Origin: Xestospongia bergquistia
Lineage: Eukaryota > Porifera > Demospongiae > Haplosclerida > Petrosiidae
DNA: 64,000 nt
NCBI GenBank assembly: GCA_963965975.1
Contig: OZ014417.1
Coordinates: forward strand, 1,054,001-1,118,000
Reading direction: 5' to 3'
Each line of letters begins with the position of its first letter. The stretch's first letter is position 1. A program made the translations under genes and the position numbers. Positions 1-64,000 of the stretch are shown here, piece after piece. The notes under the pieces were generated by a model. The model did not search any database and was not told the origin of the DNA. It worked only from the letters and a program-made list of their open reading frames with translations.

Positions 1-1
1 A

Positions 2-520
2 ATTGGGCTGTTTGCTACTCAAGATATCTATACCAATAAGACAGTACGAGATATGTTTGTTGCATTGTTTGTGATCTTGACTGCTTTTCATGGTTTGTTT
101 ATTTTCATAATGCACTGTATTCGTTCAAAGGAAGTAAGAAACATTTGGAAACAATGGGTTTTTAATGTCACAGGCAAAGATATCAGTCAATTTTCTTCAT
201 CAACACTTCCTTGTAAACACCAGAAACGATATCATATTGGAACAGAAAATTCTGAAGTAGCACTTAAATCTTTCTCTTCAGGAAAATCCACTTATGATGA
301 TACAATATTGAAGATACAATCAAGATCTGGAGAAAGTGAAACTCTTCAATCTTGTGAACAAACAGCTCAGAGTACTCCTGTAGATGTCTTGACTATAGAG
401 AATAGAGAAGTGAAGATAGAAAGTGATGCATTTGGTGTGACAACATTTACTAAGTCCTTTCCTGATGATGAAGTGGATGAAAAAGAAAAATTGCAAAGAG
501 AAGAGGAGGAACAAAATTAA
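2..520 (+). CDS. GPCR-A: 3' end of an adhesion GPCR (TM6/TM7 and cytoplasmic tail), partial
   Basis: The frame is open from base 2 to the TAA at 518-520, and the gene starts left of the window. The visible protein begins in the loop after TM6 ([17 protein letters not shown]), continues through TM7 ([18 protein letters not shown]) and then RSKEVRNIWKQW, the usual start of the adhesion-GPCR tail. A tail of about 125 residues, rich in Ser/Thr and acidic residues, ends in [11 protein letters not shown]. It is very close in sequence to the last exons of the four other GPCR copies in the window, so it is the 3' end of another cluster member. It is a plasma-membrane receptor; ligand and G-protein coupling cannot be told from sequence. 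ATG 53 is an internal methionine and not a start. Confidence 0.9.
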   Translation: MGLFATQDIYTNKTVRDMFVALFVILTAFHGLFIFIMHCIRSKEVRNIWKQWVFNVTGKDISQFSSSTLPCKHQKRYHIGTENSEVALKSFSSGKSTYDDTILKIQSRSGESETLQSCEQTAQSTPVDVLTIENREVKIESDAFGVTTFTKSFPDDEVDEKEKLQREEEEQN

Positions 521-1007
521 TAGAAAAATTAGTCCATCAACTAAATGGCTTAGCTAGCTTGTAAGGACATGTTGATTATTAGGTGTAAAGTTTTAAGCTT
601 TTGTTATATTTCAGTAGTACTTTTATTGTATATATATATATAGTTATTGTTTTGTTTTAATTTGTATTTTGTAGCAAAGGGACATATTTAACTTGCTAAC
701 CTCATTGTTACATTTGATATCTTAAGAGTTTGTTATCAGACTACTTTAAAGATTGATCTTCATCAATGAGTGAAGTCAGTACTAACTCTATGATTGATAA
801 TCAGGTTATTTTGGTTGGATTATTGAGGTTATAATAGAATGATAATTATAATTATATAGATGAATGGATAACTGAATGAATGAAAACTATAGATATGTTT
901 GTTTTATATACTAACCAGTTGTATGAGTGTTGATACAAACTTTGTGAGAATTACGATTCAGCAAGTAGAATATTAATTATTGCTTATGTAACATTTAATG
1001 GGAAAAG
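521..1007. other. 3' flank of GPCR-A, no gene
   Basis: This is AT-rich 3' UTR and spacer with a short (TA)n run near 630-642. The sequence is closely repeated downstream of GPCR-B, C and D (from 21,219, 28,637 and 36,706), so the 3' flank is part of the duplicated unit. I see no coding potential. Confidence 0.6.
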
Positions 1008-1271
1008 TGGTTCTACCCAAAAGTGATCTTAGTGCCAGGACTACTTCTAAAAATCATATTAAAATTGATCCCTTATACTCTTTGGCAGCAAAAGGTGTCA
1101 CCCAGATTGACGCGACAGACAATTCCACATAGATTTATACTATTAATTCGAAGAATTAATAAGTAATTATATAGTAAGTACCATACTTACTTGCTGAATC
1201 AGCAGTTTAGTTATTAAACTGAATAATTATTAATAAATAATAACTTTCAGCATGCTTAAGTGACAAAGAGG
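1008..1271 (+). promoter_or_regulatory. Conserved upstream block before the first exon of B1
   Basis: This block begins AAAAGTGGTTCTACCCAAAA and recurs at about 21,665, 29,088, 37,120 and 38,040, each time 250-330 bp before a first exon or its pseudogene. It contains GTGCCAGGAC, a TTTGGCAGCAAAAGG segment, the palindrome-like CTGAATCAGCAG, and a TTATTAATAA-rich stretch ending in a polypyrimidine-AG (TTTCAG). That last feature could be a 5' UTR splice acceptor. Conservation between paralogues is seen directly; a promoter role is inferred from its position. No TATA box can be assigned. Confidence 0.45.
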
Positions 1272-4200
1272 ATGAAGATAACTCTGTTCTTATCAGTTAT
1301 ATTGATAGTAATATTGCCATTAGCTACTGGACAATCATCATGTCCTCTTCCTACAGTAGATGATATAGAGAGGGAGTTGAATGATCTACTTCTTGATGCA
1401 GATTCAGGAGGAGGACCGTATGATCCTACTGTATCATCATATCAGTATACTTGTCTTGCTCAAGGATCAACTAGAGATACTTATCGTAGAGTATCTATTA
1501 TAGCTACATTTACTCCTAACAATGGACAATCTTCACAAACACAACACTTTCAATTAGATTGTTCAAGTGGTACATGGATGGCAAGAATTAATGATGGTTT
1601 TGGTACTCCTCCCTCAAATCCAATGATGAGAACTGACTGTTTTTATTGTGTACCTGAAAACCTTGGTGGTGATTCTAACCATTGTTCACGTAAGTTAATA
1701 ATATATATTTGAATATATTGTAAATATTCCTTTTAATATAGCTTGTAATTCTGCTTGTAACTATGGATCAGGAAGATGTTTATCAAATAGTCCTGTAGTC
1801 TGTTGTCCTTACTTTGGTCTTGATAATATGTGTACTACATCATGTCCAACTAACTATGTTGCCAGCGACAATACTAACTTTACATGTGGTAAGTAAATTA
1901 ATATATAAATAATACATTGATCCTATACCATGTAGTCTGCAACGATACCTGTGGTCCTGGTGAAGTTGCTAATGCTACATGTAATGGATGTAATCTGACT
2001 GATATCTGTCAACGAGATATACCTTGTCAAAATGGAGGATCATGTCTATTGTTATCTGCCCCTAATAATTACACATGTAATTGCAGTGGTACTGGATATA
2101 ATGGTACTAATTGTACTGGTAAGTTGTCTATGTTACTACATACACTTTGTATTTGTATTTCTTACTGATACATGGTAAGCAAAGGAATTTTAATAAGCCA
2201 CACTCCAACAACCTTAATTTGAGTTATCATAACAATTATTGTTATTGAACCATATCTTTACTAGGTCCTCCAGTGATAACACCATCAGGATCAGTGATAG
2301 TATTATATAGCAATGATCTATTAGTTAAATGTGAAGCTAGTACTAGTGGTAATATTCTCTCCTATCAGTGGTTAGATAGTAATGGAGTTATTATCACTAC
2401 TTCAAATACAAGTCCTCTACTATTGAATATAACTAATTTTTGGCCCATAATAGTTGTTTTTATTGTTATTTTGTTAGATATAAATTCTCTTGTGATATTT
2501 TATTGATAAACAAAGCATAATAACTAGACCTATTTCCAATCTGGCAGTAATATTTTATAAAATTATTGTAATTGAATTCATGTATTAGCTCACATAGATC
2601 ATGTGATCTCTAAAAAAAGTTGTGATAATCAGAAATGACAACTTATAGTATATTAACTACTACCACTATAATAACAATATTATTGACATTAACTACTAAC
2701 ATCATTCAATGCTTAGTTTTTACTATTGCTACTTTATATAAATTGATCAGGTGATAGTGAACTAATGTAACATCAACGGCAGTAAACATTGCCCAGTCTT
2801 AATGACTACTATAGTGTATACACTAAGTATCATAAATATTTGTATCTTCTCACTGTGTAGTATATATTTCCTAATATAACCTCATATACATATATTGTAT
2901 AATAGCTTTTGAATAGCCTTAATATTATATATTGTACTACATATTAAAGCATATTGTAGTGACCTTAAGTAAGTTATTATTAAAAAGTCATGCATGAAAG
3001 TCAGTATTACAATGTCAGATTATATTATTATATATGCTGCTACTAGTGATATCTGTTATTACAACACACTGTAAGAACATAGGAATGCCATTAGTATAGA
3101 CATGTTGTTATCAATACAACACTCAATAACATTGCAACATAGCTGCATTAACAAGGCTATAATTTAAAAACTATTTTGTTATTATTGTTTGAAGATATCA
3201 ATTTCACAGTGAAGCTTTTGAATTTTGAAATTAAATTTAAGAGCTAGTAGAAAGAATACAAAATACACCAATTTGTCATAGTACTCATTATATAAATGCT
3301 AATAAAATTGTTTATTATTTTCTGTGTGTATTGACAGTTAAATTTAACACATCATTTTATATTGTCACATACTATAATAAAAAATAAAATGACACACAAG
3401 TCTATATATATATATATATATATAGGTTTATAATATATAGCTTAAATCTGTGGGACTGTCTGGCATGAAAAACATACCAGAAAATAATGTTAGATGTATT
3501 TACAAGTTAAAACAAGGACTTGCAATGCAATGCTACTTACTAATAATTCTACTAGAGGTGCACTTAAAAACTTTATATAGTTCCAACCAAACCTTGGTTA
3601 CCATAGTTTTATCAATGTAGTGTGCAGTCTAATTGTAGTCACATACAGACAAGGCTCACATGATTGACTATGTTGACATACTCTACAAACTATATAAAAC
3701 AAACATACAGTAAAACTAGTTTCTTTAATGTATTCTCTTGATTATGTATATTACAGCTATTTATTAGTTGTAGCTGTGACTGGTGGTCTATTGGGCACCA
3801 AAATAGATGATATTCAATTAACAATGGTTTCCTCTTCTAGTTCCTAGTGGTCCTCCATCTAATGTGATGGTATACATTTTAAATGAGACTAGTATTAAAG
3901 TCAATTGGACTATGTCATCACAGGCTAATGGATATGTCATTGTCATTAACTCTACTACTGGAGTAGGTACCAACAAGATATTATCTACTACAGTACATGA
4001 AGTTATAATCAATGGACTAACATTGAGTACATATTATAACATCAGTGTGTACTCAAATAAAGATCTTCCTTCAGTTAATAGTACACAAAGATTGTTAAGG
4101 TTTGATGGTGAGTTGATATTTGTATAAACACAATGTGACTTTATTTGATTGTCTAGTTCCTACACCAGTAACTAATCTCTCAGTAAATGATGTCTCATCC

Positions 4201-5594
4201 ACTACTATTACATTGAACTGGACTATTCTCAGTAGTGAAGATGGTAACTATGTAACATACTACAACATTTCCTATAGTCCATCTTGTCCCGAGTTGTCAT
4301 CAGTGAATGTGACATTGGTCTCTGTTACTCCTTATCAGTCTGCTACAACATTCAATTATATATTAAGAGAATTGTACAGTGGTATGAAGTATATCATCAC
4401 AGTGAGAGCTGGTAATATACTAGGAGAGTCTAGTCCAGTGATGACATTTGGTGAAACAAAACCCACTTCAGGTAAAATATAATCACTAATTTTATTCAAG
4501 TAATATAATCATGTAGTTCCATTTGGATCACCAAAGTCAATTATGGCCCTTTCAGTAAATTTGACAGCAAACAAAATAATATGGGAAGATATTGATTGTC
4601 ATCTACGTAATGATAGAACTATTGAGTATATTGTGATCATTAGTAACAATAGTATCACATACAACGTCACCAGTAGTGAGAGATATGTCATTGTGAATGA
4701 TCTAGTATTTGGTAATGTATATAACATACGTGTAGCTGGTGTCAACTCTATTGGAAGAGGTCCCTTCAGTAATCCTGTCAAAATACAAATTGGAAGTAGT
4801 AAGTACATTGTCATTCTAGTGAACTACATTTATATTTTCTACTTAGTTCCTGGTCCAGTTGGTACACTAACTAGTTTGATGTCTACTACATGGGCTGTTA
4901 TTTCATGGAGTGTACCTAGTTATATTCCTATAGACTATCCCATTATCACATATGAGATAGGGTACGCTACTCATCAATTTAATGGTAGTTGTTCTCCTAG
5001 TGATGAGTTTAGTCCAATGATTAAAACTAATACAAGTAGTACAAATATGACTATAAGTGATCTAATGGATAACACCTATTATCTGTTTGGTGTACGTGGT
5101 TATACTATTAATGGTTATGGAGTATGGACAGTTATTACTAATCAAACACTAGTTGATCCACTAATGACAGATCCTACATTATGTACTGATAGTAGTAAAA
5201 GGTACTGTCTCTAATATTTGATGTTTATATTGATATCTTGTACTAGTTCTATTACTGGACTGGGTGTACTTGTTGGTATATTGTTATCTGTAGTGATAGC
5301 TTGTTCTATTGCTAATGTCTTACAATTTATACTTAACAGCCGGTATAGGGCAGAAACTGTTACTTCTAAAAGTAAACATCAAAAAGACAGTGGGTAAGTG
5401 TTGTCATATTTCCGTTACTTTGTGTTAACTATACACTGTTTATCAATAGACCCGATGAAGATATTAAAATGCAAATCTGTGAGCCATACAGTTTTCATCA
5501 GTCTAAACCAACTAATGAGAGTAAAGTGATATACGATGAGTGTCAACTGTCAACAACAGATATTACTGATACCAGTATCTATGAGTCAATATGA
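1272..5594 (+). CDS. Receptor B1: N-domain/EGF/4xFN3 single-pass receptor with ITIM-like tail
   Basis: Exons: 1272-1689, 1742-1888, 1936-2118, 3841-4107, 4157-4471, 4517-4798, 4847-5201, 5247-5393, 5450-5594 (752 aa). The start is ATG 1272, followed by a hydrophobic signal peptide ending ATGQ. Exon 1 encodes the family N-domain, exon 2 an 8-Cys segment, exon 3 an EGF (CQNGGSC...[13 protein letters not shown]). Four FN3 domains follow, one per exon, with core Trp (VNWTM, LNWTI, IIWED, ISWSV) and late Tyr. TM: GLGVLVGILLSVVIACSIA. The tail of about 75 residues has IYDE and ends SIYESI, which fits the ITIM consensus (S/I/V/L)xYxx(I/V/L). Most junctions are phase 1; the last two are phase 2. The Ig exon between EGF and FN3 is truncated and presumably skipped, which keeps the frame. 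It is likely a cell-surface recognition receptor; the ligand is unknown. Confidence 0.8.
2265..2506 (+). pseudogene. Truncated Ig exon of B1
   Basis: It starts after a good acceptor (TTTACTAG) and encodes the first two-thirds of an Ig domain (GPPVITPSG...KCEA...YQWLDSNG...LLLNITN). The intact exon at 39,332-39,589 continues [11 protein letters not shown] and has a splice donor. Here the second Cys and the donor are missing. Reading through adds a hydrophobic segment (FWPIIVVFIVILLDINSLV) and then a stop. Because the exon is phase 1 on its 5' side and its neighbours are phase 1, skipping it keeps B1 in frame. Confidence 0.8.
2507..3840 (+). other. Long intron of B1 with (TA)n microsatellite
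   Basis: This is AT-rich with no coding exon that I can support. A (TA)n tract lies near 3401-3424. Parts of it resemble the E intron at 39,590-41,082, for example the GCTACTAGTGATATCTGTTA segment near 3040 and GTGTGCAGTCTAATTG near 3620. This suggests the intron was inherited from an E-type gene before fusion to the FN3 half. Copies lie in B2 and B3. Confidence 0.6.
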
Positions 5595-6230
5595 ATACAT
5601 AATACATATTAACTGGTTATGTTGTCACTAATTGTAATTGTTTTCATGCTGTTGGTACACTTATGTTACATTTGACATTTCATGTTTTAAATATACCTAC
5701 ACCATGATTTATTTCCATTATTTGGACCAAAAAACAACTTCAAAAGAATGAATTAATTTGTCAAAATCATTAAAATGAAATCAGATGAATTAACGTCAAA
5801 CCTGATACCCAATGGTAGATATTTAATACATCACTCTCATTGGAAATTTGTGTACTTGTAATTATCAAACTGACAGTGTGAAAGACAACAGTACAACATA
5901 CAACTCTTCAGTTTATATCTGCAGACTTCCAATTTTCAACAGACAGCACTTATCTAGTGCAAACCTACATTAGACTATGCTAAATAACTGTAAGTAAATG
6001 TATAGTAATGTAAATGATTATAATGTAAATAATGTAATGTTTATTGTCAACATGGTTATTACTTATAATAACTAGCCATGTTTACAATAACTTGGTCAAG
6101 TTATTCATATTTCATAAGAGGCACATTTATTTGTTTAGTACAGTAGACATCTCATCTTTGATATGTGTAGAATGTTGACTATACACTGAAGATTAAATAG
6201 AAAGGCTCTAAGTAAGACATTATAATACAA
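5595..6230. other. 3' flank of B1, no gene
   Basis: Noncoding and AT-rich. The same sequence follows B2 (12,375-13,018). The B3 copy is cut at about 19,510, where it joins the truncated GPCR-B. No RNA gene or mobile element is recognised. Confidence 0.5.
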
Positions 6231-6667
6231 ATGTAACCATAAGTGATCTGATGGATAACACCTGTTATCTGTTTGGTGTACGTGGTTACACTATGTCACT
6301 ATTAATGGTTATGGAGTATGGACAGTTACTGCTAATCAAACACTAGTTGATTTTACAACAACACAGACAACAGTGATTACTAATGGAGGTAAAATCAATT
6401 TAATATGCATAACTTTACTTTTGTAATAGAGCCAAATAAAGTAAAATTTTATTTAATATAGGTATAGCAGGTGGAGCTGTTGGTGCTATTTTTTAAATTG
6501 AATTGCTAATAGTAGTGATAGTAATTATATTTGTAAGGTAAGGCCAACCAAAAGTATATATTAATAAAGTGTGTATGGTTTAATACAGACACAGAAGAAT
6601 AAACAAGAATTCCAAACAAATTTATAATAATGAAAACTTTATACTAACTGAAAAGAAACCAATTTAA
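6231..6667 (+). pseudogene. Remnant of another single-pass receptor: FN3 end, TM exon and tail
   Basis: 6231-6390 matches the end of the fourth FN3 exon (ISDLMDNTCYLFGVRGY), but a small insertion at about 6290 shifts the frame. After an acceptor at 6460-6461 comes a TM-like exon (GIAGGAVGAIF, then a stop, then IELLIVVIVIIFV) with a donor at about 6538. A last exon near 6589 encodes a basic tail (HRRINKNSKQIY...TEKKPI) ending at TAA 6665-6667. The TM and tail differ from those of B1-B3, so this is the broken 3' end of a different paralogue. A copy lies in the next repeat unit (13,019-13,447). Confidence 0.65.
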
Positions 6668-6837
6668 CCAGAAACAGGTACAGTAGACCTAGTTAGAATA
6701 TTGCTATTGTTTTGTGTTCACTATAAGAACAACAGTATACTGTAGTTAATAAATTGAAGATGTCCAGTCACTATCATGTCATATCACTATCGGTTATGAG
6801 TATGTAAACAACAAGCTAACATGTTGCCAGTGCTAAT

Positions 6838-7424
6838 ACTAACTTTACATGTGGTAAGTAAATTAATATATATCTAAGACATTGATCCTTTAATATATAG
6901 TCTGTAGCTACACTTGTGGTCCTGATGAAGTTGCTAATGCTACATGTAATGGATGTGATCTGACTGATATCTGTCAACGAGATATACCTTGTCAAAATGG
7001 AGGATCGTGTATATTATTATCTGCCTCTGATAATTACACATGTAATTGCAGTTGAACTGGATATAATGGTACTAATTGTACTGGTAAGTTGTCTATGTTA
7101 TTACATACACTTTGTATTTGAGTTTGTTACTGGTAAGCAAACAAATTTTAATAAGCTATACTCCCACAACCTTAAATTGAGTTATCACAGCAAGTATTGT
7201 TATTGAACCATCCAGTGATAACACCATCAGGATCAGTGATAGTATTACTTGGCAATGATCTATTAGTTAAATGTGAAGTTAGTGGTAATATTCTCTTCTA
7301 TCAGTGGTTAGATAGTAATGGAGTTATTATCACTACTTCAAATACAAGTCCTCTACTATTGAATTTAACTAATCAGTTTGCCTTCAACACTTATTTCCAA
7401 TCCATTTCCTTTCTCTTTATCTAA
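6838..7424 (+). pseudogene. Broken exon 2 end, EGF and Ig exons
   Basis: The end of exon 2 (TNFTCG plus donor) is followed by an EGF exon at 6901-7083, with its acceptor and donor kept but an in-frame TGA in the CNCSGTGY segment. An Ig fragment from about 7211 has lost its splice acceptor. It breaks off after LLLNLTN, and the sequence then matches intron DNA seen at about 30,010. With a stop and a missing acceptor this cannot be an active part of a receptor gene. It is repeated 6,790 bp downstream. Confidence 0.75.
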
Positions 7425-8027
7425 AATATATCACATATAAATAAATTTCAATAATAAATTAACAATAACAGTTTTGTAATTTATAACTATTTGAATTGTT
7501 ATAATGTTGCAAATTGCCAGTTGTAATGATAGCTCTTGTTTTGAAATGTTATGACATGGACAAACTTTGGTCTTGAGGAATTTAAAATGCACTCAGTGTG
7601 GTTGTTGTAACAGTATATGTGTATCAATTAGTAATAAATAGACTAAAGAGAGAACTATATAATATGAATAATTTTAATAATTAATAAGATTCATGAGTTG
7701 TTTTATGTGCATGATTTTATCTCGTCTGTGAATAATAGTTGATTACCTTTGAATTTTATTATGTATGTATCTTTTTCTCTCACAGTTGACTGTTAGTGAG
7801 AGGAAGAGATCAGGCTCAATTTCATTGAATTTCACCATTACTCCACGATAGATACACAAGTGGTCACATTGGTATTAGTTCAAATAGTGACTTCTCACGT
7901 CAGAGAGCAAAGAAATATCATATTGTCAATAAAGAACAATTTTTACAACCCAAGTAAGACATAAATCAAAAGTTTATTGCTGAATAATTAATAAAAGTTC
8001 TTTAGTAATTTTCATTCAAGCAGAGTG
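7425..8027 (+). promoter_or_regulatory. Upstream region of B2 with a decayed orphan last exon
   Basis: This sequence is shared with 30,040-30,726 upstream of D and with 14,215-14,817 upstream of B3, and it differs from the block before B1. It includes an acceptor-like TTTCTCTCACAG at 7775-7786, a damaged version of the orphan exon described at 30,430, and AATAAAG at about 7929. The last part (TTCATTCAAGCAGAGTGATG) immediately precedes the start codon and is conserved before several first exons. A promoter role is inferred from position only. Confidence 0.35.
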
Positions 8028-11000
8028 ATGAAGATACCTCTGTTCTTATCAGTTGTACTGATAGTAATACTGCCATTAGCTACTGGACAATCATCATGTC
8101 CTCTCCCTACAGTAGATGATATAGAGAGGGAGTTGATTGATTTACTTCTTGATGCAGATTCAGGAGGAGGACCATATGATTCTACTGTATCATCATATCA
8201 GTATACTTGTCTTGCTCAAGGATCAACTAGAGATACCTATCGTAGAGTATCTATTATAGCTACATTTACTCCTAACAATGGACAATCTTCACAAACACAA
8301 CACTTTCAGTTAGAGTGTTCAAGTAGTACATGGAGTGCAGTAACTAATCATGGTTTTAGTACTCCTCCCTCAAATCCAATGGAAAGAAGAGATTGTTTTT
8401 TGTGTGTACCTGAAAATCTTGGTGCTGATTCTAACCATTGTTCAGGTGAAGTTATTATCATTATTATAATTGTAGATATTATTATTATATTATAAATAGA
8501 GTGTAGTGCAACCTGCAGGAATATAGGACAAGGAAGTTGTGTATCATCTGCTACAGATTGTTGTCCTTACTTTGGTCTTGATAATATGTGTACTACATCA
8601 TGTCCAACTAACTATGTTGCCAGTGCCAATACTAATTTTACATGTGGTAAGTAATTAATATAATTATCTAAAATGCATTGATTCTATATCATATAGTCTG
8701 TAATCATACTTGTGGTCCTGGTGAAGTTGCTAATGCTACATGTAATGGATGTGATCTGATTGATATCTGTCTACGAGATATACCTTGTCAAAATGGAGGA
8801 TCATGTATATTGTTATCTGCCCCTAATAATTACACATGTAATTGCAGTGGTACTGGATATAATGGTACTAATTGTACTGGTAAGTTGTCTATGTTAGTAC
8901 AAACACTTTGTATTTGTATTTCTTACTGATACATGGTAAGCAAAGGAATTTAATAAGCCACCACTCCCACAACCTTAATTTGAGTTATCATAACAAGTTT
9001 TGTATTGAACCATATCTTTACTAGGTCCTCCAGTGATAACACCATCAGGATCAGTGATAGTATTACTTGGCAATGATCTATTAGTTAAATGTGAAGTTAG
9101 TGATAATATTCTTTCCTATCAGTGGTTAGATAGTAATGGAGTTATTATCACTACTTCAAATACAAATCCTCTACTATTGAATATAACTAATTTTTGGCCC
9201 ATCATAATTGTTTTTATTGTTATTTTGTTAGATATAAATTCTCTTGTGATATTTTATTGATAAACAAAACATAATAACTAGACCTATTTCCAATCTGGCA
9301 GTAATATTTTATAAAATTATTGTAATTGAATTCATGTATTAGCCCACATAGATCATGTGATCTCTAAAAAAGTTGTGATAATCAGAAATGACAACTTATA
9401 GTATATTAACTACTACCACTATAATAACAATATTATTGACATTAACTACTAACATCATTCAATGCTTAGTTTTTACTATTGCTACTTTATATAAATTGAT
9501 CAGGTGATAGTGAACTAATGTAACATCAACGGCAGTAACCATTGCCCAGTCTTAATGACTACTATAGTGTATACACTAAGTATTATAAATATTTGTATCT
9601 TCTCACTGTGTAGTATATATTTCCTAATATAACCTCATATACATATATTGTATAATAGCTTTTGAATAGCCTTAATATTATATATTGTACTACATATTAA
9701 ATCACATTGTAGTGACCTTAAGTAAGTTATTATTAAAAGTCATGCATGAAAGTCAGTATTACAATGTCAGATTATATTACTATATACTGCTGCTACTAGT
9801 GATATCTGTTATTACAACACACTGTAAGAACATAGGAATGCCATTAGTATAGACATGTTGTTATCAATACAACAATCAATAACATTGCAACATAGCTGCA
9901 TTAACAAGGCTATAATTTAAAAACCATTTTGTTATTATTGTTTGAAGATATCAATTTCACAGTGAAGCTTTTGAATTTTGAAATTAAATTTAAGAGCTAG
10001 TAGAAAGAATACAAAATACACCAAATTGTCATAGTACTCATTTTATAAATGCTAATAAAATTGTTTATTATTTGCTGTGTGTATTGACAGTTAAATTTAA
10101 CACATCATTTTATATCGTCACATACTATAATAAAATAAAATGACACACAAGTCTATATATATATATATATATATATAGGTTTATAATACATAGCTTAAAT
10201 CTGTGGGACTGTCTGGCATGAAAAACATACCAGAAAATAGTGTTAGATGTATTTATAAGTTAAAACAAGGACTTGCAATGCAATGCTACTTACTAATAAT
10301 TATACTAGAGGTACACTTAAAAACTTTATATAGTTTCAACCAAACCTTGGTTACCATAGTTTCATCAATGTAGTGTGCAGTCTAATTGAGTTATCCATAG
10401 AACCAAATTAAAATATAGTAACTAAATACATAAAGCCAATTCAAAAAGTAATTTTTATAGTTCATTACCCAATGATAGAATCAAGGATACTATTTCAACA
10501 AGGTGTCTTTAATGTATTCTCTTGATTATGTATATTACAGCTATTTATTAGTTGTAGCTGTGACTGGTGGTCTATTGGGCACCAAAATAGATGATATTCA
10601 ATTAACAATGGTTTCCTCTTCTAGTTCCTCATGGTCCTCCATCTAATGTGATGGTATACATTTTAAATGAGACTAGTATTAAAGTCAATTGGACTATGTC
10701 ATCACAAGCTAATGGATATGTCATTGTCATTAACTCTACTACTGGAGTAGGTACCAACAAGATATTATCTACTACAGTACATGAAGTTATAATCAATGGA
10801 CTAACATTGAGTACATATAACATCAGCGTGTACTCATATAAAGATCTTCCTTCAGTTAATAGTCCACAAAGATTGTTAAGGTTTGATGGTGAGTTGATAT
10901 TTGTATAAACACAATGTGACTTTATTTGATTGTCTAGTTCCTACACCAGTAACTAATCTCTCAGTAAATGATGTGTCATCCACTACTATTACATTGAACT

Positions 11001-12374
11001 GGACTATTCCCAGTAGTGAAGATGGTAACTATGTAACATACTACAACATTTCCTATAGTCCATCTTGTCCCGAGTTGTCATCAGTGAATGTGACATTGGT
11101 CTCTGTTACTCCTTATCAGTCTGCTACAACATTCAATTATATATTAAGAGAATTATACAGTGGTATGAAGTATATCATCACAGTGAGAGCTGGTAATATA
11201 CTAGGAGAGTCTAGTCCAGTGATGACATTTGGTGAAACAAAACCCACTTTAGGTAAAATATAATCACTAATTTTATTCAAGTAATATAATCATGTAGTTC
11301 CATTTGGATCACCAAAGTCAATTATGGCCCTTTCAGTAAATTTGACAGCAGACAAAATAATATGGGAAGATATTGATTGTCATCTACGTAATGATAGAAC
11401 TATTGAGTATATTGTGATCATTAGTAACAATAGTATCACATACAACGTCACCAGTAGTGAGAGATATGTCATTGTGAATGATCTAGTATTTGGTAATGTA
11501 TATAACATACGTGTAGCTGGTGTCAACTCTATTGGAAGAGGTCCCTTCAGTAATCCTGTCAAAATACAAATTGGAAGTAGTAAGTACATTGTCATTCTAG
11601 TGAACTACATTTATATTTTCTACTTAGTTCCTGGTCCAGTTAGTACACTAACTAGCTTGATGTCTACTACATGGGCTGTTATTTCATGGAGTTTACCTAG
11701 TTATATTCCTATAGACTATCCCATTATCACATATGAGATAGGGTACACTACTCATCAATCTAATGGTAGTTGTTCTCCTAGTGATGAGTTTAGTCCAATG
11801 ATTAAAACTAATACAAGTAGTACAAATATGACTATAAGTAATCTAATGGATAACACCTATTATCTGTTTGGTGTACGTGGTTACACTATTAATGGTTATG
11901 GAGTATGGACAGTTATTACAAATAAAACACTAGTTGATCCATCAATGACAGATCCTACATTATGTACTGATAGTAGTAAAAGGTACTGTCTCTAATATTT
12001 GATGTTTATATTGATATCTGTACTAGTTCTATTACTGGACTGGGTGTACTTGTTGGTATATTGTTATCTGTAGTGATAGCTTGTTCTATTGCTAATGTCT
12101 TACAATTTATACTTAACAGCCGGTATAGGGCAGAAACTGTTACTTTTAAAAGTAAACATCAAAAAGACAGTGGGTAAGTGTTGTCATATTTCCGTTACTT
12201 TGTGATAACTATACACTGTTTATCAATAGACTCGATGAAGATATTAAAATGCAAATCTGTGAGCCATACAGTTTTCATCAGTCTAAACCAACTAATGAGA
12301 GTAAAGTGATATACGATGAGTGTCAACTGTCAACAACAGATATTACTGATATCAGTATCTATGAGTCAATATGA
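8028..12374 (+). CDS. Receptor B2: N-domain/EGF/4xFN3 single-pass receptor with ITIM-like tail
   Basis: Exons: 8028-8445, 8500-8646, 8697-8879, 10625-10888, 10938-11252, 11298-11579, 11628-11982, 12027-12173, 12230-12374 (751 aa). The architecture is as in B1. Exon 2 begins ECSATCRNIGQGSC, unlike the [13 protein letters not shown] of B1, so the second Cys-rich segment varies. The first FN3 lacks one Tyr codon (STYNIS instead of STYYNIS). The tail ends DISIYESI, keeping the ITIM-like consensus. The Ig exon is truncated exactly as in B1. Exon 1, exon 3 and the Ig remnant encode the same protein as in B3, while the FN3 exons differ from B3 at several residues. The donor after exon 1 is CAG/GTGAAG. 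The start is ATG 8028, as the preceding codon is GTG. Confidence 0.8.
9025..9260 (+). pseudogene. Truncated Ig exon of B2
   Basis: Same break as in B1: Ig coding stops after LLLNITN and runs into FWPIIIVFIVILLDINSLVIFY and a stop. The second Ig cysteine and the donor are lost. The shared breakpoint shows that the deletion predates the duplication. Confidence 0.8.
9261..10624 (+). other. Long intron of B2
   Basis: No coding signal. There is a (TA)n tract near 10,155-10,177. Compared with B3 it lacks about 120 bp containing the GTAGTCACATACAGGCAAGG segment, while B1 lacks the segment just before it (AGTTATCCATA...). B3 has both. Confidence 0.6.
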
Positions 12375-13018
12375 ATACATAATACATATTAACTGGTTAT
12401 GTTGTCAATAATTGTGATTGTTTTCATGCTGTTGCTACACTTATGTTACATTTGACATTTCATGTTTTAAATATACCTACACCATGATTTATTTCCATTA
12501 TTTGGACCAAAAAACAACTTCAAAAGAATGAATTAATTTGTCAAAATCATTAAAATGAAATCAGATGAATTAACATCAAACCTGATACCCAATGGTAGAT
12601 ATTTAATACATCACTCTCATCGAAAATTTGTGTACTTGTAATTATCAAACTGACAGTGTGAAAGACAACAGTACAACATACAACTCTTCAGTTTATATCT
12701 ACAGACTTCCAATTTTCAACAGACAGCACTTATCTAGTGCAAACCTACATTAGACTATGCTAAATTACTGTAAGTAAATGTATAGTTTAGTAAATGATTA
12801 TAATGTAAATAATGTAATGTTTATTGTCAACATGGTTACTGTTATTTTTACTTATAATAATTAGCCATGTCTACAATAACTTGGTCAAGTTATTCATATT
12901 TCGTAAGAGGCACATTTATTTGTTTAGTACAGTAGACATCCCATCTTTGATATATGTAGAATGTTGACTATACACTGAAGATTAAATAGAAAGGCTCTAA
13001 GTAAGACATTATAATACA
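12375..13018. other. 3' flank of B2, no gene
   Basis: Copy of 5595-6230 with scattered substitutions and a short insertion near 12,838. I see nothing coding in it. Confidence 0.5.
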
Positions 13019-13447
13019 AATGTAACCATAAGTGATCTGATGGATAACACCTGTTATCTGTTTGGTGTTACTTGATTACACTATGTACTATCAATGGTTA
13101 ATGGAGTATGGACAGTTACTGCTAATCAAACACTAGTTTTATTTTTCAACAACACAGACAGCAGTGATTACTAATGGAGGTAAAATCAATTTAATATGCA
13201 TAACTTTACTTTTGTAATAGAGCCAAATAAAGTAAAATTTTATTTAATATAGGTATAGCAGGTGGAGCTGTTGGTGCTATTTTTAAATTGAATTGCTAAT
13301 AGTAGTGATAGTAATTATATTTGTAAGGTAAGGCCAACCAAAAGTATATATTAATAAAGTGTGTATGGTTTAATACAGACACAGAAGAATAAACAAGAAT
13401 TCCAAACAAATTTATAATAATGAAAACTTTATACTAACTGAAAAGAA
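13019..13447 (+). pseudogene. Second copy of the broken FN3/TM/tail remnant
   Basis: Counterpart of 6231-6667. It carries its own extra damage: TACTTGATTACAC where unit 1 has TACGTGGTTACAC, and one T fewer in the T-run of the TM exon, which changes the frame there. It is nonfunctional in both units, with independent further decay. Confidence 0.65.
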
Positions 13448-13627
13448 ACCAATTTAACCAGAAACAGGTACAGTAGACCTAGTTAGAATATTGCTATTGT
13501 TTTGTGTTCACTAGAAGAACAACAGTATACTGTAGTTAATAAATTGAAGATGTCCAGTCACTATCATGTCATATCACTATCGGTTATGAGTATGTAAACA
13601 ACAAGCTAACATGTTGCCAGTGCTAAT

Positions 13628-14214
13628 ACTAACTTTACATGTGGTAAGTAAATTAATATATATCTAAGACATTGATCCTTTAATATATAGTCTGTAGCTA
13701 CACTTGTGGTCCTGATGAAGTTGATAATGCTACATGTAATGGATGTGATCTGACTGATATCTGTCAACGAGATATACCTTGTCAAAATGGAGGATCGTGT
13801 ATATTATTATCTGCCTCTGATAATTACACATGTAATTGCAGTTGAACTGGATATAATGGTACTAATTGTACTGGTAAGTTGTCTATGTTATTACATACAC
13901 TTTGTATTTGAGTTTGTTACTGGTAAGCAAACAAATTTTAATAAGCTATACTCCCACAACCTTAAATTGAGTTATCACAGCAAGTATTGTTATTGAACCA
14001 TCCAGTGATAACACCATCAGGATCAGTGATAGTATTACATGGCAATGATCTATTAGTTAAATGTGAAGTTAGTGGTAATATTCTCTTCTATCAGTGGTTA
14101 GATAGTAATGGAGTTATTATCACTACTTCAAATACAAGTCCTCTACTATTGAATTTAACTAATCAGTTTGCCCTCAACACTTATTTCCAATCCATTTCCT
14201 TTCTCTTTATCTAA
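13628..14214 (+). pseudogene. Second copy of the broken exon 2 end, EGF and Ig
   Basis: This matches 6838-7424 at an offset of exactly 6,790 bp, including the in-frame TGA in the EGF and the lost Ig acceptor. Few bases differ (for example TTGATAATGC for TTGCTAATGC), pointing to a recent duplication. Confidence 0.75.
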
Positions 14215-14817
14215 AATATATCACATATAAATAAATTTCAATAATAAATTAACAATAACAGTTTTGTAATTTATAACTATTTGAATTGTTATAATGTTGC
14301 AAATTGCCAGTTGTAATGATAGCTCTTGTTTTGAAATGTTATGACATGGACAAACTTTGGTCTTGAGTAATTTAAAATGCACTCAGTGTGGTCGTTGTAA
14401 CAGTATATGTGTATCAATTAGTAATAAATAGACTAAAGAGAGAACTATATAATATGAATAATTTTAATAATTAATAAGATTCATGAGTTGTTTTATGTGC
14501 ATGATTTTATCTCGTCTGTGAATAATAGTTGATTACCTTTGAATTTTATTATGTATGTATCTTTTTCTCTCACAGTTGACTGTTAGTGAGAGGAAGAGAT
14601 CAGGCTCAATTTCATTGAATTTCACCATTACTCCACGATAGATACACAAGTGGTCACATTGGTATTAGTTCAAATAGTGACTTCTCACGTCAGAGAGCAA
14701 AGAAATATCATATTGTCAATAAAGAACAATTTTTACAACCCAAGTAAGACATAAATCAAAAGTTTATTGCTGAATAATTAATAAAAGTTCTTTAGTAATT
14801 TTCATTCAAGCAGAGTG
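14215..14817 (+). promoter_or_regulatory. Upstream region of B3, copy of the region before B2
   Basis: Near-identical to 7425-8027, including the acceptor-like TTTCTCTCACAG, AATAAAG and the TTCATTCAAGCAGAGTG lead-in to the start codon. The role is inferred from position only. Confidence 0.35.
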
Positions 14818-16942
14818 ATGAAGATACCTCTGTTCTTATCAGTTGTACTGATAGTAATACTGCCATTAGCTACTGGACAATCATCATGTCCTCTCCCTAC
14901 AGTAGATGATATAGAGAGGGAGTTGATTGATTTACTTCTTGATGCAGATTCAGGAGGAGGACCATATGATTCTACTGTATCATCATATCAGTATACTTGT
15001 CTTGCTCAAGGATCAACTAGAGATACCTATCGTAGAGTATCTATTATAGCTACATTTACTCCTAACAATGGACAATCTTCACAAACACAACACTTTCAGT
15101 TAGAGTGTTCAAGTAGTACATGGAGTGCAGTAACTAATCATGGTTTTAGTACTCCTCCCTCAAATCCAATGGAAAGAAGAGATTGTTTTTTGTGTGTACC
15201 TGAAAATCTTGGTGCTGATTCTAACCATTGTTCAGGTGAAGTTATTATCATTATTATAATTGTAGATATTATTATTATATTATAAATAGAGTGTAGTGCA
15301 ACCTGCAGGAATATAGGACAAGGAAGTTGTGTATCATCTGCTACAGATTGTTGTCCTTACTTTGGTCTTGATAATATGTGTACTACATCATGTCCAACTA
15401 ACTATGTTGCCAGTGCCAATACTAATTTTACATGTGGTAAGTAATTAATATAATTATCTAAAATGCATTGATTCTATATCATATAGTCTGTAATCATACT
15501 TGTGGTCCTGGTGAAGTTGCTAATGCTACATGTAATGGATGTGATCTGATTGATATCTGTCTACGAGATATACCTTGTCAAAATGGAGGATCATGTATAT
15601 TGTTATCTGCCCCTAATAATTACACATGTAATTGCAGTGGTACTGGATATAATGGTACTAATTGTACTGGTAAGTTGTCTATGTTAGTACAAACACTTTG
15701 TATTTGTATTTCTTACTGATACATGGTAAGCAAAGGAATTTAATAAGCCACCACTCCCACAACCTTAATTTGAGTTATCATAACAAGTTTTGTATTGAAC
15801 CATATCTTTACTAGGTCCTCCAGTGATAACACCATCAGGATCAGTGATAGTATTACTTGGCAATGATCTATTAGTTAAATGTGAAGTTAGTGATAATATT
15901 CTTTCCTATCAGTGGTTAGATAGTAATGGAGTTATTATCACTACTTCAAATACAAATCCTCTACTATTGAATATAACTAATTTTTGGCCCATCATAATTG
16001 TTTTTATTGTTATTTTGTTAGATATAAATTCTCTTGTGATATTTTATTGATAAACAAAACATAATAACTAGACCTATTTCCAATCTGGCAGTAATATTTT
16101 ATAAAATTATTGTAATTGAATTCATGTATTAGCCCACATAGATCATGTGATCTCTAAAAAAGTTGTGATAATCAGAAATGACAACTTATAGTATATTAAC
16201 TACTACCACTATAATAACAATATTATTGACATTAACTACTAACATCATTCAATGCTTAGTTTTTACTATTGCTACTTTATATAAATTGATCAGGTGATAG
16301 TGAACCAATGTAACATCAACGGCAGTAACCATTGCCCTGTCTTAATGACTACTATAGTGTATACACTAAGTATCATAAATATTTGTATCTTCTCACTGTG
16401 TAGTATATATTTCCTAATATAACCTCATATACATATATTGTATAATAGCTTTTGAATAGCCTTAATATTATATATTGTACTACATATTAAATCACATTGT
16501 AGTGACCTTAAGTAAGTTATTATTAAAAGTCATGCATGAAAGTCAGTATTACAATGTCAGATTATATTACTATATGTGCTGCTACTAGTGATATCTGTTA
16601 TTACAACACACTTTAAGAACATAGGAATGCCATTAGTATAGACATGTTGTTATCAATACAACACTCAATAACATTGCAACATAGCTGTATTAACAAGGCT
16701 ATAATTTAAAAACCATTTTGTTATTATTGTTTGAAGATATCAATTTCACAGTGAAGCTTTTGAATTTTGAAATTAAATTTAAGAGCTAGTAGAAAGAATA
16801 CAAAATACTCCAAGTTATCATAGTACTCATTTTATAAATGCTAATAAAATTGTTTATTATTTTCTGTGTGTATTGACAGTTCAATTTAACACATCATTTT
16901 ATATTGTCACATACTATAATAAAATAAAATGACACACAAGTC

Positions 16943-16976
<34 letters not shown>

Positions 16977-19289
16977 GGTTTATAATACATAGCTTAAATC
17001 TGTGGGACTGTCTGGCATGAAAAACATACCAGAAAATAATGTTAGATGTATTTACAAGTTAAAACAAGGACTTGCAATGCAATGTTACTTACTAATAATT
17101 ATACTAGAGGTACACTTAAAAACTTTATATAGTGTCAACCAAACCTTGGTTACCATAGTTTCATCAATGTAGTGTGCAGTCTAATTGAGTTATCCATAAA
17201 ACCAAATTAAATTATAGTAACTAAATACATAAAGCCAATTCAAAAAGTAATTTTTATAGTTCATTACCCAATGATAGAATCAAGGATACTATTTCAACAA
17301 AGTGTCTGCAACTAGCCTGTAGTCACATACAGGCAAGGCTCTAGTACAGTATCACATGATTGACTATGTTGACATACTCCACAAACTATATAAAACAAAC
17401 ATACAGTAAAACTAGTTCTTTAATGTATTCTCTTGATTATGTATATTACAGCTATTTATTAGTTGTAGCTGTGACTGGTGGTCTATTGAGCACCAAAATA
17501 GATGATATTCAATTAACAATGGTTTCCTCTTCTAGTTCCTCAGGGTCCTCCATCTAATGTGATGGTATACATTTTAAATGAGACTAGTATTAAAGTCAAT
17601 TGGACTATGTCATCACAAGCTAATGGATATGTCATTGTCATTAACTCTACTACTGGAGTAGGTACCAACAAGATATTATCTACTACAGTAAATGAAGTTA
17701 TAATCAATGGACTAACATTAAGTACATATTATAACATCAGTGTGTACTCATATAAAGATCTTCCTTCAGTTAATAGTACACAAAGATTGTTAAGGTTTGA
17801 TGGTGAGTTGATATTTGTATAAACACAATGTGACTTTATTTGATTGTCTAGTTTCTACACCAGTAACTAATCTCTCAGTAAATGATGTCTCATCCACTAC
17901 TATTACATTGAACTGGACTATTCCCAGTAGTGAAGATGGTAACTATGTAACATACTACAACATTTCCTATAGTCCATCTTGTCCCGAGTTGTCATCAGTG
18001 AATGTGACATTGGTCTCTGTTACTCCTTATCAGTCTGCTACAACATTCAATTATATATTAAGAGAATTGTACAGTGGTATGAACTATACCATCACAGTGA
18101 GAGCTGGTAATATACTAGGAGAGTCTAGTCCAGTGATGACATTTGGTGAAACAAAACCCACTTCAGGTAAAATATAATCACTAATTTTATTCAAGTAATA
18201 TAATCATGTAGTTCCATTTGGATCACCAAAGTCAATTATGGCCCTTTCAGTAAATTTGACAGCAAACAAAATAATATGGGAAGATATTGATTGTCATCTA
18301 CGTAATGATAGAACTATTGAGTATATTGTGATCATTAGTAACAATAGTATCACATACAACGTCACCAGTAGTGAGAGATATGTCATTGTGAATGATCTAG
18401 TATTTGGTAATGTATATAACATACGTGTAGCTGGTGTCAACTCTATTGGAAGAGGTCCCTTCAGTAATCCTGTCAAAATACAAATTGGAAGTAGTAAGTA
18501 CATTGTCATTCTAGTGAACTACATTTATATTTTCTACTTAGTTCCTGGTCCAGTTGGTACACTAACTAGTTTGATGTCTACTACATGGGCTGTTATTTCA
18601 TGGAGTGTACCTAGTTATATTCCTATAGACTATCCCATTATCACATATGAGATAGGGTACACTACTCATCAATGTAATGGTAGTTGTTCTCCTAGTGATG
18701 AGTTTAGTCCAATGATTAAAACTAATACAAGTAGTACAAATGTGACTATAAGTGATCTAATGGATAACACCTATTATCTGTTTGGTGTACGTGGTTACAC
18801 TATTAATGGTTATGGAGTATGGACAGTTATTACTAACCAAACACTAGTTGATCCATCAATGACAGATCCTACATTATGTACTGATAGTAGTAAAAGGTAC
18901 TGTCTCTAATATTTGATGTTTATATTGATATCTTGTACTAGTTCTATTACTGGACTGGGTGTACTTGTTGGTATATTGTTATCTGTAGTGATAGCTTGTT
19001 CTATTGCTAATGTCTTACAATTTATACTTAACAGCCGGTATAGGGCAGAAACTGTTACTTCTAAAAGTAAACATCAAAAAGACAGTGGGTAAGTGTTGTC
19101 ATATTTCCGTTACTTTGTGTTAACTATACACTGTTTATCAATAGACCCGATGAAGATATTAAAATGCAAATCTGTGAGCCATACAGTTTTCATCAGTCTA
19201 AACCAACTAATGAGAGTAAAGTGATATACGATGAGTGTCAACTGTCAACAACAGATATTACTGCTACCAGTATCTATGAGTCAATATGA
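14818..19289 (+). CDS. Receptor B3: N-domain/EGF/4xFN3 single-pass receptor with ITIM-like tail
   Basis: Exons: 14818-15235, 15290-15436, 15487-15669, 17536-17802, 17852-18166, 18212-18493, 18542-18896, 18942-19088, 19145-19289 (752 aa). Signal peptide, N-domain, Cys-rich exon, EGF, four FN3, TM (GVLVGILLSVVIACSIANVL) and a tail ending ATSIYESI. The first three exons encode the same residues as in B2, whereas the FN3 to tail part is closer to B1. For example, the TM exon and its acceptor intron match B1 (ATCTTGTACTAG), where B2 has ATCTGTACTAG. This mosaic suggests gene conversion or unequal exchange. The 3' flank is cut about 220 bp after the stop, where GPCR-B sequence begins. Confidence 0.8.
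15815..16050 (+). pseudogene. Truncated Ig exon of B3
   Basis: Same sequence and breakpoint as the B2 copy: it ends LLLNITN, then a hydrophobic read-through and a stop. The donor and second Cys are missing. Confidence 0.8.
16051..17535 (+). other. Long intron of B3 (fullest version)
   Basis: Noncoding. It contains a (TA)n tract near 16,945-16,976 and both segments that are separately deleted in B1 and B2. It therefore looks closest to the ancestral B intron. The part up to about 17,400 resembles the E intron at about 39,850-40,560. Confidence 0.6.
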
Positions 19290-19510
19290 ATACATAATAC
19301 ATATTAACTGGTTATGTTGTCAATAATTGTGATTGTTTTCATGCTGTTGCTACACTTAAATATACCTACACCATGATTTATTTCCATTAGTTGGACCAAA
19401 AAACAACTTCAAAAGAATGAATTAATTTGTCAAAATCATTAAAATGAAATCAGATGAATTAACATCAAACCTGATACCTAATGATAGATATTTAATACAC
19501 CACTCTCATC

Positions 19511-21218
19511 TCCTGTGGGTCTTAGTTTCATGATCAATCCAGTGAGTACAGGACTTTCTATGTGTTTATTAGTTGCTTTCTTAACTTTAGAATATAAATG
19601 GTTCATCTCCTCAGTGTTCATTTTGGAATCAATCTTTAGATGGTAAATGTGAATTATATATACTAATTTTAATTGTTACAATAGATGGATTTGGAGATTG
19701 GTCAAGTAAAGGATGTCATAATATTACCAACAATGAAAGTGAAGTTATCTGTGAATGTAATCATCTCACAAGCTTTGCTATATTATTGGTAACAACTGTT
19801 TGTTTAATGATATAAATATTTATTTGAATTCAGGATGTGTCTGTGACAGTTGAATCAACAGAGAGAACAGGATTGACATTATTTTTGGATGCTGTGACTT
19901 ATATTGGTATCATTGTATCCCTGGTTTGTATGACAATAACTGTTGTCTCATATCTCTCTAACAAGTAAAATATTATTATAACCACAAATTTGTTGTCATG
20001 GATAGTGTTAATGAGTCGTTATGTTTTTTTCTTACAGGAAACTTCGTACTTCTGATCATGGACAACTTCTTCTTAATTTATGTTTTGCTTTAATGGGTCT
20101 TTATATTACATTTATTTTTGCTGTTCACAGTCGAGATGTTCCAGTTCTCTGTGCTGTTACAGGAGCAGTATTACAGTATTTTTTCTTAGTGACATTCATG
20201 GTGATGGCTGCAGAGGCTATCAATCTGTACATGAATTTAGTGATTGTTCTTGGTAGAAAAATTAATCGCTTTGTTTTGAAGGCTACCATTTTATCTTGGA
20301 GTGAGTCATCATCATAATTATTCATTAATATCAAGATGTATTATCTTCTAGTAACTCCATTCTTTATTGTATTGTTCTGCTTTGCTCCCAATTACAAAAA
20401 CTACTTGAGCAATCATTTGTAAGTTCATTGTTATAAAATGTGATTACATTCTATATTTTTATAGTTGTCGAGCCTTCAATGTACCATACTATATTGGTAC
20501 AATAATTCCATTTCCGATCATCTACATTTTTAATTGGGTAGTGTTTTTTATTATTGTTGTTTCTCTTATACGAAAGAGTCTTCAGTCTGATTCTAAATCA
20601 CAGAAAGACAAAGGCAAAAAATCTTTCTTTTATCAACAGCTTATTATAGTTACAACATTGTCAATTTTGATTGGTTTGGGATGGGGTATTGGGCTGTTTG
20701 TTACTCAAGATATCCATACCAATAAGACAATACAAGACTTGTTTGCTGCATTGTTTGTGATCTTGACTGCTTTTCATGGTTTGTTCATTTTCATAATGCA
20801 CTGTCTTCGTTCAAAGGAAGTAAGAAACACTTGGAAACAATGGGTTTTTGATGTCACAGGCAAAGATATCAGTCAATTTTCTTCATCAGCACTTCCTCAT
20901 AAACACCAGAAACGATATCATATTGGAACAGATAATTCTGGAGTAGCACTTAAACCTTTCTCTTCAGGAAAATCCACTTATGATGATATAATTTTAAAGA
21001 AACAATCAAGATCTGGAGAAAGTGAAACTCTTCAATCTTGTGAACAAACAGCTCAGAGTACTCCTGTAGATGTCTTGACTATAGAGAATAGGAAAGTGAA
21101 GATAGAAAGTGATGCATTTGCTGTGACAACATTTACTAAGTCCTTTCCTGATGATGAAGTGGATGAAAAAGAAAAACTGCGCAGAGAAGAGGAGGAACAA
21201 AATTATTTGAAAAATTAG
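19511..21218 (+). CDS. GPCR-B: adhesion-GPCR 7TM half lacking its ectodomain (5'-truncated)
   Basis: Exons: about 19511-19541 (only the end of the GAIN exon, GLSFMINP), 19591-19642, 19685-19788, 19834-19964, 20038-20300, 20352-20418, 20465-21218. The GPS is intact (CSFWNQS...[13 protein letters not shown]), with the cleavage site expected between Leu and Thr of HLT. All seven TM helices read open, with a TM3 Cys (LCAVTG) and an ECL2 Cys (FCRAF) able to pair. The tail ends EEEEQNYLKN. There is no signal peptide, HRM or Ig exon upstream: sequence left of 19,511 is the 3' flank of B3. Either it is a dead fragment or it is transcribed as a chimera with B3. All exon phases agree with those of C, D and E. 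Confidence 0.75.
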
Positions 21219-21986
21219 TCCATCAACTGAATGGCTTAGCTAGCTTGTAAGGACATGTTGATTATTAGTTGTAAAGTTTTAAGCTTTTGTTATATTTCAG
21301 TAGTACTTTTATTATATATATATAGTTATAGTTATTGTTTTGTTTTGATTCGTATTTTGTAGCAAAGGGACAAATTTAACTTGCTAACCTCATTGTTACA
21401 TTTGATATTGTAATAGTGAGTTTTCAGACTTTAAAGATTAATCTTCATCAATGACTGAAGTCAGTACTAAATCTATGATTGATAATCTGGTTATTTTGGA
21501 TGAGTTATTGAGGTTATAAATGGTATATAGATGGATGGATAACTGAATGAATGAAAACTATAGATATATTTATTACTAACCAGTTGTGAGAGTGTTGATA
21601 TGAACTTTGTGAGAATTATGAGTCAGTAAGTAGACTAACTATTGATTATGAAACATGTCATGACAAAAGTGGTTCTACCCAAAAGTGATTTTAGTGCCAG
21701 GACAACTTCTAGTAGTCACATTAAAATAGATCCCCTAGAACTTTTTGGTAGCAAAAGGTGTCCTCCAGATTGATGTGACAGACAATTCCATATAGATCTA
21801 TATTATTAATTTAAAGAATTAATTAATAAGTAACTATATAGTATGTTGCAAGTGATCTTATCTAATTGCTGTATCAGCAGTTTAGTTATTATTAATAACT
21901 GAATAATTATTAGTAAATAATAACTTTCAGCGAGGTTCTTTACTTAAAATTTTAGTGCTTTTCATTCAAGCAGAGTGACAAAGAGG
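21219..21986 (+). promoter_or_regulatory. 3' flank of GPCR-B and upstream block of GPCR-C
   Basis: The first part copies the GPCR 3' flank, with a (TA)n run near 21,314. From about 21,665 it carries the conserved AAAAGTGGTTCTACCCAAAA block, CTGTATCAGCAG and the TTTCAG-ending AT stretch, then CATTCAAGCAGAGTG just before the start. No gene. Confidence 0.4.
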
Positions 21987-24900
21987 ATGAAAATATTTCT
22001 GTTTTTGTCAGTTGTACTGATAGTAATATTGCCATTAGCTACTGGACAATCATCATGTCCTCTTCCTACAGTAGATGATATAGAGAGGGAGTTGAATCCT
22101 CTACTTGTTGATGCAGATTCAGGAGGAGGACCATATAATCCTACAGTATCATCATATCAGTTTACTTGTCTTGCTCAAGGATCAACTAGAGATACTTATC
22201 GTAGAGTATCTATTATAGCTACATTTACTCCTAACAATGGACAATCTTCACAAACACAACACTTTCAGTTAGATTGTTCAAGTGGTACATGGAGTCCAAG
22301 AACTAATGATGGTTTTAATACTCCTCCCTCAAATCCAATGCTAAGAACTGACTGTTTTAATTGTGTACCTGAAGATCTTGGTGCTGATTCTAATCATTGT
22401 TTATGTAAGTTAATAAGATTGAATAGATTATAAATATTCCTTTTAATTAGCTTGTAATTCTGCTTGTAACTATGGATCAGGAAGATGTCTATCAAATAGT
22501 CCTCTAGTCTGTTGTCCTTACTTTAGTCGTCTTGATAATATGTGTACTACATCATGTCCAACTAACTATGTTGGCAGTGCTAATACGAACTTTACATGTG
22601 GTAAGTGTAAGTAAACAAATATATATATATGTATATATATGTATATATATGTATATATATATATATATATATATAATATACAAGTAAATAAAAACATTTT
22701 CTATGAAATGTAGTAAATGTAGGGAAGGGTAATATCAGTCTAATACAAAGAATGCAAACAAGATAGTAGTGATAGCACAGTTGACATAGCACAAACAATT
22801 TAAGATATTCACCAACTATATCAGTAGCATATTTTTTCGTTTCCATGACTGCACTATTGTGTAGGGATGATGCAATTACCATCCCTACTATCTTGTTTGC
22901 ATTCTTTGTATTGGACTGACATTACCCATCCCTGCATATACTTCATTTTTTAGAAAATGTTTTTTATTTACTTGTTTGCTTAGTTTTTTAAATGCAAATG
23001 TTTTGGTAGCCATGGTCACTAGAAAAAGCTGTAGTATGTTGGAATGCAGTGAGGTTCCATGTTCACAAGCTCACAACAAAGTGTTCTTACATATTGTGAT
23101 GAATAGATAATAATTGTTAAAACGTTAATATTAATTGTTCATAAAAATAGCTTCTTAAGAGTAGCTAGCAATAGTGATTTTGTTTCAAAAGTGTAAAAAT
23201 TGTGAGATATGAAAATGGATAGTTCATTACAAATTGTGCTGCATCTGTGAAAATGATGGCAAATCTTCTTCTTGACTTATTGGTGTGGACAAAAGAAGAA
23301 GGAGAAGAAACACAAACAATTTGGCATTTTCACCAACTTCAACTGGGATGTTTAGAAACATTGCTTTAGCCTATAAATCAAACAACATAGACATTATCCT
23401 AGGGAGGAAGACCGACAAGAATTGAGATATTCTGATGTGTTTTGGGTGAGATATATCATGTTTTCTGCCAATCAATTCAATGGACAATCCAGGCTATCCC
23501 TATATAGGCACTGCTATTGCGTGACTGATATATATATATATAATACATTGATCCTATACTATACAGTCTGTAACTATACCTGTGGTCCTGGTGAAGCTGC
23601 TAATGCTACATGTAATGGATGTAATCTGATTGATATCTGTCAACGAGATATACCTTGTCAAAATGGAGGATCATGTATATTGTTATCTGCCCCTAATAAT
23701 TACACATGTAATTGCAGTGGTACTGGATATAATGGTACTAATTGTACTGGTAAGTTGTCTATGTTAGTACATACACTTTGTATGTGTATTTGAGTTTGTT
23801 ACTGGTAAGCTAATAAAGTGAGCACATGTTATAGGAACTACAACTAGGAATTTCAATAAGTTATGCTCCCATAATCTTAATTTGAGTAGTCATAACAAAT
23901 ATTGTTATTGAGAATGGTAAGTATTTAACATTAAGTGCTAGTCAATAGTATTAACATGATTATGTTAATACTTCTACTAACTCTTCGAAATATAAAATAG
24001 ATCTATAACATAATTAAAATATTGAATACTCTATTTATGAGCTGTTTCTTTATCCAATATCCAGTATACAGTAGGAGGAGGGTTACCACTAGCATTACAG
24101 ATTAGAACAACAATGTTAATTATAAATTATTTTGATAATAAATGACACCTTTCTTTTCTTTATTTAGTACCACCTACTGTACAACCAGTATCTAACAGAG
24201 TCATTGGATTACTTAATGAATCTGTTACTATTTCATTTACTATCACTAATGATTTCCCAAAGGTGAAAATACAATGGCAATTCAAGTCATTGGATTCTGA
24301 AACATTTAATTCCATTAACTCTGAGCTTCTTTCTGAAAATCGTCTTTCTCTAAAAATCTCGAATGTTCAGTTTAGTAATAGAGGATTGTATAAAATGTTA
24401 GCACAAAATGAAGGAGGCATTAGTGAAGCAACAGTTGTTCTGGATGTATATGGTAAGTCTAAACTAGTACTGTAGGATTAATTTGTTATATCCTCAATGA
24501 TTTAGTTACAACTGCTTTATGGAACAATACTGGAGGGACTGTAATAAAAATAAAAGGACAAAATGTTGTGTTCAACTGTACTGCTGATGGTCTTCCACGA
24601 CCTACTATCATATGGAGGAGAAATGGCCAACTTTTATTGAACACTAGTAGATTAAAAATTATATCATCAGAACAGGCCAATAGTTTTCGTTCAAACATTA
24701 TCCCTGAAGTTCTACAACGTACAAATATGCTAGAAATTATGGATTTGAAAGGAAATGATAATGGTAGCTATTCTTGTCGAGCTGATAATGAAGCTAATTT
24801 AGGAGTTGTATTAACAACACCATTTACATTACAAGTAATAGAACGTAAGTGATTAGCTGTTGTTAAATATTTATTATTAAAGATTTCTTTAGCTCCACCA

Positions 24901-27900
24901 ACCAATTATTGTTTGAGTTCTCCATGTGGTAAAAATGGTAAATGTCATAGTTTGAGTAATGGATATTTATGTGATTGTAATGATGGATACACTGGTATCA
25001 ATTGTGAACAAGGTAAATTATGAATGATTCAATATCAAGTTTATTTGTTTCAATACAGTTGTAGTGGTATCAGTTCCACCACAAATTACACAGCCCCCTA
25101 AAAGTACTTCAGGGAACCTCTACTCCGCTACTAACCTCACATGTAAAGCTACTGGTTCTCCTATTCCTACTATTCTATGGTATAAAGATGATGTGTTAAT
25201 TCCCAATGACAATAGTGATCCCTCTGTGTTGTTATTCTCTGAATTGGATTTAAGTGATCGAGGATTTTACCACTGTGAAGCTAGAAGTATAATAAATGGA
25301 AAAAATGTATTTACAGTGTCTTCAAGAGTACTTCTAAATATCACAGGTATGAAATATTTTATGATGTCCACTATTTATTTTAATCCAGATGTTGTTCAGT
25401 ATGAAGCTAAAATAGAACTACCAGATGACTTTTATAAAAAAAGTAATTTGAGTATATCTGATAGGATCTCTGATCTTATTTACAAGGTAGTTGATGTGTC
25501 ACAAATGTTATAATTACTTTATTTATTATTTAGAGTAACAATTATCTTACTGGTAGTCAACTGAGCAATACCTCAAACACCTCATTTTTCTTCATTCAAA
25601 TTTTTAATGCTAGTAACTTGAAGTCAGTCCATCCATTTTTATGTTAGATATTATATGAGACAATATTTAGTTATACTGCACAAGTCCATACTATTCCTAT
25701 TGTTATTACTTTGTTAACAAAGAGTGGAGCTTCTGAACAACTCAAGGTTGGAGTTAAAGAACAAATGGCTATGCTAGGCAGACAACTTAGTGTCAATATT
25801 TCAATAGCTGAAGTAGACAGATTTGGTAAAACATATTTTAATTTATTTTTTGATTATTTTGTTTCTTTAAGATGGCTGTCCTCCTGACAAAACTATCATA
25901 CCATCACATTCTGGCAAGAAAGATCTTGAACTTATTCTTTTTTGGCCTGAAACTAATATTGGAGGAGAAGCTGTAGTCAGTTGTCCTTGTGGAAATGGCA
26001 GTTCAGAAGGACAAATATTACAAGCTAGTCGATATTGTGGAGGAGACTTTACCAGAGGTGCTGAATGGTCTAAAGGAAATATAGCAGCTTGTAATTTCAG
26101 TGACTTAGCAAGAGAAATATGTCAGCTGAGAAATGTTTGTTCTTTGGATGCAAATACAGATAAGTAATTATTATTTCCCTCTTTAGCTTCCTGTACCTGA
26201 GAGAATAGTACGGTTGGAGAATCTTACAAGTAACAGTGATGTTTTAGGATCAACTGAAGTAACAGCAAGTGTGAGTGTACTGGTGACAGCTACTGAAGGT
26301 GTATCTGGTAATATTACAGTAAGGAATTTTTTTAATCAACATGACAGTACCTGTTTTTATATCACCTTTAAAGTTAACTACAACATTTTTAGAAGTTGTT
26401 GACAATATATTAGATGTCAATCAAGATACATTACAAACCAGTCAAGAAACCTCTAACACATCAGCTAAGTTAGTTTGTTATTTCAAGTAAATAGTAGTAC
26501 ATATTTTGTAGGATATTGGAAGCTATTGAATCAGTTGTGGAGAATATACCACTTACTAATACATCAGAACCTGTTGTAATTTCTCAAAAGTCATTTGCTG
26601 TATCTTTGCAACAAGTAGACATTGAAGAATTTCAACAATCTGGTCAAACATTCAGTGTAAATTTTGGAGACTTTTCTAATGAAAATCAAAGCCTTAATTC
26701 AAATGATCTGACATTTGGAGGATCTAATCAGCAATCAACTGCAGCTATAAGTCTACCCAGAAATTTACTAAATGGAATTCCAAACATTACTAATAATACT
26801 AGAATCACTCATTCAGTATTCATCACTGACTCATTATTCCTGAGAAGAGTGAACAACTTCCAAGAGGTTGGCAGCATTATTTTATCAGCTGCAGTAGTAG
26901 GGACAGATACTATCAGAGGACTTAATCCTCCTGTTGGTCTTAGTTTCATGATCAATCCAGTGAGTATAGGACTTTCTATGTGTTTATTAGTTGCTTTATT
27001 GACTTTAGAATATAAATGGTTCATCTCCTCGGTGTTCATTTTGGAATCAATCTTTAGATGGTAAATGTCAATTATATATAATAATTTTAATTGTTACAAT
27101 AGATGGATTTGGAGATTGGTCAAGTAAAGGGTGTCATAATATTACCAAGAATGAAACAGAAGTTCTCTGTGAATGTAATCATCTCACAAGCTTTGCTATA
27201 TTATTGGTAACAATTGTTTTTTTAATGATATAAATATTTATTTGAATTCAGGATGTGTCTGTGACAGTTGAATCAACAGAGAGAACAGGATTGACATTAT
27301 TTTTGGATGCTGTGACTTATATTGGTATCATTGTATCCCTGGTTTGTATGACAATAACTATTATCTCATATCTCTCTAACAAGTAAAATATTATTATAGC
27401 TACAAATTTGTTGTCATGGATGGTGTTAATGAGTTGTTATGTTTTTTTCTTACAGGAAACTTCGTACTTCTGATCATGGACAACTTCTCCTTAATTTATG
27501 TTTTGCTTTAATGGGTCTTTACATTACATTTATTTTTGCTGTTCACAGTCGAGATGTTCCAGGTCTCTGTGCTGTTACAGGAGCAGTGTTACAATATTTT
27601 TTCCTGGTGACATTCATGGTGATGGCTGCAGAGGCTATCAATCTGTACATGAATTTAGTGATTGTTCTTGGTAGAAAAATTAATCGCTTTGTTTTGAAGG
27701 CTACCATTTCATCTTGGAGTGAGTCATTATCCAAATTATTCACTAATATCAAGATGTATTGTTTTCTAGTTACTCCATTCTTTATTGTATTGTTCTGCTT
27801 TGCTCCCAATTACAAAAACTACTTGAGTGATCATTTGTAAGTTCATTGTTATAAAATATGATTACATTCTATATTTTTATAGTTGTCGAGCCTTCAATGT

Positions 27901-28636
27901 ACCATACTATATCGGTACAATAATTCCATTTCTGATCATCTACATTTTTAATTGGGTAGTGTTTTTTATTATTGTTGTTTCTCTTATACGAAAGAGTCTC
28001 CAGTCTGATTCTAAATCGAAGAAAGACAAAGACAAAAAATCTTTCTTTTACCAACAACTCATTATAGTTACAACATTGTCAATTTTATTTGGTTTGGGAT
28101 GGGGTATTGGATTGTTTGCTACTCAAGATATCCATACCAATAAGACAATACGAGACTTGTTTGCTGCATTGTTTGTGATCTTGACTGCTTTTCATGGTTT
28201 GTTCATTTTCATAATGCACTGTCTTCGTTCAAAGGAAGTAAGAAACACTTGGAAACAATGGGCTTTTAATGTCACAGGCAAAGATATCAGTCAATTTTCT
28301 TCATCAACACTTCCTCGTAAACACCAGAAACGATATCATATTGGAACAGATAATTCTGGAGTACCTCTGAAATCTTTCTCTTCAGAAAAATCCACTTATG
28401 ATGATACAACTTTAAAGAAACAATCAAGATCTGGAGAAAGTGAAACTCTTCAATCTTGTGAACAAACATCTCAGAGTACTTCTGTAGATGTCTTGACTAT
28501 AGAGAATAGAGAATTGAAGATAGAAAGTGATACATTTGCTGTGACAACATTTACTAAGTCCTTTCCTGATGATGAAGTGGATGAAAAAGAAAAACTGCAA
28601 AGAGAAGAGGAGGAACAAAATTATTTGAAAAATTAG
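21987..28636 (+). CDS. GPCR-C: adhesion GPCR (N-domain, EGF, Ig-Ig-EGF-Ig, HRM, GAIN/GPS, 7TM)
   Basis: Exons: 21987-22404, 22451-22600, 23567-23749, 24168-24452, 24506-24844, 24893-25012, 25059-25346, 25389-25486, 25534-25626, 25660-25825, 25872-26134, 26187-26318, 26374-26468, 26512-26959, 27009-27060, 27103-27206, 27252-27382, 27456-27718, 27770-27836, 27883-28636 (1482 aa). Order: signal peptide, N-domain, 8-Cys exon, EGF, two Ig, EGF ([12 protein letters not shown]), Ig, a possible SEA-like linker, HRM (CPCGNGS...[12 protein letters not shown]), GAIN, GPS (CSFWNQS...CNHLTSF), seven TM helices with GLGWGIG in TM6, and an acidic tail. GPS self-cleavage is expected from the family. ATG 21987 is chosen because the upstream codon is GTG. 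The intron at 25627-25659 is only 33 nt. The second intron is enlarged by a fold-back repeat. Confidence 0.85.
22681..22975. repeat. Fold-back element with about 90-bp inverted arms in the GPCR-C intron
   Basis: The left arm (about 22681-22770, starting CAAGTAAATAAAAACATTTT) is the reverse complement, at roughly 85-90% by eye, of the right arm (about 22886-22975, ending TTATTTACTTG). The spacer is about 115 bp. A (TA)n/TATG tract flanks it on the left (22,620-22,676). The structure resembles a MITE or fold-back insertion, and the orthologous introns in D and E are only about 50 bp long. No transposase is encoded. Confidence 0.75.
22976..23566 (+). other. Rest of the enlarged GPCR-C intron 2
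   Basis: No exon is supported. This stretch is absent from the corresponding introns of B1, D and E, so it probably arrived with, or next to, the fold-back element. An open frame that runs from here into the EGF exon is chance read-through of the intron. Confidence 0.5.
23750..24167 (+). other. GPCR-C intron with an inverted Ig-exon fragment
   Basis: 24052-24115 on the - strand matches the Ig exon that is intact at 42,488-42,751: its reverse complement contains GCTAGTGGTAACCCTCCTCC, and the protein there is [12 protein letters not shown]. The rest is AT-rich intron. The inverted piece is too short and incomplete to be an exon. Confidence 0.6.
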
Positions 28637-29365
28637 TCCATCAACTAAATGGCTTAGCTAGCTTGTAAGGACATGTTGATTATTAGTTGTAAAGTTTTAA
28701 GCTTTTGTTATATTTCAGTAGTACTTTTATTATATATATATAATTATAGTTATTGTTTTGTTTTGATTTGTATTTTGTAGCAAAGGGACAAATTTAACTT
28801 GCTAATCTCATTGTTACATTTGATATTGTAAGAGTGAGTTTTCAGACTTTAAAGATTGATCTTCATCAATGACTGAAGTCATTACTAAATCTATGATTGA
28901 TAATCTGGTTATTTTGGATGAGTTATTGAGGTTATAATAGAATGGTATATAGATGGATGGATAACTTAAATGAAAACTATATAGATATGTTTATAACTAG
29001 CCAGTTGTAAGAATTTTGAACTTTGTGAATTATGAGTCAGTAAGTAGACTAACTTTTGATTATGAAACATGTCATGACAAAAGTGGTTCTACCCAAAAGT
29101 GATGTTAGTGCAGGACCACTTCTAGCAGTCATATTAAAATTGATCCCTTAGACCTTTTGGCAGCAAAAGGTGTCTGTCCCTCAGACTGACGTGACAGACA
29201 ATTCCATATAGATCTATATTATTAATTTAAAGAATTAATAAGTAACTATATAGTATTTTGCAAATGACCATATCTACTTGCTGTATCAGCAGTTTAGTTA
29301 TTATTATTAAGTTTTCAATGAGATTCTTTACTTAAAACTTAAGTGCTTTTCATTTAAGTAGAGTG
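28637..29365 (+). promoter_or_regulatory. 3' flank of GPCR-C and upstream block before a dead first exon
   Basis: Same 3' flank as the other GPCRs, with (TA)n near 28,732. The conserved block starts at about 29,088 (AAAAGTGGTTCTACCCAAAA). Here it leads to a first exon whose start codon is destroyed, so the block is probably not driving a protein-coding gene. Confidence 0.4.
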
Positions 29366-29860
29366 GTAAAGATACCTCCATTCATACTGATAGTAATACT
29401 ACCATTAGCTACTGGTCAATGTCCTATTTCTATATACAGTAAATGATATAGAGAGAAGGAGTTGAATTTCTACTTCTTGATGTAGATTCAGGAGGAGCAT
29501 CATTTGATCCTACTTTATCATAACATCAGAATATTTGTCTTGCTCAAGAATCAACTAGAGATACATATCGTAGAGTATCTATTATAGCTACATTTACTCC
29601 TAACAATGGACAATCTCAACAAACACAACACTTTCAGTTACAGTGTTCAAGTGGTACATGAAATGCAGTAAGTAATGATGGTTTTAGTATCCCTCCCTCA
29701 AATCCAATGGAAAGAAGAGATTGTTTTGCATGTGTACCTGAAAATCGTGGTGTTGATTCTAAGCATTGTATTGGTAAGTTAACACAATATATAATACATT
29801 ATTAATAATTTATAAATAGAGTGTAGTGCAACCTACAGGAATATAGAACAAGGTAGATAT
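29366..29860 (+). pseudogene. Dead N-domain exon and start of exon 2
   Basis: The start ATG is replaced by GTA (GTGGTAAAG instead of GTGATGAAG). The signal-peptide coding is shortened, stops interrupt the N-domain (for example TAA near 29,521 and TGA in GGTACATGAAAT), and an A-rich frameshift lies near 29,440. The later part still resembles the family (TTTACTCCTAACAATGGACA). The exon 2 start is kept (AGTGTAGTGCAACC) but breaks off after about 40 bp into sequence like the Ig-downstream intron. This is a remnant of one more gene copy. Confidence 0.8.
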
Positions 29861-30429
29861 TATTAAATAAGTTTTTAGATGTCATCTAGATGTAGATTAA
29901 AGGAGTGGATTAGAAGCAAGCAATGAGGGAACTATCCTCATTTTTATATTGTTGCTATGGGTATTTATTTAATAATAATAAAGCATATTATAATAACTAA
30001 TTTTTCTCCTCAACACTCATTTCTAATCCATTTCCTTTCTCTTTACCTAAAATTTATCACATATATAAAAATTCAATAATAAATTAACAATAATAGTTTC
30101 GTAATTTATAACTATTTGAATTGTTATAATGTTGCATATTGCCCTTCTTCAGAAGGAGTGGCTATAGTTGTAATGATAGCTCTTGTTTTGAAACATGATG
30201 ATATGGACAAACTTTGGTCTTGAGGGATTTAAAATGCACTCAGTGTAGTCCTGTCGTTGTAACTGTATATGTGTATCACTTCGTAATAATCAGAGAACTG
30301 TGTCATATGAATAATTTAAATAATTAATGAGAGTCACGAGTTGTTTTTATGTGCATGATTTTATCTCGTCAGTGAATAATAGTTGATCACCCTTGAATTT
30401 TATTATGTATGTATTTTCTTTTCTCACAG
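29861..30429. other. Intron-like spacer between the dead exon and the orphan exon
   Basis: It resembles the intron after the intact Ig exon of E (AAAGGAGTGGATTAGAAGCAA here at about 29,900, AAAGGAGTGGATTAGAAACAA at about 39,630) and the spacer before B2. No coding signal is seen before the acceptor TTTCTTTTCTCACAG at about 30,430. Confidence 0.5.
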
Positions 30430-30578
30430 TTGACTGTTGGCGAGAGGAAGAATTTAGGCTCAATTTCATTGAATCATTTGTTGAATTTCACCATTACTAT
30501 ATGAGAGAGATACATAAGTGGTCACATTCAAATAGTGACTTCTCACGTTGGATAAAAGAAATATCATATTATCAATAA
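30430..30578 (+). pseudogene. Orphan last exon (hypothetical), WREEEFRLNFIESFVEFHHYY
   Basis: After a strong polypyrimidine acceptor (TTTCTTTTCTCACAG) the frame reads VDCWREEEFRLNFIESFV, then a basic, aromatic-rich segment (HKWSHSNSDFSRWIKEISYYQ) to TAA 30576-30578. The stop overlaps an AATAAAG poly(A)-signal-like string. It looks like the terminal exon of a gene whose upstream part is gone. Copies before B2 and B3 are broken by stops. I do not recognise the protein. It could be a chance frame, but the acceptor, stop and AATAAA together are suggestive. Confidence 0.35.
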
Positions 30579-30726
30579 AGAACAATTTTTACAAGCAAAG
30601 TAAGATATAAATCAAAGTTTATTGGTGTATCAACAGTTTAGTTATTATTAATAACTAAATAATTATTAATGAATAATTACTTTTCAGCGAGGTTCTTTAC
30701 TGAAGTGCCTTTATTCAAGCAGAGTG

Positions 30727-33700
30727 ATGAAGATACCTCTGTTCTTATCAGTTGTACTAATAGTAACACTGCCATTAGCTACTGGACAATCATCTTGTCC
30801 TCTCCCTACAATAGATGATATAGAGAGTAGATTGATAGGTCTACTTGTTGCCACCGATGCACTGGGCTCAGGCTCCACCGATCCACTGGGCTCAGGCTCC
30901 ATCAATGCACTTGGCTCAGGCTCTGGTGAATCAGAAGGACAATATGATCCTACTGTATCATCACATCAGTATACTTGTCTTGCTCAAGGATCAACTAGAG
31001 ATACATATCGTAGAGTATCTATTATAGCTACATTTACTCCTAAGAGTGGACAACCTTCACAAACACAACACTTTCAATTAGAGTGTTCAAGTGGTACATG
31101 GAGTGCAATAACTGATGATGGTTTTAATACTCCTCCCTCAAATCCAATGATGAGAACTGATTGTTTTAATTGTGTACTTGAATATCTTGGTGCTGATTCT
31201 AATCATTGTCTATGTAAGTTAATAAAATTGAATAGATTGTAAATATTCCTTTTGATATAGCTTGTAATTCTGCTTGTAACTATGGATCAGGAAGATGTTT
31301 ATCAAATAATCCTGCAGTCTGTTGTCCATTCTTTGGTCTTGATAATATGTGTACTACATCATGTCCAACTAACTATGTTGCCAGTGTCAATACTAACTTT
31401 ACATGTGGTAAGTAAACAAATATATATATATATATAATACATTGATCCTATACTATACAGTCTGTAACTATACCTGTGGTACTGGTGAAGTTGCTAATGC
31501 TACATGTAATGGATGTGATCTGATTGATATATGTCAACGAGATATACCTTGTCAAAATGGAGGATCATGTATATTGTTATCTGCCCCTAATAATTACACA
31601 TGTAATTGCAGTGGTACTGGATATATTGGTACTAATTGTACTGGTAAGTTGTCTATGTTATTACTACATACACTTTGTATTTGAGTTTGTTACTGATAAG
31701 CTAATAAAGTGAGCACATGTTATAGGAACTACAACTAGGAATTTTAATAAGTTATGCTCCCATAATTTTAATTTGAGTAGTCATAACAAATACTGTTATT
31801 AAGAATGGTAAGTAAAGTGTTAGTCAGTAGTATTAACGTGATTATGTTAATACTTTCTACTAACTATTCTTTATTTAAGATAGATCTATAATGACTTCAA
31901 ACATCATAAATTAAAATATTGAATGCTCTATTTATGAGCTGTTTCTTTTTTATAGTTATAACTTCATCACCATCAATAGGTAATGTTCATTATGATTGTT
32001 CATTTATTATTTTTGTTAAAGATCTTACTATTAACCCAACATCTTAGCAAATAATAATGAATGGGTAGAATGATAATCTCCAGTATCATTAATCTCTAAA
32101 TTCAGTATTGCTCCATTTGTAATAATATATTTAATAGTTATGCTACTACCACACAATATCTAGTGTACAGTAGGAGGTTACCACTAGCATTAGTTGAGAA
32201 CAACAATGTTAATTATAAATTATTTTGATAATAAATGACACCTTTCTTTTCTTTATTTAGTACCACCTACTGTACAACCAGTATCTACCAGAGTCATTGG
32301 ATTGCTTAATGAATCTGTTACTATTTCATTTACTATCTCTAATGACTTCCCAAAAGTGAAAGTATATAACATACAATGGCAATTCAAATCATTGGATTCC
32401 GAGACATTTAATTCCATTAACTCTGAGCTTCTTTCTAAAGATCGTCTTTCTCTTACAATCTTCAATGTTCAGTTGAGTAATAGAGGATCATATAAAATGT
32501 TAGCACAAAATGAAGCAGGCATTAGTGAAGCAACAATTGTTCTGGATGTATATGGTAAGTCTAAAACTGTAGCATTAATTTAATATATCCTTAATGATTT
32601 TAGTTACAGCTGCTTTATGGAACAATACTGGAGGGACTATAATAAAAATAAAAGGACAAAATGTTGTGTTCAACTGTACTGCTGATGGTCTTCCACGACC
32701 TACTATTGTGTGGAGGAGAAATGGCCAACTTTTATTGAACACTAGTAGATTAAAAATTATATCATCAGAACAGACCAATGGTTTTCGTTCAAACATTATC
32801 CCTGAAGCTCTACAACATACAAATATGCTAGAAATTACAGATTTGAAAGGAAATAATAATGGTAGCTATTCTTGTCGAGCTGATAATGAAGCTAATTTAG
32901 GAGTTATATTAACAACACCATTTACATTACAAGTAATAGAACGTAAGTGATTAGCTGTTGTTAAATATTTATTATTAAAAATTTCTTTTAGCTCCACCAA
33001 CAAATTATTGTTTGAGTTCTCCATGTGGTAAAAATGGTAAATGTCATAGTTTGAGTAATGGATATTTATGTGATTGTAATGATGGATACACTGGTATCAA
33101 TTGTGAACAAGGTAAGTTATGAATGATTTTGATATCTAGTTTATATTTGTTCCATACAGTTGTAGTGGTATCAGTTCCACCACAAATTACACAACCTCCT
33201 AAAAATTCTTCAGGGAATCTCTACTCCACTACTAACCTCACATGTAAAGCTACTGGTTCTCCTATTCCTACTATTCTATGGTATAAAGATGATGTGTTAA
33301 TTCCAAATGACAATAGTGATCCCTCTGTGTTGTTATTCTCTGAATTGGATTTAAATGATCGAGGATTTTACCACTGCGAAGCTAGAAGTATAATTGATGG
33401 AAAAAAAGTATTTACAGTGTCTTCAAGAGTACTTTTAAATATCACAGGTATGAAATATTTTATTTTATGATGTCCACTATTTATTTTAATCCAGATGTTG
33501 TTCAATATGAAGCTAAAATAGAACTACCAGATGACTTTTATGAGAAAAGTAATTTGATTATATCTGATAGGATCTCTGATCTTATTGACAAGGTAGTTGA
33601 TGTGTCATAAATGTTATAAACATTTTATTTATTATTAGAGTAACAATTATCTTACTGGTAGTCAACTTAGCAATGAGCCAAACACCTCATTTTTCTTCAT

Positions 33701-36700
33701 TCAAATTTTTAATTCTAGTAACTTGAAGTCAGTATATCTAATTTTATGCTAGATATTATATCAGACAATATTTAGCTATAATTCTCAAGTCCATACTATT
33801 TCTATTGTTATTACTTTGTTAACAAAGAATGGATCTTCTGAAGAGCTCAGGGATGGAGTACAACATCAAATTGCTATGCTAGGCAGACAACTTAGTGTCA
33901 ATATTTCAGTAGCCGAAGTAGACAGATTTGGTAAAACAAATTTAAAGTTATATGTATTTTATTACTATGTTTTTAAGATGGCTGTCCTCCTGACAATACT
34001 GTTATACCATCACATTCTGGCAAGCAAGATCTTGAACTTATTCTTTTCTGGCCTGAAACTAATATTGGAGGAGAAGCTGTAGTGAGCTGTCCTTGTGGAA
34101 ATGGCAGTTCAAGAGGACAAATATTACAAGCTAGTCGATATTGTGGAGGAGACTTTATCAGAGGTGCTGAATGGTCTAAAGGAAATATAGCAGCTTGTAA
34201 TTTCAGTGACTTAGCAAGAGAAATATGTCAGCTGAGAAATGTTTGTTTGTTTATTAGATGTAAATACAGGAAAGTAATCATTATTTACCTCTTTAGCTTC
34301 CTGTAGCTGAGAAAGTAGTACGGTTGGAGAATCTTACAAGTAACAGTGATGTTTTAGGATCAACTGAAGTAACAGCAAGTGTGAGTGTACTAGTGACAGC
34401 TACTGAAGGTGTATCTGGTAATATTACAGTAAGGAATTCTTTCAAATAAATCAGTACCTGTTTTTTATATTGCCTTTAAAGTTAACTACAACATTTTTAG
34501 AAGTTGTTGACAACATATTAGATGTCAATCAAGATACATTACAAACCAGTCAAGAAACCTCTAACACATCAGCTAAGTTAGTTTGTTATTTCAAGTAAAT
34601 ACTAGTACATTTTTGTAGGATATTGGAAGCTATTGAATCAGTTGTGGAGAATATACCACTTACTAATACATCAGAACCTGTTGTAATTTCTCAAAAGTCA
34701 TTTGCTGTATCTGTGCAACAAGTAGACATTGAAGAATTTAAACAATCTGGTCAGACATTCAGTGTAAATTTTGGAGACTTTTCTAATAATAACCAAAGCC
34801 TTAATTCGAATGATCTGACATTTGGAGGATCTAATCAGCAATCAACTGCAGCTATCAATCTACCCAGAAATTTACTAAATGGAATTCCAAACATTACTAA
34901 TAATACTAGAATCACTCATTCAGTATTCATCACTGACTCATTATTCCTGAGGAGAGTGAACAACTTCCAAGAGGTTGGCAGTATCATCATCTCAGCTGCT
35001 GTAGTAGGGACAGATACTATCATAGGACTTAATCCTCCTGTGGGTCTTAGTTTCATGATCAATCCAGTGAGTATAGGACTTTCTATGTGTTTATTAGTTG
35101 TTCTATTGACTTTAGAATATAAATGGTTCATCTCCTCAGTGTTCATTTTGGAATCAATCTTTAGATGGTAAATATGATTTATATATAATAATTTTAATTG
35201 TTACAATAGATGGATATGGAGATTGGTCAAGTAAAGGATGTCATAATATTACCAAGAATGAAACAGAAGTTCTCTGTGAATGTAATCATCTCACAAGCTT
35301 TGCTATATTATTGGTAACAACTGTTTGTTTAATGATATAAATATTTATTTGAATTCAGGATGTGTCTGTGACAGTTGAACCAACAGAGAGAACAGGATTG
35401 ACATTATTCTTGGATGCTGTGACTTATATTGGTATCATTGTATCCCTGGTTTGTATGACAATAACTGTTGTCTCATATCTCTCTAACAAGTAAAATATTA
35501 TTATAGCTACAAATTTGTTGATGTGTGTGTCATGCTTTGTTCTTATAGGGAACTTTGTACTTCTGATCATGGACAACTTCTCCTTAATTTATGTTTTGCT
35601 TTAATTGGTCTTTACATTACATTTATTTTTGCTGTTCACAGTCGAGATGTTCCAGTTCTTTGTGCTGTTACAGGAGCAGTGTTACAGTATTTTTTCCTAG
35701 TGACATTCATGGTGATGGCTGCAGAGGCTATCAACCTGTACATGAATTTAGTGATTGTTCTTGGTAGAAAAATTAATCGCTTTGTTTTGAAGGCTACCAT
35801 TTTATCTTGGAGTGAGTCATTATCAAAATGATTCATTAATATCAAGATGTATTATTTTCTAGTTACTCCATTCTTTATTGTATTGTTCTGCTTTGCTCCC
35901 AATTACAAAAACTACTTGAGTGATCATTTGTAAGTTCATTGTTATAAAATGTGATTACATTCTATATTTTTATAGTTGTCGAGCCTTCAATGTACCATAC
36001 TATATTGGTACAATAATTCCATTTCTGATCATCTACATTTTTAATTGGGTAGTGTTTTTTATTATTGTTGTTTCTCTTATACGAAAGAGTCTTCAGTCTG
36101 ATTCTAAATCGAAGAAAGACAAAGGCAAAAAATCTTTCTTTTATCAACAGCTTATTATAATTACAACATTGTCAATTTTGTTTGGTTTGGGATGGGGTAT
36201 TGGGCTGTTTGCTACTCAAGATATCCATACCAATAAGACAATACGAGACTTGTTTGCTGCGTTGTTTGTGATCTTGACTGCTTTTCATGGTTTGTTCATT
36301 TTCATAATGCACTGTCTTCGTTCAAAGGAAGTAAGAAACACTTGGAAACAATGGGTTTTTAATGTCACAGGCAAAGTCCAGAAACGTTATCATATTGGAA
36401 CAGATAATTCTGGAGTACCACTTAAACCTTTCTCTTCAGGAAAATCCACTTATGATGATATAATTCTAAAGAAACAATCAAGATCTGGAGAAAGTGGAAC
36501 TCTTCAATCTTGTGAACAAAAGGCTCAGAGTACTTCTGTAGATATCTTGACTATAGAGAATAAAGAAGTGAAGATAGAAAGTGATGCATTTGCTGTGACA
36601 ACATTTACTAAGTCTTTTCTTGTTGATGAAGTGGATGAAAAAGAAAATTGCAAAGAGAAGAGGAGGAACAGAATTAATAGAAAAATTAGTCCATCGACTA

Positions 36701-36705
36701 AATAG
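30727..36705 (+). CDS. GPCR-D: adhesion GPCR with Ser-Gly repeat insertion and altered tail
   Basis: Exons: 30727-31213, 31261-31407, 31461-31643, 32261-32554, 32604-32942, 32992-33111, 33160-33447, 33495-33592, 33639-33731, 33765-33930, 33978-34240, 34297-34428, 34482-34576, 34619-35066, 35116-35167, 35210-35313, 35359-35489, 35549-35811, 35863-35929, 35976-36705 (1499 aa). Domain order as in GPCR-C. The N-domain has an insertion of three 8-residue LGSGS-type repeats (24-bp units at 30,853-30,924). The 7TM exon starts KELCTSDHG, where the others have KKLRTSDHG. In the tail about 14 residues are missing after VTGK. A one-base loss in an A-run (AAAGAAAATTGC) then shifts the frame, replacing the acidic [11 protein letters not shown] end by a basic one (CKEKRRNRINRKISPSTK). 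The GPS (CNHLTSF) and HRM are intact. Confidence 0.85.
30853..30924 (+). repeat. Three 24-bp repeats coding Ser-Gly motifs in GPCR-D
   Basis: The unit is ACCGATGCACTGGGCTCAGG plus CTCC, three in a row, coding LGSGS with a variable linker. It is clearly richer in G+C than its surroundings. It lies where the other N-domains have DADSGGGPY. Confidence 0.9.
31644..32260 (+). other. GPCR-D intron with a micro-exon-like piece and inverted Ig remnant
   Basis: At about 31,955-31,979 a 24-nt phase-compatible piece (TTATAACTTCATCACCATCA) is flanked by TTATAG and GTAATG. At about 32,022 the start of an Ig exon follows an AAAG acceptor (ATCTTACTATTAACCCAACA), but a TAG stops it. From about 32,056 to 32,200 the - strand matches the middle of that same Ig exon (reverse complement contains GATACTGGAGATTATCATTC). 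The Ig exon present in E has therefore been broken and partly inverted here. Confidence 0.6.
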
Positions 36706-36742
36706 CTTAGCTAGCTTGTAAGGACATGTTGATTATTATGTG

Positions 36743-36781
<39 letters not shown>

Positions 36782-37407
36782 TAGTTATTGTTTTGTTTTG
36801 ATTTGTATTTTGTAGCAAAGGGACAAATTTAACTTGCTAACCTCATTGTTACATTTCATATCTTAAGAGTTTGTTATCAGACTACTTTAAAGATTGATCT
36901 TCATCAATGACTGAAGTTAGTACTAAATCTGTGACTGATAATCTGGTTATTTTGGATGAGTTATTGAGGTTATAATAGAATGATATATAGATGGATTGAT
37001 AACTCAATGAATGAAAACTATAGATATGTTTGTTTTATATACTAACCAGTTGTAAGAATTTTGAACTTTGTGAGAATTATGAGTCAGCAAATAGACTAAA
37101 TATTGATTATGAAACATTTAGGTGGTTCTACCCAAAAGTGATCTAGTTCTGTTGGTCATATTAAAACAGATCTAATAAATGTTGTCCCCAATACTGACAT
37201 GAGAGGCAATTCTACATACATTATATTATTAATTCAAAGTTAGGCAACCATACATAGTCTTTTTCAAGTGACCATACTACTTGCTTTATCAGCAGTTAGT
37301 TATTATTAATAACTGTATAATAATTATTAATAAGAAATAACCAAATCACATTTTGCTTCTTTACTTAAAACGTTAGTGCTTTTCATTTAACCAGAGTGAC
37401 AGAGAGG
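36706..37407 (+). promoter_or_regulatory. 3' flank of GPCR-D, (TA)n, and upstream block of a dead first exon
   Basis: There is a (TA)n run at about 36,746-36,776. From about 37,120 a shortened form of the conserved block (GTGGTTCTACCCAAAAGTGA) leads to the frameshifted first exon at 37,408. No other gene. Confidence 0.4.
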
Positions 37408-37849
37408 ATGAAGATATCTCTGTTCTTAACAGTTGTACTGATGGCAATGCTGCCATTAGCTACTGGACAATGTCCTCTTTCTACAATAGATGATATATAT
37501 AGAGAAGTGTATACATTAGTTCTTGTTGCAGATTCTGGAGCATCATATGCTCCTGATATGTATCATCACATCACATCAGTATACTTGTCTTGCTCAAGGA
37601 TCAACTAGAGATACTTATTGTAAAGTATCTATTATAGCTACATTTACTCCTAACAGTAGACAATCTCAACAAACACAACACTTTCAGCTACAGTGTTCAA
37701 GTGGTACATGGAATGCAATAACTATTGATGGTTTTGGTCCTCCTTCCTCAAATCTGACACTGAGAACTGGCTGTTTTACTTGTATAGACCAGCATGTTCC
37801 TGATATTGATTCAATTATAATTTGCATAAGTTACACGAAACCTCATTAA
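37408..37849 (+). pseudogene. Frameshifted N-domain first exon
   Basis: ATG 37408 and the signal peptide (MKISLFLTVVLMAMLPLATG) are intact, followed by QCPLSTIDDI. Near 37,560 a small duplication (CATCACATCACATCAG) shifts the frame and the original frame ends at 37,608. The rest of the N-domain ([20 protein letters not shown]) continues in another frame to 37,849. The expected donor is absent, and no exon 2 or EGF follows before the next first exon 490 bp on. It is a single-exon remnant of a lost gene copy. Confidence 0.85.
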
Positions 37850-38339
37850 CCTCGTTGTTACATCTGATAAATTAAGAATTTCTTTTTACACTTTAAAGAT
37901 TGACCTTCTTCAATGGATGAAGTCAGTACTAAATCTATGAGTGATAATCTGGTTATTTTGAATGTGTTGATGGATACCTGAATGAATGAAAACTATAGAT
38001 ACGTTTATTACTATTGCTAATGATGAGGTATGAATGACAAAAGTGGTTTTACCCAAAAGTGATCTTAGTGCCAGGACTACTTCTAGTAGTCATATTAAAA
38101 TACATCCACTAGAGCTTTTGGCAGCAAATGGTGTCTGTCCCTCAGACTGATGTGACAGACAATTCCACATAGATCTATATTATTAATTCAAAGAATTAAT
38201 AAGTAACTATATAGTATTTTGCAAGTAACCATGCCTACTTGCTGTATCAGCAGTTTAGTTATTAATAATAACTGAAGAATTATTAATAAATAATAACTTT
38301 TCAGCAAAGTTATTTAGTACTTTTCATTCAAGCAGAGTG
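37850..38339 (+). promoter_or_regulatory. Upstream block of GPCR-E
   Basis: This carries the conserved elements in order: GTGGTTTTACCCAAAAGTGA (about 38,042), GTGCCAGGAC, TTTGGCAGCAAA, GACAGACAATTCCACATAGA, CTGTATCAGCAG, and an AT stretch ending TTTTCAG, then TTCATTCAAGCAGAGTG next to the start codon. Conservation is seen; promoter function is inferred. Confidence 0.45.
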
Positions 38340-41300
38340 ATGAAGATACCTCTGTTCTTATCAGTTGTAGTGATAGTAATATTGCCATTAGCTACTGGAC
38401 AATCATCTTGTCCTCTCCCTACAGTAGATGACATAGAGAGGGAGTTGGTAGATCTACTTCTTGATGCAGATTCAGGAGGAGGACCATATTCTGCTACTGT
38501 ATCATCACATCAGTATACTTGTCTTGCTCAAGGATCAACTAGAGATACATATCGTAGAGTATCTATTATAGCTACATTTACTCCTAACAGTGGACAAGCT
38601 TCACAAACACAACACTTTCAATTAGAGTGTTCAAGTGGTACATGGAGGGCAAGAACTTTTGATGGTTTTGGTAATCCTCCCTCAAATCCAATGGAAAGAA
38701 TAGATTGTTTTAGTTGTGTACCTGATAATCTTGGTGCTGATTCTAATCATTGTTTACGTAAGTTAATAAGATTGAATAGATTGTAAATATTCCTTTTAAT
38801 ATAGCTTGTAATTCTGCTTGTAACTATGGATCAGGAAGATGTCTATCAAATAGTCCTGTAGTCTGTTGTCCATTCTTTGGTCTTGATAATATGTGTACTA
38901 CATCATGTCCAACTAACTATGTTGCCAGTGTCAATACTAACTTTACATGTGGTAAGTAAACTAATATATATACATATGATACATTGATCCTATAATATAT
39001 AGTCTGCAATCATACCTGTGGTCCTGGTAAAGTTGCTAATGCTACATGTAATGGATGTAATCTGATTGATATCTGTCAACGAGATATACCTTGTCAAAAT
39101 GGAGGATCATGTATATTATTATCTTTCCCTAATAATTACACATGTAATTGCAGTGGTACTGGATATAATGGTACTAATTGTACTGGTAAGTTGTCTATGT
39201 TAGTACATACACTTTGTATTTGTATTTCTTACTGATACATGGTAAGCAAAGGAATTCTAATAAGCCACACTCCCACAACCTTAATTTGAGTTATCATAAC
39301 AAGTATTGTTACTGAACCATATCTTTACTAGGTCCTCCAGTGATAACACCATCAGGATCAGTGATAGTATTATATGGCAATGATCTATTAGTTAAATGTG
39401 AAGCTAGTGGTAATACTCTCTCTTATCAGTGGTTAGATAGTAATGGAGTTATTATCACTACTTCAAATACAAGTCCTCTACTATTGAATATAACTAATGT
39501 GACTCAGTCTGACAGTGGAACATATATCTGCAAAGTAATCTATACCAACTCAGCCACTGAGAACTCAAGTATTCTCATAATAGTTGAAGGTTAGTATTGT
39601 AGTTACAAAGTAAAGAAATGATGTAAATTAAAGGAGTGGATTAGAAACAAGCAATAAGAGCTATTCTCATTTTTATCTTGCTTTTATGGACATTAATTTA
39701 ATAATATATAAAGTATATTAAAATAACTAGTTTTTTTGTCTTCAATGCTCATTTCCAATTCATTTCCTTTCTCTTTGTCTTAAATTCTACCACATTAAGA
39801 TTTTAATTAAATTAACAATAAAAGTGAACTATCATATAAAGCAATTTGTACTGTCCTTATATATGTCATTATTATAAAGATCATGTATGAAAGTCAGAAT
39901 TATAGTAGCAGATTATATTACTATATATACTGCTACTACTAGTGATATCTGTTATTACAACTAACATATTGTAATAAGCAATTTGTATAATATAGCATTA
40001 ACAGTAGTAACCATTGCCCAGTCTCAATGACTACTATAGTGTGTACATTGAGTATCATATTTATTTGTATCTTTTCACTGTGTAGTATATTTCTTAATAT
40101 GGCCTCATATACACATATTGTATAATAACTATGAATAGCCTTAAAATTTTATATTGTACTAAATATCAAAGCACATTATATTGTCCTTAAATATATCATT
40201 ATTATAAAGGTCATGTATGAAAGTCAGAATTATAGTAGCAGATTATATTACTATATATACTGCTACTACTAGTGATATCTGTTATTACAATTAACATATT
40301 GTAAGAACATAGGAATGCCATTAGTGTACACATGTTGTTATTAAACAAATTTTGGTTACTATAGTTTCATCAATGTGATGTATGTGCAGTCTAATTGAGT
40401 TATCCACAAAGCCAAATTATAGTACATAATCCAAACTGAAAGTAATACCCAATAATAGAGGCCACGAGCAAGAGATGGATACTACTTCAACAAAGTATCT
40501 GTAAATAACCAGTAGTCACATATAAGCAAGGGTCTAGTACAGTAATACATGTTTGATTACATTAATACACTCTATAAACTGTATACCTATCTCACAAACT
40601 TACATAACACTAACTTTACAATATATTTTCTTGTTAAAACAAACACTCTAATAATAACATTGTAATACTACAATAATGCTAAGTATTTTCATGAATTACA
40701 ATATGGCTATATATTCTTAGTTTATGAGGGAGTGACTGTCAAGGGCAGAGACAAATTTTCAAAGTAGGGGAGGGTGACTCAGTACAATTAAGCTGCCACA
40801 AAGTAACACATTGGCACTATATGTAGCTATTTATAGTTAATAATAATATTGACTATTTGTTTACAGGGTAGGTATGAATATTACACATACAGAACCTTTA
40901 AGGAATGCACAGGTGAACTAAAGTTCAAAATTAAAAATCTAGAGGGCTACAGGCCCCAGCCCCAACCTTGTCTATATCCTTTCAGTGACAGTATGAACTG
41001 TCTTAAAAATACATTCCCAATCATTAAGTAGATTCATGACTAAGTACACTTAAAAATGAAAATCACTTATTATCATACATAGATGGCTGGAGTACATCAG
41101 CAAGTTCTCATATTATTGGAGCACTGCCTATTCAACTAAAGCAAGGTCTTACACTTGTTATTACTACTGAAGAAAACAAACCAGTCAATTTCACAATCAA
41201 AAACTTAACAGGAACTATATCAAGTGGCTCAGTTACTTCCAATATACCAACAAATGTCACTTTGAATTTAAGTAATACTGTTGATAGTAGGACAGACCGA

Positions 41301-44300
41301 GAGAAAGGTATCATAGTGTCCACAGGATCACGTAGCAAAATATCAGTCTTTGTTGCTGTTAGTGGTAGTGATACAGCAGGTGTCTATCAGAGTTATCCCA
41401 CCTGGGGATATCCTGTCAATGAATATGTTTACTTTGCTATTTCCACTGGTAGTAGCACTGTTGGTTCATTTAGTACTCTTCTCCTTGTATCTGCCAACAA
41501 TGATACTATCATTACTATAACTCCTACAGTTAATATAACTATACCTCATGATCTGAGCCCCACTGGTATTGATGTTATGATAACAAGTGGAAACTCTGTC
41601 ACTATTCAACTGGACTATCTCCAAACATTTTTAATTAACTCACTAAATGATTTAACAGGCTCAAAAGTCATTTCAAACAAACCAATTGCTGTCTACTCAG
41701 GACACACATGTGGTGAAGCACCAACTCCAGGAACATTTGCTTGTGACTTTCTTGGTGAGCAAATACCTCCAACAACATCTTGGGGTAATTCCTTCCTTGC
41801 AAGTCCTTTCTCTACTCGTAAGTCAGGCTATTTGTTGAAGATCATCAGTTCACAACATAATACTAACATCAATATATCTTGTCAATCAAACATCACATAT
41901 GAGATATCATCACTACAGGAAGATGGTACAGCATCACAACTGATCACTGGTCGAAACATTTGTCACATTTATGCAAATAATCCTATTCTTGTAGCACAGT
42001 TTTCTTTGGGACAAAGCCTTGATACAGAAGGTGAAAATTATATTCCTGGTGATCCTGGTGTAGTGATTGTTCCTCCCTTTAAGCATTATGTGACCAGTAC
42101 TATATTTCCTGCTATCACTTTGTTGTCATCTACAAAATATATGAACTTGGCTGTTATTTTATCAAACTTCAATTCTTCCCTAATATTATTAAACAATGTA
42201 TCACTTAGGTCTGAAATATGGACTACAATTAATAGTGATGATGGTAGTAGTATAGTTGGTTATGTATTAACTAATTATTCCCTTTCAAGTGATATTAACA
42301 ATGTAAGTTATCAAGATTCAAGTGCCAGACTCTGTCCACTGATATTTGGTTCAACCTATTCTGTTGGCTACACATATACTGGAGGACTAAACATGATTCC
42401 CTATGGATATGAAGGTATAAAGAAACCATTTTTTATTTAGTGCAATTTCTTTTCTTTGTTTGCTTATTTATTATTTTTCTTTTAAAGATCTTACTGTTAA
42501 TCCAACACCTTTGCTAGCAGTAATAAATGGTGATACTGCTGTTTTAAACTGTAGTGCTAGTGGTAATCCTCCTCCTACTGTACACTGGATATTTCATGGT
42601 AGTAACATAACAAATGATACTGTTAAGTATATTATTACAAATGGAGTCTTAACAATACTGAATGTAGAACTTAATGATACTGGAGATTATCATTGTACTG
42701 CATCTAATGTATACAGATCTGTGAGAGGCACAATTGAGTTAAAAGTTCAAGGTAACTCTACACTTTAAATGTCTAAAATTTATAAACTCTATATTTTATA
42801 GTACCTCCATTTTTTATTAATGTTCTATCAACTAAAACAAATGTTATTCTTGGTGGTAATATGAGTCTCAACTGTACTGCTTATGGTGTTCCTAGACCTA
42901 GTGTGACATGGAGAAAGAATAATAAACACATATCCTCATCTTCCCCTGGCATTACTATTATTAATGATAATATGACAGCTCATGAAGTTACAAGCTACCT
43001 CATATTGAGTGATATTTCTCATAATGACTCAGGAATATATCACTGTAATGCAAGTAATGATTTAGTTGAAGTGAAATCCATCATCTCATCTGGAAGGGTA
43101 TACATTTTAAGTAAGTCTAAAGTTTTGTTATACAAACAATGTTATTATTTGTTATAAATTAGGTCCTCCATCTCTTGTAAAGGGCTTTGTGAACATCACT
43201 AAAAATCAATCAGACACTGTCCAATTGTCTTGTACCTTTTCTGGTCAACCCGTTCCTCAAGTGACATGGTCAAGATCTCAGAACAATGTTGATAAGGAAG
43301 AACTTGATAATAGAACCAACAAAATAACTGTAACTAGTTCTATCAATGATACTACAGTTGTGTCTACATTGAAGATAAATGATATAGAAAAAACAGATGA
43401 AGGGAACTATATTTGTAATGCATCTAATGGTATACCAAACTTGATCCAATCACAAGAATACAACAAAGCCTTTATAACAGTTCAAGGTATTATATATTAT
43501 TTTGATAATAAACAACATCTTTTTCTTTATTTAGTACCACCTACTGTACAACCAGTATCTAACAGAGTCATTGGATTACTTAATGAATTTGTTACTATTT
43601 CATTTACTATCACTAATGATTTCCCAAAAGTGAAAGTATATAACATACAATGGCAAGTTAAACGTTTTAATTCTGACAGATTTATGTTTATTAGCCCTGA
43701 GCTTTTTTTTGATAATCCGCTTTCTTTAATTATCCCCAATGTTCAATTAAGGGATAGAGGATTATATAAAATGTTAGCACAAAATGAAGCAGGGATTGGT
43801 GAAGCAACAATTGTTCTGGATGTATATGGTAAGTCTGAAACTATAGTACTATAGGATTAATTTAATATATCCTCAATGATTTTAGTAACAGCTGCTTTAT
43901 GGAACAATACTGGAGGGACTGTAATAAAAACAAAAGGACAAAATGTTGTGTTCAACTGTACTGCTGATGGTCTTCCACGACCTACTATCGTATGGAGGAG
44001 AAATGGTCAACTTTTATTGAACACTAGTAGATTAAAAATTATATCATCAGAACAGGCCAATAGTTTTCGTTCAAACATTATCCCTGAAGTTCTACAACGT
44101 ACAAATATGCTAGAGATTACAGACTTGAAAGGAAATGATAATGGTAGCTATTCTTGTCGAGCTGATAATGAAGCTAATTTAGGAGTTATATTAACAACAC
44201 CATTTACATTACAAGTATTAGAACGTAAGTGATTAGCTGTTGTTAAATATTAATTATTAAAGATTTCTTTTAGCTCCACCAACCAATTATTGTTTGAGTT

Positions 44301-47300
44301 CTCCATGTGGTAAAAATGGTAAATGTCATAGTTTGAGTAATGGATATTTATGTGATTGTAATGATGGATACACTGGTATCAATTGTGACCAAGGCAAGTT
44401 ATGAATGATTTTGATATCAAGTTTATATTTAAATATAGTTGTAGTGGTAACAGTTCCACCACAAATTACACAGCCTCCTAAAAATACTTCAGGGAATCTC
44501 TACTCCAATACTAACCTTACATGTAAAGCTACTGGTTCTCCTATTCCTACTATTCTATGGTATAAAGATGATGTGTTAATTCCTAATGACAATAGTGATC
44601 CCTCTGTGTTGTTATTCTCTGAATTGGATTTAAGTGATCGAGGATTTTACCACTGTGAAGCTAGAAGTATAATAGATGGAAAAAATGTATTTACAGTTTC
44701 TTCAAGAGTACTTCTAAATATCACAGGTATGAAATATTTTATTTTATGATGTCCACTATTTATTTTAATCCAGATGTTGTTCAGTATGAAGCTGAAATAG
44801 AACTACCAGATGACTTTTATGAGAGAAGTAATTTGAGTATACCTGATAGGATCTCTGATCTTATTTACAAGGTAATTGATGTGTCACAAATGTTATAATC
44901 ATTTTATTTATTATTTAGAGTAACAATTATCTTGCTGGTAGTCGATTGAGCAATACCTCAAACACATCATTTTTCTTCATTCAAATTTTTAATGCTAGTA
45001 ATTTGAAGTCAGTATATCCATTTTTATACTAAATATTATATCAGACAATATTTAGTTATACTGCACAAGTCCATACTATTCCTATTGTTATTACTTTGGT
45101 AACAAAAAGTGGAGCTTCTGAAGAGCTCAGGGATGGAGTACAACATCAAATGGCTATGCTAGGCAGACAACTTAGTGTTAATATTTCAATAGCTGAAGTA
45201 GACAGATTTGGTAAAACATATTTTAATTTATTTTTTGATTATTTTGTTTTTTTAAGATGGTTGTCCTCCTGACAAAACTATCATACCATCACATTCTGGC
45301 AAGAAAGATCTTGAACTTATTCTTTTCTGGCCTGAAACTAATATTGGAGGAGAAGCTGTAGTGAGCTGTCCTTGTGGAAATGGGAGTACAGGAGGACAAA
45401 TATTACAAGCTAATCGATATTGTGGAGGAGACTTTACCAGAGGTGCTGAATGGTCTAAAGGAAATATAGCAGCTTGTAATTTCAGTGACTTAGCAAGAGA
45501 AATATGTCAGCTAAGAAATGTTTGTTCTTTGGATGCAAATACAGGAAAGTAATCATTATTTACCTCTTTAGCTTCCTGTAGCTGAGAGAATAGTACGGTT
45601 GGAGAATCTTACAAGTAACAGTGATGTTTTAGGATCAACTGAAGTAACAGCAAGTGTGAGTGTACTGGTGACAGCTACTGAAGGTGTATCTGGTAATATT
45701 ACAGTAAGGAATTCTTTTAATCAACATAACAGTACCTGTTTTTATATCACCTTTAAAGTTAACTACAACATTTTTAGAAGTTGTTGACAACATATTAGAT
45801 GTCAATCAAGATACATTACAAACCAGTCAAGAAACCTCTAATACATCAGCTAAGTTAGTTTGTTATTTCAAGTAAATACTAGTACATATTTTGTAGGATA
45901 TTGGAAGCTATTGAATCAGTTGTTGAGAATATACCACTTACTAATACATCAGAACCTGTTGTAATTTCTCAAAAGTCATTTGCTGTATCTGTGCAACAAG
46001 TAGACATTGAAGAATTTAAACAATCTGGTCAAACGTTCAGTGTAAATTTTGGAGACTTTTCTAATGAAAATCAAAGCCTTAATTCGAATGATCTGACATT
46101 TGGAGGATCTAATCAGCAATCAACTGCAGCTATAAGTCTACCCAGAAATTTGCTAAATGGAATTCCAAACATTTCTAATAATACTAGAATCACTCATTCA
46201 GTATTCATCACTGACTCCTTATTCCTGAGGAGAGTGGACAACTTCCAAGAAGTTGGCAGCATTATTTTATCAGCTGCAGTAGTAGGGACAGATACTATCA
46301 CGGGACTTAATCCTCCTGTGGGTCTTAGTTTCATGATCAATCCAGTGAGTATAGGATTCCTAAGTGTTTATTAGTTGCTTTCTTAACTTTAGAATATAAA
46401 TGGTTCATCTCCTCATTGTTCATTTTGGAATCAATCTTTAGATGGTAAATGTGATTTATATAGAATAATTTTAATTGTTACAATAGATGAATATGGAGAT
46501 TGGTCAAGTAAAGGGTGTCGTAATATTACCAACAATGAAACAGAAGTTATCTGTGAATGTAATCATCTCACAAGCTTTGCTATATTATTGGTAACAATTG
46601 TTTATTTAATGATATAAATATTTATTTAAAATTCAGGATGTGTCTGTGACAGTTGAACCAACAGAGAGAACAGGATTGACATTGTTCTTGGATGCTGTGA
46701 CTTACATTGGTATCATTGTATCCCTATTTTGCCTGATTATAACTATTATCTCATATCTCTCTAACAAGTAAAATACTATAGTGTTAATAAGTTGTTATGT
46801 TTTGTTTTTACAGGAAACTTCGTACTTCTGATCACGGACAACTTCTTCTTAATTTATGTTTTGCTTTAATTGGTCTTTACATTACTTTTATTTTTGCTGT
46901 TCACAGTCGAGATGTTCCAGTTCTCTGTGCTGTTACAGGAGCAGTGTTACAGTATTTTTTCTTGGTGACATTCATGGTGATGGCTGCAGTGGCTATCAAC
47001 CTGTACATGAATTTAGTGATTATTCTTGGTCAGAAAATTAGCCATTTTGTTTTGAAGGCTACTATTGCATCTTGGAGTAAGTACTGATAGTGTTGTTATT
47101 ATTTAATTCATTTTTTTCTGTGTTAGTAATTCCATTCTTTATTGTGTTGTTCTGCTTTGCTCCCAATTACAAAAACTACTTGAGTGATCATTTGTGAGTA
47201 AAATTAAAGTTTAATTTCAAGTGTTATTACATTTATCACTTACAGTTGTCGTGCTTTTAATATTCCATATTATGTTGGTATGGTGGTACCATTTTTGATC

Positions 47301-48110
47301 ATCTATATCTTTAATTGGGTAGTGTTTTTCATCATATTTGTTTCTCTCATCCAAAGAAGCTTCCAGTCGAAGGATGTTAAATCGAAAAATGATAAAGGGA
47401 AAAAATCTTTTGTTCGTCAACAGCTTATTATAGTTACAACATTGTCAATTTTATTTGGTTTGGGATGGGGTATTGGATTGTTTGCTACTCAAGATATCCA
47501 TACCAATAAGACAATACGAGACTTGTTTGCTGCATTGTTTGTGATCTTGACTGCTTTTCATGGTCTTTTTATTTTCATAATGCACTGTCTTCGCTCAAAG
47601 GAAGTAAGAAACACTTGGAAACAATGGGTTTTTATTGTTACGGGCAAAGATATCAGTCGATTTTCTTCATCAACATTTTCTCGTAAGCATAAAAAGCGAT
47701 ATGATATTGGAGTAGCTAATTCTGGAAATAATTCTTTGGGAAAATCCAGTTATGATAGTAACGTATATGTAACTCTTCAATCTTATAAACAAAAGCCTCT
47801 AAGCTCTCCTGTAGATGTCTTAATTGTAGAGAATAGAGAGGTGGAGATGGAAAGTGGTGCATTATCTGAGACAACTATCACTAAGTCATTTCCTGATGAT
47901 AAAAATGAAAAGGAAGAACTGCAAAGAAAAGAAAAGGGTACATTATCTGAGACGACATTCACTGAGTCATTTCCTGATGATAATAATGAAAAGGAAGAAC
48001 TTCAAAGAAAAGAAAAGGGTGCATTATCTGAGACGACATTCACTGAGTCATTTCCTGATGATAAGAATGAAAAGGAAGAACTGCAAAGAGAAGAAGAGGA
48101 ACAGTATTAA
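38340..48110 (+). CDS. GPCR-E: large adhesion GPCR with IgGFc-binding-like domain and seven Ig exons
   Basis: Exons: 38340-38757, 38805-38951, 39003-39185, 39332-39589, 41083-42414, 42488-42751, 42802-43110, 43163-43486, 43535-43828, 43886-44224, 44274-44393, 44439-44726, 44774-44871, 44919-45011, 45045-45210, 45257-45519, 45572-45703, 45759-45853, 45897-46344, 46393-46444, 46487-46590, 46637-46767, 46814-47076, 47127-47193, 47246-48110 (2350 aa). Order: signal peptide, N-domain, 8-Cys, EGF, Ig, a 444-residue single-exon domain resembling the IgGFc-binding protein N-terminal domain ([34 protein letters not shown]), five Ig, EGF, Ig, linker, HRM, GAIN, GPS, 7TM. The tail carries three 27-residue repeats. 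The donor after 44,393 is GC (AAG/GCAAGT). It is the fullest gene in the cluster and may be close to the ancestral form; the Ig count rests on Cys/Trp/YxC patterns. Confidence 0.85.
39590..41082 (+). other. Long GPCR-E intron with an internal duplication
   Basis: A segment of about 100 bp (CATGTATGAAAGTCAGAATT to GATATCTGTTATTACAA) occurs twice, at about 39,883 and 40,211. The same sequence type recurs in the B introns (about 2,990, 9,740 and 16,530). No exon is supported between 39,590 and 41,082. Confidence 0.6.
47856..48098 (+). repeat. Three 81-bp repeats in the GPCR-E cytoplasmic tail
   Basis: Units are 47856-47936, 47937-48017 and 48018-48098. Each encodes 27 residues of the form GxLSETTxTxSFPDDxNEKEEL. 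The other GPCRs have this segment once (VTTFTKSFPDDEVDEKEKL), so it has expanded in frame in E. Confidence 0.95.
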
Positions 48111-48621
48111 TTGAAAAAATTGTCGACTATTTTACTTAATGTGTCTAGATTTCATATTATAATTAGTTTCTATAGTAGTATTGTCTCGTTTCCATGATGT
48201 TATTTTTTAGCATTAGAAAAAATTAGCATTTTATTAAATTTAGTTACACATACTGTGTCATGCAATAATCGTGAATTTGACGCCTATTTTTGTCGTAGTT
48301 CGTATTCCATACGTGCTAGCTGTATTATTTAATTTACAATTAATATTTAATTCACTGCAAAATAAAATGGTGGACTAAGGTTGTTTGTGTGGAATTCATC
48401 ATATCTTACATACACACTGTACTCATCCTAGTCATTTGTTACATTACATAAGTTATAAATATAGTACAGTGTAAAAGCTAATTGGTTGATTTAAACATTA
48501 GCTGGTTATACAGATTACAATTGCAAAGTTATTTTTGTCAAAAAAGTAATCATAATACTGTTATCATTACTAATGTAGTACTACTTATGTAAACAAGTAA
48601 CAAGTACTGTAAACAAGCGAT
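48111..48621. other. Spacer between GPCR-E and paralogue F
   Basis: AT-rich and noncoding. Its 3' flank does not match that of GPCR-A to D, and the conserved upstream block of the other first exons is absent here. No RNA gene is recognised. Confidence 0.5.
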
Positions 48622-49806
48622 ATGTCTCTCTCTATTGTTGTCTTAGTTCTCTCTCTGCTGTCTACATTAGTAACAGCACAAGGTAATACAAATAATAATA
48701 TTATTGTAAATTAATAATCATTTTTTACTAGGTCCTCCAGTGATAACACCATCAGGATCAGTGATAGTATTACGTGGCAATGATCTATTAGTTAAATGTG
48801 AAGCTAGTGGTAATATTCTCTCCTATCAGTGGTTAGATAGTAATGGAGTTATTATCACTACTTCAAATACAAGTCCTCTACTATTGAGCATAACTAATGT
48901 GACTCAGTCTGACAGTGGAACATATATCTGCAAAATAATCTATACCAACTCAGCCACTGTGAACTCAACTATTCTTATAACAGTTGAAGGTAGTTATAAC
49001 TAGTTATAACTAAATATATGGGAGTAAACAAACAACTGATAATAAAAAGTGGGTGGGACTACATTTTTGACATGGGTATAGTAGGCATTAGTTGAAGTAG
49101 ATGCTATGACTCTTATTAAAGGAAATACAATAATCGAAATTTTTATTAATGTTCTATTAACTAAGACATTTGGTATTCTTGGTGGTAAGATGAGTCTTCC
49201 ACTGACATTACCATTATTAATGACAATATCTGACAACTCATACATTATTATTTAATGGCATTCTTTTCTTTATATAGAGATAACTCCATCCACACCACCA
49301 TCAATTGGTAATGTTAATTATCCTTACTTACTTGTTATTATTTTTGTTTTAAAGATCTTAGTATTAATCCAATGCAACATCTTTGCTAGCAGTAATAAAT
49401 GGTGATACTGCTGTTCTAAACTGTAGTGCTAGTGGTAACCCTCCTCCTACTGTACACTGGATATTTCATGGTAGTAATATAACAAATGATACTGTTAAGT
49501 ATATTGTTACAAATGGAGTCTTAACAATACTGAATGCAGAACTTAATGATACTGGAGATTATCATTGTACTGCATCTAATGTATACAAATCTGTGAGAGG
49601 CACAATTGAGTTAAAAGTTCAAGGTAACTAACTCTACACTATAAATGCATAAAATGTCTTGACTCTCATTTTATAGTACTTCCATTTTTTATTAATATTT
49701 TATCAACTAAGACATTTGGTATTCTCGGTGGTAACATGAGTCTCAACTGTACTGCTTACGGTGTTCCTAGACCTACTGTGACATGGAGAAAGAATAATGA
49801 GCACTA
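48622..49806 (+). pseudogene. Paralogue F: signal peptide plus Ig, then decaying Ig exons
   Basis: Exon 48622-48682 encodes a signal peptide of a different type (MSLSIVVLVLSLLSTLVTAQ) and ends in phase 1. It joins an intact Ig exon 48732-48989 (GPPVITPSG...[12 protein letters not shown]). Next are a deleted Ig remnant (about 49,137-49,240) and a 30-nt piece at about 49,278-49,307. The Ig exon that follows has about 5 extra bases near 49,375, which put its original start out of frame; the core ([14 protein letters not shown]...) is intact to a donor at 49,624. The last Ig exon (from 49,679) stops at TAA 49,805 after VTWRKNNEH. No membrane anchor or GPCR half follows. It may still make a short secreted Ig protein, but it looks to be dying. 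Confidence 0.7.
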
Positions 49807-50273
49807 ATACTGAAGATGATGATGACTCATTTGTAATGATAATATCTGACTGCCAATTTGAATTACTGCACATCTTTTGAAAAGACAAATATTCAATAAT
49901 AAAATGATTTCAATTAGCAATAATATTTTTAGCTAAACAATAGGTTTCATATCTTTATATAATTTTAGTTATAAACAATTAATTTCTGATCTGATTCAAA
50001 AACAGCAACTGGTTCCTATAACTAAAAGATGCTAATGTTCATTTAAATAGTAGCTGGTTCCTATAACTAAAAGATGCTAATGTTCTTTTAAATGTCAATG
50101 TCACAATAAATACCATTAGATAATATATACACTATTCAATAATCAAAATAATAAAGGAATTGTATTATGTATAAAGAATAAAAATAGTAATACTTGATAT
50201 TGCTGCTTTAATCTCTTTTTGTAAATAGATATTTCTTTAATTACGATAGTAAACAACATATGTATTACTGGTG

Positions 50274-50341
<68 letters not shown>

Positions 50342-50562
50342 ACTGATACAATGCCTTAAATATATCTATATATTTATTTAATATAAATGAATACTGCAAT
50401 TATTTTTTTGTTTATTATAATGTCAAATATACTAACTGTAACACAAACCAAATTACAATAATAGAAATGCAGTCACTGTGTCTGTATATGCATGGTACAT
50501 CAAGTGACAACAACTTTCATTTATCACCTCCAAGTGCTATTAAATGTATAAAGACAAAATTT
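49807..50562. other. AT-rich spacer with a direct repeat and a long (TA)n tract
   Basis: TGGTTCCTATAACTAAAAGA plus flanks (about 45 bp) occurs twice in a row at about 50,009 and 50,055. A (TA)n tract of about 60 bp lies at 50,279-50,339. No coding signal seen. Confidence 0.7.
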
Positions 50563-50811
50563 TCATAGCATAAATTTTTTTATTGCTTTGTGATTAAAAA
50601 TACAATGAGAATATTTGACTGATCCTAAAATTTTATTCAGATTGTCCACAAAAAATTGAAGTTGTTCACCTTCTAAACAAATTCCTTTATAATTATAGAC
50701 TATTTTGACAAGCTGCCAAATTGTTTTAGCCTCTAGAAACTCGTAGGTTTCTCTCCATACTAATACATTACTAATATAATTATATGTGTGGTGTTTACAA
50801 ATCTTATGAGA
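50563..50811 (-). other. Unrecognised 82-codon open frame without ATG at its head (possible last exon)
   Basis: The - strand is open from 50,811 to a TGA at 50,563-50,565. It reads like protein, not AT-rich noise: SHKICKHHTYNYISNVLVWR, later KTIWQLVKIVYNYKGICLEG and KILGSVKYSHCIFNHKAIKK. There is balanced composition with Trp, Cys and His, and no low-complexity run. No start codon lies near its head, so it would be an internal-to-last exon; CATAAG at about 50,801-50,806 is a weak acceptor. I do not recognise the family. A transposase fragment or a real exon of a - strand gene are both possible. Confidence 0.35.
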
Positions 50812-52794
50812 TCACAGCATGGTATTAAGGCTTGGTTTATTTAACAATTTATTGCCTTTGGTGGTCAGTTGTATGCAAATTTTGCAGCAATAAGTTAGAC
50901 AATGAAGCCATGGGGGGAGGAAGTAGAGTCAGCCACAGCCTGAGATTACTGTAGGTGAATTAAGCATATACAGACAATAAAAAGGTAGTCAGGTAGTGCT
51001 TTGTACAGGATACTGTTGATACATAATTTTGTTCAATTTTTGGAAGCAATACTTAGAGCAGAAGCTTAGTAGAAATTTGCTCTGGGTAGGCTAACTTTAA
51101 AAATTACTTTAGAGCAATGAATATCATATCTTCCAGTTCACCTTATTGAGGATTTAATATAATTGAAGTGATGCCAAAAGATTTGTTAATATTCTATATA
51201 TCAGTGGTTTACTTAACATCTGTTATTTTATCAAATATAATTATGGAATTAAAAGGTTGTATGCAAACTAAAATGATGTGTGTTTACATTAGAGCAACAT
51301 ATATTGAACAAATAGTTGATACAATCAATAACTTGTTTGCAAGCTTCCATTTCATATGGATAATGATGTCGAGTGATTATATATATATATATATGTATAT
51401 ATGTACTCTCTTAAATAGTTCCTATAAAGGCTCTACAAATAAAGAGATACAATTTACTTATTGCTGTCCTTTTTTTTAATGTATTCTTAATAAGCAAAGC
51501 CTTAACTTAATCCTTAATTATTAGCAATATTAAATGCACAGATAACAAATTTTGTACTTCATAGGGTTATGCATAATTCTTAATTAAGATATCTATTCAT
51601 CAAGTCTGTTTTTTATATTTTGAGTATTTGAATTCAATTAATATTTAAATGTAATTTAATTGAATTCAAATACTCGAAATATAAGGAATAGAATCTTTTA
51701 GATTAAGTAGATCATAAGATGACTATTGTATGACACAGAGGAGGAATGCTTTATGAACAATATCAAATAATACTGTCTGACGTGCATCTCTTTCACCAAA
51801 TGCTACACATATAATACAATTACAACAGAAATAAACATGAGATCTTATAATACATAGCTTGTTGTTTAGTTGTTACAATAATATTTAGCATAAGCATAAC
51901 ATGTTTATAATTAATGTAACAACTACTCATTAACAATCAAGTTACAAAACTTTGTCACTTATTAGTAAATTATTGTAAATTTCCTGGCATCTTTTCTAAT
52001 ACAACTGATATTTCTTTGTATCATGAACAGACTACAAACATATCAGTTTATATCATATATAAATTATACTGATATAAGTTGACTCTATATAGAATTAGTT
52101 AATAACAGCAAATGACAATATATATATGTTAATAGTTAATCATTAAGACAGTACTAACTAGTAAATCATTCTCACTATGAGACTAAAATAACTGCTAACT
52201 AACTCAATGCAACAAACTTGGAATTTTTTTTCATCAACTATGAGCTGTGATAACTCATTTAAAACATTAAAAAACATTTGAGTTGATCTTATCATCACTT
52301 ATTAACCTCATAGTTATACCTTGTATCCAAACATAGTGAGAACATGGCATGACATAATATGGACTCACAACTTATGTTGACACAATTAACAACATTATAT
52401 ACTAATTATATACTTTAGACCATACAAGTTGTATAGCTCTTATTCTAACTAATTGTTTACTGCATATTTTTAAAATGGAAACTATTTTAATATGCACTTT
52501 CAGTTTTTCACTTACAGCTAAATATTTATAATTTAATTAAAACTTTATTAAATTTTAAAAGATGAATAATCGATCTTTCATTACATGCAGGAGTCGTATA
52601 AAAGTATAAGTAGTAATGTAATGTTTAGTTTTGTTATAAATGAAAAAAAATATCTTAAATATTCTGATTAATCAGTAATTGTGTAAACAGCAATGCAGTG
52701 CTAACTCTACAAACTATTTAAACACCTCTAAGATATGACTAGAGTGTTTTTAGTTATAGTAACTTACAAAAAGTGTGTAAAATAGTAAACCTAC
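50812..52794. other. Gene-poor AT-rich stretch
   Basis: No gene supported on either strand. A 102-codon + frame from 51,171 ends in (TA)n-derived Tyr/Ile repeats and looks like chance. The stretch contains a hairpin at 51,609-51,690 and is otherwise featureless to my reading. Confidence 0.5.
51609..51690. repeat. Near-perfect inverted repeat (hairpin)
   Basis: The left arm GAGTATTTGAATTCAATTA (51,622-51,640) is matched exactly in reverse complement by TAATTGAATTCAAATACTC on the right (ending about 51,675). The match extends outward with one or two mismatches (TTATATTTTGAG versus CTCGAAATATAA). The loop is about 14 bp. No GC stem followed by a T-run, so it is not a terminator. It may be a tiny MITE. 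Confidence 0.8.
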
Positions 52795-52893
52795 GTGATC
52801 ATCTCCAGCTAGAGTTGTACAGTGACTTTCTTGAGCATCAGTGGTAGAAACTACTATTACTATTAATAGTAGTACTGACTGAAATATTTGCAT
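52795..52893 (-). CDS. Signal-peptide first exon of a - strand gene (partial model)
   Basis: Read on the - strand from ATG 52,893: MQIFQSVLLLIVIVVSTTDA, a typical signal peptide with a likely cleavage near DAQE, then ESHCTTLAGDDH. A donor follows at GTAGGT (exon end 52,795, phase 0) or four bases later at GTTTAC, which would end the exon in phase 1 like the cluster genes. No following exon could be identified between 52,794 and 49,807, apart from the unassigned open frame at 50,563-50,811. Function unknown; it may be a secreted or membrane protein, or an orphan exon. Confidence 0.5.
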
Positions 52894-53794
52894 CTTCACT
52901 GCATAAAAGTGTGACAGAGAACGTGCTGGAGAGTAGATAGCTATAACCGAAAGTCGATAGTTATTATTTTGACCATTAAAGAACTGAGCTCAGCTCTTTT
53001 CAATAGTACAGACGGTTTTCTATTGCTGCATGCGGTCTATTAATAGGATGGTGAGACACTTATTTGTCATCCTGTCTGTGCTATATATGGACATGAGAAT
53101 GTAAATAGTTTTGTCTGTGTGTGTTTTTAATTAACTGGATTTAGATATAATATAATAATTATAATAATTAAATTAATTATAGCTATCTTGTTATCATCTA
53201 AGTAAAAATTTCAAGCTCTCTCTCTCCCTCTCTCTCTATATATATTATATATTGTTACATGCATTGTAAGATTATTACAGTGTAGGAAGAAAAGTCGGTC
53301 AGGGGAAAGGGTGGTGCTAAAATTTGTGCATTCATTTTTTGTTGTACATGCATTTATATTCCCTGGCAGAAATTCAATACTTCAATGTGAGATTAATACT
53401 ATACCCTAGACTCTAATACTTTGGAATATAACTGTATTAATTTTGTATTAAAGTATGGCTTTTTTCTGCTGGGACTTTAGGCACAGCGTTCATTCATGAT
53501 GATGTATTAGGTAATGTTTTTTTTTAATATAGGTCAACCAATATTATCATTGACACTAGCATGACCAGACACTCATATAACAGAGAACTTGTAATTGTAA
53601 ATTGAGTATGTTACTTTATATCGAAGATTTTGATGCTAAAACACGACAGATGTGATGTATCGTTATTCGCAAAACATTATTAACGCGCGTTACGGTACAT
53701 ATGGGTATAATATAATTTTTTACGCGTACTACGATCACTACAATTAGAACAATATATGGCCGGAAGCGACATGACTTGAGCCTCATTTCGAGGT
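52894..53794. other. Spacer upstream of the - strand exon
   Basis: It contains a CTCTCTCTCC microsatellite (53,215-53,238) and (TA)n. A CpG-bearing patch (AACGCGCGTTACGG, TTTACGCGTAC) lies at about 53,680-53,730, unusual for this window and just upstream of the transposase fragment. No gene. Confidence 0.5.
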
Positions 53795-54504
53795 GTGGAG
53801 GATGATCTTGAGTCTAGGAAGTCTAAACTAGCAAGAGTGTTTGCTGGATATCAAGATGATATCACCGAGTTTTCTTCTTGTAATGCTACAGATGAGGTGA
53901 AATATCATTTTATAACACACATCTTTACACCGGATTCACAATACAAGTTTCCTAGGAACAATGATGGTCGAAGCTTTCAATTTCATGGTTGTCTAAGTAT
54001 CCATGGCTCAAGTACAGTCAACAAAAAAATGGAGGTTACTGCCTACCTTGTGTAATATTTGCTAAAGGCATTGGTCTTAATGCTGATCCTGGCATACTAG
54101 TGAGCAATCCACTGACCAATTTTAAGAAGGCACTTGAGATATTGGAAAGGCACTGTACAAAATTGTACCACAAAGATGCTCTTGTAAAATGGATGGTTTT
54201 GTTAGTGTTATGACTGGGAAACAGTCAAGTATTTGTGCCCAGCTAAATGATTGTGCTGCAAAAACAATAGCAATGAATAGAATGAAACTTAAATCTATTA
54301 TTGAAACCATAATTCTTTGTGCAAAACAGAATATTCCGTGTTATTTGTGTTTATATTTACAGATTTTGAACAAAATTAATATAAATTGGTAATATGCAGC
54401 AACACAATGTTACCATTGCTGAAATGCCCTATAATCTCCTGTTTGTCTGCGAATTTTTATTCCTCTGCTACATGTGAGCACCCAAATTTCTAGCTACGCC
54501 CCTG
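53795..54504 (+). mobile_element. Broken hAT-type transposon fragment (TTF-zinc-finger transposase N-terminus)
   Basis: Three consecutive frames carry one protein: 53,795-53,985 (ending near RSFQFHG), then about 53,989-54,187 (SKYPWLKYSQQKNGGYCLPC, then VIFAKG), then 54,189-54,330 (MDGFVSVMTGKQSSICAQLN onwards). The YPWL...YCLPCVIFA motif is the TTF-type zinc-finger region found in many hAT/ZMYM-like transposases. The dimerisation and catalytic parts are missing. TAGCTACGCCCCTG at 54,491-54,504 is the inverse of CAGGGGCGTAGCTA, a common hAT terminal inverted repeat, and probably marks the right end. Two frameshifts and truncation make it inactive. No matching left terminus was found. Confidence 0.7.
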
Positions 54505-55177
54505 GGAATTGCAAGCACTCTTTTGTGTTGACAGAGTATCAGTCTTCATTAGCAATCTTCAAGGCCTGAAGAAGTCATTTTATTGCTGCGATTGGCACTA
54601 ATCGGCCAGGCCGATCATTGTTCGTTTAGTTGGAAAGAATATTTGTAAGCGTTTAACGTTGTTGTTCGTCAGCTTCCAAAAGTGCTGGACAGTTTGGTAA
54701 ACAATACTTTCTCCTGTGTTCCTTTGGTCCTGTGTGACTTGTTTGGCAGTTAGTATCAAGTAGTGAAGAAACTTTGCGAAGATAAACAGTAATTCGGGAG
54801 AGAATTTGAGACGTAAACAAGTATTTTATTTATAGTTTGTGGTTAGTTTAATGCCATTAGTCAAGCTAGCTTGTGTGTTGTGTACTATAAGTTAGAAAGT
54901 AGCATTGGTAGTGTTGTTAGACCCTACCCAATGCTATGATTTATCTTTCTCCCTAGCTTCACTTTCTATCCATTTTGTCTGACCACAGAAGGAAAAGCAA
55001 CCTTCAAAGAAAAACAAACCTGAGCTGAAATAATCTATTCATAGACTAAACTAGGTTGTTACCTGAGTAACCACACCGACCTACCAATCCAAAGGAAAAA
55101 ATTTATACTAAAAAAAAACAAAGCAAGGGAAAACTATTTCTTGAATAAGACAGACTTAAAGACGATCGGAAAGAACC
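54505..55177 (+). promoter_or_regulatory. Upstream region / possible 5' UTR of the gene at 55,178
   Basis: This is somewhat less AT-rich than the flanks and has no open frame. It may hold the promoter and 5' UTR of the signal-peptide exon that follows. No specific motif can be assigned. Confidence 0.3.
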
Positions 55178-55249
55178 ATGAGTTCTTGGAGAAAATTGTT
55201 TCTACTTACTTTACTTGGGTCAGTATTTCATGCTACAGTTAGTCAAGAG
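55178..55249 (+). CDS. Signal-peptide first exon of an unknown gene (3' part not seen)
   Basis: ATG 55178 starts MSSWRKLFLLTLLGSVFHAT, then VSQE: a basic n-region, a hydrophobic core and a likely cleavage near the end. A strong donor GAG/GTAAGA follows at 55,250 (phase 0). The context AACCATGA is a reasonable start. Continuing the frame past the donor gives AT-rich intron-like residues and a stop. A possible acceptor (ATTTATTTCAG at about 55,437) leads to only about 11 residues, so the next exon probably lies beyond the retrotransposon and the window. Likely secreted or membrane protein; family unknown. Confidence 0.5.
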
Positions 55250-56584
55250 GTAAGAATGATAGTTACTATAATTATTAGTGAGATTATCTCCATATGTCTA
55301 ACTCCATTGGACTTAACAGTAATAATACATCATGTGACTTATTATCATGTCCAGCGTGTAATATTTTAGATACTGTTTTAGCGCTATACCTTGTTACTTT
55401 CTATGTAATGTGTTAATGATTTAATATTTATTTCAGTATGTCCATTTCATTGTAACACACCACACTCCTTGAGCTTATCATGATAGATAGTAATAAATAT
55501 TTTGACTAAGTCAGTCGGTTTAATTTTATAAGATTTCATTTCCTATTGTGGTCACTGACCTTGGTAATGAGGTATCCTTGGTATAGAGTTTAAATAAATA
55601 GTACACTATAGTATTAGTATGGGACTTGACCATGTGTCTTTAATTCAGAGTGCCCTTTATAAGAAATTTCACTGTAGTAATGGTTTGTTATTAATGGGCA
55701 TTAGATTAAAAAAGTCATTTCCCTTTTCTTGGAAGTTAAATTATATTTGTTTATGTCTTTATTTAATCTAAGATTAATATATCCAATATTATAATCTCTT
55801 TTATTTTCTAAAAGGAGAGTAACGGATTATGCTTTGATCTAAATAACTTAGTTAATTGTAAATTAGTCAGCTACAGCTGTATAATATTACTTTTCACATA
55901 GTGTAGTACATATTATAGCTAATGTTTTCTGATTTCTTGTTTTGTTCCATTACCTTACATGTTACTTCAAAGTCTTATCTTTTGTTTTTAATGATCTGTT
56001 AACTTAAATGGTTGTATTGACCAACAGTACTCATTGACTTGATTTTTAGTTTCTACATTAGTCTTGTCTCTTGTTTTCTTCTTTATCTCTATGCTTCATA
56101 AGACATGTTATTTACAAGAAAGTCAGTAATGCTGAATTCATGGATAAAAGAATGCCTTATCTAAACAGGCACACAATAGATATCTGGTCAGGTTAGAAGA
56201 CACTCTTAGTTGTAAGCTGTAGACTTGTGAACATGAGTGTATACACTTACACATAAACCAGTTATTACAGTGATAAAAGACAACTTAGTAAGAGGAGTGG
56301 CTTTAGTATATAATCAATACTAGAATCAGTTCTAGGTTAAAGTGTGAGGAGTGTCTGATATGATAGATCTGATAACTGTTAAGTTTGACTTGGAGTGATT
56401 CCTTATGAGATATTATGCACATAATTTATATGGAGGGTTGTCAAAACTAATACTTAGAAAACATCGATTACTTTGTGGATAATAGTATTGTAAGAATGAG
56501 AGGAATCCAATGGTATCATAGGTAATTCTTTAAGAAGTAATATTACAAAGTCATGGTTTAAAATTATAGGATATTGACAATAAA
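55250..56584 (+). other. Intron-like AT-rich DNA before the retrotransposon
   Basis: No coding signal. It is probably the first intron of the gene starting at 55,178, into which the - strand retrotransposon inserted. Confidence 0.4.
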
Positions 56585-56756
56585 TGTAAACTAACTCTAT
56601 CATTAGAACACACAAACCAGAGAGAAACACACGAATACAACTGAATAACTAACTCTACTAAAATTACAGAAAAACCACATTTATATATAGTCACTATTCC
56701 ACATGGGGTTGAAGTTAAGTGAGGTGTGGCTGAATGCGTGGGATGTAAACACTACA
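56585..56756 (-). repeat. Candidate 3' LTR of the gypsy element
   Basis: A purine run (CTGGTGGGGGAG on the - strand, 56,760-56,771) lies 30 bp past the pol stop and looks like a polypurine tract. About 4 bp on, the sequence begins TGTAGTGTTTACATCC. A TATATATAA box lies at 56,681-56,689, and GTTTACA at 56,585 could be the end. An LTR of about 170 bp is short but known in the group. The partner LTR is outside the window, so the ends are a guess. Confidence 0.35.
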
Positions 56757-56802
56757 TAACTCCCCCACCAGTGAGGAAACGAATGAAATAGTAAGTGTAA
56801 TG

Positions 56803-57869
56803 TCAAAGATCAAGACGAGTAGGAAAATGAACTTGTCGTCCAGAACGAGTAACGAATGGTGGATGGAAGTTGACAGAACTACTAGAGTTGTCCTTACTGT
56901 TTGAATTAGAAGAACCACTAGGGTCGTTATTATTGTTTGTATTAGGAGAATTGACTGTAGATAAATTAAAGTTACCAGGTAGAGACAAATAAGCTGGTTT
57001 AAGCCGATCAAGAGAAATAACTTTATGTTGTCCATTCACATTAACTGTAAAATGCTTCTTTTGACGTTTAATAACTCTGTATGGTCCATCGTAAGGACGT
57101 TGTAGTGAAGATTGTACACCATCATAACGAATAAAAACATGAGTACATGTAGAAAGAGCTGAGTTAATGTAACTCTTACGTTCCTGTGATCGAGGAGGTA
57201 CAGCTTGTAATGAGTTCATGACTGTTCTTAGACTAGTAACAAAATTAGAAGGATCGTCAGTGGATTTCAAAACAGATGGTGATAGAAATTGTCCTGGGAT
57301 ACGTAGTACAGTTCCATATACAAGCTCTGCTGCTGTACATCCTATGTCTTCTTTCAAGGTAGTCCTTATACCTAGGAGTATTAATGGTAGGGCGTCGACC
57401 CAGTGTACAGAAGATGGGAGTACTTTCAACGCCGACTTCAATTGTCGGTGAAAACATTCAACAAGACCATTGGCAATGGGATGATACCCTGTTGTACGAA
57501 TACGATGAACTCCTATGATTTTAAATAAGTCAGCCCAGAGAATGGATTCGAATTGGCGACCTTGATCTGTAGTGACAGTAGCTGGTATGCCAAACCTAGA
57601 AATCCAGTTTGCAATAAAAGCATTTGCCACTTCTTCAGCTGTAATCTCACGGAGAGGAACGGCCTCTGGCCACCAAGTAAAACGATCAATGATAGTAGAT
57701 ACATGTAGCCTTGTGAGACTGGGAGTGGGCCAACCAGATCGAGATGGAGTTTACTAAATCTGTTGTCAGGGGTAGAGAAAGAACTAAGTGGAGTAACTGT
57801 ATGACGCTGTATCTTAGATGATTGACATGCTACACACGTACGAGTCCAATTCTTAATATCTCTGTACAT
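56803..57869 (-). pseudogene. pol: Integrase (core and C-terminus), copy 1, frameshifted
   Basis: The frame at 57,513-57,869 starts MYRDIKNWTRTCVACQSSK (the CxxC half of the zinc finger) and reaches the first catalytic Asp region (KLHLDLVGPLPVSQGYMYLL). A one-base loss at about 57,690 moves the protein to the frame 56,803-57,630. That frame has the second Asp (TVTTDQGRQFES) and the Glu region (GYHPIANGLVECFHRQL), and a long Ser/Asn tail. Here VHWVDALPLILLGI is intact, whereas the other three copies have lost two bases at that point. It is nonfunctional as it stands. A chromodomain is not seen. Confidence 0.85.
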
Positions 57870-60800
57870 GCAAGGCCAGACATATCAACCAGCTATGAGT
57901 TTGTGAGATGCTCGTATGCCTGGGTGCGAGAGACCACGAAGTACATCAAACACTTTACGACGAAAAGTGGTCAGTACAAATGGGTGTGGTGTACCATTTG
58001 AAACATCACAAATGATAGTGGAGTCTGAGAACGGTAATGGTACTGGTTTCAGATCTAATGATGAAGATGTAGATACCAGATATTCCTTAAGTTCAGGATC
58101 ATTAGTCTGAGCTGTGGCCATACCCTGGAAATCAAGGGGCTGGAAAGGTATTCTGAGAGAATGTGTTGATATTAGCTCATGATAATGCATCAGCAACTGG
58201 GTTGTCACTGCCTTTGACATGTCGTGTGTCAGAAGTAAACTGAAGGATGTAGTCTAGGTGACGAATTTGACGAGGGGAGTGCCGATCGGGGCGGGATGAG
58301 AGTGTAGCAACATGTGTCAACGGTTTGTGGTCTGTTAAAACATGGAATTGTGGTCTGTTAAAACATGGAATTCCTGTCCAATAAATAAAAACATGAGTAC
58401 ATGTAGAAAGAGCTGAGTTAATGTAACTCTTACGTTCCTGTGATCGAGGAGGTACAGCTTGTAATGAGTTCATGACTGTTCTTAGACTAGTAACAAAATT
58501 AGAAGGATCGTCAGTGGATTTCAAAACAGATGGTGATAGAAATTATCCTGGGATACGTAGTACAGTTCCATATACAAGCTCTGCTGCTGTACATCCTATG
58601 TCTTCTTTCAAGGTAGTCCTTATACCTAGGAGTATTAATGGTAGGGTGCGACCCAGTGTACAGAAGATGGGAGTACTTTCAACGCCGACTTCAATTGTCG
58701 GTGAAAACGTTCAACAAGACCATTGGCAATGGGATGGTATGCTGTTGTACGAATACGATGAACTCCTATGATTTTAAATAAGTCAGCCCAGAGAATAGAT
58801 TCGAATTGGCGACCTTGATCTGTAGTGACAGTAGCTGGTACGCCAAACCAAGAAATCCCGTTTGCAAATAAAGCTTTTGCCACTTCTTTAGCTGTAATCT
58901 CACGGAGAGGAACGGCCTCTGGCCACTGAGTAAAACGATCAATGATAGTAGATACATGTAGCCTTGTGAGACTGGGAGTGGGCTGACCAGATTGAGATGA
59001 AGTTTACTAAATCTGTTGTCAGGGGTAGAGAAAGAACTAAGAGGAGTAACTGTATGACGCTGTATCTTAGATGATTGACATGCTACACACGTACGAATCC
59101 AATTCTTAATATCTCTGTACATGCAAGGCCAGACATATCAACCGGCTATGAGTTTGTGAGATGCTCGTATGCCTGGGTGCGAGAGACCACGAAGTACGTC
59201 AAACACTTTACAACGAAAAGTGGTCAGTACAAATGGGTGTGGTGTACCATTTGAAACATCACAAATGATAGTGGAGTCTGAGAACGGTAATGGTACTGGT
59301 TTCAGATCTAATGATGAAGATGTAGATACCAGATATTCCTTAAGTTCAGGATCATTAGTCTGAGCTGTGGCCATACCCTGGAAATCAAGGGGCTGGAAAG
59401 GTATTCTGAGAGAATGTGTTGATATTAGCTCATGATAATGCATCAGCAACTGGGTTGTCACTGCCTTTGACATGTCGTGTGTCAGAAGTAAACTGAAGGA
59501 TGTAGTCTAGGTGACGAATTTGACGAGGGGAGTGCCGATCGGGGCGGGATGAGAGTGTAGCAACATGTGTCAACGGTTTGTGGTCTGTTAAAACATGGAA
59601 TTGTGGTCTGTTAAAACATGGAATTCCTGTCCAATAAATAAAAACATGAGTACATGTAGAAAGAGCTGAGTTAATGTAACTCTTACGTTCCTGTGATCGA
59701 GGAGGTACAGCTTGTAATGAGTTCATGACTGTTCTTAGACTAGTAACAAAATTAGAAGGATCGTCAGTGGATTTCAAAACAGATGGTGATAGAAATTATC
59801 CTGGGATACGTAGTACAGTTCCATATACAAGCTCTGCTGCTGTACATCCTATGTCTTCTTTCAAGGTAGTCCTTATACCTAGGAGTATTAATGGTAGGGT
59901 GCGACCCAGTGTACAGAAGATGGGAGTACTTTCAACGCCGACTTCAATTGTCGGTGAAAACGTTCAACAAGACCATTGGCAATGGGATGGTATGCTGTTG
60001 TACGAATACGATGAACTCCTATGATTTTAAATAAGTCAGCCCAGAGAATAGATTCGAATTGGCGACCTTGATCTGTAGTGACAGTAGCTGGTACGCCAAA
60101 CCAAGAAATCCCGTTTGCAAATAAAGCTTTTGCCACTTCTTTAGCTGTAATCTCACGGAGAGGAACGGCCTCTGGCCACTGAGTAAAACGATCAATGATA
60201 GTAGATACATGTAGCCTTGTGAGACTGGGAGTGGGCTGACCAGATTGAGATGAAGTTTACTAAATCTGTTGTCAGGGGTAGAGAAAGAACTAAGAGGAGT
60301 AACTGTATGACGCTGTATCTTAGATGATTGACATGCTACACACGTACGAATCCAATTCTTAATATCTCTGTACATGCAAGGCCAGACATATCAACCGGCT
60401 ATGAGTTTGTGAGATGCTCGTATGCCTGGGTGCGAGAGACCACGAAGTACGTCAAACACTTTACAACGAAAAGTGGTCAGTACAAATGGGTGTGGTGTAC
60501 CATTTGAAACATCACAAATGATAGTGGAGTCTGAGAACGGTAATGGTACTGGTTTCAGATCTAATGATGAAGATGTAGATACCAGATATTCCTTAAGTTC
60601 AGGATCATTAGTCTGAGCTGTGGCCATACCCTGGAAATCAAGGGGCTGGAAAGGTATTCTGAGAGAATGTGTTGATATTAGCTCATGATAATGCATCAGC
60701 AACTGGGTTGTCACTGCCTTTGACATGTCGTGTGTCAGAAGTAAACTGAAGGATGTAGTCTAGGTGACGAATTTGACGAGGGGAGTGCCGATCGGGGCGG

Positions 60801-62099
60801 GATGAGAGTGTAGCAACATGTGTCAACGGTTTGTGGTCTGTTAAAACATGGAATTGTGGTCTGTTAAAACATGGAATTCCTGTCCAATAAATAAAAACAC
60901 GAGTACATGTAGAAAGAGCTGAGTTAATGTAACTCTTACGTTCCTGTGATCGAGGAGGTACAGCTTGTAATGAGTTCATGACTGTTCTTAGACTAGTAAC
61001 AAAATTAGAAGGATCGTCAGTGGATTTCAAAACAGATGGTGATAGAAATTATCCTGGGATACGTAGTACAGTTCCATATACAAGCTCTGCTGCTGTACAT
61101 CCTATGTCTTCTTTCAAGGTAGTCCTTATACCTAGGAGTATTAATGGTAGGGTGCAACCCAGTGTACAGAAGATGGGAGTACTTTCAACGCCGACTTCAA
61201 TTGTCGGTGAAAACGTTCAACAAGACCATTGGCAATGGGATGGTATGCTGTTGTACGAATACGATGAACTCCTATGATTTTAAATAAGTCAGCCCAGAGA
61301 ATAGATTCGAATTGGCGACCTTGATCTGTAGTGACAGTAGCTGGTACGCCAAACCAAGAAATCCCGTTTGCAAATAAAGCTTTTGCCACTTCTTTAGCTG
61401 TAATCTCACGGAGAGGAACGGCCTCTGGCCACTGAGTAAAACGATCAATGATAGTAGATACATGTAGCCTTGTGAGACTGGGAGTGGGCTGACCAGATTG
61501 AGATGAAGTTTACTAAATCTGTTGTCAAGGGTAGAGAAAGAACTAAGAGGAGTAACTGTATGACGCTGTATCTTAGATGATTGACATGCTACACACGTAC
61601 GAATCCAATTCTTAATATCTCTGTACATGCAAGGCCAGACATATCAACCGGCTATGAGTTTGTGAGATGCTCGTATGCCTGGGTGCGAGAGACCACGAAG
61701 TACGTCAAACACTTTACAACGAAAAGTGGTCAGTACAAATGGGTGTGGTGTACCATTTGAAACATCACAAATGATAGTGGAGTCTGAGAACGGTAATGGT
61801 ACTGGTTTCAGATCTAATGATGAAGATGTAGATACCAGATATTCCTTAAGTTCAGGATCATTAGTCTGAGCTGTGGCCATACCCTGGAAATCAAGGGCTG
61901 GAAAGGTATTCTGGGAGAATGTGTTGATATTAGCTCGTGATAACGCATCAGCAACTGGGTTGTCACTGCCTTTGACATGTCGTGTGTCAGAAGTAAACTG
62001 AAGGATGTAGTCTAGCTGACGAATTTGACGAGGGGAGTGCTGATCGGGGCGGGATGAGAGTGTAGCAACATGTGTCAACGGTTTGTGGTCTGTTAAAAA
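57131..62099 (-). repeat. Four tandem copies of a ~1,253-bp RNase H-integrase segment
   Basis: Copies: 57131-58384, 58385-59637, 59638-60890 and 60891-about 62099. They are judged by ATAAAAACATGAGTACATGT recurring at 57,131, 58,385 and 59,638, and by ATAAAAACACGAG at 60,891. Each junction has GGAATTCCTGTCCAATAAAT. Copies 2, 3 and 4 differ at only a few bases (for example TGCGACCC versus TGCAACCC). Copy 1 is more divergent. Copies 1-3 share a duplicated 22-bp piece (GTGGTCTGTTAAAACATGGA) that copy 4 lacks; copy 4 joins the normal RNase H sequence. Confidence 0.95.
57885..58220 (-). pseudogene. pol: Linker and His half of the integrase zinc finger, copy 1
   Basis: The frame contains RKVFDVLRGLSHPGIRASHK, the His-x-His half of the HHCC finger, and then LIAG followed by an in-frame TGA (57,885-57,887) before YVWPCMYRDI. 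The same TGA is in all four copies. The left end joins the RNase H tail HVLTDHKPLTHV in a different frame context at the repeat junction. Confidence 0.8.
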
Positions 62100-62388
62100 A
62101 TGGAATTCCTGTCCTTCAAGGAAATGTCGAAAATGTTTGATGGACTGGTGAATTGCCAAGAGCTCTTGATCAAAAGTACTGTATCGACGTTCTGTAGGAG
62201 TGAGAGTCCTGGAATAATATGATATAGGTTGCCACATACCATCAACATACTGTTGTAAAACGGCACCAATAGTGGTATCGGAAGCGTCAGTTGCTAGAGA
62301 TAATGGAGCATCTGGTTTAGGATGGTTGAGTAGTGTAGCTTCGGCTAACACCTCTTTGATTTTGTGAAAAGCTGTAATGGCATCTGGT
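61644..62388 (-). pseudogene. pol: RNase H and integrase N-terminus, bounded by stops
   Basis: After the TAG at 62,389-62,391 the frame continues IPDAITAFHKIKEVLAEATL, then RNase H (SLATDASDTTIGAVLQQY, YSTFDQELLAIHQSIKHFRH, FLTDHKPL), the tether (SDTRHVKGSDNPVADALSR) and the HPGIRASH half of the integrase finger. It ends at TGA 61,644-61,646. RNase H acidic residues (D of TDASD, E of QELLA, D of FLTDH and of NPVADALSR) are present. Stops on both sides make it a fragment of pol. Confidence 0.9.
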
Positions 62389-63752
62389 ATCTACTCTAAT
62401 TCCTTAGTATTCTTAGTGAGTAACCTATGGAGAGAGGAAAGAACATGGGCACATAATGGTACAAAACAATGATAAAAATTTACAAAACCTAAAAAGTCAC
62501 GCAACTTGCGATGAGTGTGAGGTTGTGGATAGTCAATAAGAGTTTGTACTTTCTCAGGTAACGGACGTATACCATGATGATCAACGAGATGTCCAAGAAA
62601 GGTGAGTTGTGGAACTCCAAGTTCACACTTGGAGGGGTTAATGACAATACCATGCTCTGTGAATTGTTGTAAGACTGTGCGTAAGTGTTCCTGATGTTCT
62701 TCTGGAGTAGCACTGGCAATAAGGACATCATCTATGTATGCGTACGTGTTCGTAACATCGTGAAGAACTTGGTCAATAAATCGCTGAAACGATTGTGCTG
62801 AGTTACGTAGTCCGAATGGTATTCGAACAAATTCAAATAGTCCGAACGGGGTCATGATGGCTGTTTTAGGAATGTCACTAGGTTCCACTGGTATCTGATG
62901 GTAAGCACGTACTAGATCCAGCTTAGAAAAGATAGTAGAACCATGCAGGTTTGCTGTAAAGTCCTGTATGTGAGGAATGGGGTAGCGGTCTGGGGCTGTC
63001 TTGTTATTCAGGGCACGGTAGTCTCCACATGGGCGCCAGTCACCGGGTTCTTTCTTAGGGACCATATTGAGAGGAGAAGAGGGTCGGATTATTCCTAATT
63101 GCAACATGTGGTCAAATCCCTGATGAGCAATACGCATACGGTCTGGGGATAGACGACGAGGAGAACAATGTACTGGAGGACCTTCAGTAGAGATATGATG
63201 AGTCAAAGTATGCTTAATTGGGGTATTGTAATTATAAGGTTGGATGACTGAGGGAATCTCCTGGAGGAGGGCTTGATAAGTGTTCTGTGGTTGATTAGGC
63301 AGGAGTGTGGGCTGGAGGGAGGGCTGAGTAGAGGTGATCCCATTAACCTTTAAGGAGGTCAAACTGTCTGTGAGACACCTCTTTCTCATGTCCACTAATA
63401 ATCCATAATGTCTTAAGAAGTCTGCACCTAAAATTGGAGTTTTGACTTGTGCTATGATGAAAACCCAATGAAATACTCGACGTAATCCTAAGTCTAAAGT
63501 GAAAGGGCGTCTACCATAGGTAGTGATGGATGTGTTGTTCGCAGCTTGTAGCTGGAGACTATTGGGTTGACGTAGTCGATCGTACTTAGAGGGAGGAATG
63601 ATGCTGACTTCAGCACCTGTATCAATAAGAAAACATAATTTACTTGAAGTGTCTGTAATGTAAAATAGGCGACTAGAGATGAGGCCAGTGACACTTGTCG
63701 CCACTAGTGACTGGCCGGGTCGTTTTCCTGATAGCTGCATGGCTGTCTGCAC
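62389..63752 (-). pseudogene. pol: Protease and reverse transcriptase (pol), ends at an in-frame TAG
   Basis: 453 residues from an internal Met. A retropepsin motif near residue 48 ([15 protein letters not shown]) comes with the [12 protein letters not shown] flap-end motif. RT follows with [33 protein letters not shown] (first Asp), [29 protein letters not shown] (catalytic Asp pair), [17 protein letters not shown] and [16 protein letters not shown]. The order and motifs are typical of Ty3/gypsy. TAG at 62,389-62,391 after NTKELE interrupts the link to RNase H. It overlaps the Gag end in another frame. Confidence 0.95.
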
Positions 63753-63994
63753 TTCTTGGCAGCCTCACCAAACTGCTGATGATACCAACAGAGAGTAGGC
63801 TGGGTGGTTGTAGGATGTCGTGATGGAGTGAGTGAACGTGGAATTCCTCGGGAGCGAGACTGGCTTCGTCCACGGTAGGAAGAGTGAAAAAGTTTCTTGA
63901 GATGATCAATCTCTTCCCGAAGTTGAGATAATTCTGATTTGACCTCTGGTAGAATACTAATTGGAGACACAGTGGGTTGAGATGCTGTTGACAT
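63704..63994 (-). CDS. gag: C-terminal part of Gag with a CCHC-like zinc finger
   Basis: 96 residues up to the TAG at 63,704. A coiled-coil-like stretch ([20 protein letters not shown]), an Arg/Ser-rich basic segment ([14 protein letters not shown]) and [18 protein letters not shown], the finger type common at the Gag-Pol border in this group. Pol continues in another frame from about 63,752, so a frameshift lies at the border. It may be programmed or a one-base loss. The true Gag start may be upstream of the window end. Confidence 0.75.
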
Positions 63995-64000
63995 GAATTC

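Follow-up and report, generated by a model that had tools for sequence, protein, structure and literature searches.

CD300A and CD300C, as described in the available part of the published account (PMC12447643), possess a near-identical part of the ectodomain joined to different cytoplasmic halves, and gene conversion keeps this likeness. For adhesion GPCRs of Amphimedon queenslandica, the accessible portion of the source (PMC4302439) reports HRM, Ig, EGF and fn3 domains in the N-termini. Botryllus fuhc and Hydractinia Alr are tied to fusion and rejection, fuhc being highly polymorphic, according to the excerpt at hand (PMC12065747).

The locus analyzed here lies in a window of 64,000 nucleotides from contig OZ014417.1 of the sponge Xestospongia bergquistia. 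Three FN3 genes (B1, B2 and B3) and three GPCR genes (GPCR-C, -D and -E), all located on the forward strand, were compared. That two receptor types have one ectodomain start, as proposed in a preliminary description, is borne out for the predicted exons, frames and splice sites.

Results

In B1, the head comprises exon 1 encoding the signal peptide and the N-domain (1272–1689), the Cys-rich exon 2 (1742–1888) and the EGF-like exon 3 (1936–2118). The corresponding exons are located at 8028–8445, 8500–8646 and 8697–8879 in B2, at 14818–15235, 15290–15436 and 15487–15669 in B3, at 21987–22404, 22451–22600 and 23567–23749 in GPCR-C, at 30727–31213, 31261–31407 and 31461–31643 in GPCR-D and at 38340–38757, 38805–38951 and 39003–39185 in GPCR-E. 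All six heads are open, lack stop codons, display GT/AG splice sites and have three phase-1 boundaries. The previously claimed sameness of exon lengths and phases thus holds for phase throughout and for length in B1, B2, B3 and GPCR-E (418/147/183 nt). GPCR-C (418/150/183 nt) has 3 nt extra in exon 2, and GPCR-D (487/147/183 nt) has 69 nt extra in exon 1 due to an insert with a 24-nt repeat encoding Gly-Ser. Introns 1 and 2 measure 46–54 nt, with the exception of intron 2 of GPCR-C (966 nt). Phase-1 introns flank head exons 2 and 3, FN3a–c and the IgA exons on both sides, and on paper each of the six heads would join its next exon in frame, EGF being followed by Ig1 in GPCR-C and GPCR-D and by IgA in GPCR-E. 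Identity of B1 to GPCR-C, -D and -E amounts to 93, 88 and 91% in exon 1, 95, 96 and 97% in exon 2, and 97, 96 and 96% in exon 3. The earlier term "near-identical" fails for exon 2 of B2 and B3, which is 75.5% identical to exon 2 of B1 and 92–94% identical to three genes on contig C10.

Neither the N-domain nor the Cys-rich exon has a Pfam match, and the EGF assignment is weak, with no Pfam match for exon 3 of B1 and a score for exon 3 of B2 that just equals the cut-off, 21.5 bits. Signal peptides and the transmembrane (TM) segment of the FN3 gene were assigned by eye. An AlphaFold2 model of the N-domain from five window sequences (mean pLDDT 58.9, pTM 0.56) suggests a helix followed by four strands. 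Foldseek comparison of this model with the PDB gave nothing at E ≤ 0.001, and a profile search of solved structures gave two matches up to E 1, the best at 0.17. Scanning genome and viral contig collections, from which entries close to the genome of the window may be absent, with the N-domain alignment yielded 28 and 80 pattern matches, none of which was confirmed.

Downstream of the head, GPCR-C (21987–28636) continues with Ig1 (24168), Ig2, EGF2, Ig3, an HRM-like region, GAIN, GPS, 7TM and tail, and GPCR-D (30727–36705) with Ig1 (32261) through 7TM and tail. In GPCR-E (38340–48110) the head is followed by IgA (39332–39589), IgGFc_binding (41049–42413) and IgB–D, and then by Ig1, Ig2, EGF2, Ig3, HRM-like, GAIN, GPS, 7TM and tail. 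In the GPCR exons, 7tm_2, GPS, IgGFc_binding and Ig score above their Pfam cut-offs. The 7tm_2 match was obtained with the strung-together exons of GPCR-C (E 2e-18, 67 bits versus a cut-off of 20.6), the domain being assigned in GPCR-D and GPCR-E by similarity to GPCR-C. The GPS (E 2e-15) precedes the first TM within the GAIN region, and the best match of the strung GAIN-GPS-7TM exons among solved structures is to adhesion GPCRs (ADGRG2, E 2.6e-40). By 7tm_2 and GPS/GAIN, the predicted halves of GPCR-C, -D and -E are those of adhesion GPCRs. Together with the very short introns, adhesion GPCRs that contain Ig, EGF and HRM-like parts would suit a sponge. In the Ig-HRM-GAIN-7TM arrangement of the preliminary description, Ig, GPS/GAIN and 7tm_2 are recovered; the HRM match stays below its cut-off (18.3 versus 26.2 bits).

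B1–B3 read as chimeras that begin with a head of GPCR type plus some of its intron and continue with an FN3x4-TM-tail segment. This segment is about 86% identical to a large gene family on another contig (C2), a similarity that in B1 (3740–5727) extends across exons, introns and 3′ flank. B1 contains exons FN3a–d (3841–4107, 4157–4471, 4517–4798 and 4847–5201), a TM exon (5247–5393) and a tail exon ending in TGA (5450–5594). The corresponding segments occupy 10625–12374 of B2 (gene 8028–12374) and 17536–19289 of B3 (gene 14818–19289). Between head and FN3a, a remnant of the IgA exon is found in B1 (2265–2437), B2 (9025–9191) and B3 (15815–15981), cut before the donor site of the exon that is whole in GPCR-E. 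Further along the B1 intron (2763–3635), pieces align to the intron behind IgA of GPCR-E (84% for 2763–3119, 80% for 3585–3635), and 17137–17392 of B3 aligns to 40343–40585 of GPCR-E. The remnant, the reach of the shared block into the intron and the occurrence of the head in many other genes are absent from the preliminary description. As a point against the chimera, the EGF–FN3a intron (1722 nt in B1, 1745 nt in B2 and 1866 nt in B3) far exceeds head introns 1 and 2, apart from the 966-nt intron of GPCR-C, and contains the broken Ig exon.

Since the Ig exon near the joint has lost its donor, EGF would have to splice straight to FN3a. With this predicted splice, B1, B2 and B3 read to their TGA stop as 752, 751 and 752 residues without an internal stop. 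Alternatively, the heads of B1–B3 might not be spliced to FN3 at all and end in the intron or as short secreted proteins, leaving the FN3 exons a silent 3′ fragment. The long intron with its broken Ig exon and the evident fragments at other loci of the array are in line with such an outcome; however, in all three copies the FN3a acceptor is in the right phase and both ends of the intron carry consensus sites. Moreover, FN3a is an internal exon needing an upstream donor, because the 100 nt preceding it in B1 are C2 intron sequence, and no start of its own was found. Unspliced heads are improbable. Just before FN3a, a brief reading frame opening with ATG and including a hydrophobic stretch was noticed by eye; it was rejected as a separate start, being mostly homologous to C2 intron.

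The head-bearing FN3 genes comprise three near-identical copies, whereas tail matches genome-wide fill at least 66 rows, and a head search placed no close copy in the FN3 clusters of contigs C2 and C9. Pooled dS among the FN3-half exons of B1–B3 is 0 to 0.04. The three genes look like copies of one fusion.

Among 24 sampled tails (B1–B3, 13 on C2 and 8 on C9 included), three tyrosines are kept throughout. Scored with the ITIM consensus [SIVL]xYxx[IVL], the last tyrosine fits in 15 tails and is part of YxxM in eight (4/13 on C2, 4/8 on C9) and of neither in one. ITIM is thus not conserved family-wide, the tyrosine being constant and the +3 residue I or M. Of the proposed FN3-TM-ITIM-like half, four fn3 domains exceed the Pfam cut-off in B1, the TM is an assignment by eye and the ITIM fits 15/24 tails; an inhibitory tail on the FN3 genes is weakly indicated.

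The heads of B1–B3 differ in their relationships from the segments that follow. B1 and its sister B2 are 97–99% identical past position 2438, but only 47% in the 5′ flank and 75% in exon 2, where B1 is 89% and 98% identical to GPCR G1. For exons 1 and 2 of B1 and the flank 5′ of them, the nearest relative is a GPCR, while the 3′ half of B1 is about 97–99% identical to B2/B3; in the exon 1 tree B1 groups with G1 (95/95), away from the identical B2 and B3. Exons 1 and 3 of B2 are nearest to GPCRs of contig C7, whereas exon 2 is closer to the three C10 genes than to C7 GPCRs (80–86%). A second alignment gives B2 these neighbours again. For intron 1 of B2, the C10 gene at 6910209 provides a 100% match, which is thin on its own since the intron has 54 nt, is AT-rich and holds a short repeat. 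The C10-type tract at 8435–8558 (end of exon 1, intron 1 and first part of exon 2) is common to nine of nine tests, its outer limits depending on the parents chosen (8247–8435 and 8558–8569). In maximum chi-square tests of informative sites the observed value for B2 was reached by none of 400 shuffles in each of the nine. For B1 it was likewise 0/400 in three tests, two of which reflect only the homology break at 2438. One alignment places intron 1 of B1 nearest to a C10 gene (96%), another nearest to GPCR G1/G0 (92%); intron 2 and exon 3 of gene C and C1b, with misaligned or missing exons, were left out of the nearest-relative comparison. B3 carries the same C10-type intron 1/exon 2 tract. 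The identity of the B2 and B3 heads could also be explained by an assembly duplication. As the heads are mosaics of pieces from different classes, they appear to have been exchanged between classes.

The sharing originally described for two classes is real but extends to further ones, with at least 30 close head copies on five contigs, some running without break into EGF-repeat proteins. Also downstream of heads lie Calx-beta (locus L029, E 6.7e-10) and, both scoring below cut-off, VWA (L033) and a somatomedin B-like stretch (C1); at distances of about half a kb to several kb and with no joint seen, they were not counted as partners.

The N-domain is under weaker constraint than the GPCR half, with omega values of 0.77 (codon bootstrap 0.54–1.15) and, for 7TM, 0.29 (0.22–0.39). 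A GPS value (omega 1.00) was left out, as its query held intron. Divergence of exon 1 and introns is 0.075 and 0.057 in four genes (249/2000 bootstraps opposite) and 0.103 and 0.104 in seven (1048/2000 opposite). For residues 77–104, a segment chosen by eye, omega is 1.84 in 11 C7 heads (codon bootstrap 5–95% 1.16–5.27) and 1.10 over all 23 heads. A sliding-window test for excess non-synonymous change in 10 C7 heads was not significant (1901/5000 shuffles of codon columns). Given this null test and the similar divergence of exon 1 and introns, we do not claim positive selection on the N-domain.

An exon 1 rate close to that of introns also fits a birth-and-death by-product, in which fusion, mosaics and broken copies are neutral traffic in an unstable tandem array, with B1–B3 short-lived and devoid of a separate role. 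Among 30 close exon 1 copies, seven are damaged or incomplete, and headless 7TM halves and many broken pieces occur in and around the window; in an array so full of debris, young fusions may be debris as well. Since B1–B3 are young, three open frames alone prove little: simulations with 15 random substitutions leave the frame of the FN3 half open in 52% of cases, those with 30 in 27%. However, none of the three copies has lost its frame, its splice sites or its tail tyrosines, and omega is below 1 in 9/10 exon comparisons of the B1 FN3 half with C2, though this is mostly a pre-fusion record. On balance we consider a neutral by-product unlikely, if still a serious contender.

Discussion

We explain the shared sequence, the frames, the fusion boundary and the mosaic heads by a head cassette standing before several receptor types, a fusion giving rise to B1–B3 and an exchange of head pieces between classes, with a probability of roughly 0.6 for this explanation as a whole. 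Exons 1–3 would form an N-terminal cassette that ends at a phase-1 intron and was placed ahead of several receptor types. Inside the adhesion-GPCR array, a C2-type FN3x4-TM-tyrosine-tail segment would have joined into the intron behind one head, the Ig exon at the joint losing its donor so that EGF runs directly to FN3a; the fusion would now be represented by three copies in tandem. Gene conversion or unequal recombination may at some stage have swapped head pieces with GPCR heads and with C10 heads belonging to EGF-repeat and related types. If the genes are expressed, cells would have an identical or almost identical outer head on two kinds of half, one coupled to G proteins and one signalling through phosphotyrosine. 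Transcription and splicing as well as surface expression are presumed here, and the products may have a common ligand, recognize self or microbes and deliver opposite outputs.

The resemblance to paired receptors noted previously applies to the genomic form: a tandem cluster, a near-identical ectodomain start, different cytoplasmic halves and conversion-like exchange of ectodomain exons. The near-identical part covers exons 1–3 only, without exon 2 of B2/B3, and ligand binding is putative. A true paired-receptor or allorecognition system, with one ligand read through polymorphic heads both by an FN3 receptor that inhibits and by a GPCR that activates, would fit cluster, shared head, differing tails and exchange, and also the SxYxxI that ends the three B tails and 9/13 sampled C2 tails. 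It is at odds with the eight YxxM tails, the GPCR half is no ITAM partner and just three FN3 genes were found to bear the head, which makes such a system quite unlikely.

Within the preferred history of fusion and exchange, one recognition head might tentatively be seen as an exchangeable front for at least three outputs (adhesion GPCR, FN3-TM with phosphotyrosine/SH2 tail, and EGF-repeat), with exchange between heads of different classes and contigs continually making new pairings of head and output, though we hold this to be doubtful. If true, an early-branching animal would possess a germline, multi-output system akin to paired receptors. Provided that B1–B3 are expressed, it can be asked whether one ligand is read via two pathways. 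The mosaic heads point to recent exon-cassette exchange across unrelated receptor types and contigs, and the head genes offer a defined set for probing receptor-side recognition in a sponge.

The near-identical ectodomain part and the different cytoplasmic halves are common to this locus and CD300A/CD300C. However, both CD300 proteins are single-pass Ig receptors in the available account (PMC12447643), whereas the present locus has a 7TM GPCR as one of the partners, and sharing is confined to the first three exons. GPS and 7tm_2 occur as in the adhesion GPCRs of A. queenslandica, for which the accessible portion of the report (PMC4302439) mentions no head common to single-pass receptors; the GPCR head described here closely resembles those of FN3 and EGF-repeat genes. 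Clustered type-I receptors with tail tyrosine motifs are also found in Botryllus fuhc FcoR and Hydractinia Alr. The excerpt at hand (PMC12065747) describes no GPCR with their ectodomain, in contrast to the present head, which is common to GPCRs and was analyzed in one genome. Finally, as in class 1-1 exon shuffling, head exons 2 and 3, FN3a–c and IgA are bounded by phase-1 introns. In the part of the literature source available (PMC8001218) such shuffling refers to the old assembly of animal proteins, whereas the joint and the exchanged tracts of this locus appear recent, their introns being alignable.

Results

The six receptor genes share exons 1–3, as had been proposed in the preliminary description. 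Gene parts were located by sequence reading and open frames, after which exon models were built and translated. In B1–B3, which encode four FN3 domains, a transmembrane segment (TM) and a tail, as well as in the adhesion GPCR genes C, D and E, these exons have phases 1, 1 and 1, GT/AG sites and no stop codon (6/6), and encode a head of signal peptide with N-domain, Cys-rich and EGF-like parts. They measure 418, 147 and 183 nt in B1, B2, B3 and E; exon 2 of C has 150 nt and exon 1 of D 487 nt. Introns within the heads are mostly about 50 nt long. A 24-nt repeat, present three times in exon 1 of D (30851–30923), adds Gly-Ser-rich residues to the N-domain, and the head at position 1044501 of contig C7, of which the window is 1054001–1118000, has a similar insert. 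Intron 2 of C carries an insertion of about 900 nt (22618–23530) that includes an AT repeat as well as an imperfect inverted repeat of 300 nt.

The translated models of B1, B2 and B3 read through over 752, 751 and 752 residues, ending in SIYESI and a stop, and the head continues in frame into Ig1 in C and D and into a different Ig exon, IgA, in E. Pfam detected four fn3 domains in B1 and, in the GPCR exons, IgGFc_binding (7.7e-46), several Ig domains, one EGF with Ig exons on either side, GPS (2e-15) and 7tm_2 (2e-18), with HRM appearing only below the cut-off. Neither the N-domain nor the Cys-rich head exon matched any Pfam entry; the EGF-like head exon had no match in B1 and in B2 scored precisely at the cut-off. 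The IgGFc-binding domain forms a single large exon (41049–42413) inside an adhesion GPCR ectodomain. Remnants of a further Ig exon, IgB, lie on the minus strand in the intron before Ig1 of C (24016–24108) and D (32034–32177), and the cytoplasmic tail of E contains an 81-nt repeat (47851–48099; 3.1 copies, 92%). GC content per 2 kb is 26–33% up to 56 kb and 38–44% beyond. A retroelement, named Gypsy-like by eye from its frames, occupies 56803–63764 on the minus strand; in it, a 1253-nt stretch occurs four times head-to-tail, the copies being about 95–100% alike.

Across the assembly (146.46 Mb, 21 contigs), head sharing proved wider than first described. The exon 1 protein gave 36 matches, which after merging of split rows represent 33 places, 30 close copies and three distant ones, all counts being lower bounds. 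The close copies are spread over five contigs (C7, 17; C10, 8; C1, 3; C3, 1; C9, 1); judged on the fetched DNA, 23 have an open frame of sufficient length, six are broken or partial and one falls under the score limit. Among the 14 open heads of C7 and C1, three lie ahead of FN3 exons and six ahead of GPCR exons down to 7TM, namely C, D, E, C7 1044501, C7 1194456 and C7 1137654 (G1), the last without Ig3. Four others precede GPCR-type exons (C7 1148046 and 1298311; C1 27883575 and 27894295), with long gaps, absent exons or the fetched DNA ending there, and C1 27908844 is left without assignable partner. On C10, exon 3 is continuous with EGF repeats, confirmed as EGF on samples, in a frame of 2215 residues still open at the end of stretch L030 and in one of 625 residues in L031. 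One distant relative, C10 6534736, combines N-domain and Cys-rich exons with a putative TM and EGF repeats. In another, C2 6374709, the N-domain and Cys-rich exon go together with a putative TM and a tail that carries tyrosines; both TMs were assigned by eye. A distant relative at L036:643–2340 shows a short single-pass layout with several tyrosines in the tail. Three truncated C7 genes (1052624–1054529, whose 3′ end occupies 1–529 of the window; 1134984–1136932; 1191711–1193634) run from TM1 to the tail, without GAIN, right after head remnants consisting of a broken exon 1 and all or a piece of exon 2.

B1 matches GPCR-type genes up to 2437, where its IgA exon is broken off, and parts of the following intron are alignable to the intron behind IgA of E up to 3635. 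Between 3740, a start confirmed by a second comparison, and 5727, the identity of B1 to FN3 genes on C2 is about 86% across exons, introns and 3′ flank. The joint is therefore placed between about 3635 and 3740. The C2 genes have different exons upstream. Searching with the FN3c-TM-tail protein returned at least 152 matches, those listed lying on C2, C9 and C7, and the tail exon gave 66 rows, some of them pieces, on C2, C9, C7 and C8. The exon 1 search of the assembly placed no close head in the FN3 clusters of C2 and C9: C2 holds one distant match (30%) away from its cluster, and the sole C9 head, at 3.375 Mb, is separated by at least about 40 kb from the closest FN3 match listed, at 3.333 Mb. 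Thus, within reach of these searches, head and tail are paired only in B1–B3, which look like three copies of a single fusion. Loose EGF-like and Ig exon fragments lie upstream of B2 (6812–7412) and B3 (13602–14163), and a GPS-7TM-tail half that lacks head, Ig and GAIN parts (19510–21218) begins about 220 nt past the B3 stop, where B-type sequence ends.

The heads bear traces of exchange between receptor classes. B1 and B2 are 98.7% identical over 2438–2900 and 97.4% over 2901–3639; their identity is only 46.6% for the 5′ flank, 62.5% for intron 1 and 75.5% for exon 2, parts in which B1 and G1 reach 88.6%, 94.1% and 98.0%. Compared over 23 heads, intron 1 of B2 is 100% identical to C10 6910209 and 96% to C10 6913372 and 7190217. 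Exon 2 of B2 shares 92–94% identity with these three versus 80–86% with the C7 GPCRs. Among the three, 6910209 alone could be shown here to be a long EGF-repeat gene; 6913372 appears to be short and single-pass, and 7190217 contains two or more EGF-like exons. The nearest neighbours of the other B2 parts are the GPCR gene G2 for exon 1 (94%), G1 for exon 3 (97%), E for intron 3 (96%) and D for the 5′ flank (78%). A second alignment left the B2 neighbours of exons 1–3 and intron 1 unchanged, and placed GPCRs nearest to B1 throughout except for intron 1 (C10 7187958, 96%). In maximum-chi-square tests of B2, none of 400 shuffles attained the observed value in any of nine tests; in one example, B2 agreed with its C10 parent at 40 of 41 informative sites within the tract versus 14 of 93 outside. 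The three B1 tests likewise exceeded all shuffles. With G1 and E as parents this signal reflects only the break at 2438, a point at which B-type sequence is absent from the GPCRs; with G2 the break falls at 2359. In the exon 1 tree of 23 sequences, with good support for only 4 of its 19 inner branches, B1 groups with G1 (95/95) and the identical B2 and B3 stand apart.

Pooled omega values (Nei-Gojobori; C7 and C1 copies), which are distorted by exchange between copies, were 0.77 (0.54–1.15) for the N-domain, 0.52 for Cys-rich plus EGF-like, 0.26 for HRM plus GAIN and 0.29 (0.22–0.39) for 7TM. The N-domain value was at or below that of 7TM in 0 of 1000 bootstraps and that of HRM plus GAIN in 1 of 1000. 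The N-domain rate is close to the intron rate, and positive selection is not claimed.

Discussion

The preliminary description likened the locus to paired receptors, with an inhibitory-type, ITIM-like tail set against a GPCR. Tails were read against the ITIM and YxxM consensus. The 24 compared (three B tails, two from stretch L034 and 19 short stretches hand-picked across the C2 and C9 clusters, among the 66 rows) all keep three tyrosines, the last lying in SxYxxI in 15, YxxM in eight and NxYxxI in one. A phosphotyrosine output of the FN3-TM tails is likely; that it would be inhibitory is a guess, and with YxxM in eight tails the ITIM part of the earlier proposal is weakened. A recognition role within a paired-receptor system is plausible, if unproven. 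Titles and abstract openings in the open-licence literature, covering adhesion GPCRs and allorecognition in sponges, gene conversion in paired receptors and exon shuffling among sponge receptors, yielded no description of a shared head of this sort. For the pair CD300A/CD300C, whose partners differ in signalling, gene conversion is reported to keep the ectodomains alike (PMC12447643).
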